Positions 1 through 64,000 of a stretch of DNA of 64,000 nucleotides are shown here, piece after piece. The stretch lies in assembly GCA_022592445.1 (NCBI GenBank), contig JABYQR010000267.1, positions 1 to 64,000 of the forward strand. The letters run 5' to 3'. The DNA is from Cytidiella melzeri (Eukaryota; Basidiomycota; Agaricomycetes; Polyporales; Irpicaceae). The position numbers and the translations under genes are program-made. The notes beneath the pieces are model-generated. The model was not told the DNA's origin. It saw only the letters and a program-made list of their open reading frames with translations, and did not search any database. Numbering within the stretch: position 1 is the first letter of the stretch; the number at the start of each line of letters is the position of its first letter.

Positions 1-1016
1 CCTCAGTCTTATCCACTCTGTTGATAAAGGACTACTCTGTACTCTCCAGTACTTTGCTCACCATACCTCCTACTCTCTATCTCACTATCTTTCCCCCAAG
101 TTTAACACTTATTTGGTGAGTGTAACCTTAGCTGTTACACTCAGTACGTCTTTCCAAAAACTGTTCCCAGTTCCTGGAGCGCTGTTTGGCCCTTTTGAAG
201 ATAGCATTGGTACAGCGGGCAGGCATCTTTAAAATTTGTGGGTGAAACAGAATGCGGGTTGAAGTGCTTGTCGGTTATTGGTGTCAATCCAGAAAATAAT
301 TCTCGGAAGAGTGCGAGGAATTTCTGTGAAAGGAATAAACTGTGAGAAAAACTCTTGCACAAGAGATTCTTCACGAAAATTATCCCCAAATTCGACTTCA
401 ACCGAACAATAAGCAATGGTGAAACAAATAGAGCGTGCGTAACTAATATGCGAATGTGCAGGAGACAAAATCTCCGTGAAACCAAAAGTAACAAAGTTCG
501 ACATAAGCCTCTACTGAATTCTGCAGAAACCGACAAATTGGGAATGCCAAGGGTGTTTATTGTGCATCATACACAGCTCCCTTTTAGTCCCTTGAGTCAC
601 GAGCTCAAGGTGACACCTACTTTCCCTGCTTTCACTGCTTTTCACAGCCTCCCAATTGTCTAAGACAAAAGACCCTTTCGATCACCTCTGAATGCCACCT
701 TATTGGGCTTTGTTCGAGTAGGTGCGTGATTCTGATAGTGAATCACAAGCCAAGAACACGTATGAGGTGTAGGCTACCAATTGGATGTGACTGTGCGCGT
801 GTTCCAGGGGTAAGAAAGCAGGGGCAATTCTGTGAAAGATAGTTATGGGAAAAATGGGCGAGGAGAGGCAAGGCTTAGTCTACTTCAACTGGGTCTTCTA
901 CTACAAAGTCGCCTACAATGTGTAGAAAGAAATGTTACTCACGAAGTAACAGTTGTGTAGTGTCGAGCTTGAGGAAGGTTTCAGAGTAGAGGAGTGGTAA
1001 GAAGAGTTAGAAGCCA
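1..1016 (-). other. Probable 5' leader/internal part of a copia-type element, no gene recognised
   Basis: This stretch lies immediately downstream (minus-strand sense) of an LTR and a primer-binding site, so it should be the leader and internal region of that retroelement, which continues off the left edge. I see short open frames on both strands but none with a Gag, protease or polymerase motif. It may be a non-autonomous or badly decayed copy. Confidence 0.45.
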
Positions 1017-1028
1017 GGGCTCATAACC
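1017..1028 (-). other. Retroelement primer-binding site (initiator tRNA-Met half-molecule type)
   Basis: The plus strand reads GGGCTCATAACC directly against the LTR end. This is the anticodon-arm sequence of eukaryotic initiator tRNA-Met (CAU anticodon), so the element's minus-strand PBS, GGTTATGAGCCC, pairs with an internal tRNA fragment. Such half-tRNA priming is known for Drosophila copia and yeast Ty5. Confidence 0.75.
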
Positions 1029-1553
1029 TGTTTGAAAGTTACGAGTGTAGGGGATGACTTGGAGAGTCAACTAACTCTGGGAGTAAGTGTCTTATCATTT
1101 CTCTGCTCTCTAGGAGTGGTATATATACATGTCTGTAACTAGATTACTAATGCTACAGTAATGCCATATGAGTAAGGATTGGTAAGGATTGGTAATCCTA
1201 TGAGTAAGGACTGGTAATGCACAGTCCTGCTTGCTAATACTACTGAATAGAGAATGTAAGTGATGACTGAGCATCCTACATAACTGAATGGTGCTGACTG
1301 AGCCTTTAGTAAGCTCAATACATTTGGTAGATGAAATATGAGTCATGCATAAGCCTCATGTGACTTCTCTTATTCAGTCATGGAAACTACTGGAACACAA
1401 TGCCATAAGGTGCAAGTATTGCATCGTGTGTGGCCATATGATGATGGTGGAATCACATGCTATGTACTATCTGACCTTATCTATCTACATATCTAATCTA
1501 CATTGTCCATAGATCTGATGTCCAATAATCAGCGATACAATCTCGCTTTGACA
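1029..1553 (-). repeat. LTR, family A (long form), 5' LTR
   Basis: A 525-bp LTR that starts TG and ends CA on the plus strand (TGTTTGAAAGTTACG to CTCGCTTTGACA). The PBS abuts its left end, so it is the 5' LTR of an element transcribed leftward. It carries a TATATATA box near 1120. Other copies lie at 32952-33442, 55551-56042 and 61854-62376. This copy and the one at 61854 share an extra block of about 33 bp of repeated GTAAGGATTGGTA-type sequence that the two array copies lack. Confidence 0.85.
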
Positions 1554-2307
1554 GGCACTATCTTCTAATTGTCAGCAGCTCAGTCAATGTTACTTAAGAA
1601 GACATACTGCAAGTACACGAGCATCACAGTGATGTTGGAGATCTTCCCGCTAACAATGGATGCATCAAAAAGGCAGGGTCTGTGTACGCTGCTAAGACCT
1701 AACAGCACTGTCAGACCTCTGAGTACCTAAGACACAGGCATTGAGCGAGTGAGCCCAAGATGCGAAGGAAGAGAGCACAATGGTAGTAGTAACTGCATCT
1801 AAGACACAAGCATCAAGTTAGTGAGCTAAATACAGCCAGTAAGAAACAATATCAAAGGCTGGGCTTACATGGATTAGAAGCAAATGCAGCAAATTAGATG
1901 TCACTGTAACAGAAGAACTTGTTGTATTCATCATTGAAGATTTTGATGACAAATGTGGCCAGGTCTTCTGTAATCCCTGTTTGAGTGCAGCTTACAATTG
2001 TATTAGTTGTGAATGCAAGACATTCAGGGACTTGGGTGAGCAAGGACTTGAACTCGAATCACCCAAACATTGACTATATCATTTATTACCAATACATACC
2101 AATAAATACCAATAAATACCAATGCCAATACTATTGAATACATTATTATTCAATGGTAATCATCAAATACAGCCCAGTTGGAATATTTATTGGTATTTGC
2201 TAAGCACTACTTCTGGGGTGAAAAACTCCATCCAGCCCTTGCACTGTGGGCTTGTTGTGGATTACACAGACCTTTCAAGATCTGTAGCATATAGGACATT
2301 TTCCAAC
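1554..2307. other. Intergenic, repeat fragments only
   Basis: No gene is supported here. Bases about 1670-1870 match a repeat also present near 31725-31950 and 54283-54560 (the stretch containing CTGCTAAGACCTAACA and GTCAGACCTCTGAGTACC). Near 2085-2125 there is a short tandem run of AATAAATACC-type units. Confidence 0.6.
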
Positions 2308-2642
2308 TGTTGTTTGAGCAGGTGTGCAAGCAAACACGAAGGAGAGAGAGCGAGTGATGAGAATCCATTAAAGTTGTTAATTACATGAGGTTTTGATACC
2401 TAACTAGCAAATGCGGAAAATACTATTATGGAGCGAAAGAAGAAGTTAAGGATTTAGTTGATAATGTGGGTACGCGGATACGAAGTGGGGGTGGGCACAC
2501 AGATATAGAAATAAAAAGAATGGAACATACGGATGAGATTCAGACACAATCAGGAAATGTAAAGTGAAAAACAGCGAAGGCGGTATGAACGCATCAATAC
2601 CTTCTCGACGACTGAGATGTCCGAGTGTCAAATCGTACGACA
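2308..2642 (-). repeat. Copia 3' LTR
   Basis: A 335-bp LTR bounded by TG...CA, nearly identical to 8552-8885. It is followed on its inner side by the polypurine tract, which makes it the 3' LTR of the minus-strand element. Confidence 0.9.
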
Positions 2643-2651
2643 CTCCCCCTC
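2643..2651 (-). other. Copia polypurine tract
   Basis: The minus strand reads GAGGGGGAG immediately upstream of the 3' LTR start (TGTCGTACG). This is the expected position and composition for the plus-strand primer of an LTR retroelement. Confidence 0.8.
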
Positions 2652-2655
2652 AACG

Positions 2656-5108
2656 AGTTGCCAAGTGAATGAGCGTGAGTTGTTCTTGATGCTTGATGCG
2701 AGGCAGTGCCCTGGTAAGGATATTGGCGCAATTTGTTCAGAGGAACAGTGAGGTATCTTAATGGATCTGTCTAAGACGCGTTCTTAAACAAAGTGGTGGC
2801 AAATGTCGATGTGTTTAGAACGTGAGTGGAATTGATGGTCTTGGGCGAATGAGATCGCAGCGAGGTTGTCGGTAGCGATGATGGTAGGTCCAGCGGGGAG
2901 AAAACCTAACTCACATAATAGCGTCCTTAACCAAATTCCTTCCTTAATTGCGTGAGCCAACGCGACGTATTCAGCCTCCATAGTCAACAGAGCGACCGTA
3001 GTTTGCTTCTTCAAACTCCAGCTGAAAATGCCTCCTCCGATGAGGAAAGCGTATCCAGACACTGAGCAACGATCTCTGCAATTTTGGCCCCAGTCGGCGT
3101 TGCTGAAACCTGTGACGGCAAGATCTGAGTTGTTCCCCTATGTGATACCATTAGTTTGAGTTTTCTTGAGGTACTGGAGGACGTGTTTTGCTGCTGTCCA
3201 GTGAGTAGTTGTGTGAGAGGTGTTGAATTGACTAAGAGTCTGGACCACAAACGAGATGTCAGGTCAAGTGCCAACAGACGCGTACATGAGCGAGCCAATG
3301 AGGGCTTGGTACGGGGCATCAGTGAGAAGATCTTTGCCTTCTGCTGCTGGTGAGAGAACGGTGTTGGCTTCAAGAGGAGTCGAGACAGGGTTGCAGGTGT
3401 CCATGCCAAAGCGCGATTAAATGGTGTCAATATAGTGTGATTTACTGAGGGTAATGGAGTGCAAACGGCGTTGGCAAAGGATTTGAATGCCGACGTAGAG
3501 AGCTGCTTCGCCGAGGTCAGTGACGTGAAAGTGTTTCCGCAGGTCGGCCTTCAGAATTGTAATGAGATTGAGGTCATTAGACATAATTAAGCAATCATCC
3601 ACGTGAGTACCGATGAGGACAAGGTCAAATTTTGTGGAGCGGTGATAAAGGCAAGGGTTGGCCTGCAAACGTGTGAATCCAAGGGATTCGAGTAGTACGT
3701 GGTCAAGTTCCTGTTGCCAAGCGCATCCTGCTTGTTTGAGGCCGTATAGCGCCTTCTTGAGGTGATAGACATGTGAAGTGCCATCTTTGTAGCCAGGTGC
3801 CTGCTTCATGAAGATGGGTTCCTGTAGAGGCGAGTTGAGGTATGCCCCTACAACATCAACTTGGTGAAGTTCGAGGTCAAGGCAAGCTGTAATGGCGATG
3901 AGTAATTGAAATGCTTCGAGGCGCATAACGGGAGCGTGCGTAGCAAAGAAGTCCTGCCCGGGGATTTGGGAGAAACCCTGAGCAACGAGTTGAGCTTAAT
4001 ACTTGACAATCATTCCTTCAGAGTCGCGCTTAATCGCGAAGACCCAGCGACAACCAACGGCCTTGCAGTCAGCTGGTAACTCTTTGACATCGTAAGTGCT
4101 CAGCTTCTTGAGCTGGCCCATTTCCTGGTCCATAGCCTCTTTCCAAAAAGGCCAGTCGTTGCGAGCTTGGACGTCCTTCAGAGTCTGCGGTGCATCAAGA
4201 TTGAAAGCGGAAAAGCATAGATTAGACTTGTCAATCGAAGAGTCTTTGATCTCCCCCTGGACCGGCAGGTCGGATACAGGCAGAAGTAAAGGTGCGTCCT
4301 TTTGCTTAGGCTTGGCAGACATTGACCTGAGTGTGCGTTGAGGTCTGTTACTGACTTCGAGGTAATTGACATGTTCAATGTTGCGGCAACCACGTGTGAC
4401 AGCCAGAGAAGGCTCGATGTCGGTCTTGGATTGAGTAGTCGTGGTATGTACCGTTGTAGTAGTTGCAATAGGTGTTGTCGGTGCCGCCGTAGTGATGCGA
4501 TGAGCTGATTTCTCCCCCTCAAGACCAGAAGTTGAGTCAATGATGGGTGCGGTGAGAGTGTTGTTGGATGGAAAAATGACTTCGTGTGATACGAGGACTT
4601 TCTTGTTTCCAATACGTAGTATTGCCACCCTAGAATACTTTTGTGCATCCCTACAAACAGACTTAGCGTTGAGTTTTGACGTAGGGACATTCACCTTGAC
4701 GAAACACGCAGTCCCAAACTGGTATATATGTCCCATGTCCGGCTTCTTCTTCCACAGTGCCTCAAACGGTGTCAGGCCGGGTAGGGCACAAGTTGGCGAG
4801 CGGTTCTTCAAGTAAGCTGCGTAATGGACGGCCTGTTCAAAAAGAACACATTCAGCCGTTTGGCAATGCCATTGTACTCGGGGGGAATAGGGAGTGGTGG
4901 GTTTGAGTTGAATGCCGCGGGAGTCAATGTAGGCCTTGAATTTTCCGAGTGTATAATCCTTTGCGTTGTTGACGCAAATGGCCTTGATTCGTTGGCCGAG
5001 CTGATTCTCGATGTAAGCGTTGAGTTCCTTGAGGCGGAGGTGTGCCTGGTCCCTGTCCTTCATGAGGGCAACCCAGACAAATTGTGAGTAATATTCTGTG
5101 AACGCAAT
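2656..5108 (-). pseudogene. Copia pol remnant: integrase C-terminal part, reverse transcriptase, RNase H
   Basis: Three long open pieces on the minus strand make up the 3' half of a copia polyprotein. 5108-3996 holds the integrase core continuation and C-terminal region, including FEALWKKKPD, and then the start of the RT (VGCRWVFAIKRDSEG). 3926-3417 is the RT palm with the VDVVGAYLNSPL and LYGLKQAG motifs and THVDD in place of the usual YVDD. 3062-2784 is RNase H (TMEAEYVALAHA, ATDNLAAISFAQ, SKHIDI). It is inactive: it has stops and frameshifts between pieces, the integrase RxDNGxEY motif is degraded to VNNAKDY (second catalytic Asp lost), and the C-terminal tail is frameshifted. The reading continues from 6911-8418 once the inserted element is removed. 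Confidence 0.9.
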
Positions 5109-6910
5109 TACAATTTCTGAAGAATGAAGAAGAATTGTTCCAGTGTGCTCCAGCACATTGATGCCTTTTCAAATTGACCTTTTTGTCCCCCAAAGTGTGG
5201 GAATTTGATGGCACAATACAGACAGTAACAGTGTCAATAACAAAACAATGAACACAGGTGATGGCATCACACTGGCCTTGTTAACAGCCCTTTATAACTG
5301 TGTATCAGATCACTTTTGTGATCAAAATGCACTTTTTAATTTTTACAAGCTGCATATGGGTACAAATCTGTACATGTAATACACCATTGGATAGCCCTAT
5401 CTTGTGACAACAACCTTGTACAAATATCCTGTCAATTAAAGTGGAATTGAGCAAGTTATAGCCAGTCTGCTGAAAAAAACTCAGATTCAAACTCCACTCC
5501 TGCTGGCAAATGATGTCAAATTCTGGTCAGGTACATGTGCAGCAATCTACAGACAATGCTTGCTCTTTGAACAAGGATTACAATTGGAAGACATGCCACA
5601 CATAGTATTGCCTTTGAGCAAGAATTACCAGTACTTTGGAAGCTAACTACAAATTCACAACCCCTACATTCTTGGACAATGTAAATTTTTGGCTGCATTA
5701 GTAGTGAGTACTGTATCTAATTGTTCCACAAAGTTTCACAACTGTTAGTTGGTTTCTAAGCAGGAGTTAAAACCAGAACACAGCCTGTGGCAGTTCCAAT
5801 GGAGGTGAGGCAGTTCAGACATCAACAGTACATAGTTGCATCAGCAGCAAGCACTGTGTCAGATTGTTCCACAAAGTTTCACAACCATTAATTGCTCTCT
5901 AAGGAGGAGTTACAAGCAGAACACAGCCTGTAGAGGTTCCAGTGGGGCTGACACAGTTGAAACATCAACAAGACATAGTTGCATCAGCATAGAGCACTGC
6001 CTTTGATTCTTCCACACAGTTGCACAACCACCAGTTGCTCTATAAGCAGGAGTTACAATCAGAACCCAGCCTGTGGCAGCTCCAATGGGGGTGAGGCAGT
6101 GCAGACATCAACAGGACACATGTAACATGTTTCAGCAATTGATCCAATGAGACACCCTCAAGCCCTTCATTCTTGAAGCAAGTAATTTTCTAGAATCAGC
6201 AGTGAACACTGCACAAGATTAATGACAAGATAGATGGAGCTCCTTGCTACCATTGGTGACTACCTTCATCAATGTATGGCTCCTGTTCCCGCAACCAAAT
6301 TTATCAATTGTAGTACAGTCACTTTATCCCAGATCAAGTTGCCTGTCAAAGGTGTCACCAATAGCAAATGCCTGTAATACAGTCAATATTGATGACCAGA
6401 TGGCTTGGCAAGGTCCTTACCAGGAACAGAATTGTTTACTAAGGTTCTTTGTGATAACAAAGTCACAGGTGGAATTAAATATTTCATGCTATATGATTTA
6501 TTCAATTTGCTATCAATAAGAAAATCACTTGTAGCTCTGCTCCTGCAGTTTACCAAATTGTATCTAGATTATTCAACATAGTTCAACACCATTAAGAAGA
6601 AGACGCATGTCAAACAATCTTTATCTCCATGCTCTACTCCACAAACTTGTTTCAATTCTGTACTCACACCCATTGTTGCACTTCAAACAATACAGCATAG
6701 TCCCTCTTTTTTCATGAATGATTGTGTGCTCCAGTGAAGACAAACCACCAACTTACTATACATTACTCATTGGAAAAGCTATTCCCAACAAAATTACTTG
6801 TTCAGGCTTCTACCAGCACCAAGTTTACTTACAAATCTTGCTCAAAAAGTAATATTACATTCAAAGCTCAGGAATTGTACTTGCCGCTTGCCGGCCTTGC
6901 TAACGCTAGT
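5109..6910 (+). mobile_element. Helentron-like non-autonomous element (HINE-like), copy in copia integrase
   Basis: An insertion of 1,802 bp interrupts the copia integrase between the codons for GHIYM and IAFTEYYSQ; removing it restores the frame exactly, with no target duplication. The left terminus is TACAATTTCTGAAG. Its inverted repeat (CTCAGGAATTGTA) lies about 30 bp inside the right end and is followed by a GC-rich palindrome (TTGCCGGCC...) and the terminus CTAGT. The insertion lies at an AT dinucleotide. It contains repeated blocks around 5760-6120 (CTGTGGCAGTTCC, CAGACATCAACAG). Asymmetric inverted repeats, a subterminal hairpin, CTRRT-like ends and internal minisatellites fit Helentrons (Helitron2) and their non-autonomous derivatives. 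No Rep/helicase gene is present. The assignment is an inference. Confidence 0.6.
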
Positions 6911-8418
6911 CATATAGATGTGACCGTCAATTGTCTCCACCGACGCTGGTCCCCAAATGTCAGAGAACATGAGTTCCCCAACTTGTGACAATGAGGCCCT
7001 CGAGTGCTTTGCCTGGATACAGGTCTTGCATGTGAAGTTGAGGTCGGATGTTGTGTTGACGTTGATACCAGTGGCGAGGCCATCCTTGACGAGTTGTTTG
7101 AGCTGGCGCTTGTTGATGTGACCAAGTGCACAGTGCCAATCAAACCAGGAGCGCTTGACCTGCGCAATCAAAGCAATCGAAGGTGCAGATTTAACAAACA
7201 TACAATATAGATTGTCAGATTTTGTTCCGCTCCCAATGACTCTTCTTCCATCCTTTATCAATAGATCCTTTCCCCTTCCCTCATAAGTGAGCCCTTCGGA
7301 AGTGAGTCGGCCGAGCAAAATGAGGTTGAATTTCATGGAGGGGGCGTAGAGTGCATTTTTTAAGGTGATGGGGAAATCACCGTGTTTGGTGGTGAAGATG
7401 ACCTTGACGTCGCTGTGGCCTAAGCTCAAGCAGTTACCGACACCTTGAATTGAGCTCGGCGCCTCCCGGTAATTCATAAATTGGCATTGGTCTGATATGA
7501 TGTGTGATGTCGTGCCTGTATCTGCTAACCATACATCATTGGTGGCAGTATTAGCATTCTCAATGGCTGGGAAAGCATACTCGTCGGGTTCATTGTCGCT
7601 GTCCTCGGTGACATGAGCATAGTCCCTCTTTCCCCTTCCTTTCTCCCTCTTCCTATCCTTTGTTCCTCCGCCCTTATCCTTCCTGTTCTTCTCCTCTCTC
7701 TTTTTTGCCTCTGATCTACACTCCGGCTTAATGTGCCCTTCTTTTCCACATCCATGGTAAAACACTCCAGAGCAAAACTTAGAGCGCTTGGGCTTGGCGT
7801 AGAGAGAGGTATCAGTAGAAGATCGTTCCTTACGGCAATTATCTTCCTGTAAAATTCAAGTGATGATGCCAGCAAAAGTTTGCGTATTGTGGAGGGTAAT
7901 TGATGAGATCATAGGATCCCAGCTCTGAGGTAAAGCGGTGAGGATCACGGAAGCTAATTCAGGGTCTGAGACCGGGGTCTTCTGAATCAGATTGATTTCT
8001 TGCCAAAGGCCCTTGATCTTCCGGATTTCTTACCCGAGGTCAGAACCTTCCGTGATGGTATAGCGTAAGAGTTTTTGACGTAGAACGATAAGAGATATGG
8101 CGCCTTCGATAGTGAATATATTTGCAAGCGCGTCGAAGGCTTCCTTGGAAGTGGTTGCACTGAGAACGTGGGCCATCATGGTGTTTGATATCCGAAGTCT
8201 GATGGCGGTAAGCGCCTTTCAGACTTTCTGATTCCATTCTGCAATTTTGTTGGCATCAGCTGCGTGTCAAGTGATCGTACCATCTGTATACCCCCATAGA
8301 CCCATGTCTGTTAAGATGTCCGTAATCTGAATGCGCCAAGTAACGTAATTCTCGGCACCCTGCAGTGGGTCGATACGGTAGGTTCCCGAACCTTCGTTAC
8401 TGGTAGTAGCGGATGACA
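6911..8418 (-). pseudogene. Copia gag-protease-integrase N-terminal remnant
   Basis: The frame starts at ATG 8418 (MSSATTSNEGSGTYRID) and reads as copia Gag (QGAENYVTWRIQITDIL). It is broken by at least four in-frame stops that each look like a single transition (Trp to TGA, Gln to TAA). Next come a CCHC knuckle whose first Cys is changed to Tyr (YHGCGKEGHIKPEC), a Lys/Arg/Glu-rich linker, the aspartic protease motif VWLADTGTTSH, and the GAG-pre-integrase HHCC zinc domain (HCALGHINKRQLKQLV, CKTCIQAK). The first integrase Asp follows in FSDIWGPA. The reading stops at the Helentron-like insertion and resumes at 5108. Confidence 0.88.
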
Positions 8419-8539
8419 TAATGTCGGTGACCTAATTGCAAGATTGTGGGGATAATGAGGCCTATTGGGTGTATCACCGACGTACTGTTGCCTAGAGTGA
8501 TCTTTGAGAAAATAATGTGTTTGCACTATTTAGAGCGCG

Positions 8540-8551
8540 GGGCTCATAACC
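8540..8551 (-). other. Copia primer-binding site (initiator tRNA-Met half-molecule type)
   Basis: GGGCTCATAACC on the plus strand abuts the inner end of the 5' LTR. Complementarity to the initiator tRNA-Met anticodon arm extends imperfectly leftward (GAGCGCGG). It is the same primer choice as the family-A element at 1017-1028, although the LTRs are unrelated. Confidence 0.8.
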
Positions 8552-8885
8552 TGTGGTTTGAGCAGGTGTGCGAGCGAACACGAAGGAGAGAGAGCGAGTG
8601 ATGAGAATCCATCAAAGTCGTTAATTACATGAGGTTTTTATACCTAAGTAGCGAATGCGGAAAATACTAATATGGAGCGAAAGAAGAAGTTAAGGATGTA
8701 GTTGAAAATGTGGGTACGCGGATACGAAGTGGGGGCGGACACACAGATATAGAAATAAAAAGAATGGAACATATGGATGAGATACAGACGCAAGCGGGAA
8801 ATGTAAAGTGAAAACAGCGAAGGCGGTATGAACGCATCAATACCTTCTCGACGACCGAGATGTCCGAGCGTCATATCGTACGACA
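8552..8885 (-). repeat. Copia 5' LTR
   Basis: A 334-bp partner of 2308-2642, bounded by TG...CA, with the PBS on its inner (left) side. Confidence 0.9.
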
Positions 8886-9571
8886 TCGACAGTTATATAC
8901 ATGACATTTTTGCCAGTCCGTGCCCTCGGTGTTACTTACATGTTACTTACATGTAAGCAACACCATTTACTGACACGTGTTTATTAATATCGACTTACCG
9001 ACGGAACCCTAGTCTCCCCTGACGTCTGGGAACGAGACTAGGGAACTGCCTGCTCAATCTGCGACAATCTTGGATCGTAGCAACGGTATACAACGTGTTG
9101 ATGTACGTGGCAATAATTCCATCCACCTCTCTTCGTGTGAGTCACAGCCTCTCGGACCTTGCAGAACGAGTCGCAACATAGTCTTAACGTTGTTAGGTGA
9201 TAAGGCATCAAACCTCCGATGAAGCAGTTCACAAGTTTGAAGATGAATGTATGTTAACGAGATGACTTTGCTATGCAGCCATCCGAGCCCGAGTCGGTCG
9301 TTTTGTTATTGTATATCTTTGATGCAATTCTTGGGCTTATCCTTTTCACGAACTTGAAGCTCTCGATCAAAACACTCAGATGGTTACTGTGTTGTGCTAT
9401 ATGACACAGCATGGTACAGCACTGCCATAGCCACCTCGGGGCTTTTCATCATGCGTTCTTCTTCGATATCAATCAAGGTATTAGACGTCAACGTTGGGGA
9501 CGTCTGGCTTAAATCCCCCTTTCCGCGCCGCTATTCTCCCAAACACATTCCATGCAGCCAAGCAAATCCCA
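8886..9571. other. Intergenic, upstream of the NLR-like gene
   Basis: No gene is supported. It contains an inverted pair around GTCTCCCCTGACG / CTGGGAACGAGACTAGG near 9010-9045 and short open frames without recognisable motifs. The promoter of the C2-NACHT-WD40 gene should lie in its right part. A possible upstream ATG at 9451-9460 (MRSSSISIK, then a GTATTA donor) could belong to an alternative first exon. Confidence 0.5.
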
Positions 9572-12500
9572 ATGTGGCTATGTACTGAAAGGTTCGCCGT
9601 TTTGTGCTCGTCGGACCAGGCGGTACAGCTGACCTTGAGTACAGTGATACGAGCGCAGGACGTAGTTTGGAAACCAGGCATGCGTGCCTCTAAAGAGCCG
9701 GATTTATTTGTGGAAGTCATTGTGGGCAAGTTTTCTCGCAGGACGAAAGTCATAAAGAAGACTTTATCCCCAATATGGGACGAGAATATACCCCTGTAGG
9801 ATATCTTTACGTCTATTCAAATCTCATTCTAATACAGGCGAACGGACAGGCTCACTGCAGACGCGAACAGTTGCATCTCTCTCAACCTCCAGCACTACTC
9901 TGCCCTCAAGAATGTGTGTATTGGGAGCGCGGTGTTCTCGATGGCAGACTTGATGTTGACAGAGAAAGCTGGCGAAGGTGAATTTCATGTCTTCCTGACT
10001 GTCCAGGAGTGCCAAGTTCACACGGCTTCAGTTCGCGTACGTCTATACTCTTCTAGCAAATCGGAAAGCGGGGCATTGTTCTTGCAACTTAATCCCGTGG
10101 ACGCGGATATCAACCTCACAAGGGCACATGAACCAGTACGGCAGGCCACATCAACAGCACATTTCTCTCCGCTACTGTCGCCATTCAATAGCTCAGATAC
10201 TACGCTGGTAACGGCACAGTCGACGGGCTTGCACGCCACTGTAGCAACACTCCTTCGCAGACTCGACTCAGTCAAAGCTATCGTCACTGGTCTTGTCACG
10301 GTGAGCACCTTACCTGGCTGTAGTCCTCAGGCGCTTTAGTAACTTGATATGCATCAGATTCAACCACTGGTAAATGACGCTTGTGTAGTGGCCTCCAAAC
10401 TCTACAGGGTACGTCGTGTCAGAGAGACGTAATCTATCTGAAGTTCTTCGTTCGATGACCTCATTGTTATAACTAGGCTATCACAGGACAGCTTAAGACG
10501 GCCCAATCAATCGTAAATCTCGCAGAGAAGATGGTCGATTCTCTGGAGTTTGCGCTGGACGCATATCCCCTTCGAGATAAGCTTCGAGCCATAGAGTCCT
10601 CTGTGGCGAGGTTGTTCAACCAAATAACCGAATGCTGCTTATTTATTACGGAGTACACTGGGAGGGGGCTTGTTGGTGCGCGGTGACTGCTTTTAAAACA
10701 GGCTTCCAGCTAATCTTCATTCTAGGACGGGTGTTCGGTCTTCAAGACCAGCGCAAGATTGATGCATTTGTGAAATCGCTGGGAGAAACAAAGCTTGCCG
10801 TCGACCAAGGCGTCAACCTTCACACAGCCATTGTGACCGCTCGTATCGCGAATCAGGTCAACGATCTATGTGAGTTCGCAGCTTTTGTGGGTGAAGTGCT
10901 TCGCTGAGCTAGTTCCGTAAGACTTGAGGACACACCTCGAGCCACAGAATATAGATGCCTACGGTCGTAGATCCTGCCAGGAAGGGACTCGTGTCTCTCT
11001 CCTTCGCGACATCACCGAGTGGATTCTCACTGAGTCCTCCCAGAATGTCCTTTGGCTCCACGGCACCGCTGGGTCGGGCAAAAGCACGGTTGCGCGATCC
11101 ATCCAGGTTCACATGCTTCAACTCTCACGTCTTGGTGCTTACCTCTGCTTCGAACGAGGGAAAAGCACGCCGAATAGCGTCATCAGAACTATCGCCTATC
11201 AGCTCGCCTCCTACGACCCTTACATTGCAGACAGCATCACTGCAGTATTAGGTGACACGGACATTAAGGCCACTCCAATCTCCAATCAATTCGAGCTGCT
11301 CCTCGCGCGTCCTCTTTCTACTTGCGACGGCTCTACTCCTGGTCCCGTTGTCATCATTCTCGACGCCATAGATGAATGTGGTGACGCGAGGTCACGAAGG
11401 GATCTACTTCGGGCGTTGGAAGGCGTAACCAGGCTCCCTTCCAATTACCGCTTCCTCATCACAGGACGATCAGAGGCAGACCTTCACAAGGCGTTTACGT
11501 CTCCAGCGTGGATCGGACACGTACGATCAATCGACATAGACTGCGACTCTGAAGAAACACGGGACAATGTGCTCGCCTTTGTCAACTACGAGTTGCGCGA
11601 ACAGTCGGAATCATACGAGGGTACCGATCTTTTCCCCGTATGGGAAATGAACATCAAGAAGCTCGCCGATGCATCCTCTGGCCTCTTCATTTCTGCTTCG
11701 ACTGCAGTGAAGATGATTCAAAGCAGCGACAGCCCTTTCACAACCCTCCAAGAGCTTGTTTTGGGCGAAACACGACTAGATGAGCTCGACCAGCTATATA
11801 CCACGGTACTTACGAATTGCGGCGTTCAGTGGGAGAAGGAATCCTCTATCATTCGGTTCAAAGATATTGTGAGCTTCATGGTCCTTTGTAAAGCTTCGCT
11901 GCGGGACACCACCATTGACGGGATACTTGGCCTTCCCATGGAGCACAGCTCGAAATTCATACTTGAAAAACTCCGACCGCTCGTTGAGTACGAGAGGGGA
12001 GAGCCGTTACGTTTCCGTCATTCCACCATCTCTGAGTACTTCCTGGCATCCGCCCAGAAGGGCTATCCTTGGTCTATCGACGTCAAGCCTTACCGTTATA
12101 CTCTCGCTGGTCGATGCTTTACTGCAATGAAAAAGTCCCTCAGGTTCAACATGGCCGGGCTCCGGTCATCATGCTACCGCAGCGACGTGGTGAGCGATCT
12201 CGCGCAGAACGCCGTATCCACTGTCCCGCCGCATCTGCGCTATGCTTCATTGTATTGGGCCCAGCACCTAAGCGATTGCAATGCTCAGAATACAACATCG
12301 CTCCTGGAGGACTTGCGGGATTTTATGTACAAGCGGTTCTTATTTTGGTTAGAAGTCATCAGTCTTCTGAAGTTCAAGTGCGCAGACAAGATCTTGTGCG
12401 ATGCCTCCCGATGGCTTCTTCCCTTAGTGAGTCGTTCGCCCTCGAAATCTGTCGGCCTTGTTTAACCTAGAACAGTCCTCCGAAATAGATATGGCGAGGT

Positions 12501-14716
12501 TCTTGAAAGACGCTCGTAAGCTTCTGAACACCTTTCACGAACCGATCCTCGAGAGCATCCCTCACATATACATATCCATGCTTCCCCTCATGCGCCTCGA
12601 GTCTATCACTGCGGCCCATTACTACCGGGAAGTATCAGCTTCTGGTATTACGATAATCCATCATGGGATCAGGAAGCCGTCACACCGTCTGAAGGTTTTG
12701 GAAGCCAGCAACGTTCGTTTTATGAATTTTGTCGCATTCTCGCCGGTCAATCGTACCCAGCTGGTCTCCGGATCTGATGACGGCGCGATCAGAGTGTGGG
12801 ACATGGAGAGTGGGGAGCTTAGTTATATGCCTGCGACCAAGCACGATGCCGCAGTATCTTCGGTGGCTTTCACTCGCGACGGAACATTCCTCGTCTCGGG
12901 CTCTAGGGATTCTTCAGTGATGCTTTGGAAGCTAGCCGAGCACGGCGAGAAAATCTTGGGCAGACACGAAGCCCCCGTTCTCGCTGTAGCTATTTCATCT
13001 GACGATTGCTTAGCCGCGTCTGGATCAGAAGATGGCTCGCTCAAGATTTGGAACATCAGAGAGGAGCCAATTGATGTGCAAGACGCTCCGAGTCATATTC
13101 TCTCCATTCTCTCTGTGGCCTTCCGTCCTGGTCTGGACAATCGCTGGCTCGTTTCGAGCTCGCTTGATGGTTCCCTACGGATGTGGAACATTATGAATGG
13201 CGAGACAAGGAGTTTCGACCTCGCAGATGACGAAAGCTGGATCCAGAGTGTCATCTTCGCTCGAGACGGTGACAGTCTTCTTTGCGGCTCCGACAGCGGG
13301 AAGATTAGAATTCGCAGCAGCGAGGATGGTACCGTGCTGCGCGTTTTGTCCGGACACACTGGCTCCATACATTCACTTGAGCTCTCACCTACAGCAAAGT
13401 ATCTTATCTCCGGCTCTCAGGACCGAACGCTACGCGTGTGGGATATTGAAACCGGGACAACAGTAATTGAACCTATGGTGGAAGATGGTCACATTGCATC
13501 CATCACTTGGTCCTGTGACGAGCAGCATATCGCATGCGCTTCTGGTCCAGGTATATCTGTTAACGACGCAACAGCGGTTTCCGGCAGTTCGCACTGGGAT
13601 CAATCTGCAGACCCCGTCTTCGTCGACACCCCCCTCAGTGCTGCCGTGATGTCGTCCGACAATACCTGGATCGCAGCTGGGAGTACCAATGGTGTTGTCA
13701 GGATATGGCGCAAGGGACCAGACGGTGCCTGGAAAGTTCCACAGGTTCTGAGCGGGCACAGAGATCATGTATGGTCAACGGCGATTTCGCCAGATGAGAC
13801 GCGGTTCGCGACTGGCTCTGCTGATGGCACAATTCGCATTTGGAGTGCCGCCGAGAGCCCGTCGAATGTGGAACCTCTGGTTATTAAAGTGCAGCATGCC
13901 ATTCGCTGTATCGCCTTCTCTCCGGCCCCAGGATCGCGAGACATTGCATCAGCCGCACTAGACGGTGTAGTGAGGATATACAATTGGGATACCGGCGAGC
14001 TGACACAAACTCTCGGTAAATATCCTCCTCATACTACATCAGTGGTCTACTCTCGAGATGGTGCAAGGCTAGCTGCGGCTTACTGGGACGGGATCGTGAG
14101 GCTCTGGGACGTCGAGGCAGGATCGGTGGTTCAAACGCTAGAAGGACAATACGAGCCCAAAGACCAGATTGTGTCGCTTGCGCTCTCCTCGGACGGGAGA
14201 ATCGCTCTAGGTTCTCAATGTGGTGCAGTGAAGATTTGGGACCTTGTTACGGGCGAGCTTCTCGTAGACTTACCAGAGGCACATACCTGGCAGTTGTTTT
14301 CCCTCGCGTTCTCTCCTGACGACACGCATCTCCTATCGGGATGCTGGGACAACGCAATCAAATTATGGGACAGCACGACTGGCGAATGCGTTTTGCAGAG
14401 TTCTCGTGGTCACACTCAAAGGGTTCATTCGGCGGTGTTCTCGTCTGACGGCAATTTCATCGTAACTTCGTCGCGGGACGCCACCATCAGGATTTGGGAC
14501 ACAGTCAAGTTTGTCTCGTCTGCGCCATGCCTTCGAGCGGATGGCTGGCTGGTAGACGAGCAGGGCCGCTTACTGTTATGGATACCTCCTCATCTCCGTC
14601 GTTCAATCCTCTGGGACCCTGCTCAGGTCGACGTCCTTGGTCTCCCGTTTTCAACACGAATCGAGTTTTCCAACTTTCGGGAAGATGGATGGCTTAGCTG
14701 GTCGCGATCCTTGTAG
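9572..14716 (+). CDS. C2-NACHT-WD40 NLR-like protein (STAND NTPase)
   Basis: A predicted 1,608-aa fungal NOD-like receptor. Seven exons join in frame: 9572-9795, 9838-10300, 10358-10408, 10477-10675, 10726-10869, 10922-12426 and 12476-14716; every intron is GT-AG, 42-68 bp. Residues about 17-110 form a C2 domain (VQLTLSTVIRAQDV, DLFVEVIVG, SPIWDENIPL). A helical linker follows to about 370. The NACHT domain has a Walker A (HGTAGSGKST, about residue 405) and a Walker B (VVIILDAIDECG, about residue 503). Residues about 940-1545 hold about 14 WD40 repeats (for example SGSDDGAIRVWD, TSSRDATIRIWD), enough for two seven-bladed propellers. Proteins of this architecture are signal-transducing NTPases implicated in non-self recognition and programmed cell death in fungi; the role here is inferred. 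The start ATG at 9572 is the first in frame and leads directly into the C2 domain, but a further upstream exon cannot be excluded. No disabling change is seen. Confidence 0.9.
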
Positions 14717-15049
14717 TCGGGATATCTCGCTTGGGCCAATGGTCGGTGAGTGAGATGGACTTTGGATGTGTCATACGAGAGGACTAGTGTTCGTGCGTAT
14801 GGGCCTACTCTTTACTTGTTTTATGCCACTGTTTATGATAGTTTACGGCTAGTCTTGCAGACAGACGGCTATGTGATACTGTTTCTGAATTATATATATA
14901 TTGAGCTTTTGCTAAGTGATCGCCACGATGACTCTACAGCCACTCGCCACTCGGAGCTTCACTTGCCACCATATGTTTGCTACAAAGCCACACTTGTACA
15001 ATCATAGAATTCATAACAGGCTCGTATGTTGCCCTTGTTGACGTCCAAG
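14717..15049. other. Convergent intergenic region
   Basis: 333 bp between the 3' ends of the NLR-like gene (+) and the first oxygenase gene (-). It is AT-rich (TATATATATATTG near 14890) and should hold both polyadenylation regions. I see no gene in it. Confidence 0.6.
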
Positions 15050-16734
15050 TCATGCGTACACCTTCTCCCTATGTCCTGGGAGGATCAGCGCATTCTGATG
15101 TTTCGCGTCCCCACGAACGACATTCTTGGTACGCTGCCACTTCTGCTTCGCGAACGTCCACTCTGGAAGGACGGGAACTGTGAATAAACAGCGACAAAGA
15201 CTGGTTGTTGGGAACATTGACGTACCTTCCATAGTTGGCACGGGATTCCCACTCTCCTCGAAGCTGTTCTTGGTGTAGCCCTCACGCTGGAGAACGGGAG
15301 AGTCTACTGTCTTGAGAGGAACGTCGTTGTTAGGGCTAGGAGAATAAGAATGAGTCCGCACGTCAGCACTGGGTAATGAAGGTCCCAACGTCTGGTACAC
15401 ACCGAGAGAAATAGAGCAATCCGAGTCTGTCGACATGTTGCTGGTCCTTGGGCGGGGATGTCACGCTGGGCGACGTTTAGTTCGACCGTGGACATTAGTC
15501 ATGGGTTCAAATTTGACGTACCGATGGATAGTACTCCTCACGTAACCACCTGTCAGGAAAGAAAGCGCGTCACATGCGTTGACGGTAAGGGTTGCGTCTT
15601 GAGGCTTGACATGCTTCCACTCTCCCGTCTTGTGGTTCTGAATCTGAAGAGCAGCCACAGGTTGACGGAAAAGCAATGTCCAGGAACCGAGGTCTGCAAA
15701 GAACTCGATGAGAGAACAGCTCGGGGATGATGCTGCGACTGCGTGGCGTACCGGTGTGGCCTTGGCCCCATAGGTAGCCGAGCTGCTTGTTTTCCTCTGG
15801 TGTGAACTTGCCGTACTTCATGTAGCGAAGATGATCCTGTGCTGAGATGTTAAAGTGGGGAATCTGGTTACGGTTTGAGTAGTGGATCGCACCTCGCTCT
15901 TGACTTGATACTTGTGTATATTGGTAAAGTAGTCCTCAGGAAGTTCAAGCGCGATAGCCAATAGCTCGTGCAGAGGATCGAGGACTTCGCTATGGAGAGA
16001 CTACGTCGTGCGATACGTTTAACCACGAGAGCTTCCTGGGAGGACTGGCGAATAAACTCACCCTGGCGAACTCCTCAATCTCGGGAAGGTTGTCTTGTAT
16101 AAGCGGCGGGTGCGAGTGAGGGAAGTGGCCATCGAATTCTGAGCTGCGCGTGAGACTTGGCATGGAGAGTTAACTAGGAGACTACTTGCTGGGAATGTTG
16201 TACATTGCGACACGGTCCCTCAGCCCAGAGACAGGCTCCAAGCTATATGCAAGAATCAAATCCACATAGAGAGCGATAGGGGGGAGGCACTCACATACGG
16301 CGCCCAGCAGGTATATAGCCGTTGAACTTACCTTCGTCTGATCCCACGCGTGAGTTACTGTTGAGTCATCTCTGGTATGTATAACTACTTACCTAGACCC
16401 TCTGGCACGTACTTCAACTTTTCCTCAAGCGGGATGTCATGGAACCGTTTGCCTATAGCGAACTGGCGATTGACACGCTCCTGGGATATGTTGAAGTTCT
16501 TCACGTAGAAAAAGCCGTCCTCGCGGACGGCCTTGATGAGCGTTTGCGCAAGTTCTTTCTTGCCTTCTGGGGTGTTGAACAGGCTCAGGTCGACTGTGAC
16601 AAGGTCTGCCCATTCGAGGTTTTCCTACTCGCTCCGTCAGCTGCAGGTGAAATGTGGTTTGAAGGATATATAGACTGTACCTTTGTCTCGGGAACAAAGT
16701 CGAAAGAGCCAAGCTCGGGGGCGGGTACTGGCAT
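15050..16734 (-). CDS. 2-oxoglutarate/Fe(II) oxygenase, isopenicillin-N-synthase-like (copy 1)
   Basis: An intron-rich gene with the same exon plan as its neighbour at 17051-18705. The N-terminus is MPVPAPELGSFDF. It has a DIOX-N-like region (GKKELAQTLIKAVREDGFF YVKNFNIS, written as two blocks) and the segment DHLRYMKYGKFTPEEN. The iron-binding HTD triad is split by an intron (GHT|DLGSWTLLFRQP), and the distal His is in STIH. The arginine that normally binds 2-oxoglutarate sits in RLGLLYFS. The product ends ILPGHREKVYA. All exons that I read are open with GT-AG introns, so it should be functional. Enzymes of this superfamily are soluble non-haem iron oxygenases; the substrate cannot be deduced. 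It lies 316 bp downstream of copy 2 in the same orientation. Confidence 0.85.
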
Positions 16735-17050
16735 AGTGAAGCAATACACGTGATTGAGCAAGATGAACTTGCACGGACAGTTTTGAAGGGGCAGACGAAT
16801 CCGCGGCGGTCTGTGCTGTATCGTTTATGTAGCCGTTAGCTTTGCATATAGTAAGCAGTTCACATGCTTACGTTGGAGCGTTATCTGGTCACCTCATTCG
16901 TGAGTCCTAAGGTGTCATACTATCATGTGCCACACTACCCTCGAGACTGTGTCTTCAAGCGCGAGGCAACAGTAGCTCATTGCAAAGACTTTGTTACACA
17001 TTCGATACAGCATTTCAGTATTGGAGTGCATTCCTTCTGGTCTTAGTCTA
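16735..17050 (-). other. Promoter region between tandem oxygenase genes
   Basis: 316 bp separating the stop of oxygenase copy 2 from the ATG of copy 1. It should hold the terminator of copy 2 and the promoter of copy 1. No further gene is seen. Confidence 0.5.
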
Positions 17051-18705
17051 TCACCCATACAGCTTCTCGTTATGTCCCGGCAGAATCTGCGCAGTCTCGT
17101 AGCTCGGGTCGCCGCGAACGACATTCTTCGTTCGCTGCCACTTCTGCTTCGCGAATGTCCATTCTGAACGAGCTGGTTGTCAGCAATGTGAAAGCCGCGG
17201 AGAGGGCAGAGCGTACCTTCCATGGTGGGAACGGGATTGCCGCTCTCCTCGAAAGAGTTCTTAGTGTAGCCTTCACGCTGAAGCACAGGAGAATCAACTG
17301 TCTTGAGAACAACTTGATTGTTGGGCCTGTATGACGAATCTCAGTTTGAGGTAACGTTTGCTGTACGTCCCTGCGAGCGACTCACCGAGAGAAATAGAGC
17401 AGTCCGAGTCTGTCGACGTGCTCTTGATCTTTAGGCGGGGATGTAACGCTATGTATGATTCAATCAGTCATTCGGTAACAAAGTAGTGAAGCTTTCATAC
17501 CGATGGATGGTACTCCTGACGTAACCACCGGTGAGGAAAGACAACGCGTCGCATGCGTTTACAGTGAGCGTCGCGTCCAGAGGCTTGACGTACTTCCACT
17601 CGCCAGTCTTGTGGTTCTGAATTTGCAGCGCGGCGACAGGCTGACGGAAGAGAAGCGTCCAAGAACCGAGGTCTACAAAAAGTATTCAGAGATCGATGCC
17701 GCAATTCAGTTTAAGGACTAACCCACCAGTGTGACCTCGGACCCACAGCTTTCCGATTTTCTGATTTTCATCTGGTGTGTATTTGCTGTATTTCATGTAG
17801 CGAAGATGGTCCTGAACGCAAACTTTAGAATGAAACTGAGTGACTTTGGCGCAAATGCACGTACCTCGCTCTTAACCTCGTATTTGTGTATGTTCGTGAA
17901 ATAGTCCTCAGGGAGCTCAAGCGCGACAGCTAGAAGCTCGTGCAGGGGATCGAGAACCTCGCTGTGGAGAGACTATGCGAGCGGTGTTATTAGCCATTAG
18001 AGAGTCTCAGCGTGTGAACATACTCTTGCAAACTCTTCGATTTCAGGCAAGTTGTCTTGCACGACGGAAGGGTGCGCGTGCGCAAAGTCGCCATTGAATT
18101 CTGCGTTGTGAAAATGAGAGTCATTACAGCTAGTTGACGAAGACCTGACGTACTGGGGATGTTGTAGACCTCAATTCGGTCCTTCAAGCCAGAGACAGGA
18201 TCCAGTCTGGACGCAAAGTCAGTTTCATGTCGAAAAAAAGGGATATACGAGGGCTTACATGCGACGTCCAGCAGGGACGTAACCATTGAACTGACCGTCA
18301 TCTGAGGCCGAATATGTGAGCCCGTTGGTAAAAACGACGCGCGCACTGATCCTCACCTAAGCCCTCTGGTACGTACTTGAGCTTCTCTTCAACGGGAAGG
18401 TCATACAGACGTTTCCCAATAGCAAACTGACGGTTGACGCGTTCCTGAGAGATGTTAAAGTTCTTCACGTAGAAGAAACCATCCTCGCGAACTGCCTTGA
18501 TGAGTGTTTGAGCGAGTTCCTTTTTGCCCTCAGGCGTACGGAGAAGGTTGAGGTCTACGGTGATAAGGTCTGCCCAGTCGAGGTTTTCCTGATTGTTTGT
18601 TTCAACGTAAGTTCGCTGTTGTATAGACGAGGAAATGCTGCAAGTACTTACCTTGGTTTCGGGAACAAAGTCGAAAGAGCCCAGCTCGGGAACGGGTACT
18701 GGCAT
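17051..18705 (-). CDS. 2-oxoglutarate/Fe(II) oxygenase, isopenicillin-N-synthase-like (copy 2)
   Basis: A predicted 369-aa protein from 11 exons, traced base by base: 18705-18652, 18588-18357, 18301-18259, 18206-18154, 18100-18024, 17972-17865, 17811-17727, 17672-17501, 17448-17386, 17326-17217 and 17163-17051, all GT-AG and in frame. It begins MPVPVPELGSFDFVPETK and ends GHNEKLYG. Metal ligands are H216 and D218 (RGHTDLGSW) and H274 (STIHRV). R288 is followed by L-G (RLGLLYFS) rather than the classical R-x-S, which may affect the cosubstrate pocket. The length is typical of the family. It forms a tandem pair with copy 1 through an ordinary gene duplication. The reaction is an oxygenation, desaturation or cyclisation on an unknown substrate. 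Confidence 0.9.
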
Positions 18706-19794
18706 ATATGATTGGATGCACGTGGCGAATTGATGGCTGGGTTTTTGTTTCAGTCTGTCGTCTACTCGAGCTCCTGCGATGATCAGGACTCAGCTCAGTA
18801 CGGTGCAAGGAGGACAGTAAGTCTCCCCGTCGTTTTATTGAACAAGTGTAACCGCTGAATTCCCATGCAGAGTCTTTGTCATCAGGTTATCTCGTCACCT
18901 CATACACAGTGTGTATGGTGTTATTCGCTGTATAAGTATCAACCCCATACATACCCAACGGTATCGGTGGCGTGCTCTTGCACCATGGCGTTCGCTGGAG
19001 TCTAACAGTCTGAGGAGTCTCTTCTGATTTCGTGGTGAGAGCGACAAGAGATCCCGAGGTGTACTCTACCTCGGGGAGACTCAAGAAGCCTCTACCCTCT
19101 CCTTGAAAGGTTCGTCCCCAGCTCTTCAATTGTTCATTTGCCTGCGCGTGCATGACAGCTTGTAACTACACTGGCTGGCGAGTCTATGTCCTCATTTTAT
19201 TAGCCTACATTCCATCCTCCCTAGGGACGGCTACGTAGACACCTCAGGCTACTGACGGCTTGTGCCATTGTACAGATGATTTAGATCTCCACCAGCGGTG
19301 AAATCATATGAACATCCGTCGCAGTTGTCCCAGAATTCCCTAGTCTTTCTGCCACTCTGGTCGAATGTTCACTACTTCCGTGCCCCGGGCCTCCTGTGTC
19401 GTGGCCGAACGCAAAGCTCGTCGAACGTGCAGGAGCTACTTGTGGTACGCGAAGTGTATCCGTACCTCCTCCCCATAACATTGGCGGAACCAACAGGGAC
19501 ACTTGGGACAAATTATCGGAAGAGCGCAGATTCCTGAGAAAGCTGGACGCTTTTTTGTCACGTACGCTGCTCTTCAATACTTCAGCAATGCAAGTGGTGA
19601 CGAGTAAGTGAGTTAAGTGAGTTCAGCGCTGCAGCTTTGAACTGAGCTCAACACCTTGTGAGCTTTGCCATGGGCCTGGTGCTACTCCGACGCGTTGAAA
19701 CCTGGATTCGGCCGATTTCGGTAGCAGCAGTCGTTTAATGGTCACAGGTCATATGTTTCTTGGTACTGATGTAGCCCTGCTGTGTACAGACGTT
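18706..19794. other. Intergenic, no supported gene
   Basis: About 1.1 kb between the oxygenase pair and the left edge of the tandem array. Open frames are short (under 100 codons), lack ATG-supported domains and overlap each other on both strands. The right end (19795) is an abrupt breakpoint where sequence homologous to the interior of the array's large gene begins. Confidence 0.5.
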
Positions 19795-20923
19795 AAAATA
19801 TCCGACGTGAACTGCCTGAACCCCAAGACGTTACGCGTGATACATCATGCTTATGAGAACTTTCACTCACAACGTAGTCGGCGAAAGTAGGATTTCTCTT
19901 TTCGATGCGAACCTGAGCTATGATTGCTGAGATGGCGGGTAAGAAGTGGTCCCCGAAACGGCTGGGCCACTTGATCGACAGACGATCCTGCGTTGGGTCG
20001 GTGACAATGGAGAAGTACGACAGAGGCAGAGGTCCATCTTCTGTTTCTTGCTCTTGGTTCTTCGCGGCGTTTGGGCCCTGGTGATCGTCGCCTTCGGCTG
20101 CGCGAAGCATGTTTTGTTGTCGCAAGAACAAAAACGGGAGATAAGACTCACTAGGCATTGCAAAATAATCTTCCGCAAGTTCTTTGACAAAGTAAGCTGG
20201 GTAATCTGCGATGAGCTGGGTGAGGGCCATGACATTGAAGCTCTGCGCCTCGCCCAGTGCAGACTCGACATCGGCCACAGTCGCCGCATCGATTAGTCCA
20301 TGGCGATATTGGCTATTCAAGATGTTTCGCCAAATAACTCTACGATAACCGATTTGAACGTGTCAACAAGTTCGCTGTCGTAAACGAGGGAGACTAGAGA
20401 ACGCGTGAGCGAAAGATATGTTCAGAGATAGGAGCAGACCACTCACAATAGGGCAGAGGCAAGTCATGTTTGAAGTCGCCCACCTTGACGAAGTCAGCCT
20501 TCCACTCTGAGAGTTTCGAGACGTTCTTGTGACTAACCTTCTGTCCATTGAACATTCAACGAATAAACTAGAGCAGCCTAGCCAGGAGTTCCAGTCAGGT
20601 GTACCGAGACTTGATATCATCTCACTTTGCGCAGCTGGACATAGTGCGACTCCAGGGTTGGATGGATTGAGGTACGCGTTGACCTACCGCCGTCACCACT
20701 TGTGCAGCTACTCCATCCTGAGTTCCGGCACCCATAGGACGACGGCGTTGGCAGCCACCATCACGCAACGAGGCAGCCGTCTTTGGTCCTTGTAAGCCTG
20801 CGTATAGTCAAGTTCAGAACGACAATTGCTTTGAGCTTTTCCAAGACGCACCACGCACCACTAGAATATGTATGCATCATCCCGCCTCTACCACGCCCTT
20901 TGTTCATTTGCCTGCCAGCCTGC
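19795..20923 (-). pseudogene. Array unit 0: truncated copy of the large enzyme-like gene
   Basis: This stretch matches 35473-37203 and 58081-59811. It retains the middle exons (LIDAATVADVESALGEAQ, DYFAMPSESYLPFLF, IAQVRIEKRNPTFADYV). It lacks everything beyond the breakpoint at 19795 (the C-terminal half) and also has an internal deletion of about 595 bp, relative to 36198-36792, that removes the first exon and start codon. It is clearly non-functional. It marks the left, broken end of the tandem array. Confidence 0.88.
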
Positions 20924-21252
20924 CACTCGAGTTCGGTGTAACATGGAATTGCACCTTGAGAGCAGTACAACGGGGAGACTTAAAGTGTCAACAGTTGCGA
21001 CTCGCGTGAACACAACTCTTCGAGAGGGGACAGCGGCATTGTCTCATCGACGCATGGTTTAGGAGTTCAGCGTTAGGTGTGGCAGCGACGAGACAGGGAC
21101 AAAAAACTTGATAGGAGACAGGACTCACACCAAACATGTTTGAAATCTGGATACTGTTACGGACATCGCATTACTGACCATCAAACACAGCATCTCTGCT
21201 GTGCGGGTGGGCACTGTTTGTTGCCTCAGCACTGCACCGGCGCCATAAGATG

Positions 21253-21258
21253 TATAAA
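21253..21258 (+). promoter_or_regulatory. TATA box of secreted-protein gene
   Basis: TATAAA lies about 230 bp upstream of the ATG and about 100 bp upstream of a probable 5'-UTR intron (21359-21414, GT...TATAG). The same arrangement is kept in the unit-2 copy near 44603. Confidence 0.55.
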
Positions 21259-21481
21259 GTCCTCTCACAACCATCCCTGCACCTCACTACAGCCATCCTC
21301 TCACCTTTTCAGCACACCTCTTCTGCTCCAGGTCATTCCATTGCTTCAGCGCTGGTCGGTAAGTATATCAGTGTATTTGCCTCACGCAACGCTGTGCTGA
21401 GACTGTTCTTATAGCAAGCTGTTTTGTTTAGTATCTTCTCACACCATTCACCACCTTTCAACATCCTATACTGCCAGTGTC

Positions 21482-22097
21482 ATGCACTTCTTGCCCTCTC
21501 TTGTTTTGTTTGCTGCTGTCACCAGCACATCCTATTCAGTGACTGTGTCTGCCACTCCACATGGCAGCCTTAAAACATTCCATGAGTCAACTCCCTCTGG
21601 CCACTACAACCAATTACAGGAACGGGGTTTGTGGGGAAAGATGTTTGGTGCGCCCCCCGGCTCTGGGTACCAGCAGATTGAATCAAATGCACTGCCTGAG
21701 TACGGGCCCCCAGTTTCTAAGATTGAGGCTCCAGATTTACAAGGTAAAGTTTTTTCAATTTGCATGACATTCATAAGATTGATCTCATGTTGGATCACTT
21801 CCAGCTGCCAAAGAAGCAGCAGCCAGGCTCAGGAAGAAAGGAATTTCACAAGAAAAGTATGGACAGTTATTCAGTCAGACTTACAACGAGGCAACAAAAG
21901 GGCACATATATCTGGGGGAAAACCCATTTTTAAAGGATGTGTCAGTTTTAGTTGCCTACTTTAGAAGCCAATACCCCCGAGAGAATCAGGCGGTTGGCCA
22001 ATCATCTATGTATCGGTCTATGACGATGGGAGCCTCACCATGCCTAACTGAAGAAGGAGAAATCTATCTTGTTAATTGGGGGAAGAAGGTTGTGTAG
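21482..22097 (+). CDS. Small secreted protein, effector-like (unit 1 copy)
   Basis: A predicted 184-aa protein from two exons (21482-21743 and 21805-22097; 61-bp GT-AG intron, phase 1). It has a signal peptide of about 24 residues (MHFLPSLVLFAAVTSTSYSV, then TVSA cleavage-like) and a mature chain rich in polar residues with no Cys pairs of note. It ends YLVNWGKKVV. I recognise no domain. The sequence VSATPHG after the signal peptide resembles VSATPNG in the minus-strand secreted gene of the same unit, which suggests one family. Compared with the unit-2 copy, 25 of 27 differing codons change the amino acid, the signal peptide is unchanged, and the intron differs at 1 of 61 bases. A probable 5'-UTR intron and a TATA box precede it. 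The function is unknown; the selection pattern suggests interaction with a changing partner such as a host or competitor. Confidence 0.82.
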
Positions 22098-22221
22098 ATG
22101 AATTAGATTGATTATAAATTGAAGAGAGATATTGGGTGTAGCAAATGATAATCATGGCAAAGACATTGCAGACAGCTATTGAGAAAACATGACAAGTCAA
22201 AGTGAAACTCAGTATTGAAGG

Positions 22222-22921
22222 TGTTGTGGATGGCCCAACTAGCCCTTTTTGTTTGCCTTTTACCACCTTTGCAACCCCTTTGCAAACCCTTTGCAAACTC
22301 CTTGTACGCTACTAAGTGCCCATATCACATGGCTTAGATGCTCTACATGGTCACATTACTTTGTGCTATGTCACACTGGCATGTGACTCAGCTTATGTAA
22401 TACCACTTGTTACAACCACATGGCTCAGCCCATAGCTAGGGTTTGACATCATAGATACTGTTCACAAGGACTCCTATTGTTCTTTTGCTATTGTTCTCTT
22501 GATGGTAGAGTGTTTTCACGGGTGTGGGAATGGAATACAACAACTGGTAACCTTTTAGATAGATTCTCTCATGAGTAGAAGTCTTGGCAGAGTCCAGACA
22601 ATAACTATTGTTCTCCTTTAGGTAGTTCTATTGTTCTTTGTTCACACGGCTTCTTGCAAAGCCTGCCCTTAACATGGTCTGTGTGCAGGTCCCTGAAGTC
22701 TGTATAAGATGCTGCATGTACGCTCCTAGCCCCTCATCTCAACCTCTTGGTCTTTACTGGGCTAGATAAGCAAACCCCTCCTGTACTACATAGCTGGTAG
22801 TCACAATCTGACTTGGTCTTTACTAGACATCTGCATGAGATTTATAGTTGTTGAAAGTATTGTGCTACACGCCTGCCACCACCTTGTTGTTGTCGACCAC
22901 ATTGTGTCCCTAGTTGCTACA
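22222..22921 (+). repeat. LTR-like repeat, family B
   Basis: A block of about 700 bp from TGTTGTGGATGGCCC to TTGCTACA, repeated at 45569-46274 and, inverted and truncated, at 30931-31426 and 53473-53982. TG...CA ends and internal TATA-like sequence suggest an LTR. No target duplication was found and the right boundary is uncertain. Confidence 0.55.
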
Positions 22922-23052
22922 TCGAGCCCCGTCTCCATGACGGGAGGACAGTGTGGTGCATCACACAGATTTCAACCCTTTGCAAACCTCTTACAATGTC
23001 TGTTTAATACCAATGCATGTCACACTGAGAGTGTGTAGCAATGTTCATGTGT
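22922..23052. other. Repeat spacer with short hairpin
   Basis: Directly after the family-B block lies CCCGTCTCCATGACGGG (6-bp stem, 5-base loop), then GGGAGGACAG, which is purine-rich. The unit-2 copy (48058 onward) has changes in both arms. No gene is seen. Confidence 0.4.
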
Positions 23053-23437
23053 TACAATTCCTGGAGAATGAAGAAGGAGTGTTCCAGTGTGCTCCAGCAC
23101 ATTGATGCCTTTTCAGATGTGACCTTTTTGTCCCCCAAAGTGTGAGAATTGATGGCAGAATACAGACAGTAACAGTCTCAATATCAAATCAATAAATACA
23201 GCTGATGGCATCACATTGGCCTTTTTATCAGCCCTTTATAACTTTGTATCAGATCACTTTTGCAATAAAACTGCAGTGTTTGATTTTTACAGACTGCATA
23301 TGGGTACAAATCTGTCCATAATATACACCATTACTAGAAATTAGATACATGCTTTCATTTAAGATGTAAAACATTTGAATCACATTTTGGACTTCAGGGA
23401 TTGTATCTTGCCACTTGCTGGCCCTACTCTCGCAAGT
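23053..23437 (+). mobile_element. Helentron-like element, short form
   Basis: About 385 bp. The left terminus is TACAATTCCTGGAG; the internal inverted repeat CTTCAGGGATTGTA lies near 23393-23406 and is followed by the hairpin-type tail (TTGCCACTTGCTGGCCC) and a degenerate terminus. The first 250 bp match the 5' part of the copy at 5109. It has the same end structure with most of the interior deleted. The unit-2 counterpart is 48188-48562. Confidence 0.5.
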
Positions 23438-23608
23438 AACTTGGCTTGCTTCCAAACAGCTCCTTTTCCTGGTAGCCTGTCAGGCAGCGTGTTAACCCAG
23501 AATATGATAGCCTAGGCTAAAATTAGCACAGAGTTCAAGTTCTCTCGGAATGCCCCACTCAATTTCTGCCAAAGGTGTGTTCCACCAGAGTGGCATACCA
23601 TGTATATT
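23438..23608. other. Repeat spacer flanking the Helentron-like insertion
   Basis: 171 bp present in both units (48563-48735). It ends TACCATGTATATT, where unit 1 is interrupted by the Helentron-like element and unit 2 is not, so unit 2 gives the empty site. Confidence 0.6.
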
Positions 23609-25748
23609 ACTAGCGTTAGCAAGGCCGGCAAGCGGCAAGTACAATTCCTGAAGATTGAATGAAATACTACTTTTTGAGCCAGATTTGTGAGTAAACTTGG
23701 TGCTGGTAGTAGCCTGAACAAGTAATAATGTTAGGAATGGCTTCTTCAATGAGTAATGTATAGTAAGTTGGTGATTTGTTTCCACTGGAGCACACAATTA
23801 TTCATGAAAGAAGAGGGACCATGCTGTATTGTTTGAAGTGCAACAATGGGTGTAAACACGGAATTAAAACATGTACAAGTTGGTGGAGTAAAGTGTGGAG
23901 ATAAAGATTGTTTGACGTGCGTATTCTTCTTGATGGTGTTGAACTATGTTAGATTTTCTAGATACAATCTGGTAAACTGCAGGAGCAGGGTTGCAAGTGA
24001 TTATGTTATTGATAGCAAATTGAATAAATCATATAGCATGAAATAGTTAATTGCACCTGTGACTTTGTTACCAAAAAGAATCTGAGTAAACAACTCTGTT
24101 CCTGGTAAGGACCTTGCCAAGCCATCTGGTCATGAATACCAACTGTATTACATGCATTTTCTATTGGTGACACCGTTGATAGGCAACTTGATATGGGATA
24201 AAGTGAGTGTACTACAAATGATAAGTCTGGTTGCGGGAAAATAAGCCATAAATTGATGATGGGAGTTACCAATGGTAGCAAGGGGCTTCATATATCTTAT
24301 CATATATCTAGTGCAGTGTTCACTGCTGATGACAGAAAATTGCTTGTGTAAGAAATAAAGGGCTTGAGGATGTCTCATTAGATCAACTCCCACAGCAAGT
24401 TACATGTGTCCTGTGGATGTATGAACTGCCTCATCTCCATTGAAACTGCCACAGGCTGTGTTTTGGTTGTAACTCTTGCTTATAGAGCCACTAGTGGTTG
24501 TGAAACCGTGTGAAAGAATCAAAGGCAGTGCTCTATGGTGATGCAACCACATCCTGTTGATGTCTGAACTGCCTCAGCCCCACTAGAACTGCCTGATGTA
24601 TGAACTGCCTCATCTTCATTGGAAACTGCCACAGGCTGTGTGCTGATTGTAACTCTTGCTTATGTAGCAACTGGTGGTTGTGAAACTTTGTGCAACAATC
24701 AAATGCAGTGCTTGCTGCTGATGCAACTATGTCCTGTTGATGTCTGAACTGCCTCAGCCCCACTAGAACTGCCACAGGCTGTGCTCTGATTGTAACTCCT
24801 CCTTAGAAGGCAACTAATGGTTGTGAAATTTTGTGGACCAATTGAATGCAGTGCTGGCTGCTGATGAAACCATGTCCAGCTAATGTCTGCATTGCCTCAC
24901 CCCCATCAGAGCTGCCACAGGCTATGTTCTGATTTTACCTCCTCCTTAGAGAGCAACTAATGCTTGTGAAACTTTGTGCAACAATCCAATGCAGTGCTTG
25001 CTGCTGATGCAACCATGTACTGTTGATGTCTGAACTGCCTCACCCCCATTGGAACTGCCACAGGCTGTGTTCTGATTGTAATTCCTGCTTAGAGAGCAAG
25101 AGCAACTCACAGTTGTGAAACTTTGTGAAACAATCAGATACAGTACTCACTACTAATGCAGCCACAAATTTACATTGTCCAAGAATGTAGGGATTGACAC
25201 TTTGTAGTTAGCTTCCAAAGTACTGGTAACTCTTGCTCAGAGCCAATACTATGTGTGGCATGTCTTCTGATTGTATTCCTTGTTCAGAGAGCAAGCAATG
25301 TCTGTAGATTGCTGCACATGCACCTGACCAGGATTTGACATCATTTGCCAGCAGGTGTGGAGTTTGAATCTGAGTCTGGATGACTTTTTTCAGTAGACTG
25401 GCCATAACTTGCTCAATTCCACTTCAATTGACAGGATGTTTGTACCAGGATGTTGTCACAAGATAGGGCTATCCAATGGTGTATTATATGTACAGATTTG
25501 TACCCATTTTCAGTAAAAGTCAAAAGGTGCATTTTGATTGCAAAAGTGATCTGATACAAAGTTATAAAGGGCTGATAAGAAGGCCAGTGTGATGCCATCA
25601 GCTGTATTCATTGTTTTGTAATTGACACTGATACTGTCAGTATTCTGCCATCAAATTCCCACACTTTGGACAAAAAGGTCACATCTGAAAAGACATCAAT
25701 GTGCTGGAGCACACTGGAACAATTCTTCTTCATTCTTCAGGAATTGTA
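23609..25748 (-). mobile_element. Helentron-like element, unit-1-specific insertion with minisatellite
   Basis: 2,140 bp in minus orientation. The 3' terminus CTAGT is at 23609-23613 (read on the minus strand), followed inward by the hairpin and the inverted repeat TACAATTCCTGAAG. The 5' terminus lies at 25748. Unit 2 lacks it: the empty site reads GTATATT|ATGAAA at 48728-48741. There is no target duplication and the site is AT. The interior (about 24430-25140) is a tandem repeat of about 145-bp units, each with GAACTGCCTCA, GCCACAGGCTGTG, GTTGTGAAACTTTGTG and CAGTGCTTGCTGCTGATGC. Confidence 0.65.
24430..25140. repeat. Minisatellite inside the Helentron-like element
   Basis: About five imperfect copies of a unit of roughly 145 bp. 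Related copies lie at 5760-6120, 29140-30120 and 52000-52680, all inside elements of the same family. Internal tandem repeats are a known trait of Helentron-associated non-autonomous elements. Confidence 0.7.
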
Positions 25749-25765
25749 ATGAAACCTGTATGAGT

Positions 25766-26235
25766 ACTAGCAGTGCAAACAGGGGCAGTGCAAATGATTA
25801 AAGTAGCTACCCAACACTAAACACTGCGTATGGGCACATGAGCAGTGCAAAATGTAGGAAACAGGCTGTACAAATGGAGAAAACAAAGATCAATTAAACA
25901 TAGCTGCACACTATAAAACATTGATGAAAGCATGAGCAGTGCAAAACAGAGGCAGTACAAATGCTTGAGTTAGCTATGCGGCATGAAAACTTGCATATGG
26001 ATGCATGAGCAACCATAGGGAACAGTCTCTATAAGTGGAGATACAAAGATCAAACAAGCATAGCTGGAACCTTATCAAATCTGTCTGAGTACATAAGCAG
26101 TGCAAAACAAAAACCATACAATTGGTTGAGGTAGCTATGCAGCATTAAAACTGTGTATGGGTGCATGAGCAGTGCAAAATGTACAAAAGAGGCTGTACAA
26201 GTGGAGGAAACAAAGATGAAACACACATAGCCTCA
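25766..26235. repeat. Minisatellite with period about 160 bp, three copies
   Basis: Repeated blocks contain ATGAGCAGTGCAAAA, GGCTGTACAA and GGAGAAAACAAAGAT. Unit 1 has three copies and unit 2 (48750-49060) has two, so copy number changed after the duplication. Confidence 0.65.
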
Positions 26236-26439
26236 AGATAAATGTAAACAGTTGCCTGCAGGTGTTGGTGTTCCAAACTTTCTACATGCATATTATTTCA
26301 GAACACCATTGAATACAGGTATAGTACTGTATTGTATTTAATGGTACTTGTGCTCTAAAATGTTCTGCACAAGAGAGTAATGAATGGGAATTCAATGATA
26401 TTCTGAGATGATATTGCATTGTCATGGTATTTGTGAATC

Positions 26440-27486
26440 AGAACACAGCCTGTGGCAGTTTCAATGGGAATGAGGCAGTTCAGACATCAACAGGACACAT
26501 GTAACATGTTTTGGGAGTTGATCTAATGAGACACCCTCAAGCCATTATCCTTGAAGCAAGTAGTTTTCTGGCATCAGCAGTGAACACTGCACAAGATTGA
26601 TGATACCATTGGTGACTACCTTCATCAATGTATGGCTCTTTTTCCCACAACCAAACTTATTGACTGTAGTAAAGTCACTCTATGCCAAATCAAGTTACTT
26701 ATCAAAGTTTTCTGTTGTTATTTTAGGTTTGCCACCTCAATTTTATTTGTATCCGCTTGTTCCCGCCGCCCACCTTTTGTCATTCCGCACGGATTACTTG
26801 TTTAGACATTCTCTTTTTGTCTTATCCATTCTACTAAAATCACATAAAAACCTTGCATTTTTGTATCTACTCAATAACATTGTGTTCATCTTCTCGAGAC
26901 CCCCTCCCGTGTGCGCATCAAAACCCTGAAAAAACAACAGTGTCACCAGTAGACAATGCCCTTACTACAGTTGATACTCATGACCAAATTGGTTGGCAAG
27001 GCTTTTGCCAGGAACAAAGTTGTTTACTGAGGTTCTTTTTGATAACAAAGTCACTGGTCCAAGTAGCTATTTCATGCTATATGACTTATTCAATTTGCTA
27101 TCAGTAATATAATTACTTGTAACCCTGCTCCTGCAGTTGACCCCAAATGTATCTAGATTATTCACTTTCACAAAGAAGACACACATCAAGCAAACTTTAC
27201 CGCTACACTCTACTGCACAAACTTGTTTGAATTCTGTACTCACACCCGGCATTGCACATGAAACAATACAACACAGTCCTTCTTCTTTCCTAAATTACTG
27301 CATGCTCCAGTGAAGACAAACCACAAACTCATCGTACATTATTCATTGATGAAGCTATTCACAACAAAATGGCTTAGTCAAGCTGCTACCAGCAGCAAGT
27401 TTATTTACAAATCTGGCTCAAAAAGTAACATCTCATTCAATCTTCAGGTACTGTACTTGCCACTTGCCAGCCTTGCTAATGCTAGT
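26440..27486 (+). mobile_element. Helentron-like element, 5'-truncated copy
   Basis: It shares the right 1 kb of the family (ACTACCTTCATCAATG, CATGCTATATGA) and ends with the inverted repeat, the tail TTGCCACTTGCCAGCC and CTAGT at 27482-27486. The left boundary is not clear. A 229-bp MITE is nested at 26712-26940. The unit-2 copy is 49250-50313. Confidence 0.5.
26712..26940. mobile_element. MITE with CTGTTGTT terminal inverted repeats
   Basis: 229 bp, ends CTGTTGTTATTTT and AAAAAACAACAG. It is absent from the same position of the sister elements at 6350 and 52925. In unit 2 (49539-49767) it is flanked by TGT on both sides, a 3-bp target duplication; in unit 1 the left copy has mutated to TTT. 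No coding capacity. Confidence 0.65.
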
Positions 27487-27820
27487 ACCATGCTGTTGAC
27501 ACAAAGACATGATTGCACATTGGTAGATGCTTGTGGAAGTCCATTAAACTATTTAATCTCTATTCCTCAGGAAATGTAGCTTGGCAGAACATAGAGCAGC
27601 AGCTACTTAAGGGGATACATGCAAAATACACCAATGATTTGTGGTCTACTTATTGTGATGATATTCAGGTTTGGATTGTCTGCATTCACAGGTGAGGAAT
27701 ATTTGAAGAATATGTGACATTTTACATACCTGGGTCTGAACATCCTTTGCCACATGAGCACCAAAGGACATTTTGTAGCCATTGTCGCGAAGGAATTTGA
27801 TGTAGTGATACATGCCCTTG

Positions 27821-28156
27821 TTACTTCTTTGCACGCTTTTTACCTTGGACCTTTGGAAGAACATGGTCCCATGCTTTTTGAATATCTGCCTCCGGAAGCA
27901 TTGAGCGGATTGATGCATATATGGTGTGAGCTGTTTCAAACGAAATGTTAGTATCAAGGTTATCAAGGTTGTCCATGGGGGCTTTGGGATTCATCCGCAA
28001 TGTATGTCCTGTCAACTCTAATTCTCTCCTCTGTGTGATCAAGCTGTTGAAGCTGGAGGAGGTTGGATAGCCATTAGGAGTGGCAGACACAATCATTGCA
28101 TAAGATGCACTGAGGACAATGGTTGCAAACCAAATGAGAGAGTTTGATATTCTCAT
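27821..28156 (-). pseudogene. Small secreted protein, frameshifted copy (unit 1)
   Basis: It begins MRISNSLIWFATIVLSASYA with a predicted signal peptide ending near IVSA, then TPNGYPTSSSF. Relative to the unit-2 copy it lacks 4 bases near 27837 (GGTAAAAAGC against GGTAATAAAAAAAGC). That shifts the frame and ends the protein after KKRAKK at 111 residues, losing the GMYHYIKFLRDNGYKM segment that is still recognisable downstream (to about 27690). The rest of the coding region differs from unit 2 by six amino-acid changes. It may encode a shortened secreted peptide or be dead. Confidence 0.7.
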
Positions 28157-28700
28157 GACAGTGGAAGCCGACAGAAGATTTTGCTTAGACGGCTAGTGGC
28201 TATAAGCACAAGTTCAATACAGCAGCCCAAGGCAAGGGAGACACAAACAAACAAAGTCCTTACTAACCAGTAATGACAAGTTGAGAGGAATTAGTTGCTT
28301 AGGGAGGGGTGGATGCACTGTTTTAAACCCACTGTGGACTGTAAGGACCTAGTACACAGGGAGACAAGTTATTTCAGGTGCAATAAAGAGAGCACAATAG
28401 TGAATATAGGATGTATATAGTACACACAGAGACTAGTTAACTAGGTAGCAAGGCATATGAGTATACAACAGAGTGCAAGAGTAATGGGGGGAATACTCAC
28501 TCCAGGTGCAATAAAGAGAGCCCAATGGAGGAGTAACGAACCAGGGCAAAGGGGTTATATACTACAAAAAAATTGCAACCAGGCAATGTTTGTGTGATGA
28601 AACAAAGGATGTAATCATGATACAGGAGGGTCATGAGACAGGAGACAAATGAATGTCCAATAGGGGAAGAGTCCATGAGTAGTGCCACATAACTCCATTA
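28157..28700 (-). promoter_or_regulatory. Upstream region of the minus-strand secreted gene, shared with a transposase-like ORF
   Basis: Read on the minus strand, this region resembles 60090-60500, which lies upstream of the FAR1/MULE-like ORF at 60524. Shared blocks include CACCTGGAGTGAGTATTCCC (a probable 5'-UTR intron donor), TTGTAGTATATAACCC-type TATA sequence and GTGCTCTCTTTATTGCACC. It suggests a common mobile origin of the promoter. The unit-2 copy is 50989-51530. Confidence 0.5.
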
Positions 28701-30930
28701 AATGGTGCTGAAGTAAGTTGAGGTACAAGAATAGTGGCAACAGGCTTTATATATTTTTTGTTGCATGTCCAATCATTGCATAAATGCACTTTTAAAGTTT
28801 TTACAGACAGCATATGTACACAAATCTGTACATATTGAACACCATTGGATAGCCATATCTTGTGGAAACATTCTGGTACAAAAATCCTGTCGATTGAAGT
28901 GAAATTGAGCAAGTACTGGGGAAAGTCACTCAGACTTAGACTCAAACTCCACTCTTGCTGGCGCGTCATGTCAAATTCTGGTCAGGTACATATACAGCAA
29001 TCTACAGACATTGCTTGCTCTCTGAGCAAGGAATATAATCAGAACACATGTCACAAATATTATTGGCTCTGAGCAAGAATTACCAATACTTTGGGAGCTA
29101 ACAAAATATTCTCAACCCCTACATTCTTGGACAATTGAATTTGTGGTTGCATCAGCAGGGAGCACTGCATTTGATTGTTCCACAAAGTTTCACCACCATT
29201 GGTGGCTCTCTAAACAGTAGTTACAATTAGAACACAATCTGTGGCAGTGCCAATAGGGTGATGCAGCTCAGACATCAACAGGACATGGTTGCATCAGCAG
29301 CAACCACTGCGTCGGATTGTTGTGCAAAGTTTCACAGCCATGAGTTGCTCTCTAAGGAGGAATTAAAATCAGAACATAGCCTGTGGCAGTTCTAATGGGG
29401 CTGAAGCAGTCAAGACATAAACAGGATGTGGTTGCATCAGCATAAAGCACTGCCTTTGATTATTCCATACAGTTTCACAATCACCAGTTGCTCTATAAGC
29501 AGGAGGTACAATCTGAACACAGTTTGTGGCAGCTCTGATGGGGGTGAGGTAGCACAGATATCAGGTGGAAGTGGTTTCATCACCAGCCAGCACTGCATTC
29601 AGGTGGAAGTGGTTTCATCACCAGCCAGCACTGCATTCAATTGGTCCACAAAGTTTCACAACCACTGAGTTCCAAGCAGGAGTGACAGCTGTGGCAATTT
29701 GTATGTGGATGAGGCAGTTCAGACATCAACAGTGCATGGTTGCATTGGCAGCAAGCACTGCATTCAATTGGTTCACAAGGTTTCACAACCACTACTCTCT
29801 ATGCAGAAGTTACAATCAAAACACAATCTGTGGCAGTTCCAATAGGGGTGATGCAGCTCTAACATCAACAGAACATGGTTGCATCAGCCACAACCACCGT
29901 GTCGCATTGTTGCACAAAGTTTCACAACCATGAGTTGCTCTCTAAGGAGGAATCAAAATCAGAACATAGCCTGTGGCAGTTTTAATGGGGCTGAAGCAGT
30001 TCAGACATCAACAGGATGTGGTTTCATCAGCATAAAGCACTGCCTTTCATTATTCCATACAGTTTCACAATTACCAGTTGCTCTATAAGCAGGAGTTACA
30101 ATCAGAACACAGCCTGTGGCATCTCCAATGGGGGTGAGGCAGTGCAGACATCAACAGGACACATGTAACATGTTCTAGCAATTGATCTAATGAGACACCC
30201 TTAAGCCCTTCATTCTTGAAGCAAGTAATGTTCTAGAATCAGCAGTCAGCACTGCACAAGATTAATGACAAGATAGATGAAGCCCCTTCCCACCATTGGT
30301 GACTACCTTCATCAATGTATGGCTCCTTTTCCTGAAATCAAACTTATCAATTAGTACAGTTACTGTATCCCGGATCAAGTTGCCTATCAAAGGTGTCACC
30401 AATAGCAAATGCCCATAATACAGTCAATATTCATGACCGGATAGCTTGGCAAGATCCTTACCAGGAACACAGTTGTTTACTTGGGTTGTTTTTGGTAACA
30501 AAGTCACAGGTGGAATTGACTACTTCACGCTATTAGATTTATCCAATTTGCTATCAATAACATAATCACCTGTAACCCTGCTCTGGCAGTTTACCAAGTT
30601 TTATCTCAATTATCTAATATAGTTACATGTCAAACAATCTTTAACTCCATGCTCTACTCCACAAACTTGTTTTATTTCTGTGCTCACAACCATTGTTGCA
30701 CTTCAAACAATACAGCACAGTCCCTCTTCTTTCATGAACAATTGTGTGCTCCAGTGAAGACAAACCACCAACTTACTAAACATCACTCATTGAAGAAGCT
30801 ATTCACAACAAAATTACTTGTTCAGGCTGCTACCAGCACCAAGTTTACTCACAAATCTGGCTCAAAAAGTAATATTTCATTCAATCTTCAGTAATTGTAC
30901 TTGCTGCTTGCCAGCCTTGCTAACACTAGT
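28700..30930 (+). mobile_element. Helentron-like element, long copy (unit 1)
   Basis: It shares the family's interior (GTACAAATCTGTAC-type start region, about 145-bp minisatellite at 29140-30120, ACTACCTTCATCAATG) and the right end (TTCAGTAATTGTACTTGC, then CTAGT at 30926-30930). The left end has diverged. The right flank is family-B LTR sequence, so it inserted into that repeat at TCTAT|ATAAG, again an AT site. The unit-2 copy ends at 53472. Confidence 0.6.
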
Positions 30931-31426
30931 ATAGACTTCAGGGACCTGCGCACAGACCAGGTTAAGGGCAGGCTTTGCAAGAAGCCGTGTGAACGAAGAA
31001 CAAAAGAACTACCTAAAGGAGAACAATAGCTATTGTCTAGACTTTGCCAAGAACTCTACTCGTGAGAGAATCTATCTAAAAGGAGACCAACTATTGTATT
31101 CCATTCCCACACCTGTGAGAACATTCTTCCATAAAGAGAACAATAGGGAAAGAACAAAAGCAGTTCATGTGAATGGTATCTGTGACATCAAACCCTAGCT
31201 ATGGGCTGAGCCATGTGGTCTTACTTAAGCTGAGTCACATGCCAGTGTGACGTAGTAGCAAGTAACGTGACGATGTAGAGCGTCTAAGCCACGTGATACG
31301 GGGGCTTAATAGACGTGCCAGGGGTTTGTGCAAAGAGAATTGCAACTGGGTTGTAGCCCGGAGTTTTACAGATAGAAACAAGAGGTAAAATGCAAAAAAT
31401 AAGGGCTAGTCGGGCCATCCACGACA
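30931..31426 (-). repeat. Family-B LTR-like repeat, inverted and truncated
   Basis: Reverse complement of the first part of the repeat at 22222-22921, cut on the left by the Helentron-like element and ending at the TG terminus (CCATCCACGACA). The unit-2 copy is 53473-53982. Confidence 0.65.
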
Positions 31427-31622
31427 CATTCTCTATTCAGTAGTATTAGCATGCAGGACTGTGCGTTACCAATCCTTACTCATATGACATTGCTGTAGCA
31501 TTAATAATCTAGTTACAGACATGTATATATACCGCTCCTAGAGAGCAGAGAAATAACAAGACACTTACTCCCAGAGTTAGTTGACCTTTCAAGTCATCCC
31601 CTACACTTGTAACTTTCAGACA
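31427..31622 (+). repeat. Family-A LTR fragment
   Basis: The last 196 bp of the LTR in the same sense as 61854-62376 (CATTCTCTATTCAG to TTTCAGACA), including the TATATATA box. It abuts the family-B terminus directly. The unit-2 copy is 53983-54178. Confidence 0.75.
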
Positions 31623-32877
31623 AGCTGACTCGATGTTCCCCTTCTGTACCTGAGAATTTGATGAGTTAAAACAATGGTGCGGGTTTCAAAGACAGACGGC
31701 AACAAACTAACAACAAATATGTTGAAAGGCAGGGTTGTGTGCGCTGCTAAGACCTAACAACGCTGTCAGACCTCTGAGTACCTAAGGTGCAAAGGAAGAG
31801 GACACAATGATAATATAACTGTACCTAAGACACGAGCGTCAAGCGAGTGAGCTAAGTACAGGGTCAGCATATGTACATACTGCAAATGCAAGAGAGACAA
31901 GCTTACCCCAAGGTGCAAAGGAAGAGAGCACAATGGGGAAAAAGAGAGGAATGAGTGAACTCTTATAGTACAACGAGAGACAGCTCAATAAGAAAATGAT
32001 AATCAAGAAGGTGTTGCAGAGCAACTGCTGCTAGACTGATAAACCCTCAACAAGGGTGGAGTAGAGGTGGGTGGAAGTGGAAAGAGATCTTCAACAATGA
32101 CAACGAGGTCAAAGTTGATGATAAGCAGGCAAGCAGGCACAGAGGCCGGATACTGGCAGTGCAAATGACGAAGTTAATATCAGACTTATACTAGGTTACA
32201 TTGAGTAACTCACCTGGCAGTGCACATGATGAAGAGGTGAAGATGCAGAACCAGGGAGGGTAAGCGGTACTATATATACTGTGTTTGGATGGTCTGTGCG
32301 CAAGTTCCCACACTAGGGACTGGAGTAACTGTTGGGCTGGAGTAACAATAGGACAATAAAGGACCAGGGTAACAATCAGGGACCAGGGTATGTAGAACAA
32401 TAAAACTAGAACAATAGAACAGGAATAATAGAACAATAGAAACTGGGGGAATCCCTGGGGAATCCCTAGCAATAGACAGAAAACAACAGACAGAAGACAA
32501 TAGGACAATAAGAACTGGGGAAATTCCTGACAATAGAAGGGGAACAATAGAACAATAGCCTAGGTTGATCTGGAACCGCTCCAGATTGAGTCTAGGGTAT
32601 GGGTCTGGACTATTGATAAATAAGGCAGGATGTCACATGACCCGGGTTAGGGTTAGGTCTGGTAACACTCCTAGCCAGAAAATAAGCGCTCTAGATAGGC
32701 ACCTAATGCTATAAAATTGTGACAATGTTGGAAAAATCCGGTCTCTGTTGGACTATCCATGTCAGGAGGCTGTGTCCGCGGGAATGAGGCTACACTAACA
32801 TGTGATTCATATAGAAAGAGAACAATGAAAAGAACAAGGTAACCTTGTCCGTGAGCGAGAGCTGGACATATCAATAC
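31623..32877 (-). repeat. Copia-like LTR region (family D) and simple repeats
   Basis: Ends on the right at TATTGATATGTCC (minus strand) next to a polypurine tract (GCTGAGGGGGAG), so the right part is probably a copia-type 3' LTR whose first bases mutated from TG to TA. It contains a run rich in GAACAATAGA-type units (32395-32560) and a TATATATA box near 32270. The left part includes the repeat also found at 1670-1870. No gene is supported. Confidence 0.5.
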
Positions 32878-32951
32878 TCCCCCTCAGCGAGCTGAAACGG
32901 TGCAAGTCCGAGTGCTTTTGTATGGCGTACATGGACTTCAGCAGGCAGAGG

Positions 32952-33442
32952 TGTTTGAAAGTTACGAGTGTAGGGGATGACCTGGAAGGTCAACTAACTC
33001 TGGAGTAAGTGTCTTATTATTTCTCTGCTCTTCTAGGAGCGGTATATATACATGTCTGTAACTAGATTACTAATGCTACAGTAATGTCATATGAGTAAGG
33101 ATTGGTAATGCACAGTCCTGCTTGCTAATACTACTGAATAGAGAATGTAAGCGATGACTGAGCATCCTACATAACTGAATGGTGCTGACTGAGCCTTTAG
33201 TAAGCTCAATACATTTGGTATATGAAATATGAGTCATGCAGAAGCCTCATGGTACTTCTGCTATTCAGTCATGGAAACTACTGGAACACGATGCAATAAG
33301 GTGCAAGTATTGCATCGTGTGTGGCCATAATGATGATGGAATCACATGATATGTACTATCTGATCTTATCTATCTACATATCTAATCTACATTGTCTATA
33401 GATCTGATCTCCGATAATCAGCGATACAATCTCGCTTTGACA
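32952..33442 (-). repeat. LTR, family A (short form), unit 1
   Basis: 491 bp, TG...CA. No PBS or PPT adjoins it and the flanking 5-mers (AGAGG, CAGCT) differ, so it is an old solo LTR or a recombination product. The unit-2 copy is 55551-56042 (about 2% different by hand). Confidence 0.85.
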
Positions 33443-33791
33443 CAGCTCTTGCATTTGCATAGCCATCTTCTGGTCCAACCGAGAGGAACGACGCGTTCCG
33501 GGACCGTACCGCTGCATGCTGGCTTGGATGACGAGAAGGTGAGGGTGCGTGAGCATGTGAATCACGGCTCGTAACGTAGAGACAAGGAGACGTGGGACCA
33601 TATGTTGCTGTAGGGAAGGACTGCGCTCTGTCGACTCCGGAACATACATCAGTGACGATCACCCATGTAATACAACTGCAAGTGTCTGTACACAATGAAT
33701 AGATGACAATAGTACAGCTGCCATCCCTAATATACATCGTCAAGAAGGTTTGCTACTCCAACAAACCTTGCTTTTGTTTATTCTAGAGCAA
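33443..33791. other. 3' flank of the large array gene
   Basis: 349 bp between the solo LTR and the stop codon of the large minus-strand gene. No gene is supported; it should include that gene's 3' UTR. Confidence 0.5.
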
Positions 33792-36589
33792 TCACCTCAT
33801 GAGCCTACACCACGAGCCTCCCTCTGAGACTGGATCATCGGCGTGCGGAATCTCCGGGGGTGTGATCTTCAGAACGAGACGAGTCTCGCCATGCACAGAC
33901 TTTCCGGGATTGTGGAGGGCGTGGTACACACGTCGGAATTCCGACCAAGGCGCATGGAGCGAGAAAGCAAAGATGGCATGCTCATCCCGGGCAGCAACAA
34001 GAGCCTCGAGTCTCTCCTTGAACCTCGCCCACTTCTCCTCTCCGTCGGGAAGAGTCAACGCGGCTTGGCGAAGGAGCGGGTCGTTGCGACGTAGAATGCG
34101 ATTCGCGCGCCCGAGCCACGGTTGTTCGCCGTCGTCGCCGAGAAGTAAGACAGCTTCGGCTTCTCCTTCGTCTTCGAGTATTTGGAGGACTGCGCCTTCG
34201 TGTTTGAGGATCGGTTCGTTTTTCTCGTCGACTTCCCCGGCTTTGAGGAGAGCTTGATAGAGCTTCTCCCGAAGCGGCTGGCCATTTTTCGTGATCGAGC
34301 CTTCGTAGTACATCTGGTCGAGGCGCGCGAGGAGAAGGGCGCCTTTACCGCGTGTGCTGCTAGCAGCGTTACCACGTTTAGTATAAATCTCGTCGATGCG
34401 CTCTTCGGTCTGCCCAGTCTGTCAGAGAATGCATGCGACTACCCAGTGGCATGTATACACTCACGTAAGGACCATGATAACCCGACTCGTGATCCATGTA
34501 ACGCAGGATTTGCGCGCCTCCAATGCCGATGCCGTCGACGCCAGAATACACCGCGGCAGGAATATGCTCGAACTTGAATCCGGCCGACATGTACGTGGTG
34601 AGTCCGACGGAATGAGCTTCATGCACAAACTCCAAGCAGTTTTGGAAGCCCAGCTGGTCGATAAGACATTTGCTCGGATAGTCGTCGCTCGCGCCATCCA
34701 CAGTGACCTTGTCGAAGCCGCCGAGCGCAGCAAGCTCCACGGCCCGCAGCGCGATGTACCGCCGAATCGTTTGCAATTCTGAGAGGTTCCCTTGTGTCGG
34801 ACGAGGCACTTCAATGATCACGGGTTGCTCCCTGATTCGAAGAGTACCATCTTGTGCTTTTTCGAGGTCGTCCACAAACGTGCTATTCAGGTTGAATGCG
34901 GCAGAGAGGTACTGTCGGTGGTTGCGCAGTGCGTTCCCTGCGAGAGCATGCATGTATTTCACCATTTGGGACGTGTGCAACCCGTCCAACGCGATCTTGC
35001 ACTCCGCCGCTCCCAGCTGGAATATCCCCGTAGTGGTGGCAGAGATGGTTCCGACGAGCTTGACAAAGTCTTTCTCGAATTGGCCGTCAGTGCTGTCGCG
35101 GAACGGACGGCCGATGAAGATTGTGTTTGGAGACGTGTCGCCGGTGTGCAGACGGACGCGGGCAAAGTCGAGTGTGGACGGGATGCGGTACGACTCGATG
35201 GCAGCGCGACCTTGGCCAGCCGGCCGCTCGAGATCTGAATGTGGGTGGTGAGTCGCGGACATCGTCAATATTGAAGTTTATCAGACAACGTACGCTCGAC
35301 ATGAACGATGGCGCCCTTCATCCAGCGCCGCTTGCGGGTGGTGCCAAATACGTGTCCATCGCCGGGGTCAGTCATGCTGCAGTAGGTCTGAGTGTCCCGA
35401 CGGAAACCGACTGTGCCCAGGAAGCAGGCTTTGAACGGATCGAATGGGTTCAGGCCTTGGGAAAGCATATAATATCCGACGTGAAATGCCTGAGCCCAAA
35501 GACGTTACGCGTGATACATCATGCTTATGAGAACTTTCACTCACAACGTAGTCGGCGAAAGTAGGATTTCTCTTTTCGATGCGAAGCTGAGCTATGATTG
35601 CTGAGATGGCGGGTAAGAAGTGGTCTCCGAATCGGCTGGGCCACTTGATCGACAGACGATCCTGCGTTGGGTCGGTGACAATGGAGAAGTAGGACAGAGG
35701 CAGAGGTCCATCTTCTGTTTCTTGCTCTTGGTTCTTCGCGGCGTTTGGGCCCTGGTGATCGTCGCCTTCGGCTACGCGAAGCATGTTTTGTTGTCGCAAG
35801 AACAAAAACGGGAGATAAGACTTACTAGGCATTGCAAAATAATCTTCCGCACGTTCTTTGACAAAGTAAGCTGGGTAATCTGCGATGAGGTGGGTGAGGG
35901 CCATGACATTGAAGCTCTGCGCCTCGCCCAGTGCAGACTCGACATCGGCCACGGTCGCCGCATCGATTAGTCCTCTCACGGCGTCCATGCCGATATTGGT
36001 TATTTCAGATGTTTCGCCAAATAACTCTACGATAACCAATTTGAACGTGTCAACCAGCTCGCTGTCGTGAACGAGGGAGACTAGAAAACGCTTGAGCGAA
36101 GGATATGATGAGAGATAGGAGCAGACTACTCACAATAGGGCAGAGGCAAGTCATGTTTGAAGTCGCCCACCTTGACGAAGTCAGCCTTCCACTCTGAATG
36201 CAATTTCCTTCTCAGTACCAATTGGTGAAACAATGTGAGGGGGTTTTATGTAACTTACTCGTGACGCGGAGGAGAAAAACAATGTTCTGCATGAGAGAGA
36301 TTGCGGCGCTGCGAAACGTGCCGGTGTGGATTCTGAGCTCTTTGAGGTCTGGCACCAGAGCCTCAGTGTGTTGGCCGGTGTTGATCAACCCGGGCTGGAA
36401 GTTGATCGCTCGAGAGGGAATACTGGGAAGGATTGAGATGTCGCGGTCGCCGACAGGAAAGTCGACATTGGCGAGACTGAGAGTGGTAGCTGCGATGAAC
36501 TCCAAACTTTGGTTGCCAGCAGAATATGCGACTCTGGCGACGCCAGGACCTTGTTCCTTGGCCTTGATTTGAGGTAGACGGGTGAACAT
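33792..36589 (-). CDS. Large conserved protein with a TIM-barrel-like C-terminal part (unit 1)
   Basis: A multi-exon gene, about 850 aa. Start ATG is at 36589 (MFTRLPQIKAKEQG), stop at 33792 (WCRLMR). The first exon ends near LLRVT; then come exons with KADFVKVGDFKHDLPLPY, LIDAATVADVESALGEAQ and SIKWPSRFGDHFLPAI. Next are GYYMLSQGLNPFDPFKA and RRDTQTYCSMTDPGDG, a long exon at about 35240-34460, and a last exon with ILEDEGEAEAVLLLGDDGEQ and AIFAFSLHAPWSEFRR. The segment EFVHEAHSVGLTTYMSAGFK, then FEHIP and GVDGIGIGG, recalls the AG-K-EHIP region of the archaeal MfnB/DUF556 TIM-barrel enzymes; this is from memory and tentative. No signal peptide or membrane segment is seen. It is nearly identical to the unit-2 copy, introns included. 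The function is unknown. Confidence 0.75.
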
Positions 36590-37203
36590 GGTTTGAGGGT
36601 GAGCAGGGTATGGACAGGTAGGGAAGGACTTGATAGGTAGGGCGATACGAAGGGTTTAAGTAGGAAACCTGCCTGGGTATGCTGCACTGTGCGGACGTGG
36701 AGCATGATTGTACCCCAGAAGACATGAGGTCGGTAGAGCTGTCGAAGTGGCTCAAGGGAGAGTTTGCGCGAGGAGGAACGATGTGCGATTTGGAGTTGCG
36801 AGACGTTCTTGTGACTAACCTGCTGTCCATTGAACATTCAATGAAGAAACTAGAGCAGCCTAGCCAGGAGTTCCAGTCAGGTGTACCGAGACTCGATATC
36901 ATCTCACTTTGCGCAGCTGGACATAGTGCGACTCCAGGGTTGGAAGTATTGAGGTACGCGTTGACCTACCGCCGGCACCACTTGTGCAGCTACTCCATCC
37001 TGAGTTCCGGCACCCATAGGACGACGGCGTTGGCAGCCACCATCACGCACCGAGGCAGCCGTCTTCGGTTCTTGTAAGCCTACGTATAGTCAAGTTCAGC
37101 ACGACAATGCTTTGAGCTTTTCCAACACGCACCACACACCCTAGAATATGTATCAATCATCCCGCCTCTACCACGCCCTTTGTTCATTTGCCTGCCAGCC
37201 TGC
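36590..37203. other. Upstream region of the large array gene, up to the unit junction
   Basis: Promoter side of the large gene. Open frames here (for example on the plus strand around 36680-37076) read antisense through the promoter and carry no recognisable motif. The region ends at the unit junction CTGCCAGCCTGCCA, where the Plavaka element is inserted. Confidence 0.45.
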
Positions 37204-37683
37204 CACATCAGGGAATCCGGAATTCGATAATATTAGAAAATCTTCGGCGAGTAGCTGTTCTTACCATTTTTCATCCATTTTTATGTGGAGTATCAGGAGT
37301 AGTACGAGTATGGTCAGTTTTCAGAGTAGCCAAAAATAAATTGCCTCCTACTCCGGCGGCGCTATTCTCAGATATTTCAGACATATTCTATAATTAAAAT
37401 CGAGAAAATCAGCGAAGTATTTGCATATCATCTCAACATTCCTATAGGATAGTGGACATTCCGCGCAACTTTGAACAGGGATCAAGGGCAAAAGACGAGG
37501 TTTAAGGTTTGATATGCAAGCAAGGGTGTAATGTATTGATACGGCAGCGCGACAAGGTACTATCATATTTTAACGCTATCACATCTCCAATCTTTACTCA
37601 TCCATGGCATCCAAGTCCACCAGAGCTGCAGTGTCGACATTTGCGGCCGGATTCTTGCCGCGCCTATTGTTGGATGTTAGCAC

Positions 37684-39925
37684 TCACGATTCAATGAGGA
37701 TAAACAGCACGTACGAGACGGTTTGGTACAAGTCGGCCATTAGACGGTGATACTTGCCTCCCTCGTTGCGGATATCCTCAAGGACTTTGACGTGATGTTC
37801 GTAAATGGGCTGATATGTGTCTCCATGGAACGGGTGCTTGATGTGCTCGCCAGACTTCCACTCGAGGAGAGCACAATGGACCTTGAAAGAAAGGCATGTT
37901 TGAGTATGTACCACACAGCAAGAAAGCTATCATACCGCAGTAGCCGCTAAAGCAACAATAGGGATAGGGAGCTCGAGCTCGTCCTTCTTCGTACCTTCTT
38001 TGAAAGTTGACGAAAAGCGCTTGCTGTGCTTCTCGGCAAGCGAGCTATGTTCGCCGCGACCGCCCTCGAAGAATGATTTTGTAATGACCCGGAGGATGCA
38101 ACGGTGCTTGAAAGGCTTATTTCGCCGCATCACGCCGCCCTACGGAAGTCTCAGTGTGCCAAGTCAGCCGGAAGACTAATCTAAACGACGTACCTCTTCG
38201 GGAAAAATGTATGTGAAGTTGTCAACAAGGTCCTTCACGCGTTCTGCACACTCGGGGCCTGGAAGGAGGCCATAATATCCGGCAACACACGTAGTAGCAT
38301 TATATTTGACTTCACCGCGACAATTAGCGATGCGAGCAAGTAGCTAGGCGACACATCAGATACCACTCAAGCAAGAAGAGGTCAAAATACTTACGTGTTG
38401 CGCTATATCTTCGCCAAAGGTAACATCGTTCTCGAAACGTTCGGCATACTCTTGGAAATCGAGGCGAGTTGCGCATCGATGAAGGGTGGCACGAAGACCC
38501 TTCCAATGGTTCTTCTCGGAGGGATATGCAGACTTGAAGAGATAGTCGCCTGTTGACATACGGATTGCCGTGCGTATGAGCTGCTGAAGTTTCACTGGTT
38601 GCGCCTTGAGTGAGAGGGGTAGAGTGGGAGGCAGAGGAACGTAGTGGGCATCGACTGGCCAACCGTAGTTGGGTGAATTGAGGTCGGCGCTGGAGCTCGG
38701 CATGCCTTGAGAAACAGTGACTGGCGGTGAAGAGCGAATTTCGCTGTCATTCGCTTCAGCCGTGAATGCGGGTCTCTACACACAGAAGACATATTAACTA
38801 TGAACAATTTAAGACAAGCGGACACTGACCTCTGCCTGTCGCGCTCGGGCACGCTTACCACCTATTGTTTTGCCGGTTTTCTGGCGCAAGGACAAGTCAG
38901 CACGGGGTTGAAAGCTGGGTGTATCGATGTCGTCGTGATCCTCTGGCTCAGCATTGTCGAAGTCTTCAACTTCGGTTGTGCTGGTCATTTCAAGCTCGAC
39001 GTCGGGGATGTCGATTTCGGGGGTCACACTTTGTCCATCGCGGTTGTGAGCCGCGATGCGGGGTAACTGCCAACGGGATAGCATAAGGGTGTTATATTCA
39101 TGAGTACAATTGCATATCAAACCTCGTTTTGCAGTTGAGACCGTAGCTGGCTGCGTGCAACGTCAACAAGATCATGATCTTCGGATTGGCTATAATCGCC
39201 ATCATCGTTTTTGTCATCGTCACCAACACCATGATAATGCTGGTAGTCTTCTTCGACATCAGCATCATCCTCTTCAGCCACGTGCGCCGCCCGTTGTTTC
39301 GACTTGGTAGTCTGGACAGGATTAGTATCGATGGTGCCTTCGACGTGGCCACCCGCTCGCGCTGCAGACTCAGGGCTTGGGGGCTTGACCACGCGGGGCC
39401 GTTTGACTTGCAGAGGCCGTTGCGTGGCGTTGTCGTCAGAGTCATCCGAGGTCACAATAGCAGGTGGCATACGTCGAGGCCGCTTGACCTGTTGCGAACT
39501 AGGAGCCGGAGTCTCACGAGGGCGGCTGGCTGTGTAAAAGAGATACCTGTTAGTCATTGTCATCAGCACGATCACCAGAGAGAAAACATACTGTCAGGTG
39601 CACTCTCGCGTACAGTGTATGAGTGCTTTTTTGTGGTGGGAGCATGTCCCGTCGGTGCGGCACCCCGCCAGACTGAAAGAGGTGTCAGTAAGGTTGAAGG
39701 AGCGCGGCAACACATGAACATACTAGCGTTGTCGAGTGCACGCGTCTTGGTCGTTCGAGTAGCTGCGGTGTATGGGTGATGAGGAGGGATTGTTTACAGC
39801 GGAAAATCGGAGTGCAAACCTTTTCCTTGTTTCTCGAGATCAGCCAGAAGGGCCAGTTCTTCGAGTCTTTTGCGGTTCCGTGTGATTTGAGCCTTTTGCG
39901 CAGGGGTCAGAGCTTGATTCGCCAT
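37684..39925 (-). CDS. DUF6532-like protein carried by the Plavaka transposon
   Basis: Multi-exon, minus strand. Starts MANQALTPAQKAQITRNRKR at 39925. A long disordered acidic/basic part follows (KRPRRMPPAIVTSDDSDD, then an Asp/Glu-rich run around 39200). A folded C-terminal part contains LQQLIRTAIRMSTGDYLFKS, NCRGEVKYNA, YYGLLPGPECAERVKDLVDN, FTYIFPEE, FKHRCILRVITKSFFE, IVALAATAV, VHCALLEWKSGEHIKHPF and YQPIYEHHVKVLEDI. This matches what I know of the basidiomycete DUF6532 family. The last exon is open to TGA at 37684, but a GTGAGT at that point could lead to a further short exon ending near 37590. The role is unknown. It is divergent from the transposase with about 260 bp between start codons, which implies a shared bidirectional promoter. 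Confidence 0.65.
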
Positions 39926-40184
39926 GCTGGACGATATTTGAGGGCTGGATGAGTTGAGTTTCAACGATTTGAGGTGAGGATGAGCAATGCGAGAGATGGA
40001 TGCGCGCAATGAAGAGCTGATAGACTTGGAGTGGACAGGGGGCAGAGCGAACGTTTTGGAACCCTAAAAAAAAACATTCAAACTAGACAGATCAGCGGAG
40101 TGACTTGAATTTGAAAAACTGAGATCACGGGACCGCGACGAATCGACTTGCGTGCTCGCTGTTCTCGCTCTTCCGCTCTACAGA
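39926..40184. promoter_or_regulatory. Divergent promoter region inside the Plavaka transposon
   Basis: 259 bp between the start codons of the DUF6532-like gene (-) and the transposase (+). It includes an A-run (AAAAAAAAAC near 40067). I see no clear TATA box. Confidence 0.5.
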
Positions 40185-43100
40185 ATGCCCCGTCAATGCC
40201 CTGCGTGTCAACTACCCTTCAGTAAAAGCGGCTTCAAGCATCATAAAAGACTCACCAAAGATCTGCTCTGCCAACGTTATTGGGCGAACCACCCACAATC
40301 GTCAGACTCAGACCAAGACCTTCACTCGGATTCGCAATGGAGTGACAATAATTCAGATGCGCTGTCCAGCGAGGAGGGGGAGGATGTGGACAACGGCGAT
40401 TTATTGCCTGAAGTCCTTTTCGGCCCAGCTGTTGAGCAAGACGAAGCGAAAATCGATGGCGAGGCCTTTGTGCTAGGGATTGATCCTGCTGGAGATGCGC
40501 TTGGCGATTATGATCTCCTTGAAGACGATGATATTGACATGGAGAGTGACAAGAGTTATGAGGGAGATCTTGAAGAGACGGATGAGGAGTGGGACGTCGA
40601 GGAGGCAAACATCAGGCTGGAGCCGCATCGTCAACCGCGTCAGATTCCGGAGAATTCGTCGAGGGAGAATTCAGCAGAGGAGGATGCAGACCTGCAGGCG
40701 GCACAACTTCGACGAGATGGCGCGGAGCGGCAGTTGCAGTATGCACCTCACATTGTGGGGTTCCCTGGAGCTGCGGGGAAACCCGTCGGTCGATCAGGAT
40801 CACAGAATGACGCCTACGCGAGTGGGATCCCTGCAGCAAACAACCCGTACTACCCGTTTGGATCTCGTATGGACTGGGAAGTCGCTCGATGGGCAAAGGT
40901 TCGTGGGCCTGGCTCGACAGCACTGACAGAGCTACTGCAGATCCCTGGAGTGAGTATCATTGGTTTCAATTGAGTTGCTGGGCTGAATGTACGCACTCAG
41001 GTTCCTGAAAGTCTTGGTCTATCGTTTCGCACGTCTGACGAGTTGAACGAGAAAATCGACAAGAGACTTCCAGGGCGCCCCCGCTTTGTTCGTCACGAGG
41101 TCTTGATTGGCAACGAGGTATGCGAAGTCTTCTATAGAGACGTTATAGCATGCGTAAGAGCCATATTTGGCAACCCCGATTTCACACCGTACCTCGTTTT
41201 TGCCCCCGAAAAGCATTATACGGACCCAGAGAAGACACGCCGGATGTATCATGACATGCATACTGGCAGATGGTGGTGGGCAACGCAGGTATGTGATGGA
41301 TTAGTCGAATGGCTCACCGAAGTTCTCATGGTCATGATGGTACAGGAGGAGGTCGAGCGCGAAAAACCTGGCGCAACAATCATCCCTATCATCATCTCGA
41401 CCGACAAAACGCAACTTACCTTGTTCCGTAACAAAACAGCGTATCCGGTGTATCTGACTATCGGAAACATCCCTAAGGAAATTCGTCGAAAGCCATCGTC
41501 TCGCGCATACGTCCTGCTGGCCTATCTCCCTACTACAAAATTAGAGTTCGTCAGTAACAAGGCAGCGCGTCGTCGAATGATTGCAAACCTGTACCACGTG
41601 TGCATGAAGAAGATCCTCCAACCTCTTGAGAAGTTCGGCATCTCGGGGTTGAGTATGGCCACTGGCAGCGGCGTGGAACACCGGGTTCACCCAATCTTTG
41701 CGTGTTTTGTGGGCGATTATCCCGAGCAGATTCTGGTTGCCCTTGGGTATACTGGAAAATGCGCCTGCTGCAAGATTGCGCACGCTAAGCTGGGTGATTA
41801 TGCACCCAAGTGTGCAACAGACTTACGAGACCTCGCCGCTATCCTCGATATACTCGATTCCTTTGATACTTGTCCAGAAGACTTTCTCAAATCGTGCGCG
41901 GCCGCTGGCGTTAAACCTGTCATTGACCCGTTCTGGTTGAATTTCCCATACACGCACATTTTTCGTTCGATAACCCCCGATGTACTCCATCAACTCTATC
42001 AAGGCATTGTAAAACACCTCGTCGCATGGCTGATCGAGGCGTACGGAGCAGCTGAGATCGATGCGCGATGCCGTCGCATACCCCCAATCACCACATTCGA
42101 ATCTTTGAAAACGGGATTAGCTCGCTCTCAAAGGTGACCGGCCACGAACACGATCAGATATGCCGGATCTTACTTGGTTTGGTTCTCGATATGCCGCTTC
42201 TCGACTCCACCGTCTCGCCAGCCCCTGTTGTCCGCTGTGTGCGTGCAATTCTCGATTTCTTGTACTTGGCTCAATACCCGGTACACACTGACGACACACT
42301 TGCGCTCCTTGATGATGCGCTCGCATGATTTCACGGCGACAAACAAGTTTTTGTAGACCTAGGCATCCGCGAGCACTTCAACCTCCCGAAGCTCCATTTC
42401 GCGCTCCACTATTCCCAGTCCATCCGGCTTTTCGGCACTACTGATAACTTCAACACTGAGTATACTGAGCGTTTGCACATCGACTTCACGAAGGACGCTT
42501 ACCGATCCACGAATCGCAAGGACGAGTTTGCACAGATGACCGTGTGGCTAGAGCGGCGCGAGAAAGTCCACCGTCATGCCCAATTTGTGGAGTGGAGGCT
42601 AAATCAATCCGGAATACCACCTAAACCCAGGTCGTTGTCCTGGTCACCCCCGGGACTGGATCTCAACCATCGACTTCATCTGGCAAAGCGTCCATCTGTT
42701 ATGGGTGTCACTGTCGAGGGTGTAGTCGCAGATTATGGGGCGCGCTTCTTCAAGGCGGCGCTTGCACGGTTCATAGCGCTGACAAATCAACCTGAAATCA
42801 CTCGCACCCAACTCGAACGCGCAGTCTGGGACATCCACCTACCATTCCGCAAAGTCAGAGTTTGGCATCGTATCAAGTTTCTCCAGGAAGACCCCTGCAC
42901 CCGCAAGCTCAAGACAGTCGACTCTATTCACGCTCAGCCAAGCAGGACGAACTCGCAGAAGAAGTTAATTCCTGGCCGGTTTGACACGGCTCTCGTGAAC
43001 GACGGTTCAGGTGGTCTTACCGGGATAAAGGGTGCGTCATGAACCACTTAACTCTTGACTTCCCCTCCAATGTTGACTCCTCTGACAGGTTACCATGTTG

Positions 43101-43447
43101 GACGTGTCCGGCTTGTGTTCTCGCTCCCTCCGGCGGCCCGTCGACTTTTGTTCACGCACGAGAGCGCAGTACCAACACAGCTGGCGTATGTTGAATGGTA
43201 CACAAAACTACGACCCCGACCTGAAGCCGACCATCTCTTATACAAAATCTCGCCGTTGGTTGATGACCGCGGTGATCCGATTTGTAGCATTGTTGCGGTG
43301 AAGGACATTCGTCAAAGTGCTCATTTGTTCCCAAAATTTGGTCCATCCGCTCCTTCTGAGTGGACGAGCTCTAATGTTCTAGACCTATGCCAGACTTTCT
43401 ATATTAATTCCTTCAGTAACAAGTTCATGTATCGGACAATGTATTAA
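40185..43447 (+). pseudogene. Plavaka-family transposase, broken
   Basis: Exon 1 (40185-40949) begins MPRQCPACQLPFSK with a CxxC...H-type finger and an acidic region. Exon 2 starts at 41001 (VPESLGLSFRTSDELNEKID) and contains hallmark stretches: RRMYHDMHTGRWWWATQ, PIIISTDKTQLTLFRNK, YLTIGNIPKEIRRKPSSRA, FACFVGDYPEQILVALGYTG and RSITPDVLHQLYQGIVKHL. Near 42110 the frame shifts by one base. At 42326-42328 a TGA interrupts ALLDDALA*FHGDKQVFVDL. The reading then continues through FNTEYTERLHIDFTKDAYRS and MTVWLERREKVHRHAQF, an intron at about 43029-43088, and a last exon to 43447. One frameshift and one stop make this copy probably inactive. The family transposase cuts and pastes the element at its CATCAGG ends. 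Confidence 0.85.
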
Positions 43448-43863
43448 CATATTTTACTCCCTATTGGCTGATATTACCTCAATAATTCTGGCTACCGACA
43501 ATGTCACCTACATATTTCTCGCAACTCTCAGATACTTACCCATATTCATGTTATAACACAATATTTATGCTACTCGCGCTCTTTTAGCATAATTATCCCG
43601 AATTATCAGATTCCGTATTTCCTGATGCACTCGAGTTCGGTGTAACATGGAATTGCACCTTGAGAGCAGTACAACGGGGAGACTTGAAGTGTCAACAGTT
43701 GCGACTCGCGTGAACACAACTCTTCGAGAGGGGACAGCGGCATTGTCTCATCGACGCATGGTTTAGGAGTTCAGCGTTGGGTGTGGCTGCGACGAGACAG
43801 GGACAAAAAACTTGATAGGAGACAGGACTCACACCAAACATGTTTGAAATCTGGATACTGTTA

Positions 43864-44501
43864 CAGCTAGTTTCAAAAATATAGGCGGGTGCTCACAAAT
43901 CTCACGCAGTCGGACCACGACGGAGTACGTCAATTATTGGTCGGAGCTGTCTGGCATTGCAGTGCCGTGCGTCCTTCGGCGGGGCCAGAACAGTCGGCGA
44001 CTTCGGATTGTCACCCAAACACTGGGTAACCACGGCCCAATTTCCGGTGGAAAAACATGAGAAATACGTGAGAAAAAATGGCGATTTTACAGTACCTTTT
44101 TGTAGCAGAAATAGCGCCGAAAAACACTGAATATTTCATCTTGTTTTTCTTGTGAGCGAATGGATGAAAAAGTGGCTTTTTTCTCAATGCGTTTTTCCAG
44201 CCTTTTGGTTTCTGTTGAAAATACCATTGAGAAACGCTCCGTTTAGGCATCACCAAAAGGCCGGAAAAACGCATTGAGAAAAAAGCCACTTTTTCATCCA
44301 TTCGCTCACAAGAAAAACAAGATGAAATATTCAGTGTTTTTCGGCGCTATTTCTGCTACAAAAAGGTACCGTAAAATCGCCATTTTTTCTCACGTATTTC
44401 TCATGTTTTTCCACCGGAAATTGGGCCGTGGTTACCCAGTGAAACCACAGTCCGCCTATGCACGTTTTAGACGCGCCCGTCTGTCAATTTGGAAGTTGCT
44501 G
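43864..44501. mobile_element. Tc1/mariner-type MITE, host of a nested MITE
   Basis: Present only in unit 2. Ends are imperfect inverted repeats (CAGCTAGTTTCAAAAAT on the left; CAGCAACTTCCAAATTG read from the right) flanked by TA on both sides (43862-43863 and 44502-44503). Without the nested element (and one copy of its TSD) it is about 213 bp and non-coding. TA target and CAG ends fit Tc1/mariner-like elements. Confidence 0.65.
44020..44441. mobile_element. CACTG foldback MITE (CACTA/EnSpm-like)
   Basis: 422 bp consisting of two inverted arms of about 185 bp around a centre of about 50 bp. The ends are CACTGGGTAACCACGG and CCGTGGTTACCCAGTG, flanked by AAA on both sides (3-bp target duplication). 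CACT(A/G) ends with a 3-bp duplication indicate the CACTA group. The arms are almost perfectly complementary, so transcripts would form a long hairpin. Confidence 0.8.
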
Positions 44502-44830
44502 TATCATGACGGACGTCGCATTATTGACCATCAAAAACAGCATCTCTGCTGTGCGAGTGGCACTGTTCGTTGCCTCAGCACTGCACCGGCACCATAAGAT
44601 GTATAAAGTCCTCTCACAACCATCCCTGCACCTCACTACAGCCATCCTCTTACCTTTTCAGCACACCTCTTCTGCTCCAGGTCATTCCATTGCTTCAGTG
44701 CTGGTCGGTAAGTGTATCAGTGTATTTGCCTCACGCAACGCTGTGCTGAGACTGTTCTTGCAGCAAGCTGTTTTGTTTAGTATCTTCTCACACCCTTCAC
44801 CACCTTTCAACATCCTATACTGCCAGTGTC

Positions 44831-45446
44831 ATGCACTTCTTGCCCTCTCTTGTTTTGTTTGCTGCTGTCACCAGCACATCCTATTCAGTGACTGTGTCTG
44901 CCACCCCACATGGCAGCCATGAAACATTCCATGAGTCAACTCCCTCTGGCCACTACAACCACTTGCAGGAACGGGGTTTCTGGAGAAAGATGTTTGGTGT
45001 GCCCCCCAGCTCTGGGTACCAGAAGATTGAATCAAATGCACCGCCTGAGTACGGGCCCCCAGTTTCTAAGATTGAGGCTCCAGATTTACAAGGTAAAGTT
45101 TTTTCAGTTTGCATGACATTCATAAGATTGATCTCATGTTGGATCACTTCCAGCTGCCAAAGAAGCAGCAGCCAGGCTCAGGAAGCAAGGAATTTCACAA
45201 GAAAACTATGGAAAGTTATTCCGTCAGACTTACGATGAGGCAACAAAAGGGCACATATATCAGGGGGAAAGCCCATTTTTAAAGGATGTGTCAGTTTTAG
45301 TTGCCTACTTTAGAAGCCATTACCCCCGAGAGAATCAGGTGGATGGCCAATCATATATGTATTGGTCTATGATGATGGGAGCCTCACCATGCCTAAATGA
45401 CAAAGGAGAAATCTATCTTGTTAATTGGGGGAAGAAGGTTGTGTAG
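44831..45446 (+). CDS. Small secreted protein, effector-like (unit 2 copy)
   Basis: 184 aa from exons 44831-45092 and 45154-45446, with intron and reading frame identical in layout to 21482-22097. The signal peptide is unchanged. The mature chain differs at 25 positions, for example G to R, L to P, S to R, L to Q, V to D, S to Y, R to W and E to K. Only two codons differ silently. The upstream TATA box, 5'-UTR intron and flanks are retained, so it should be expressed and processed the same way. The replacements are scattered over the whole mature chain. Confidence 0.82.
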
Positions 45447-45568
45447 ATGAATTAGATTGATTATAGATTAGAGAGATATTGCGTGTAGCAAATGATAATC
45501 ATGACAAAGACATTGCAGACAGCTATTGAGAAAACATGACAAGTCAAAGTGAAACTCAGTATTGAAGG

Positions 45569-46274
45569 TGTTGTGGATGGCCCAACTAGCCTTTATTTTT
45601 TGCATTTTACCACCTTTGCAACCCCTTTGCGAACCCTTTGCAAACTCCTTGCACGCTACTAAGTGCCCATATCACATGGCTTAGATGCTCTACATGGTCA
45701 CGTTACTTTGTGCTATGTCACACTGGCATGTGACTCAGCTTATGTAAGACCACATGGCTACAACCACATGGCTCAGCCCATAGCTAGGGTTTGATGTCAT
45801 AGATACTGTCCACATGGACTCCTTTTGTTCTTTCGCTATTGTTCTCTTTATGGTAGAGTGTTCTCACAAGTGTGGGAATGGAATACAATAACTGGTCTCC
45901 TTTTAGATAGATTCTCTCATGAGTAGAAGTCTTGGCAGAGTCCAGACAATAGCTATTGTTCTCCTTTAGGTAGTTCTATTGTTCTTTGTTCAAACAGCTT
46001 CTTGCAAAGCCTGCCCTTAACATGGTCTGTGTGCAGGTCCCTGAAGTCTATATAAGATGCTGCATGTACGCTCCTAGCCCCTCATCTCAACCTCTTGGTC
46101 TTTACTGGGCTAGGTAAGCAAACCCCTCCTGTACTACATAGCTGGTAGTACCCAATCTAACTTGGTCTTTACTGGGCTAGATACCTGAACAAGGTTTATA
46201 GTTGGTGAAAGTATTGTGCTACACGCCTGCCACCACCTTGTTGTTGTCGTCCACATTGTGTCCCTATTTGCTAC
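45569..46274 (+). repeat. Family-B LTR-like repeat, unit 2
   Basis: Counterpart of 22222-22921. Its right end is interrupted by the element at 46277-48053. Confidence 0.55.
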
Positions 46275-46276
46275 GT

Positions 46277-48053
46277 TGATACGCCCGGAAATCGCTGGAC
46301 GTGCAACAGGCCCAAAGGCGAGCACATTTGCATGGACTAGCAGCAGCCCTTGGTTTTGGCAAGACTTGCATTGCATCGCCTCGCTTTGCTTTGCTTTCCA
46401 TTGCATCGCTTCGCCTTGCTTTGCTTTGCATCGCTTCATTTCGCCTTGCTTCGCATTGGGTCGCTTTGCTTCCCTTCGCTTCGCGTCCCCTCGCCTTGCA
46501 TTCCCTTCGCGTTGCCTCGCGTCGCGTTGCATTATCTCGCCTTGCCTCGCCTTGCATTGCATTACATTCCCTCCGCTTTGCTTCGCCTCGCGCCGCCTTG
46601 CCTTGCCTTGCCTTGCATGTTGCTTCGCGTCGCGTCGCACCGCCTTGCTTCGCCTCGTGTTATCTTGCGCTGCCTCGCGTTGCCTTGCATTACATTCCCT
46701 CCGCTTCGCTTCGCCTCGCGCCGCCTCGCCTTGCCTCGCCTTGCATGTTGCCTCGCGTCGCGTTGCGCCGCCTTGCGTTATCTCGCGCTGCCTCGCGTTG
46801 CCTCGCTTCTCCTCCGCTTTGCTTGGCCTCGCGTCGCCTTGCATTGCCTCGCGTCGCATTGCCTCGCGTCGCGTCGTGCCGCCTTGCTTTGCCTCGCGCC
46901 GCCTCGCGCTGCATTCCCTCTGCTTTGGTTCGCATGGCTTCGCATTGCATGGCTTCACTTGCCGCATATTGCATCTTTGTAGTCCCTCGAACTCAAGCTC
47001 ATAGCTATTGGAACCCCCCGGCCCCCTTTTCCACTCCCTCGGATTCCGCAGCCTGTTCTCTTTGCAGAGCGGCTAAAGGCAGTGCCCCATTGCTCCTGTA
47101 ACATGTTTCGCGTTTGTCCCTCGTTTCATCGCGCGATGCCCCTTTCCTTGCCTTGCTCTCACATGGCTTCAATTTGCTATAGCCCCTATTGCCTTTTACT
47201 TATATACGCTGTGTCTGTACTTTGCTTAGCTTAGAATACGACACCCCCGCGGTTTTCCCCTCAAAGTTGCCCCTGCCACTTTTCCCTTGCTTCTTGAGCA
47301 ACTCCGCAGTGCGTATCTCTCACCCTGCGTCACTTTCTCCTTCATTGCGACCTCCTTTTGAGTTCTTACTGCATTTATTTCACTGCGTTACTTACTGTGT
47401 TGCGTTTCTCCTTCACTGCAACCCCCTTTTACAGCCGCCCCTTCTCTTTCTCAAGGCTACTGAGTCTTACTGCGCTCTCCTTCACTGCGACCCCCTTTTA
47501 CAGCCGCCCCTTCTCTTTCTCAAGGCTACTGCGATTTAGACTGTGTTTATTCTGTGTTCCCATTGCGTTTCCTACTGTGTTTGCCATGGCGTTTTGTGTT
47601 ATCCTCTTGCAATGAGCCAGCGCAGTCCTTTCTCTCGCACTTTACCACACCACTTCCTCTCCCCCCTCTTGTGTATTGCATTCCAATTGCTCCCCTTTCT
47701 TCACCACTGCGTTGCCCCTAGCTCTATCACTTTTATACCACTTTCTTTTGCAACACTTAAGTTCTATTGCCCCTTTGCACTGCATTGCCTTGCTTGGCTT
47801 TACTTTACATCTTTCTACCCGGAACCTTTCCCAGCTACCCAAACAAACCACAGCGCTTTTGGCCTGGCACTCTGAGCCCTGCAAATGCATCACCGCTCGC
47901 CCGAGTCTAGGTGCAGCCTAGGACTCTTGGACCCACTCGCAACCTACATTCACGCATACCCTCAACCCCCACTTACACATGTAATCGCCTCTCGCGAGGT
48001 CAGGTGTGTTTGTGCCCGGTCCCTTTGTGTCCGGGGGGTATGTTAGTGTCTCA
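46277..48053 (+). mobile_element. LTR-like element (probable large solo LTR) unique to unit 2
   Basis: 1,777 bp bounded by TGATAC and GTCTCA (inverted TGA...TCA ends) and flanked by ACGT on both sides (46273-46276 and 48054-48057). Unit 1 gives the near-empty site (GCTACATCGAG). No coding domain is found. The first third is a low-complexity pyrimidine-rich run. The rest has phrases such as CTTACTGCGTT and CTTCACTGCGACC that also occur, inverted, at about 61440-61790. A solo LTR is the simplest reading; a non-autonomous SMART/TRIM-like element is possible. Confidence 0.6.
46365..46975. repeat. Low-complexity degenerate pentanucleotide repeat
   Basis: About 600 bp built of (T/C)(T/C)GC(C/A)-like five-base steps (CTTGC, CTCGC, GTCGC, ATTGC). 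Stop codons are rare in all frames, which produces overlapping long open frames on both strands; these are not taken as genes. Confidence 0.85.
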
Positions 48054-48187
48054 ACGTCGAGCTCTGTCTCCGTGATAGGAGGACAGTGTGGTGCATCACA
48101 CAAATTTCAACCCTTTGCAAACCTCTTACAATGTCTGTTTAATGCCAATGCATGTCACACTGAGAGTGTGTAGCAATGTTCATGTGT

Positions 48188-48562
48188 TACAATTCCTGGA
48201 GAATGAAGAAGAAGTGTTCCAGTGTGCTCCAGCACATTGATGCCTTTTCAGATGTGACCTTTTTGTCCCCCAAAGTGTGGGAATTGATGGCAGAATATAG
48301 TCTCAATATCAAACCAATGAATACAGCTGATGGCATTACATTGGCCTTGTTATAAGCCCTTTATAACTTTGTATCAGATCACTTTTGCAATCAAAATACA
48401 GTGTTTGATTTTTACAGACTGCATATGGGTATAAATCTGTCCATAATATACACCATTACTAGAAACTAGATACATCCTTTCATTTAAGATGTAAAACATT
48501 CAAATCACATTTTGGACCTCAGGAATTGTATCTTGCCACTTGCTGTCCCTACTCTTGCAAGT
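48188..48562 (+). mobile_element. Helentron-like element, short form (unit 2)
   Basis: Counterpart of 23053-23437. Left terminus TACAATTCCTGGAG; internal inverted repeat CCTCAGGAATTGTA; tail TTGCCACTTGCTGTCCC. A small deletion removes GACAGTAACA-type sequence relative to unit 1. Confidence 0.5.
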
Positions 48563-48749
48563 AACTTGGCTGGCTTCCAAACAGCTCCTTTTCCTGGTAG
48601 CCTCTCAGGCAGCATGTTAACCCAGAATATGATAGCCTAGGCCAAAATTAGCACAGAGTTCAAGTTCTCTCAGAATGCCCCACTCAATTTCTGCCAAAGG
48701 TGTGTTCCACCAGAGTGGCATACCATGTATATTATGAAATTTGTATGAG

Positions 48750-49060
48750 TACACTAGCAGTGCAAAAAGGGGCAGTGCAAATGATTAAGGTAGCTACCCA
48801 ACACTAAACACTGCGTATGGGCACATGAGCAGTGCAAAATGTAGGAAACAGGCTGTACAAATGGAGAAAACAAAGATCAACCAAACATAGCTGCACACTA
48901 TAAAATGTTGATAAAAGCATGAGCAGTGCAAAACAGGGACAGTACAAATGCTTGAGTTAGCTATGCGACATGAAAACTTGTATACGGGTACATGAGCAGT
49001 GCAAAATGTACAAAAGAGGCTGTACAGTGGAGGAAACAAAGATGAAACACACATAGCCTC
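48750..49060. repeat. Minisatellite with period about 160 bp, two copies
   Basis: Same unit as 25766-26235 but with one fewer copy. Confidence 0.6.
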
Positions 49061-49249
49061 AGGAATCAATGTAAACAGTTGCCTGCAGGTGTTGGTGTCT
49101 CAAACTTTCTAAATGCATATTATTTCAGAACACCATTGAATACAGGTATAGTACTGTATTGTATTTAATGGTACTTGTGTTCTGGAATGTTCCGCACAAG
49201 AGAGTAATAAATGGGAATTTAATGATATTCTGAGATGATATTGCATTGT

Positions 49250-50313
49250 CATGGTATTTGTGAATCAGAACACAGCCTGTGGCAGTTTCAATGGGAATGA
49301 GGCAGTTCAGACATCAACAGGACACATGTAACATGTTTTGGGAGTTGATCTAATGAGACACCCTCAAGCCCTTATTCTTGAAGCAAGTAGTTTTCTGGCA
49401 TCAGCAGTGAACACTGCACAAGATTGATGATACCATTGGTGACTACCTTCATCAATGTATGGCTCTTTTTCCCACAACCAAACTTATTGACTGTAGTAAA
49501 GTCACTCTATGCTAAATTAAGTTACTTATCAAAGGTGTCTGTTGTTATTTTAGGTTTGCCACCTCAATTTTATTTGTATCCGCTTGTTCCCGCTGCCCGC
49601 CTTTCGTCATTCCGCACGGATTACTTGTTTAGACATTCTCGTTTTGTCTTATCCATTCTACTGAAATCATATAAAAACCTTGCATTTTTGTATCTACTCA
49701 ATAACATTGTGTTCATCTTCTCGAGCCCCCCTCCCATGCGCGCATCAAAACCCTGCAAAAACAACAGTGTCACCAGTAGACAATGCCCTTACTACAGTCG
49801 ATACTCATGATCAAATTGATTGGCAAGGCTCTTGCCAGGAACAAAGTTGTTTACTGAGGTTCTTTTTGATAACAAAGTCACTGGTCCAAGTAGCTATTTC
49901 ACGCTATATGACTTATTCAATTTGCTATCAGTAATATAATTACTTGCAACCCTGCTCCTGCAGTTGGCCCCAAATGTATCTAGATTATTCACCATTACAA
50001 AGAAGACACAAATCAAGCAAACTTTACCGCTACACTCTACTGCACAAACTTGTTTGAATTCTGTACTCACACCCGGCATTGCACATGAAACAATACAGCA
50101 CAGTCCTTCTCCTTTCCTAAATTACTGCATGCTCCAGTGAAGACAAACCACAAACTCATCATACATTATTCATCGATGAAGCTATTCACAACAAAATGGC
50201 TTAGTCAAGCTGCTACCAGCAGCAAGTTTATTTACAAATCTGGCTCAAAAAGTAACATCTCATTCAATCTTCAGGAACTGTACTTGCCGCTTGCCAGCCT
50301 TGCTAATGCTAGT
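49250..50313 (+). mobile_element. Helentron-like element, 5'-truncated copy (unit 2)
   Basis: Counterpart of 26440-27486. It ends with the inverted repeat, hairpin tail and CTAGT at 50309-50313. Confidence 0.5.
49539..49767. mobile_element. MITE with CTGTTGTT terminal inverted repeats (unit 2)
   Basis: 229 bp flanked by TGT (49536-49538 and 49768-49770). Ends CTGTTGTTATTTT / AAAAACAACAG. Same insertion as 26712-26940, so it predates the unit duplication. Confidence 0.7.
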
Positions 50314-50472
50314 ACCATGCTGTTGACATAAAGACATGATTGCACATTGGTAGATGCTTGTGGAAGTCCATTAAACTATTTAATCTCTATTCCTCAGGAA
50401 ATGTAGCTTGGCAGAACATACAGCAGCAGCTACTTAAGGGGATACATGCAAAATACACCAATGATTTGTGGT

Positions 50473-50988
50473 CTACTTATTGTGATGATATTCAGGTTTG
50501 GATTGTCTGCATTCACAGGTGAGGAATATTTGAAGAATATGTGACATTTTACATACCTGGGTCTGAACATCCTTGGCCACATGAGCACCAAAGGACATTT
50601 TGTAGCCATTGTCACGAAGGAATTTGATGTAGTGATACATGCCCTTGTTGCTTCTTTGCACGCTTTTTTTATTACCTTGGACCTTTGGAAGAACATGGTC
50701 CCACACTTTTTGAATACCTGCCTCCGGAAGCATTGAGCGGATTGATGCATATATGGCGTGAGCTGTTTCAAGCGAAATGTTAGTATCAAGGTTATCAAGG
50801 TTGTCCATGGGGGCTTTGGGATTCATCCGCAATGTACGTCCTGTCAACTCTAATTCTCTCCTCTGTGTGACCAGGCTGTTGAAGCTGGAGGAGGTTGGAT
50901 AGCCATTAGGAGTGGCAGACACAATCATTGCATAAGATGCACTGAGGACAATGGTTGCAAACCAAATGAGAGAGTTTGATATTCTCAT
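50473..50988 (-). CDS. Small secreted protein, second gene of the unit (open copy)
   Basis: 171 aa if read without splicing. It begins MRISNSLIWFATIVLSASYA with cleavage likely after IVSA, then TPNGYPTSSSFNSLVTQRRE. It continues MLPEAGIQKVWDHVLPKVQG and GMYHYIKFLRDNGYKMSFGA. A GTATGT...CAG intron (50507-50556, 50 bp) could replace the last residues by TIQT and stop at 50492. The context SATPNG after the signal peptide resembles SATPHG in the plus-strand secreted gene, so both may belong to one family. Against unit 1 there are six replacement and about two silent differences, plus the 4-base deletion that breaks the unit-1 copy. No known domain. Confidence 0.7.
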   Translation of the reverse strand: MRISNSLIWFATIVLSASYAMIVSATPNGYPTSSSFNSLVTQRRELELTGRTLRMNPKAPMDNLDNLDTNISLETAHAIYASIRSMLPEAGIQKVWDHVLPKVQGNKKSVQRSNKGMYHYIKFLRDNGYKMSFGAHVAKDVQTQVCKMSHILQIFLTCECRQSKPEYHHNK

Positions 50989-51530
50989 GACAGTGGAAGC
51001 CGACAGAGGATTTTGCTTAGACTGCTAGTGGCTATAAGCACAAGTTCAATACAGCAGCCCAAGGCAAGGGAGACACAAACAAACAAAGTCGTTACTAACC
51101 AGTAATGACAGGTTGAGAGGAAGTAGTTGCTTAGGGATGGGTGGATGCACTGTTTTAAACCCACTGTGGACTGTAAGGACCTAGTACACAGGGAGACAAG
51201 TTATTTCAGGTGCAATAAATAGAGCACAATAGTGAATATAGGATGTACCTAGTACACACAGAGACTAGTTAACCAGGTAGCAAGGCATATGAGTATACAA
51301 CATAATGCAAGAGTAATGGGGGGAATACTCACTCCAGGTGCAATAAAGAGAGCACAATGGAGGAGTAAAGAACCAGGGCGAAGGGGTTATATACTACAAA
51401 GAAAAATTGCAACGAGGCAATGTTTGTGTGATGAAACAAAGGATGCAATCATGATACAGGAGGGTCATGAGACAGGAGACAAATGAATGTCCAATAGGGG
51501 AAGAGTCCATGAGTAGTGCCACATAACTCC
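50989..51530 (-). promoter_or_regulatory. Upstream region of the second secreted gene (unit 2)
   Basis: Counterpart of 28157-28700. It contains the conserved CACCTGGAGTGAGTATTCCC on the minus strand and the TATATAACCCC-type TATA region near 51386. Confidence 0.45.
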
Positions 51531-53472
51531 ATTAACTGGTGCTGAAGTAAGTTGAGGTACAAGAATAGTGGCAACAGGCTTTATATATTTTTGGTTGCAT
51601 GTCCAATCATTGCATAAATGCACTTTTTGAGTTTTTACAGACAGCATATGTACACAAATCTGTACATATTATACACCATTGGATAGCCATATCTTGTGGC
51701 AAAATTCTGGTACAAAAATCCTGTCAATTGAAGTGAAATTGAGCAAGTACTGGGGAAAGTCACTCAGACTTAGACTCAAACTCCACTCTTGCTGGTGCGT
51801 CATGTCAAATTCTGGTCAGGTACATATACAGCAATCTACAGACATTGCTTGCTCTCTGAGCACGGAATACAATCAGAACACATGTCACAAATATTATTGG
51901 CTCTGAGCAAGAATTACCAATACTTTGGGAGCTAACAAAATATTCTCAACCCCTACATTCTTGGACAATTGAATTTGTGGTTGCATCAGAAGGGAGCACT
52001 GCGTTTGATTGTTCCACAAAGTTTCACCACCATTGGTGGCTCTCTAAACAGTAGTTACAATTAAAACACAATCTGTGGCAGTTCCAATAGGGGTGATGCA
52101 GCTCAGACATCAACATGAATTCTAAGCAGGAATTACAGCTGTGGCAGTTTCAATGGGGGTGAGACAGTTCAGGCATTCAATTGGTCCACAAAGTTTCACA
52201 ACCACTACTTTCTAAGCAAGAGTTACAACTGTGGCAGTTACAATGGGAGTGAGGCAGTTCAAACATCAACGGTGCATGGTTGCGTTGGCAACAAGCACTG
52301 CATTTGAGTGGTCACAAGTTTTCACAAACACTTCTCCCTAAGAATGAGTTACAATCAGAACACAGTCTGTGGCAGTTCCAATAGGGGTGATGCAGCTTAG
52401 ACCGTGGTTGCATCAGCAGCAGCCACTGCATCAGATTGTTCCACAAAGTTTCACAACCATTAGTTGCTCTCTAAGGAGGAGTTACAATCACAACACAGCC
52501 TGTGGCAGTTCTAGTGGGGCTGATGCAGTTCAGACATCAACAGGATGTGGTTTCATCAGCATAAAGCACTGCCTTTCATTATTCCATACAGTTTCACAAT
52601 TACCAGTTGCTCTATAAGCAGGTGTTACAATTAGAACACAGCCTGTGGCAGCTCCAATGGGGGTGAGGCAGTGCAGACATCAACAGGACACATGTAACAT
52701 GTTCTAGCGATTGATATAATGAGACACCCTTAAGCCCTTCATTCTTGAAGCAAGTAATGTTCTAGAATCAGCAGTGAGCACTGCACAAGATTAATGACAA
52801 GATAGATGAAGCCCCTTGCCACCATTGGTGACTACCCTCATCAATGTATGGCTCCTTTTCCTGAAATCAAACTTATCAATTGTAGTACAGTTACTGTATC
52901 CCGGATCAAGTTGCCTATCAAAGGTGTCACCAATAGCATATGCCCATAATACAGTCAATATTCATGCCCAGATGGCTTTGCAAGGTCCTTACCAGGAGCA
53001 GAATTGTTTGCTGAGGTTATTTTGGGTAACAAAGTCACTGGTGCAATCAACTATTTCATGCTATATAATCTATTTAATTTACTATCAATAACATAATCAC
53101 TTGTAACCCTGCTCCTGCAGTTTACCTCGATTATTCAATATAGTTCAACACCATTAAGAAGAAGACACATGTCAAACAATCTTCAACTCCATGCTCTGCT
53201 CCACAAACTTGTTTTAATTCTGTGCTCACACCCATTGTTGCACTTCAAACAATACAGCACAGTCCCTCTTCTATCATGAATGATTGTGTGCTCCAGTGAA
53301 AACAAACCACCAACTTACTAAATGTTACTCATTGAAGAAGCTATTCCCAACAAAATTACTTGTTCAGGCTGCTACCAGCACCAAGTTTACTCACAAATCT
53401 GGCTCAAAAAGTAATATTTCATTCAATCTTCAGTAATTGTACTTGCTGCTTGCCAGCCTTGCTAACGCTAGT
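51530..53472 (+). mobile_element. Helentron-like element, long copy (unit 2)
   Basis: Counterpart of 28700-30930 with fewer minisatellite copies (about 52000-52680). It ends CTAGT at 53468-53472 next to inverted family-B sequence. Confidence 0.6.
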
Positions 53473-53982
53473 ATAGACTTCAGGGACCTGCGCACAGACC
53501 AGGTTAAGGGCAGGCTTTGCAAGAAGCTGTGTGAACGAAGAACAAAAGAACTACCTAAAGGAGAACAATAGCTATTGTCTAGACTTTGCCAAGAACTCTA
53601 CTCGTGAGAGAATCTATCTAAAAGGAGACCAACTATTGTACTCCATTCCCACACCTGTGAGAACATTCTTCCATAAAAAGAACAATAGGGACAGAACAAA
53701 AGGAGCCCATGTAAACAGTATCTATGACGTCAAACCCTAGCTATGGGCTGAGCCATGTGTCTGTAGCCATGTGGTCTTACTTAAGCTGAGTCACATGCCA
53801 GTGTGACGTAGTAGCAAGTAACGTGACCATGTAGAGCGTCTAAGCCACGTGATACGGGTGCTTAATAGACGTGCAAGGGGTTTGTGCAAAGAGGATTGCA
53901 ACTGGGTTGTAGCCCGGAGGTTTACAGGCAAAAACAAGAGGTAAATTGCGAAAAATAAGGGCTAGTTGGGCCATCCACGACA
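53473..53982 (-). repeat. Family-B LTR-like repeat, inverted (unit 2)
   Basis: Counterpart of 30931-31426, including the terminus CCATCCACGACA. Confidence 0.65.
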
Positions 53983-54178
53983 CATTCTCCATTCAGTAGT
54001 ATTAGCAAGCAGGACTATGCATTACTCATCCTTACTCATATGACATTACTGTAGCATTAGTAATCTAGTTACAGACATGTATATATACCGCTCCTAGAGA
54101 GCAGAGAAATAACAAGACACTTACTCCCAGAGTTAGTTGACCTCTCAAGTCATCCCCTACACTCGTAACTTTCAAACA
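53983..54178 (+). repeat. Family-A LTR fragment (unit 2)
   Basis: Counterpart of 31427-31622; ends TTTCAAACA. Confidence 0.75.
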
Positions 54179-55485
54179 AGCTGACTCATCGTTCCCCTTG
54201 TGTACCTGAGAATTTGATGAGTTAAAACAATGGTGCAGATTTTGAAGACAGACAGCAACAAACTAACAACAAATACGTCGAAAGGCAGGATTGTGTGCGC
54301 TGCTAAGACCTAACAACGCTGTCAGACCTCTGAGTACCTAAGACACGAGCGTCGAGCAAGTGAGCCCAAGGTGCGAAGGAAGAGAGCACAATGATAATAT
54401 AACTGTACCTAAGACACAAGCGTCAAGCGAGTGAGCTAAGTACAGGGTCAGCATATGTACATACTGCAAGTGCAAGAGAGACAAGCTTACCCCAAGGTGC
54501 GAAGGAAGAGAGCACGATGGGGGAAAAGAGAGGAATGAGTGAACTCTTATAGTACAACGAGAGACTGCTTGATAAGGAAATGATAATCAAGAAGGTGTCA
54601 CGGAGCAACTGCTGCTAGACTGATAAACCCTAAACAAGGGTGGAGTAGAGGTGGGTGGAAGTGGAAAGGATCTCCAACAACGACAACAAGGTCAAAGTCA
54701 ATGATAAGCAGGCAAGCAGGCACAGAGGCCGGATACTGGCAGTGCAAAGGACAAATTTAATATCAGACTTATACTAGGTTACGTTGAGTAACTCACCTGG
54801 CAGTGCAAATGACGAAGAGGTCAAGATGCAGAACCAGGGAGGGTAAGGGGTACTATATATACTGTGTCTGGGTGGTCTGTGCACCAGTTCCCACACTAGG
54901 GACTGGAGTAACTGTGGGACTGAGGTCACAATAGAACCATAACGGACCAGGGTAAATATCAGGGACCAGGGTACATAGAACAATAGAACTAGAACAATAT
55001 ACAACAGAACAATAGAATCAGGAACAATAGAACAATAGAAACTGGGGGAATCCCTAACAATAGACAAAAGACAATAGACGGAAGACAATAGGATGATAAG
55101 AACTGGGGGAATCCCTGGGGAATTCCTAACAATGGAAGGGGAACAATAGAACAATAGCCTAGGTTAATCTGGAACCGCTCCAGATTGAGTCTAGGGTTTG
55201 GGTATGGACTATTGATAAATAAGGCAGGATGTCACGTGACCTGGGTTAGGGTTAGGTCCGGTAACACTCCTAGCCGGAAAATAAGCGCTCTACATAGGCA
55301 CCTAATGCTATAAAATTGTGACAATGTTGGAAAAATCCGGTCTCTGTTGGACTATCCATGTCAGAAGGCTGTGTCCGCGGGAATGAGGCTACACTAACAT
55401 GTGATTCATATAGAAAGAGAACAATGAAAAGAACAAGGTAACCTTGTCCGTGAGCGAGAGCTGGATATATCAATACTCCCCCTCA
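54179..55485 (-). repeat. Copia-like LTR region (family D) and simple repeats (unit 2)
   Basis: Counterpart of 31623-32877. The polypurine tract side (CTCCCCCTCAGCGAG) lies at 55476-55490. It contains the GAACAATAGA-rich run near 54975-55160 and no supported gene. Confidence 0.5.
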
Positions 55486-55550
55486 GCGAGCTGAAACAGT
55501 GCAAGTCCGAGTGCTTTTGTATGGCGTACATGGACTTCAGCAGGCAGAGG

Positions 55551-56042
55551 TGTTTGAAAGTTACGAGTGTAGGGGATGACTTGGAAGGTCAACTAACTCT
55601 GGGAGTAAGTGTCTTATTATTTCTCTGCTCCTCTAGGAGCAGTATATATACATGTCTGTAACTAGATCACTAATGCTACAGTAATGTCATATGAGTAAGG
55701 ATTGGTAATGTACAGTCCTGCTTGCTAATACTACTGAATAGAGAATGTAAGCAATGACTGAGCATCCTACATAACTGAATGGTGCTGACTGAGCCTTTAG
55801 TAAGCTCAATACATTTGGTATATGAAATATGAGTCATGCAGAAGCCTCATGGTAGTTCTGCTATTCAGTCATGGAAACTACTGGAACACGATGCAATAAG
55901 GTGCAAGTATTGCATCGTGTGTGGCCATAATGATGATGGAATCACATGATATGTACTATCTGATCTTATCTATCTACATATCTAATCTACATTGTCCATA
56001 GATCTGATCTCCGATAATCAGCGATACAATCTCGCTTTGACA
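55551..56042 (-). repeat. LTR, family A (short form), unit 2
   Basis: 492 bp, TG...CA, counterpart of 32952-33442, with the same flanks. Confidence 0.85.
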
Positions 56043-56399
56043 CGGCTCTTGCATTTGCATAGCCATCTTCTGCATTTCATGTCCAACCGAGAGGAACAAC
56101 GCGTTCCGGGACCGTACCGCTGCATGCTGGCTTGGATGACGAGAAGGTGAGGGTGCGTGAGCATGTGAATCACGGCTCGTAACGTAGAGACATGGAGACG
56201 TGGGACCATATGTTGCTGTAGGGAAGGACTGCGCTCTGTCGACTCCGGAACATACATCAGTGACGATCACCCATGTAATACAACTGCAAGTGTCTGTACA
56301 CAATCAATAGATGACAATAGTACAGCTGCCGTCCCTAATATACATCGTCAAGAAGGTTTGCTACTCCAACAAACCTTGCTTTTGTTTTTTCTAGAGCAA

Positions 56400-59197
56400 T
56401 CACCTCATGAGCCTACACCACGAGCCTCCCTCTGAGACTGGATCATCGGCGTGCGGAATCTCCGGGGGTGTGATCTTCAGAACGAGACGAGTCTCGCCAT
56501 GCACAGACTTTCCGGGATTGTGGAGGGCGTGGTACACACGTCGGAATTCCGACCAAGGCGCATGGAGCGAGAAAGCAAAGATGGCATGCTCATCCCGGGC
56601 AGCAACAAGAGCCTCGAGTCTCTCCTTGAACCTCGCCCACTTCTCCTCTCCGTCGGGAAGAGTCAACGCGGCTTGGCGAAGGAGCGGGTCGTTGCGACGT
56701 AGAATGCGATTCGCGCGCCCGAGCCACGGTTGTTCGCTGTCGTCGCCGAGAAGTAAGACAGCTTCGGCTTCTCCTTCGTCTTCGAGTATTTGGAGGACCG
56801 CGCCTTCGTGTTTGAGGATCGGTTCGTTTTTCTCGTCGACTTCCCCGGCTTTGAGGAGAGCTTGATAGAGCTTCTCCCGAAGCGGCTGGCCATTTTTCGT
56901 GATCGAGCCTTCGTAGTACATCTGGTCGAGGCGCGCGAGGAGAAGGGCGCCTTTGCCGCGTGTGCTGCTAGCAGCGTTACCACGTTTAGTATAAATCTCG
57001 TCTATGCGCTCTTCGGTCTGCCCAGTCTGTCAGAGAATGCATGTGACTACCCAGTGGAATGTATACACTCACGTAAGGACCATGATAACCCGACTCGTGA
57101 TCCATGTAATGCAGGATCTGCGCGCCTCCAATGCCGATGCCGTCGACGCCAGAATACACCGCGGCAGGAATATGCTCGAATTTGAATCCGGCCGACATGT
57201 ACGTGGTGAGTCCGACGGAATGAGCTTCATGCACAAACTCCAAGCAGTTTTGGAAGCCCAGCTGGTCGATGAGACATTTGCTCGGATAGTCGTCGCTCGC
57301 GCCATCCACAGTGACCTTGTCGAAGCCGCCGAGCGCAGCAAGCTCCACGGCCCGCAGCGCGATGTACCGCCGAATCGTTTGCAATTCTGAGAGGTTCTCT
57401 TGTGTCGGACGAGGCACTTCAATGATCACGGGTTGCTCCCTGATTCGAAGAGTACCATCTTGTGCTTTTTCGAGGTCGTCCACAAACGTGCTATTCAGGT
57501 TGAATGCGGCAGAGAGGTACTGTCGGTGGTTGCGCAGTGCGTTCCCTGCGAGAGCACGCATGTACTTCACCATTTGGGACGTGTGCAACCCGTCCAACGC
57601 GATCTTGCACTCCGCCGCTCCCAGCTGGAATATCCCCGTAGTGGTGGCAGAGATGGTTCCGACGAGCTTGACAAAGTCTTTCTCGAATTGGCCGTCAGTG
57701 CTGTCGCGGAACGGACGGCCGATGAAGATTGTGTTTGGAGACGTGTCGCCGGTGTGCAGACGGACGCGGGCAAAGTCGAGTGTGGACGGGATGCGGTACG
57801 ACTCGATGGCAGCGCGACCTTGGCCAGCCGGCCGCTCGAGATCTGAATGTGGGTGGTGAGTCGCGGACATCGTCAATATTGAAGTTTATCAGACAACGTA
57901 CGCTCGACATGAACGATGGCGCCCTTCATCCAGCGCCGCTTGCGGGTGGTGCCAAATACGTGTCCATCGCCGGGGTCAGTCATGCTGCAGTAGGTCTGAG
58001 TGTCCCGACGGAAACCGACTGTGCCCAGGAAGCAGGCTTTGAACGGATCGAATGGGTTCAGGCCTTGGGAAAGCATATAATATCCGACGTGAAATGCCTG
58101 AGCCCAAAGACGTTACGCGTGATACATCATGCTTATGAGAACTTTCACTCACAACGTAGTCGGCGAAAGTAGGATTTCTCTTTTCGATGCGAAGCTGAGC
58201 TATGATTGCTGAGATGGCGGGTAAGAAGTGGTCTCCGAATCGGCTGGGCCACTTGATCGACAGACGATCCTGCGTTGGGTCGGTGACAATGGAGAAGTAG
58301 GACAGAGGCAGAGGTCCATCTTCTGTTTCTTGCTCTTGGTTCTTCGCGGCGTTTGGGCCCTGGTGATCGTCGCCTTCGGCTACGCGAAGCATGTTTTGTT
58401 GTCGCAAGAACAAAAACGGGAGATAAGACTTACTAGGCATTGCAAAATAATCTTCCGCACGTTCTTTGACAAAGTAAGCTGGGTAATCTGCGATGAGGTG
58501 GGTGAGGGCCATGACATTGAAGCTCTGCGCCTCGCCCAGTGCAGACTCGACATCGGCCACGGTCGCCGCATCGATTAGTCCTCTCACGGCGTCCATGCCG
58601 ATATTGGTTATTTCAGATGTTTCGCCAAATAACTCTACGATAACCGATTTGAACGTGTCAACCAGCTCGCTGTCGTGAACGAGGGAGACTAGAAAACGCT
58701 TGAGCGAAGGATATGATGAGAGATAGGAGCAGACTACTCACAATAGGGCAGAGGCAAGTCATGTTTGAAGTCGCCCACCTTGACGAAGTCAGCCTTCCAC
58801 TCTGAATGCAATTTCCTTCTCAGTACCAATTGGTGAAACAATGTGAGGGGGTTTTATGTAACTTACTCGTGACGCGGAGGAGAAAAACAATGTTCTGCAT
58901 GAGAGAGATTGCGGCGCTGCGAAACGTGCCGGTGTGGATTCTGAGCTCTTTGAGGTCTGGCACCAGAGCCTCAGTGTGTTGGCCGGTGTTGATCAACCCG
59001 GGCTGGAAGTTGATCGCTCGAGAGGGAATACTGGGAAGGATTGAGATGTCGCGGTCGCCGACAGGAAAGTCGACATTGGCGAGACTGAGAGTGGTAGCTG
59101 CGATGAACTCCAAACTTTGGTTGCCAGCAGAATATGCGACTCTGGCGACGCCAGGACCTTGTTCCTTGGCCTTGATTTGAGGTAGACGGGTGAACAT
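56400..59197 (-). CDS. Large conserved protein with a TIM-barrel-like C-terminal part (unit 2)
   Basis: Same exon layout and length as 33792-36589. Start MFTRLPQIKAKEQG, stop after WCRLMR. Over the roughly 2.8 kb I count only about a dozen base differences from unit 1, several of them silent or conservative (for example GRPTQG to RPTQE, MHAL to MRAL, ILRYMD to ILHYMD), and long introns and exons are identical. Both copies look intact. Such near-identity against 2-6% in the neighbouring repeats and secreted genes points to gene conversion or recent exchange in this part of the unit. Function unknown; see the unit-1 entry for motifs. Confidence 0.75.
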
Positions 59198-59811
59198 GGT
59201 TTGAGGGTGAGCAGGGTATGGACAGGTAGGGAAGGACTTGATAGGTAGGGCGATACGAAGGGTTTAAGTAGGAAACCTGCCTGGGTATGCTGCACTGTGC
59301 GGACGTGGAGCATGATTGTACCCCAGAAGACATGAGGTCGGTAGAGCTGTCGAAGTGGCTCAAGGGAGAGTTTGCGCGAGGAGGAACGATGTGCGATTTG
59401 GAGTTGCGAGACGTTCTTGTGACTAACCTGCTGTCCATTGAACATTCAATGAAGAAACTAGAGCAGCCTAGCCAGGAGTTCCAGTCAGGTGTACCGAGAC
59501 TCGATATCATCTCACTTTGCGCAGCTGGACATAGTGCGACTCCAGGGTTGGAAGTATTGAGGTACGCGTTGACCTACCGCCGGCACCACTTGTGCAGCTA
59601 CTCCATCCTGAGTTCCGGCACCCATAGGACGACGGCGTTGGCAGCCACCGTCACGCACCGAGGCAGCTGTCTTTGGTCCTTGTAAGCCTGCGTATAGTCA
59701 AGTTCAGAACGACAATTGCTTTGAGCTTTTCCAAGACGCACCACACACCTAGAATATGTATCAATCATCCCGCCTCTACCACGCCCTTTGTTAATTTGCC
59801 TGCCAGCCTGC

Positions 59812-59898
59812 CACTCGAGTTCGGTGTAACATGAGATTGCACCTGGAGAGCAGTACAACGAGGAGTCTCAAGGTGTCAACAGTTGCGACTCGCGTGAA
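59812..59898. repeat. Start of array unit 3 (87 bp), truncated
   Basis: Begins CACTCGAGTTCGGTGTAACA as in units 1 and 2 and breaks off after GACTCGCGTGAA, where unrelated sequence (AGTCCGCGCGATAGG) starts. It is the right edge of the array. Confidence 0.8.
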
Positions 59899-60523
59899 AG
59901 TCCGCGCGATAGGCGCCGTCGGCGATCGCAGGGCAGATCTCAACGAGCGGCGGGGCGTACTGTAAGGTACGGTAGCGGACGTCGTCACACGTGTATAGCG
60001 TCGTCGTAATCAATGTTAGTAAATGAAAAAGTTTGTGTCTCGACACATCGTTTCTTCAGTTTGCTAATGAACTTTTGCGGCGCTACTCATGGACTTCACC
60101 CCTATTGGACATTCTTTTGTCTCCTGTCTCATGACTCCTTTGTAGTATGATCGCATCTTTTGTTTCATCACGCGGACACTGCCTCGTTGCCAGCTTCCTT
60201 GTAGTATATAACCCTTTCACCCTGGTACTCTACTCCTCCATTGTGCTCTCATCTTTGCACCTGGAGTGAGTATTCCCCTATTGCTCTTGCGTTATGTTGT
60301 ATGCTCATATGCCTGTTACCTAGTTAACTCGTCTCCGTGTGTACTAGGTACATTCTATATTCACATTGTGCTCTCATCTTCGCACCTGGATTAACTTGTC
60401 TCCGTGTGTACTAGGTCCCTACAGTCTGCAGTGGGTTTACAACAGCGCATCCACTCCTGCCTAAGTGATTACGTTCTCTCAACTCGTCATTATTTGCTAT
60501 GCTACTGAGGCCTACTGTATGCT
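59899..60523 (+). promoter_or_regulatory. Upstream region of the FAR1/MULE-like ORF
   Basis: The first part (to about 60090) has no recognisable content. From about 60090 it resembles the reverse complement of 28250-28690: shared TTGTAGTATATAACCC (TATA region near 60200), CACCTGGAGTGAGTATTCCC (a probable 5'-UTR intron donor), and CAGTGGGTTTA. It probably contains promoter and leader of the downstream ORF. Confidence 0.5.
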
Positions 60524-61253
60524 ATGGACCAAGCAGGCCAACGTTGCGGTAAGTGCAAGGCCTGGAAGCCATTCGACCAGTACAAGATACGCACCCGCAA
60601 TACTCACAATGGAAAAATTGGCGAGCGCACGTCTAAGTGTGAGGCGTGTATGACAGCCGAAGCAGCGTGGGCCCAGGAGAAGTACAGAAACAATAAACGG
60701 AAACGTCAGAACAATGAGGACGACTTTGCTGAAGGATGGCAGCTGGATTCTGATGCAGCCACGGTGTTATTCGGGACTTTTCTGTCAGATGTGGTGCACA
60801 ATGCCGAGAAGGGAGAAGTTGACAATAGTTGCTCATTTCACCTCGGAGCGTGCATGGAATGTGATGATGAAGATGTTCTGAAATGGGAAGGAGAGGCACG
60901 AGCGAAACAGGTTGCTAATTTGGTCGAGCAGAATACTTTATGGCATTGGTCGTACGTAAATCTAAATTCACACTCGCCGCTCATGCTGAATGGGAAATAG
61001 GTATGAGCGAAAGTACATCCGTAAGAAAATGGGCGGAACTGTGTACTCGTTCAGTTGCGCACAGTCCGAAGAGCGAGAACACAAGGCGAAGGTACCAAAA
61101 GGCAAGAATCGCGATACTGAGCGCATGCAAAGGTTCCCATGCAATGGGTGGCTTCACATCACTATCCTTGAGGGCCGTGACATGATAATCAAGATCAAGC
61201 ACCTTTGTCATCATGTCTCTTACTTCCCTATCGGGCTGCCGGTGAGACACTGA
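60524..61253 (+). CDS. FAR1/MULE-like zinc-finger ORF, probably truncated transposase
   Basis: 226 aa from two exons (60524-60951 and 61001-61253; 49-bp GT-AG intron). The N-terminus has a Cys-rich finger (CGKCKAWKPFDQY, then CEAC). A basic stretch (YRNNKRKRQ) and an acidic middle follow. The second exon reads YERKYIRKKMGGTVYSFSC and RMQRFPCNGWLHITI, which is the N-terminal domain typical of MULE/FAR1-like transposase-derived proteins abundant in Agaricomycetes. It stops after PVRH, far short of a full transposase (usually over 600 aa), so it is a truncated or domesticated fragment. Family naming is from memory. Confidence 0.6.
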
Positions 61254-61853
61254 GTCATGCTTCAAAATAAGAACAACCTTAAAGACAACACAACCAACCA
61301 CGAAGTGGCAATAGAAGTGTAAAGGTGTGGAAGCGCGGAAGTGTTAAAGTGTGCGAGGTGGTCTTAGAGTCCTAGTTTTACCTGTGCTAAAAAGAGCGAC
61401 AAGGTTTATGATAAAGTGTATGCGAAGGGAGCTAGGCGGGCAACTACCACGCGTATCGCGGGTAAAAGGGGGAAGTCGGCGCGGTTAAAGCGAAAGAGTT
61501 ATAGCGCGGCTCAAAGACAACGCGCGGGAGACGTTGCAACTTGTGGTAAAACGGCGCGCGGAGGGACGCAGATGGTAAACGCAAGCGCAATATGAATCTC
61601 GAACACAAAACGCGGTCGCTGGTGATGATGAAGAAGTCGCTGTAAAACGCGGGCGCAGTGAAAGTGAACGCAGTAAGCTCGACGCAGTGAAGGTGAAACG
61701 CAACGCAGTAACGCAGTAAAATAACGCAGTGAAAAGCAAACACAGTATAACAAAGCCGAAGGAACCGTAAGAGAAAGATAAACTAATGGAGCGCAAGCCG
61801 CAGCGTAAGGCTATGTGAGATCGCAGTCAATTTGACTCGACAGACTGCGCGCG
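61254..61853 (-). other. Decayed repeat related to the LTR-like element at 46277-48053
   Basis: GC-rich sequence whose minus strand repeats phrases such as TTACTGCGTT, TTCACTGCG and GCGTTTC also seen at 47340-47540. No gene is supported. It ends at the 5-bp duplication GCGCG that flanks the next solo LTR. Confidence 0.4.
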
Positions 61854-62376
61854 TGTCAAAGCGAGATTGTATCACTGATTATCGGACATCAGATCTATGG
61901 ACAATGTAGATTAGATATGTAGATAGATAAGATCAGATAGTACATAGCATGTGATTCCACCATCTTTATCATCACACACGATGCGATACTTGCACCATAT
62001 GGCATCGTGTTCCAGTAGTTTCCATGACTAAATAGCAGAAGTACCATGAGGCTTCTGCATGACTCATATTTCATATACCAAATGTATTGAGCTTACTAAA
62101 GGCTCAGTCAGCACCATTCAGTTATGTAGGATGCTCAGTCATCGCTTACATTCTCTATTCAGTAGTATTAGCAAGCAGGACTGTGCATTACCAATCATTA
62201 CTCATAGGATTACCAATCCTTACCAATCCTTACTCATATGACATTACTGTAGCATTAGTAATCTAGTTACAGACATGTATATATACAGCTCCTAGAGAGC
62301 AGAGAAATAACAAGACACTTACTCCCAGAGTTAGTTGACTCTCCTAGTCATCCCCTACACTCGTAACTTTCAAACA
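61854..62376 (+). mobile_element. Solo LTR, family A (long form), with perfect target duplication
   Basis: 523 bp from TGTCAAAGCGAG to ACTTTCAAACA, flanked on both sides by GCGCG (61849-61853 and 62377-62381). There is no PBS at its right side, so this is a true solo LTR produced by LTR-LTR recombination. Its internal TATA box is TATATATA near 62279. The long-form block is shared with 1029-1553. Confidence 0.92.
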
Positions 62377-62381
62377 GCGCG

Positions 62382-62686
62382 GGGGCGGTAGTGTAGAACA
62401 ACACTCCCCGAGCGGCGATGCGTATTGCAGGCGAATGCGTGGCCAATGACGACGTTGGTAGAGCTGGTAAGATTGAACTGCACCAGTTCGCACCCGTGGT
62501 CCTCGCCCTCAAAGTCTGGTGACAGCCAACAAGCTGGGTGCGGCGCGCGCGGGCGATCGCAGTCAAGCGGGACGAAAGGTCCTGAACGTAGGGGAATTGG
62601 GTGATCGCTCTGAGTGTCGCAGTAAGACACCCCTGCCTGAAACAGAAGAAGATTTTGATCGAACCTTCACGCAGGATCAATATCAG
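62382..62686 (+). other. Leader upstream of the gypsy gag
   Basis: About 305 bp between the solo LTR and the first in-frame ATG. The frame is open upstream of that ATG from 62519 but without an ATG. The gypsy element's own 5' LTR and PBS were not identified, so its left end is unresolved. Confidence 0.4.
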
Positions 62687-63943
62687 ATGGATTCCACCAA
62701 CGTCTCTCAGCATGCTTCCAGGGCAGCAACCCCGGCCCCAGTGCAAGAATCATCTCCACCTCCCACAGCAGAACAGCTGCTGCACGCACTACTCCTTGGT
62801 CAGCAACAGCTGACACAAGCTATCACAGCGCTGGTTCAGAACCAGCAACCGGTCAACAACAGGTCACGGGAAAGGGTGGTAGAGAAACCCGCCAGTTTCA
62901 AAGGCAATGCAAGTAGTGACGCGCGTCGCTTTTTGGCCGCCTTCTCCATGTACGCACAGTTTAACGAGAAGCTGTCTCCGTACAATGCCCAAGGTGGTCA
63001 AACACGGTTGGACCATCTCTGGATCTCGTCAGCCCTGTCATTTATGACAGAAGATGCGGCAGTTTGGGCTACGCCCCACATGGACCTGATTGCTAGTCAT
63101 CAGGCAGCTTTCAACGGTGACTGGGACGACTTCAGAACCGCGTTTAAAGCACGATTTGAACCGGTCGATGAAATGGTAGATGCCAAAGCCAAGCTCAGGG
63201 AGCTATGGCAAGGCAAGAAAACGGTTCCGGAGTACACAGCTCGGTTCAGGGAGATTATGGACAGGACCGGTTACTCGACACAAGACCTTCGTGATCGATA
63301 CTACGAACACCTGAGTACTACCATCAAGGATGAACTGGTTCATACTGCCAGGCCACACGTCACTCTTGTAGATCTAATCAACGTTGCTACCGACATTGAT
63401 AATCGTCTTCGTGTACGAGCTCAAGAGAAAGCTCGTGAACAAGGTCGAACGGTCCCCAATCTGTTCAAAACCACACCGGTCTCCACCTCGTCCCCGGCTC
63501 CCTTCGTCCAAGCACCTCGTGACTCCAATGCAATGGAAATTGATGCTACAAAAGTGGGGCCCAACGGAAAAACACGCGCCGACTTTATGAAGGCCATGAA
63601 CGGTAGATGTTACGGATGCGGATCTAAGGATCACCAAAAGAAGGATGGAAAACACGATCGTGAACTGTGCGGACATTGTGGTGGCAACCATCAGACACAA
63701 GTGTGCCAAAGCCGGTTCCTTGGGTACCCACCTAGGCAACAAAAGGTGGCTGCTAGTACATTGTTTGACCCATCTACTCCGGCCCCCTCGTCGTCCTCGT
63801 CCGCGAGGCCATTACCTACCCCGCCCGCCGCAACCGTTGCCAGCTCTTCGTCTTCAACTCCGTTTGACTACGATGCCATCATGAAGCAGATGTCATCGCT
63901 CACGGACCAAGTCAAGCAGCTGGGAAATCAAAGGGGTTTTTAG
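62687..63943 (+). CDS. Ty3/gypsy retrotransposon Gag
   Basis: 418 aa from ATG 62687 (MDSTNVSQHASRAATP) to TAG 63943. A Gln/Pro-rich N-terminus is followed by the retrotransposon-gag capsid domain: FKGNASSDARRFLAAFSMYA, DDFRTAFKARFEPVDEMVDA, LRELWQGKKTVPEYTARFRE, DRYYEHLSTTIKDELVHTA. Two Cys/His knuckles follow (CYGCGSKDHQ and CGHCGGNHQTQVC) and a Ser/Pro-rich tail. The frame is intact, which suggests a young element. The stop is immediately preceded by a slippery heptamer, so Gag-Pol would be made by frameshifting. Gag assembles the particle and packages the RNA. Confidence 0.92.
   Translation: MDSTNVSQHASRAATPAPVQESSPPPTAEQLLHALLLGQQQLTQAITALVQNQQPVNNRSRERVVEKPASFKGNASSDARRFLAAFSMYAQFNEKLSPYNAQGGQTRLDHLWISSALSFMTEDAAVWATPHMDLIASHQAAFNGDWDDFRTAFKARFEPVDEMVDAKAKLRELWQGKKTVPEYTARFREIMDRTGYSTQDLRDRYYEHLSTTIKDELVHTARPHVTLVDLINVATDIDNRLRVRAQEKAREQGRTVPNLFKTTPVSTSSPAPFVQAPRDSNAMEIDATKVGPNGKTRADFMKAMNGRCYGCGSKDHQKKDGKHDRELCGHCGGNHQTQVCQSRFLGYPPRQQKVAASTLFDPSTPAPSSSSSARPLPTPPAATVASSSSSTPFDYDAIMKQMSSLTDQVKQLGNQRGF
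63934..63940 (+). promoter_or_regulatory. -1 ribosomal frameshift site between gag and pol
   Basis: The zero frame reads AGG GGT TTT TAG. GGGTTTT fits the X XXY YYZ rule exactly and the stop codon follows at once. In the -1 frame the reading continues TTA GAA AGG ACT... and stays open to the end of the window. Confidence 0.75.
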
Positions 63944-64000
63944 AAAGGACTCCAGGTGAAACCGCACCCTCGAGTCCCGTTAGAAAGACCTACGTAGAAG
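63941..64000 (+). CDS. Start of Ty3/gypsy pol in the -1 frame (partial)
   Basis: After frameshifting the frame reads LERTPGETAPSSPVRKTYVE and runs off the window without a stop. Too short to show protease motifs; inferred from position. Confidence 0.5.

Follow-up and report, generated by a model that had tools for sequence, protein, structure and literature searches.

Conotoxins constitute a prepropeptide toxin superfamily, the MAX effectors are built on a beta-sandwich fold, and the KEPs are Kex2-processed repeat proteins of fungi. According to PMC4029134, spider hexatoxins combine a conserved signal peptide, a faster-evolving mature part and many paralogues with a pro-region that ends in a dibasic site, while PMC4624222 presents the fungal MAX effectors as small secreted proteins of very different sequences that may have one fold in common. 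The superfamily described below, to which two genes (copies A and B) of Cytidiella melzeri belong, resembles these systems in several of the above respects, as well as the nematode HYP effectors, secreted proteins in which conserved parts flank a variable domain and for which rearrangement bound to the locus is suspected.

Copies A and B lie in the window, i.e., the whole stretch of 64,000 nucleotides that was analysed. Each of them is 616 bases in length, encodes 184 amino acids, and has the identical layout of exon 1 (262 bases), intron (61 bases) and exon 2 (293 bases). Their proteins are found in public databases as BC835DRAFT_1383002 and BC835DRAFT_1383010 of C. melzeri (identity of 100%, and 86% for the second). 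The features of the two loci are as follows:

21159..37206, no strand: segmental duplication, arm 1; collinear blocks, about 94–95% identity
21253..21258, + strand: TATAAA of copy A inside the conserved upstream region, by sequence reading; TATA-like block kept across 140 aligned upstream regions
21359..21414, + strand: predicted 5'UTR intron of copy A (GTAAG...TATAG), by sequence reading; splice-like ends kept across 140 loci
21482..21743, + strand: exon 1 of copy A, signal peptide (codons 1–25, 21482–21556) and pro-like region
21744..21804, + strand: 61-base coding intron of copy A; differs at one base from B and at 4/60 from the C521 copy
21805..22097, + strand: exon 2 of copy A including stop; codes for most of the predicted helical domain
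44509..59814, no strand: segmental duplication, arm 2
44602..44607, + strand: TATAAA of copy B, by sequence reading
44708..44763, + strand: predicted 5'UTR intron of copy B (GTAAG...TGCAG), by sequence reading and family pattern
44831..45092, + strand: exon 1 of copy B
45093..45153, + strand: coding intron of copy B
45154..45446, + strand: exon 2 of copy B including stop

The codon counts given by the sequence-only reading proved exact on recount: 28 bases in 27 codons are changed between A and B, and 25 of these codons are replacements, while two (codons 25 and 45) are silent; codon 115 was hit twice. As had been claimed, each of the 16 changed codons in exon 2 replaces its amino acid. The signal peptide, said to be unchanged, is indeed identical in its amino acids, though a single silent base differs in codon 25. 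The difference of 1/61 bases in the coding intron was confirmed as well, but this count is without power on its own. Copy A matched no Pfam family, in line with the reported absence of a known domain.

The same reading had proposed strong positive selection, and the direction of the proposal stands. By the NG86 method, the whole gene has dN of 0.061 and dS of 0.025, and the part past the signal peptide has dN of 0.072 and dS of 0.019, with a Fisher p-value of 0.057 (uncorrected, one of 13 pairs tested). Among the single-hit codons past codon 26 in well-aligned stretches, 24 are replacements and one is silent, while 26% were expected to be silent (one-sided p = 0.005). The noncoding parts of the segmental duplication are 3.4–5.1% diverged; replacement sites (25/365) exceed all flanks (459/12,026; p = 0.006) but not clearly the nearest ones (54/1143; p = 0.14). 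As many A/B differences were found in 42 of 212 equal-length overlapping noncoding windows, although some of the listed high-difference windows are located at alignment-block starts or among repeats. The neighbour-gene control within the duplication gave pN of 0.0032 and pS of 0.0112 over four ORFs, which is a rough estimate, as at least one of the four may be a noncoding frame and divergence is lower at this end of the duplication. Because the pair sits in a segmental duplication with such noncoding divergence, and because of the p-value of 0.057, A and B alone are weaker evidence for selection than first claimed, suggestive rather than decisive.

Combined genome searches revealed that A and B are members of a superfamily whose roughly 201 loci are dispersed over 161 contigs of C. 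melzeri; the reversed query matched nothing in the same genome. It escaped the sequence-only reading that the pair is part of a family of about 200 genes, and that the coding part seems to have been replaced outright in some relatives. The promoter and 5'UTR, including the TATA region and the splice-like intron ends, are kept across the 140 loci of the upstream alignment. The parts common to the members are the TATA region, the 5'UTR, in which an intron is predicted, a hydrophobic signal peptide and a pro-region that often terminates in KR. The KR (Kex2-like) site is present at residues 41–85 in 68 of 105 members (18 expected), RK in only 11, and past residue 85 KR sites average 0.28 per protein. 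Over 135 loci, pN is lower than pS in the signal peptide and pro-region (NG86 omega of 0.51, 0.83 and 0.66, the first being that of the signal peptide). The third codon positions of the pro-region are more conserved than the first and second ones, a pattern that was rejected as proof of positive selection because of this pN/pS result.

The family counts (KR and composition, open frame, profiles, motifs) exclude L094 (identical to L093), copy B and L057, and the 135-locus estimate additionally excludes L039 and frames shorter than 60 aa; the retrieved sequences cover all but about 58 of the 201 loci. L015 and L068 are without an in-frame ATG. One-intron gene models, A and B included, account for 23 of 141, by a crude rule and with several looking doubtful, and 12 of 118 single-ORF models are shorter than 110 aa, some members being short or interrupted. 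Annotated relatives among the matches listed (2, 5 and 6 of 96, 4,935 and 3,435 candidates) amount to nine distinct proteins, all from C. melzeri; these protein searches used a limited number of exact words, and unannotated genes would escape them. The family was not found among the best matches listed in the literature on Cytidiella melzeri, on Cytidiella secreted proteins or genomes, on Irpicaceae effectors and on broader topics. The superfamily seems to be largely unannotated in public records.

The C-terminal part is hypervariable, poor in Cys (0.5%) and rich in Trp (2.7%) across 105 members, 51 of which have no Cys past the signal peptide. It is open in frame in 105 of 105, and the other two frames are open in 3 and 2 of them, a contrast that only partly shows the strength of choice, since the members were preselected for an open frame of at least 110 aa. 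An earlier profile test, which included part of the pro-region, did not extend from copy A and L017 to the family. When it was repeated without the pro-region, the third seed of the earlier test ceased to grow. Iterated profiles from three seeds collected 53, 48 and 52 of 122 C-terminal parts, with at most one of 610 shuffled sequences picked up in any round; a fourth seed stalled at four members. These profiles demonstrate that about half of the predicted C-terminal parts are recognisably one domain. A Pfam scan of 86 members yielded 12 families, each in one member (E-values of 0.005–0.09), none shared and none above the curated cut-off. No sequence match to the domain was found in the PDB (best E-value, 0.58), and structural comparison with VIA-align gave no clear match. 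The A/B replacements in two predicted helices lie opposite the hydrophobic moment (179 and −177 degrees), with a combined p-value of 0.026 for clustering on one face.

Two comparisons with further relatives strengthen the claim that coding sequence has diverged faster than noncoding sequence. Against a third copy (C521), the mature exons differ at 101/360 sites and the noncoding parts at 25/290 (p = 1.6 × 10−10); between A and C521, coding divergence is three times the noncoding one, and the 61-base intron is kept between two diverged exons. The C521 copy contains an in-frame stop. In a second young pair, L010–L016, omega is 2.4 (p = 0.02, one of 13 pairs), replacement sites reach 12.8% versus 4.1% in the 3' flank (p = 9 × 10−5), and 33 of 35 single-hit changes are replacements. 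These comparisons demonstrate that in some young cases the predicted coding sequence past the signal peptide is more diverged than intron, UTRs and flanks. Several results count against the reading preferred below, among them the pN/pS values of the signal peptide and pro-region, the stop in C521, the profile seeds that did not extend to the family and the donor searches for L011 and L012 described below. Silent sites also exceed noncoding ones between A and C521 (p = 0.003), an excess not expected from selection on replacements alone. Omega is below 1 in 7 of 13 pairs, with p < 0.05 in four of those seven (L018–L019 and L057–L058 being trimmed to their first 108 and 74 codons), and 14 pairs pooled give an omega of 1.00 and an exactly neutral silent share. 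Other relatives do have ordinary silent/replacement ratios, an outcome that the sequence-only reading had itself named as one that would refute its claim.

Divergent coding islands between similar flanks were observed in four comparisons (L010–L012, L010–L011, L062–L099 and A/B–C521). Between L010 and L011, similarity ends at +179, just past KR, and returns downstream; between L010 and L012, it is absent from +322 to +646, adjoining the stop; the L010–L016 alignment holds downstream of −47 and is absent upstream. Such alignments establish that, in some comparisons, the predicted coding part has lost any remaining similarity between flanks that are still alike. In genome searches for donors, the C-terminal DNA of L011 matched only L011, that of L012 matched itself and short stretches of 42–50 bases in L010, L016 and itself, and that of L010 matched only itself and L016. 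Renewal restricted to the locus, whereby the stretch from the pro-region to about the stop would be replaced or rewritten as a cassette, with promoter, intron, signal peptide and 3' flank staying in place, is a tentative and on the whole unlikely possibility. If true, a fungus that is not a parasite would possess a secreted repertoire that generates diversity, with a logic comparable to that of nematode HYP editing.

The reading that we favor, as moderately likely, is that the members are interaction proteins which are secreted and processed by Kex2, and which owe their diversity to duplication, to positive selection of uneven strength and probably to the replacement of cassettes. In the sequence, the common 5' unit leads into a hypervariable C-terminal part, which is kept open. 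The protein would be exported, a Kex2-type protease would cleave it at KR, and the small helical domain thereby released may act on a changing extracellular target. The changing partner that the sequence-only reading proposed for the A and B proteins is likewise inferred. Other organisms met in wood, i.e., fungi, bacteria or fungivores, would be the most likely target. Duplication would supply the copies, uneven positive selection on exposed residues together with in-frame indels would diversify them, and recombination or conversion probably installs entire new C-terminal parts.

It is somewhat unlikely that recombination or conversion is mainly responsible in place of selection, with the 5' unit being homogenised or rejoined to other C-terminal parts, so that coding sequence older than its flanks looks fast. 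The loss and return of similarity in L010–L011 and the gap in L010–L012, the upstream boundary in L010–L016 and the raised silent sites of A–C521 are all in its favor; yet conversion does not predict nearly all changes to be replacements (24/25 in A/B, 33/35 in L010–L016), the conserved A–C521 intron lies between diverged exons, and donors for the C-terminal parts of L011 and L012 were not found. Relaxed constraint, i.e., a repeat-like family drifting without function, its 5' unit being common through recent spread only, would agree with the pooled omega, the closeness of A/B coding divergence to that of the nearest flanks, the short models and the stop in C521. This explanation is nevertheless highly improbable in view of the 105 single frames open over at least 110 aa, the signal peptide omega, the KR excess and the threefold coding divergence of A–C521. 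Signal peptide, small size, hypervariable domain and many copies recall effector superfamilies, and the proteins might act on plants during an undescribed living-plant phase. We regard this as quite improbable: C. melzeri is a wood decayer, RxLR was found in 5 of 123 members (1.8 expected), never followed by an EER-like run, [YFW]xC shortly behind the signal peptide is not enriched (2/123 versus 4.4 expected), and LxLFLAK is absent.

The common 5' unit makes the whole set simple to retrieve, and how hypervariability arises can be tested directly on natural duplicates whose flanks are clean. If the favored reading of secreted interaction proteins is true, about 200 genes of a wood decomposer encode a secreted repertoire that varies like venoms or parasite effectors, and arms-race secretomes extend beyond parasites. 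Compared with KEPs, the members are likewise secretory precursors containing KR sites, but repeated peptide units are absent in 122 of 123, the KR sites past residue 85 are scarce, and no repeats separated by Kex2 sites were found among the 123. Unlike HYPs, which occur as single-gene loci with numerous alleles and arrays of motifs, the C. melzeri genes occupy about 200 dispersed loci; rearranged motif arrays were not found, an internal exact repeat of at least 8 residues being present in 1 of 123 members. Unlike the MAX fold, the domain is predicted to be mostly helical. Compared with the toxin superfamilies, the fungal family has no conserved cysteine framework, its C-terminal part is larger, and the dibasic site is not present in every member. 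The toxin-type pattern of a signal peptide more conserved than the mature part is present. In having an export signal and promoter in common while varying wildly in the part that would act outside, the members follow a pattern for which venom toxins and parasite effectors are the best-known examples.

Copies A and B, both on the forward strand and encoding 184 aa each, are found on contig C187, of which the window represents bases 1–64000 (assembly, 49.7 Mb in 731 contigs). The databases list their predicted products for Cytidiella melzeri (Polyporales, Irpicaceae) as hypothetical proteins BC835DRAFT_1383002 and BC835DRAFT_1383010. This species is a wood-decaying saprotroph. Both genes lie in a segmental duplication, and the following features were identified in and around it.

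Features of the window
21482–22097, forward strand: copy A
44831–45446, forward strand: copy B
21159–37206 and 44509–59814: arms of the segmental duplication (15–16 kb; collinear blocks, ~94–95% identity)
33792–36965 and 56400–59573: second gene region on both arms, read as four ORFs
3996–7855, minus strand: Copia-like retrotransposon pieces (integrase, gag-pre-integrase)
10921–14716: NLR-like fungal gene, with an NTPase frame of the NACHT/NPHP3 type and, after it, a WD40-repeat frame
40974–42137: Plavaka transposase frame, between copies A and B
43865–44508: stretch of 644 bases adjoining copy B, with no counterpart at the corresponding position beside copy A
44020–44209 and 44252–44441: arms of the near-perfect inverted repeat within this stretch (190 nt, 99% complementary), a foldback-like element at least ~320 bases upstream of the copy B start codon
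46532–46896: C/T-rich tandem array directly downstream of copy B (3 copies, period 128)
62477–63943: Ty3-like gag frame
5720–6118, 24594–25099, 29142–30161 and 52334–52671: tandem units of 143 bases

The sequence-only reading had counted 27 differing codons between A and B, 25 of them replacements, and had claimed strong diversifying selection. The count was exact on recount, and the excess of replacements stands; as for its strength, the pair by itself is suggestive evidence for selection, not proof. Past the signal peptide, dN/dS is 3.9 (p = 0.057), and codons with one differing base comprise 24 replacements and 1 silent change (one-sided p = 0.005). Noncoding divergence between the arms is 3.7% on the 5' side and 5.1% on the 3' side, then 4.4% and 3.4% further out. 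Replacement sites past the signal peptide (25/365) do not differ significantly from the nearest flanks (54/1143; p = 0.14) and exceed all flanks taken together (459/12026; p = 0.006), while 42 of 212 overlapping noncoding windows of the same length are equally divergent. The four ORFs of the second gene region, a rough control with few changes, gave pN 0.003 and pS 0.011; one of these ORFs has a sub-threshold match to 4-HFC-P synthase.

When copy A was used as a DNA query against the genome, 42 matches were obtained, mostly limited to about the first 86 bases, that is, the signal peptide. A consensus prepro protein yielded at least 150 matches (the best 150 of 367 candidates; every E-value ≤ 5 × 10−6), 149 of which lacked a stop inside the matched stretch, and a second consensus likewise at least 150 (the best 150 of 320; E-values up to 3 × 10−4); the reversed consensus had no matches in the genome. 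Together, the protein and DNA searches define 201 loci, spread over 161 contigs; from the two protein searches, capture-recapture estimates 212. The retrieved loci yielded 141 anchored starts, 139 of them having an in-frame ATG; these 139 together with A and B make up 141 gene models, 118 with a single frame and 23 with one guessed or known intron. After removal of three redundant or shifted models, 105 single frames of at least 110 aa (median, 156) remained, and 12 others were shorter. That the C-terminal part of these 105 is open in the coding frame follows from how they were chosen; the remaining two frames are open in just 3 and 2. Two loci on contig C278 (L093 and L094), ~9 kb apart in opposite orientation, are identical in the coding and compared flanking regions, representing either a very recent duplication or an assembly duplicate. 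L057 and L058 (contigs C594 and C679) are near-identical in the 5' region and 3' flank, and the frame of L057 diverges shortly past KR; either L057 is broken or the assembly is wrong there.

In 140 loci, the sequence preceding the ATG includes a common TATA region and 5'UTR, together with UTR-intron ends resembling splice sites; the mean major-base frequency is 0.70–0.76 in the last 213 alignment columns. The signal peptide consensus (135 loci), MQFSTSLVLFAAIVTGTFHTVTVSA, is followed by a pro-region. For these loci, the signal peptide has an omega of 0.51 and the pro-region has values of 0.83 and 0.66. KR occurs within residues 41–85 in 68 of 105 members (18 expected by shuffling) and RK in 11; this orientation preference suits Kex2-type cleavage, and, judging by sequence, family members are probably cleaved at KR.

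From residue 71 onward (n = 105), Cys accounts for 0.5% and Trp for 2.7% of residues, and 90% of members have at least one Trp; a second membrane-like stretch was found in just 2 of 123. Out of 122 members, iterated profiles of the post-KR part gathered 53, 48 and 52 with three of the seeds and 4 with the fourth, and at most 1 of 610 shuffled sequences matched in any round; the consensus includes YEELW and EEKAMW. A and B carry the common 5' unit, yet stayed outside these groups. A Pfam scan of 86 members revealed no family common to them, a PDB sequence search gave nothing significant (best E-value, 0.58), and a limited second look by structural comparison gave no clear match. Copy A was modelled by AlphaFold from nine sequences (mean pLDDT, 64; pTM, 0.54), and confidence is moderate from about residue 70.

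Predicted secondary structure of copy A (AlphaFold model)
Helices: residues 86–99, 103–118, 128–143, 155–161
Strands: residues 165–168, 174–178

For the A/B REPLACEMENTS, the replaced residues lie 179 degrees off the hydrophobic moment in helix 103–118 (n = 4) and −177 degrees off in helix 155–161 (n = 3); tests for one-face clustering give p = 0.069 and 0.20, respectively (combined, 0.026). From residue 84, helices contain 53 of the 101 residues and 9 of the 16 replacements. In this model of moderate quality, such placement would suit a conserved core with a changing surface; core constraint alone is also expected to produce it.

Replacement divergence was compared among relatives in 13 pairs.

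Omega past the signal peptide
Below 1: L049-L051 0.79; L062-L099 0.61; L010-L012 0.65; L029-L037 0.63; L112-L121 0.54; L103-L105 0.98; L052-L055 0.70
Above 1: A-B 3.89; L010-L016 2.43; L065-L135 1.35; L018-L019 1.34; L030-L098 1.07

Omega is below 1 in seven pairs (four with p < 0.05) and above 1 in five, one pair having too few changes; the p values are uncorrected and distant pairs poorly aligned. Pooled over well-aligned stretches of 14 pairs, a filter biased against replacements, single-hit codons comprise 166 replacements and 60 silent changes, exactly the neutral share of 0.265. The seven pairs and the neutral pool count against faster replacement divergence in relatives. On the other side, L010-L016 has dN 0.140 and dS 0.057 (p = 0.02), 33 replacement and 2 silent single-hit codons (one-sided p = 0.001), and 12.8% divergence at replacement sites versus 11/270 (4.1%) in the 3' flank (p = 9 × 10−5). 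The third copy, on contig C521, differs from A at 10/110 positions of the 5'UTR, 3/81 of the signal peptide, 22/97 of remaining exon 1, 4/60 of the coding intron, 79/263 of exon 2 and 11/120 of the 3'UTR. Mature exons (101/360) thus exceed noncoding sequence (25/290; p = 1.6 × 10−10; against B, p = 1.5 × 10−9). Over 114 gap-free codons, dN is 0.365 and dS 0.253 (difference, p = 0.25), against 0.092 for noncoding sequence; replacement sites exceed the latter (p = 6 × 10−10). Silent sites exceed it as well (p = 0.003), which may partly reflect inflation of NG86 counts by multiply hit codons. Single-hit codons include 35 replacements and 9 silent changes. Coding gaps are of 6, 78, 3, 6 and 3 bases plus an 11/16 pair summing to 27; with one in-frame stop, this copy may be dead.

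Divergent islands between similar flanks were observed in four comparisons from three subclades (L010-L012, L010-L011, L062-L099 and A/B-C521). L010 and L012, on different contigs, share 91% identity over 933 bp (−590 to +322) and 93% over 781 bp (+646 to +1419), with only short repeat matches in between; the last base of the L010 stop codon is +654. Measured in 60-base steps, identity ranges over 0.87–1.00 upstream, 0.43–0.53 from +360 to the stop and 0.85–1.00 downstream. For L010 and L011, which are on the same contig, identity is 94.9% over 1814 bp ending at +179 (codon 60), directly past KR, and likeness returns at +646 in L010 but not before +815 in L011, beyond its stop. L062-L099 shows a comparable pattern at lower identity. 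Other pairs behave differently: L049-L051 is uniform, and L103-L105, L030-L098 and L018-L019 diverge on the 3' side too. Since selection for replacements alone should keep silent sites flank-like, it is likely that in L010-L012 and L010-L011 the C-terminal part was exchanged or the flanks were kept alike by conversion; a search of the genome for a donor of the L011 and L012 C-terminal parts found none.

Small domains in about 200 copies, putatively secreted and surface-variable and probably processed by a Kex2-type protease, have the features of interaction proteins that face changing demands. For these putative interaction proteins, antagonism among organisms in wood is put first because of the lifestyle of the fungus and because the tested effector motifs are absent or rare among members. 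The best matches in the literature on Cytidiella, on secreted proteins and effectors of Irpicaceae and more widely included no paper on the ~201-locus family. Closest in logic are prepropeptide toxins (PMC4029134), whose cysteine framework is missing here, and nematode HYP effectors (PMC11228951), whereas the present family consists of many loci without motif repeats; the family thus lacks defining features of both.
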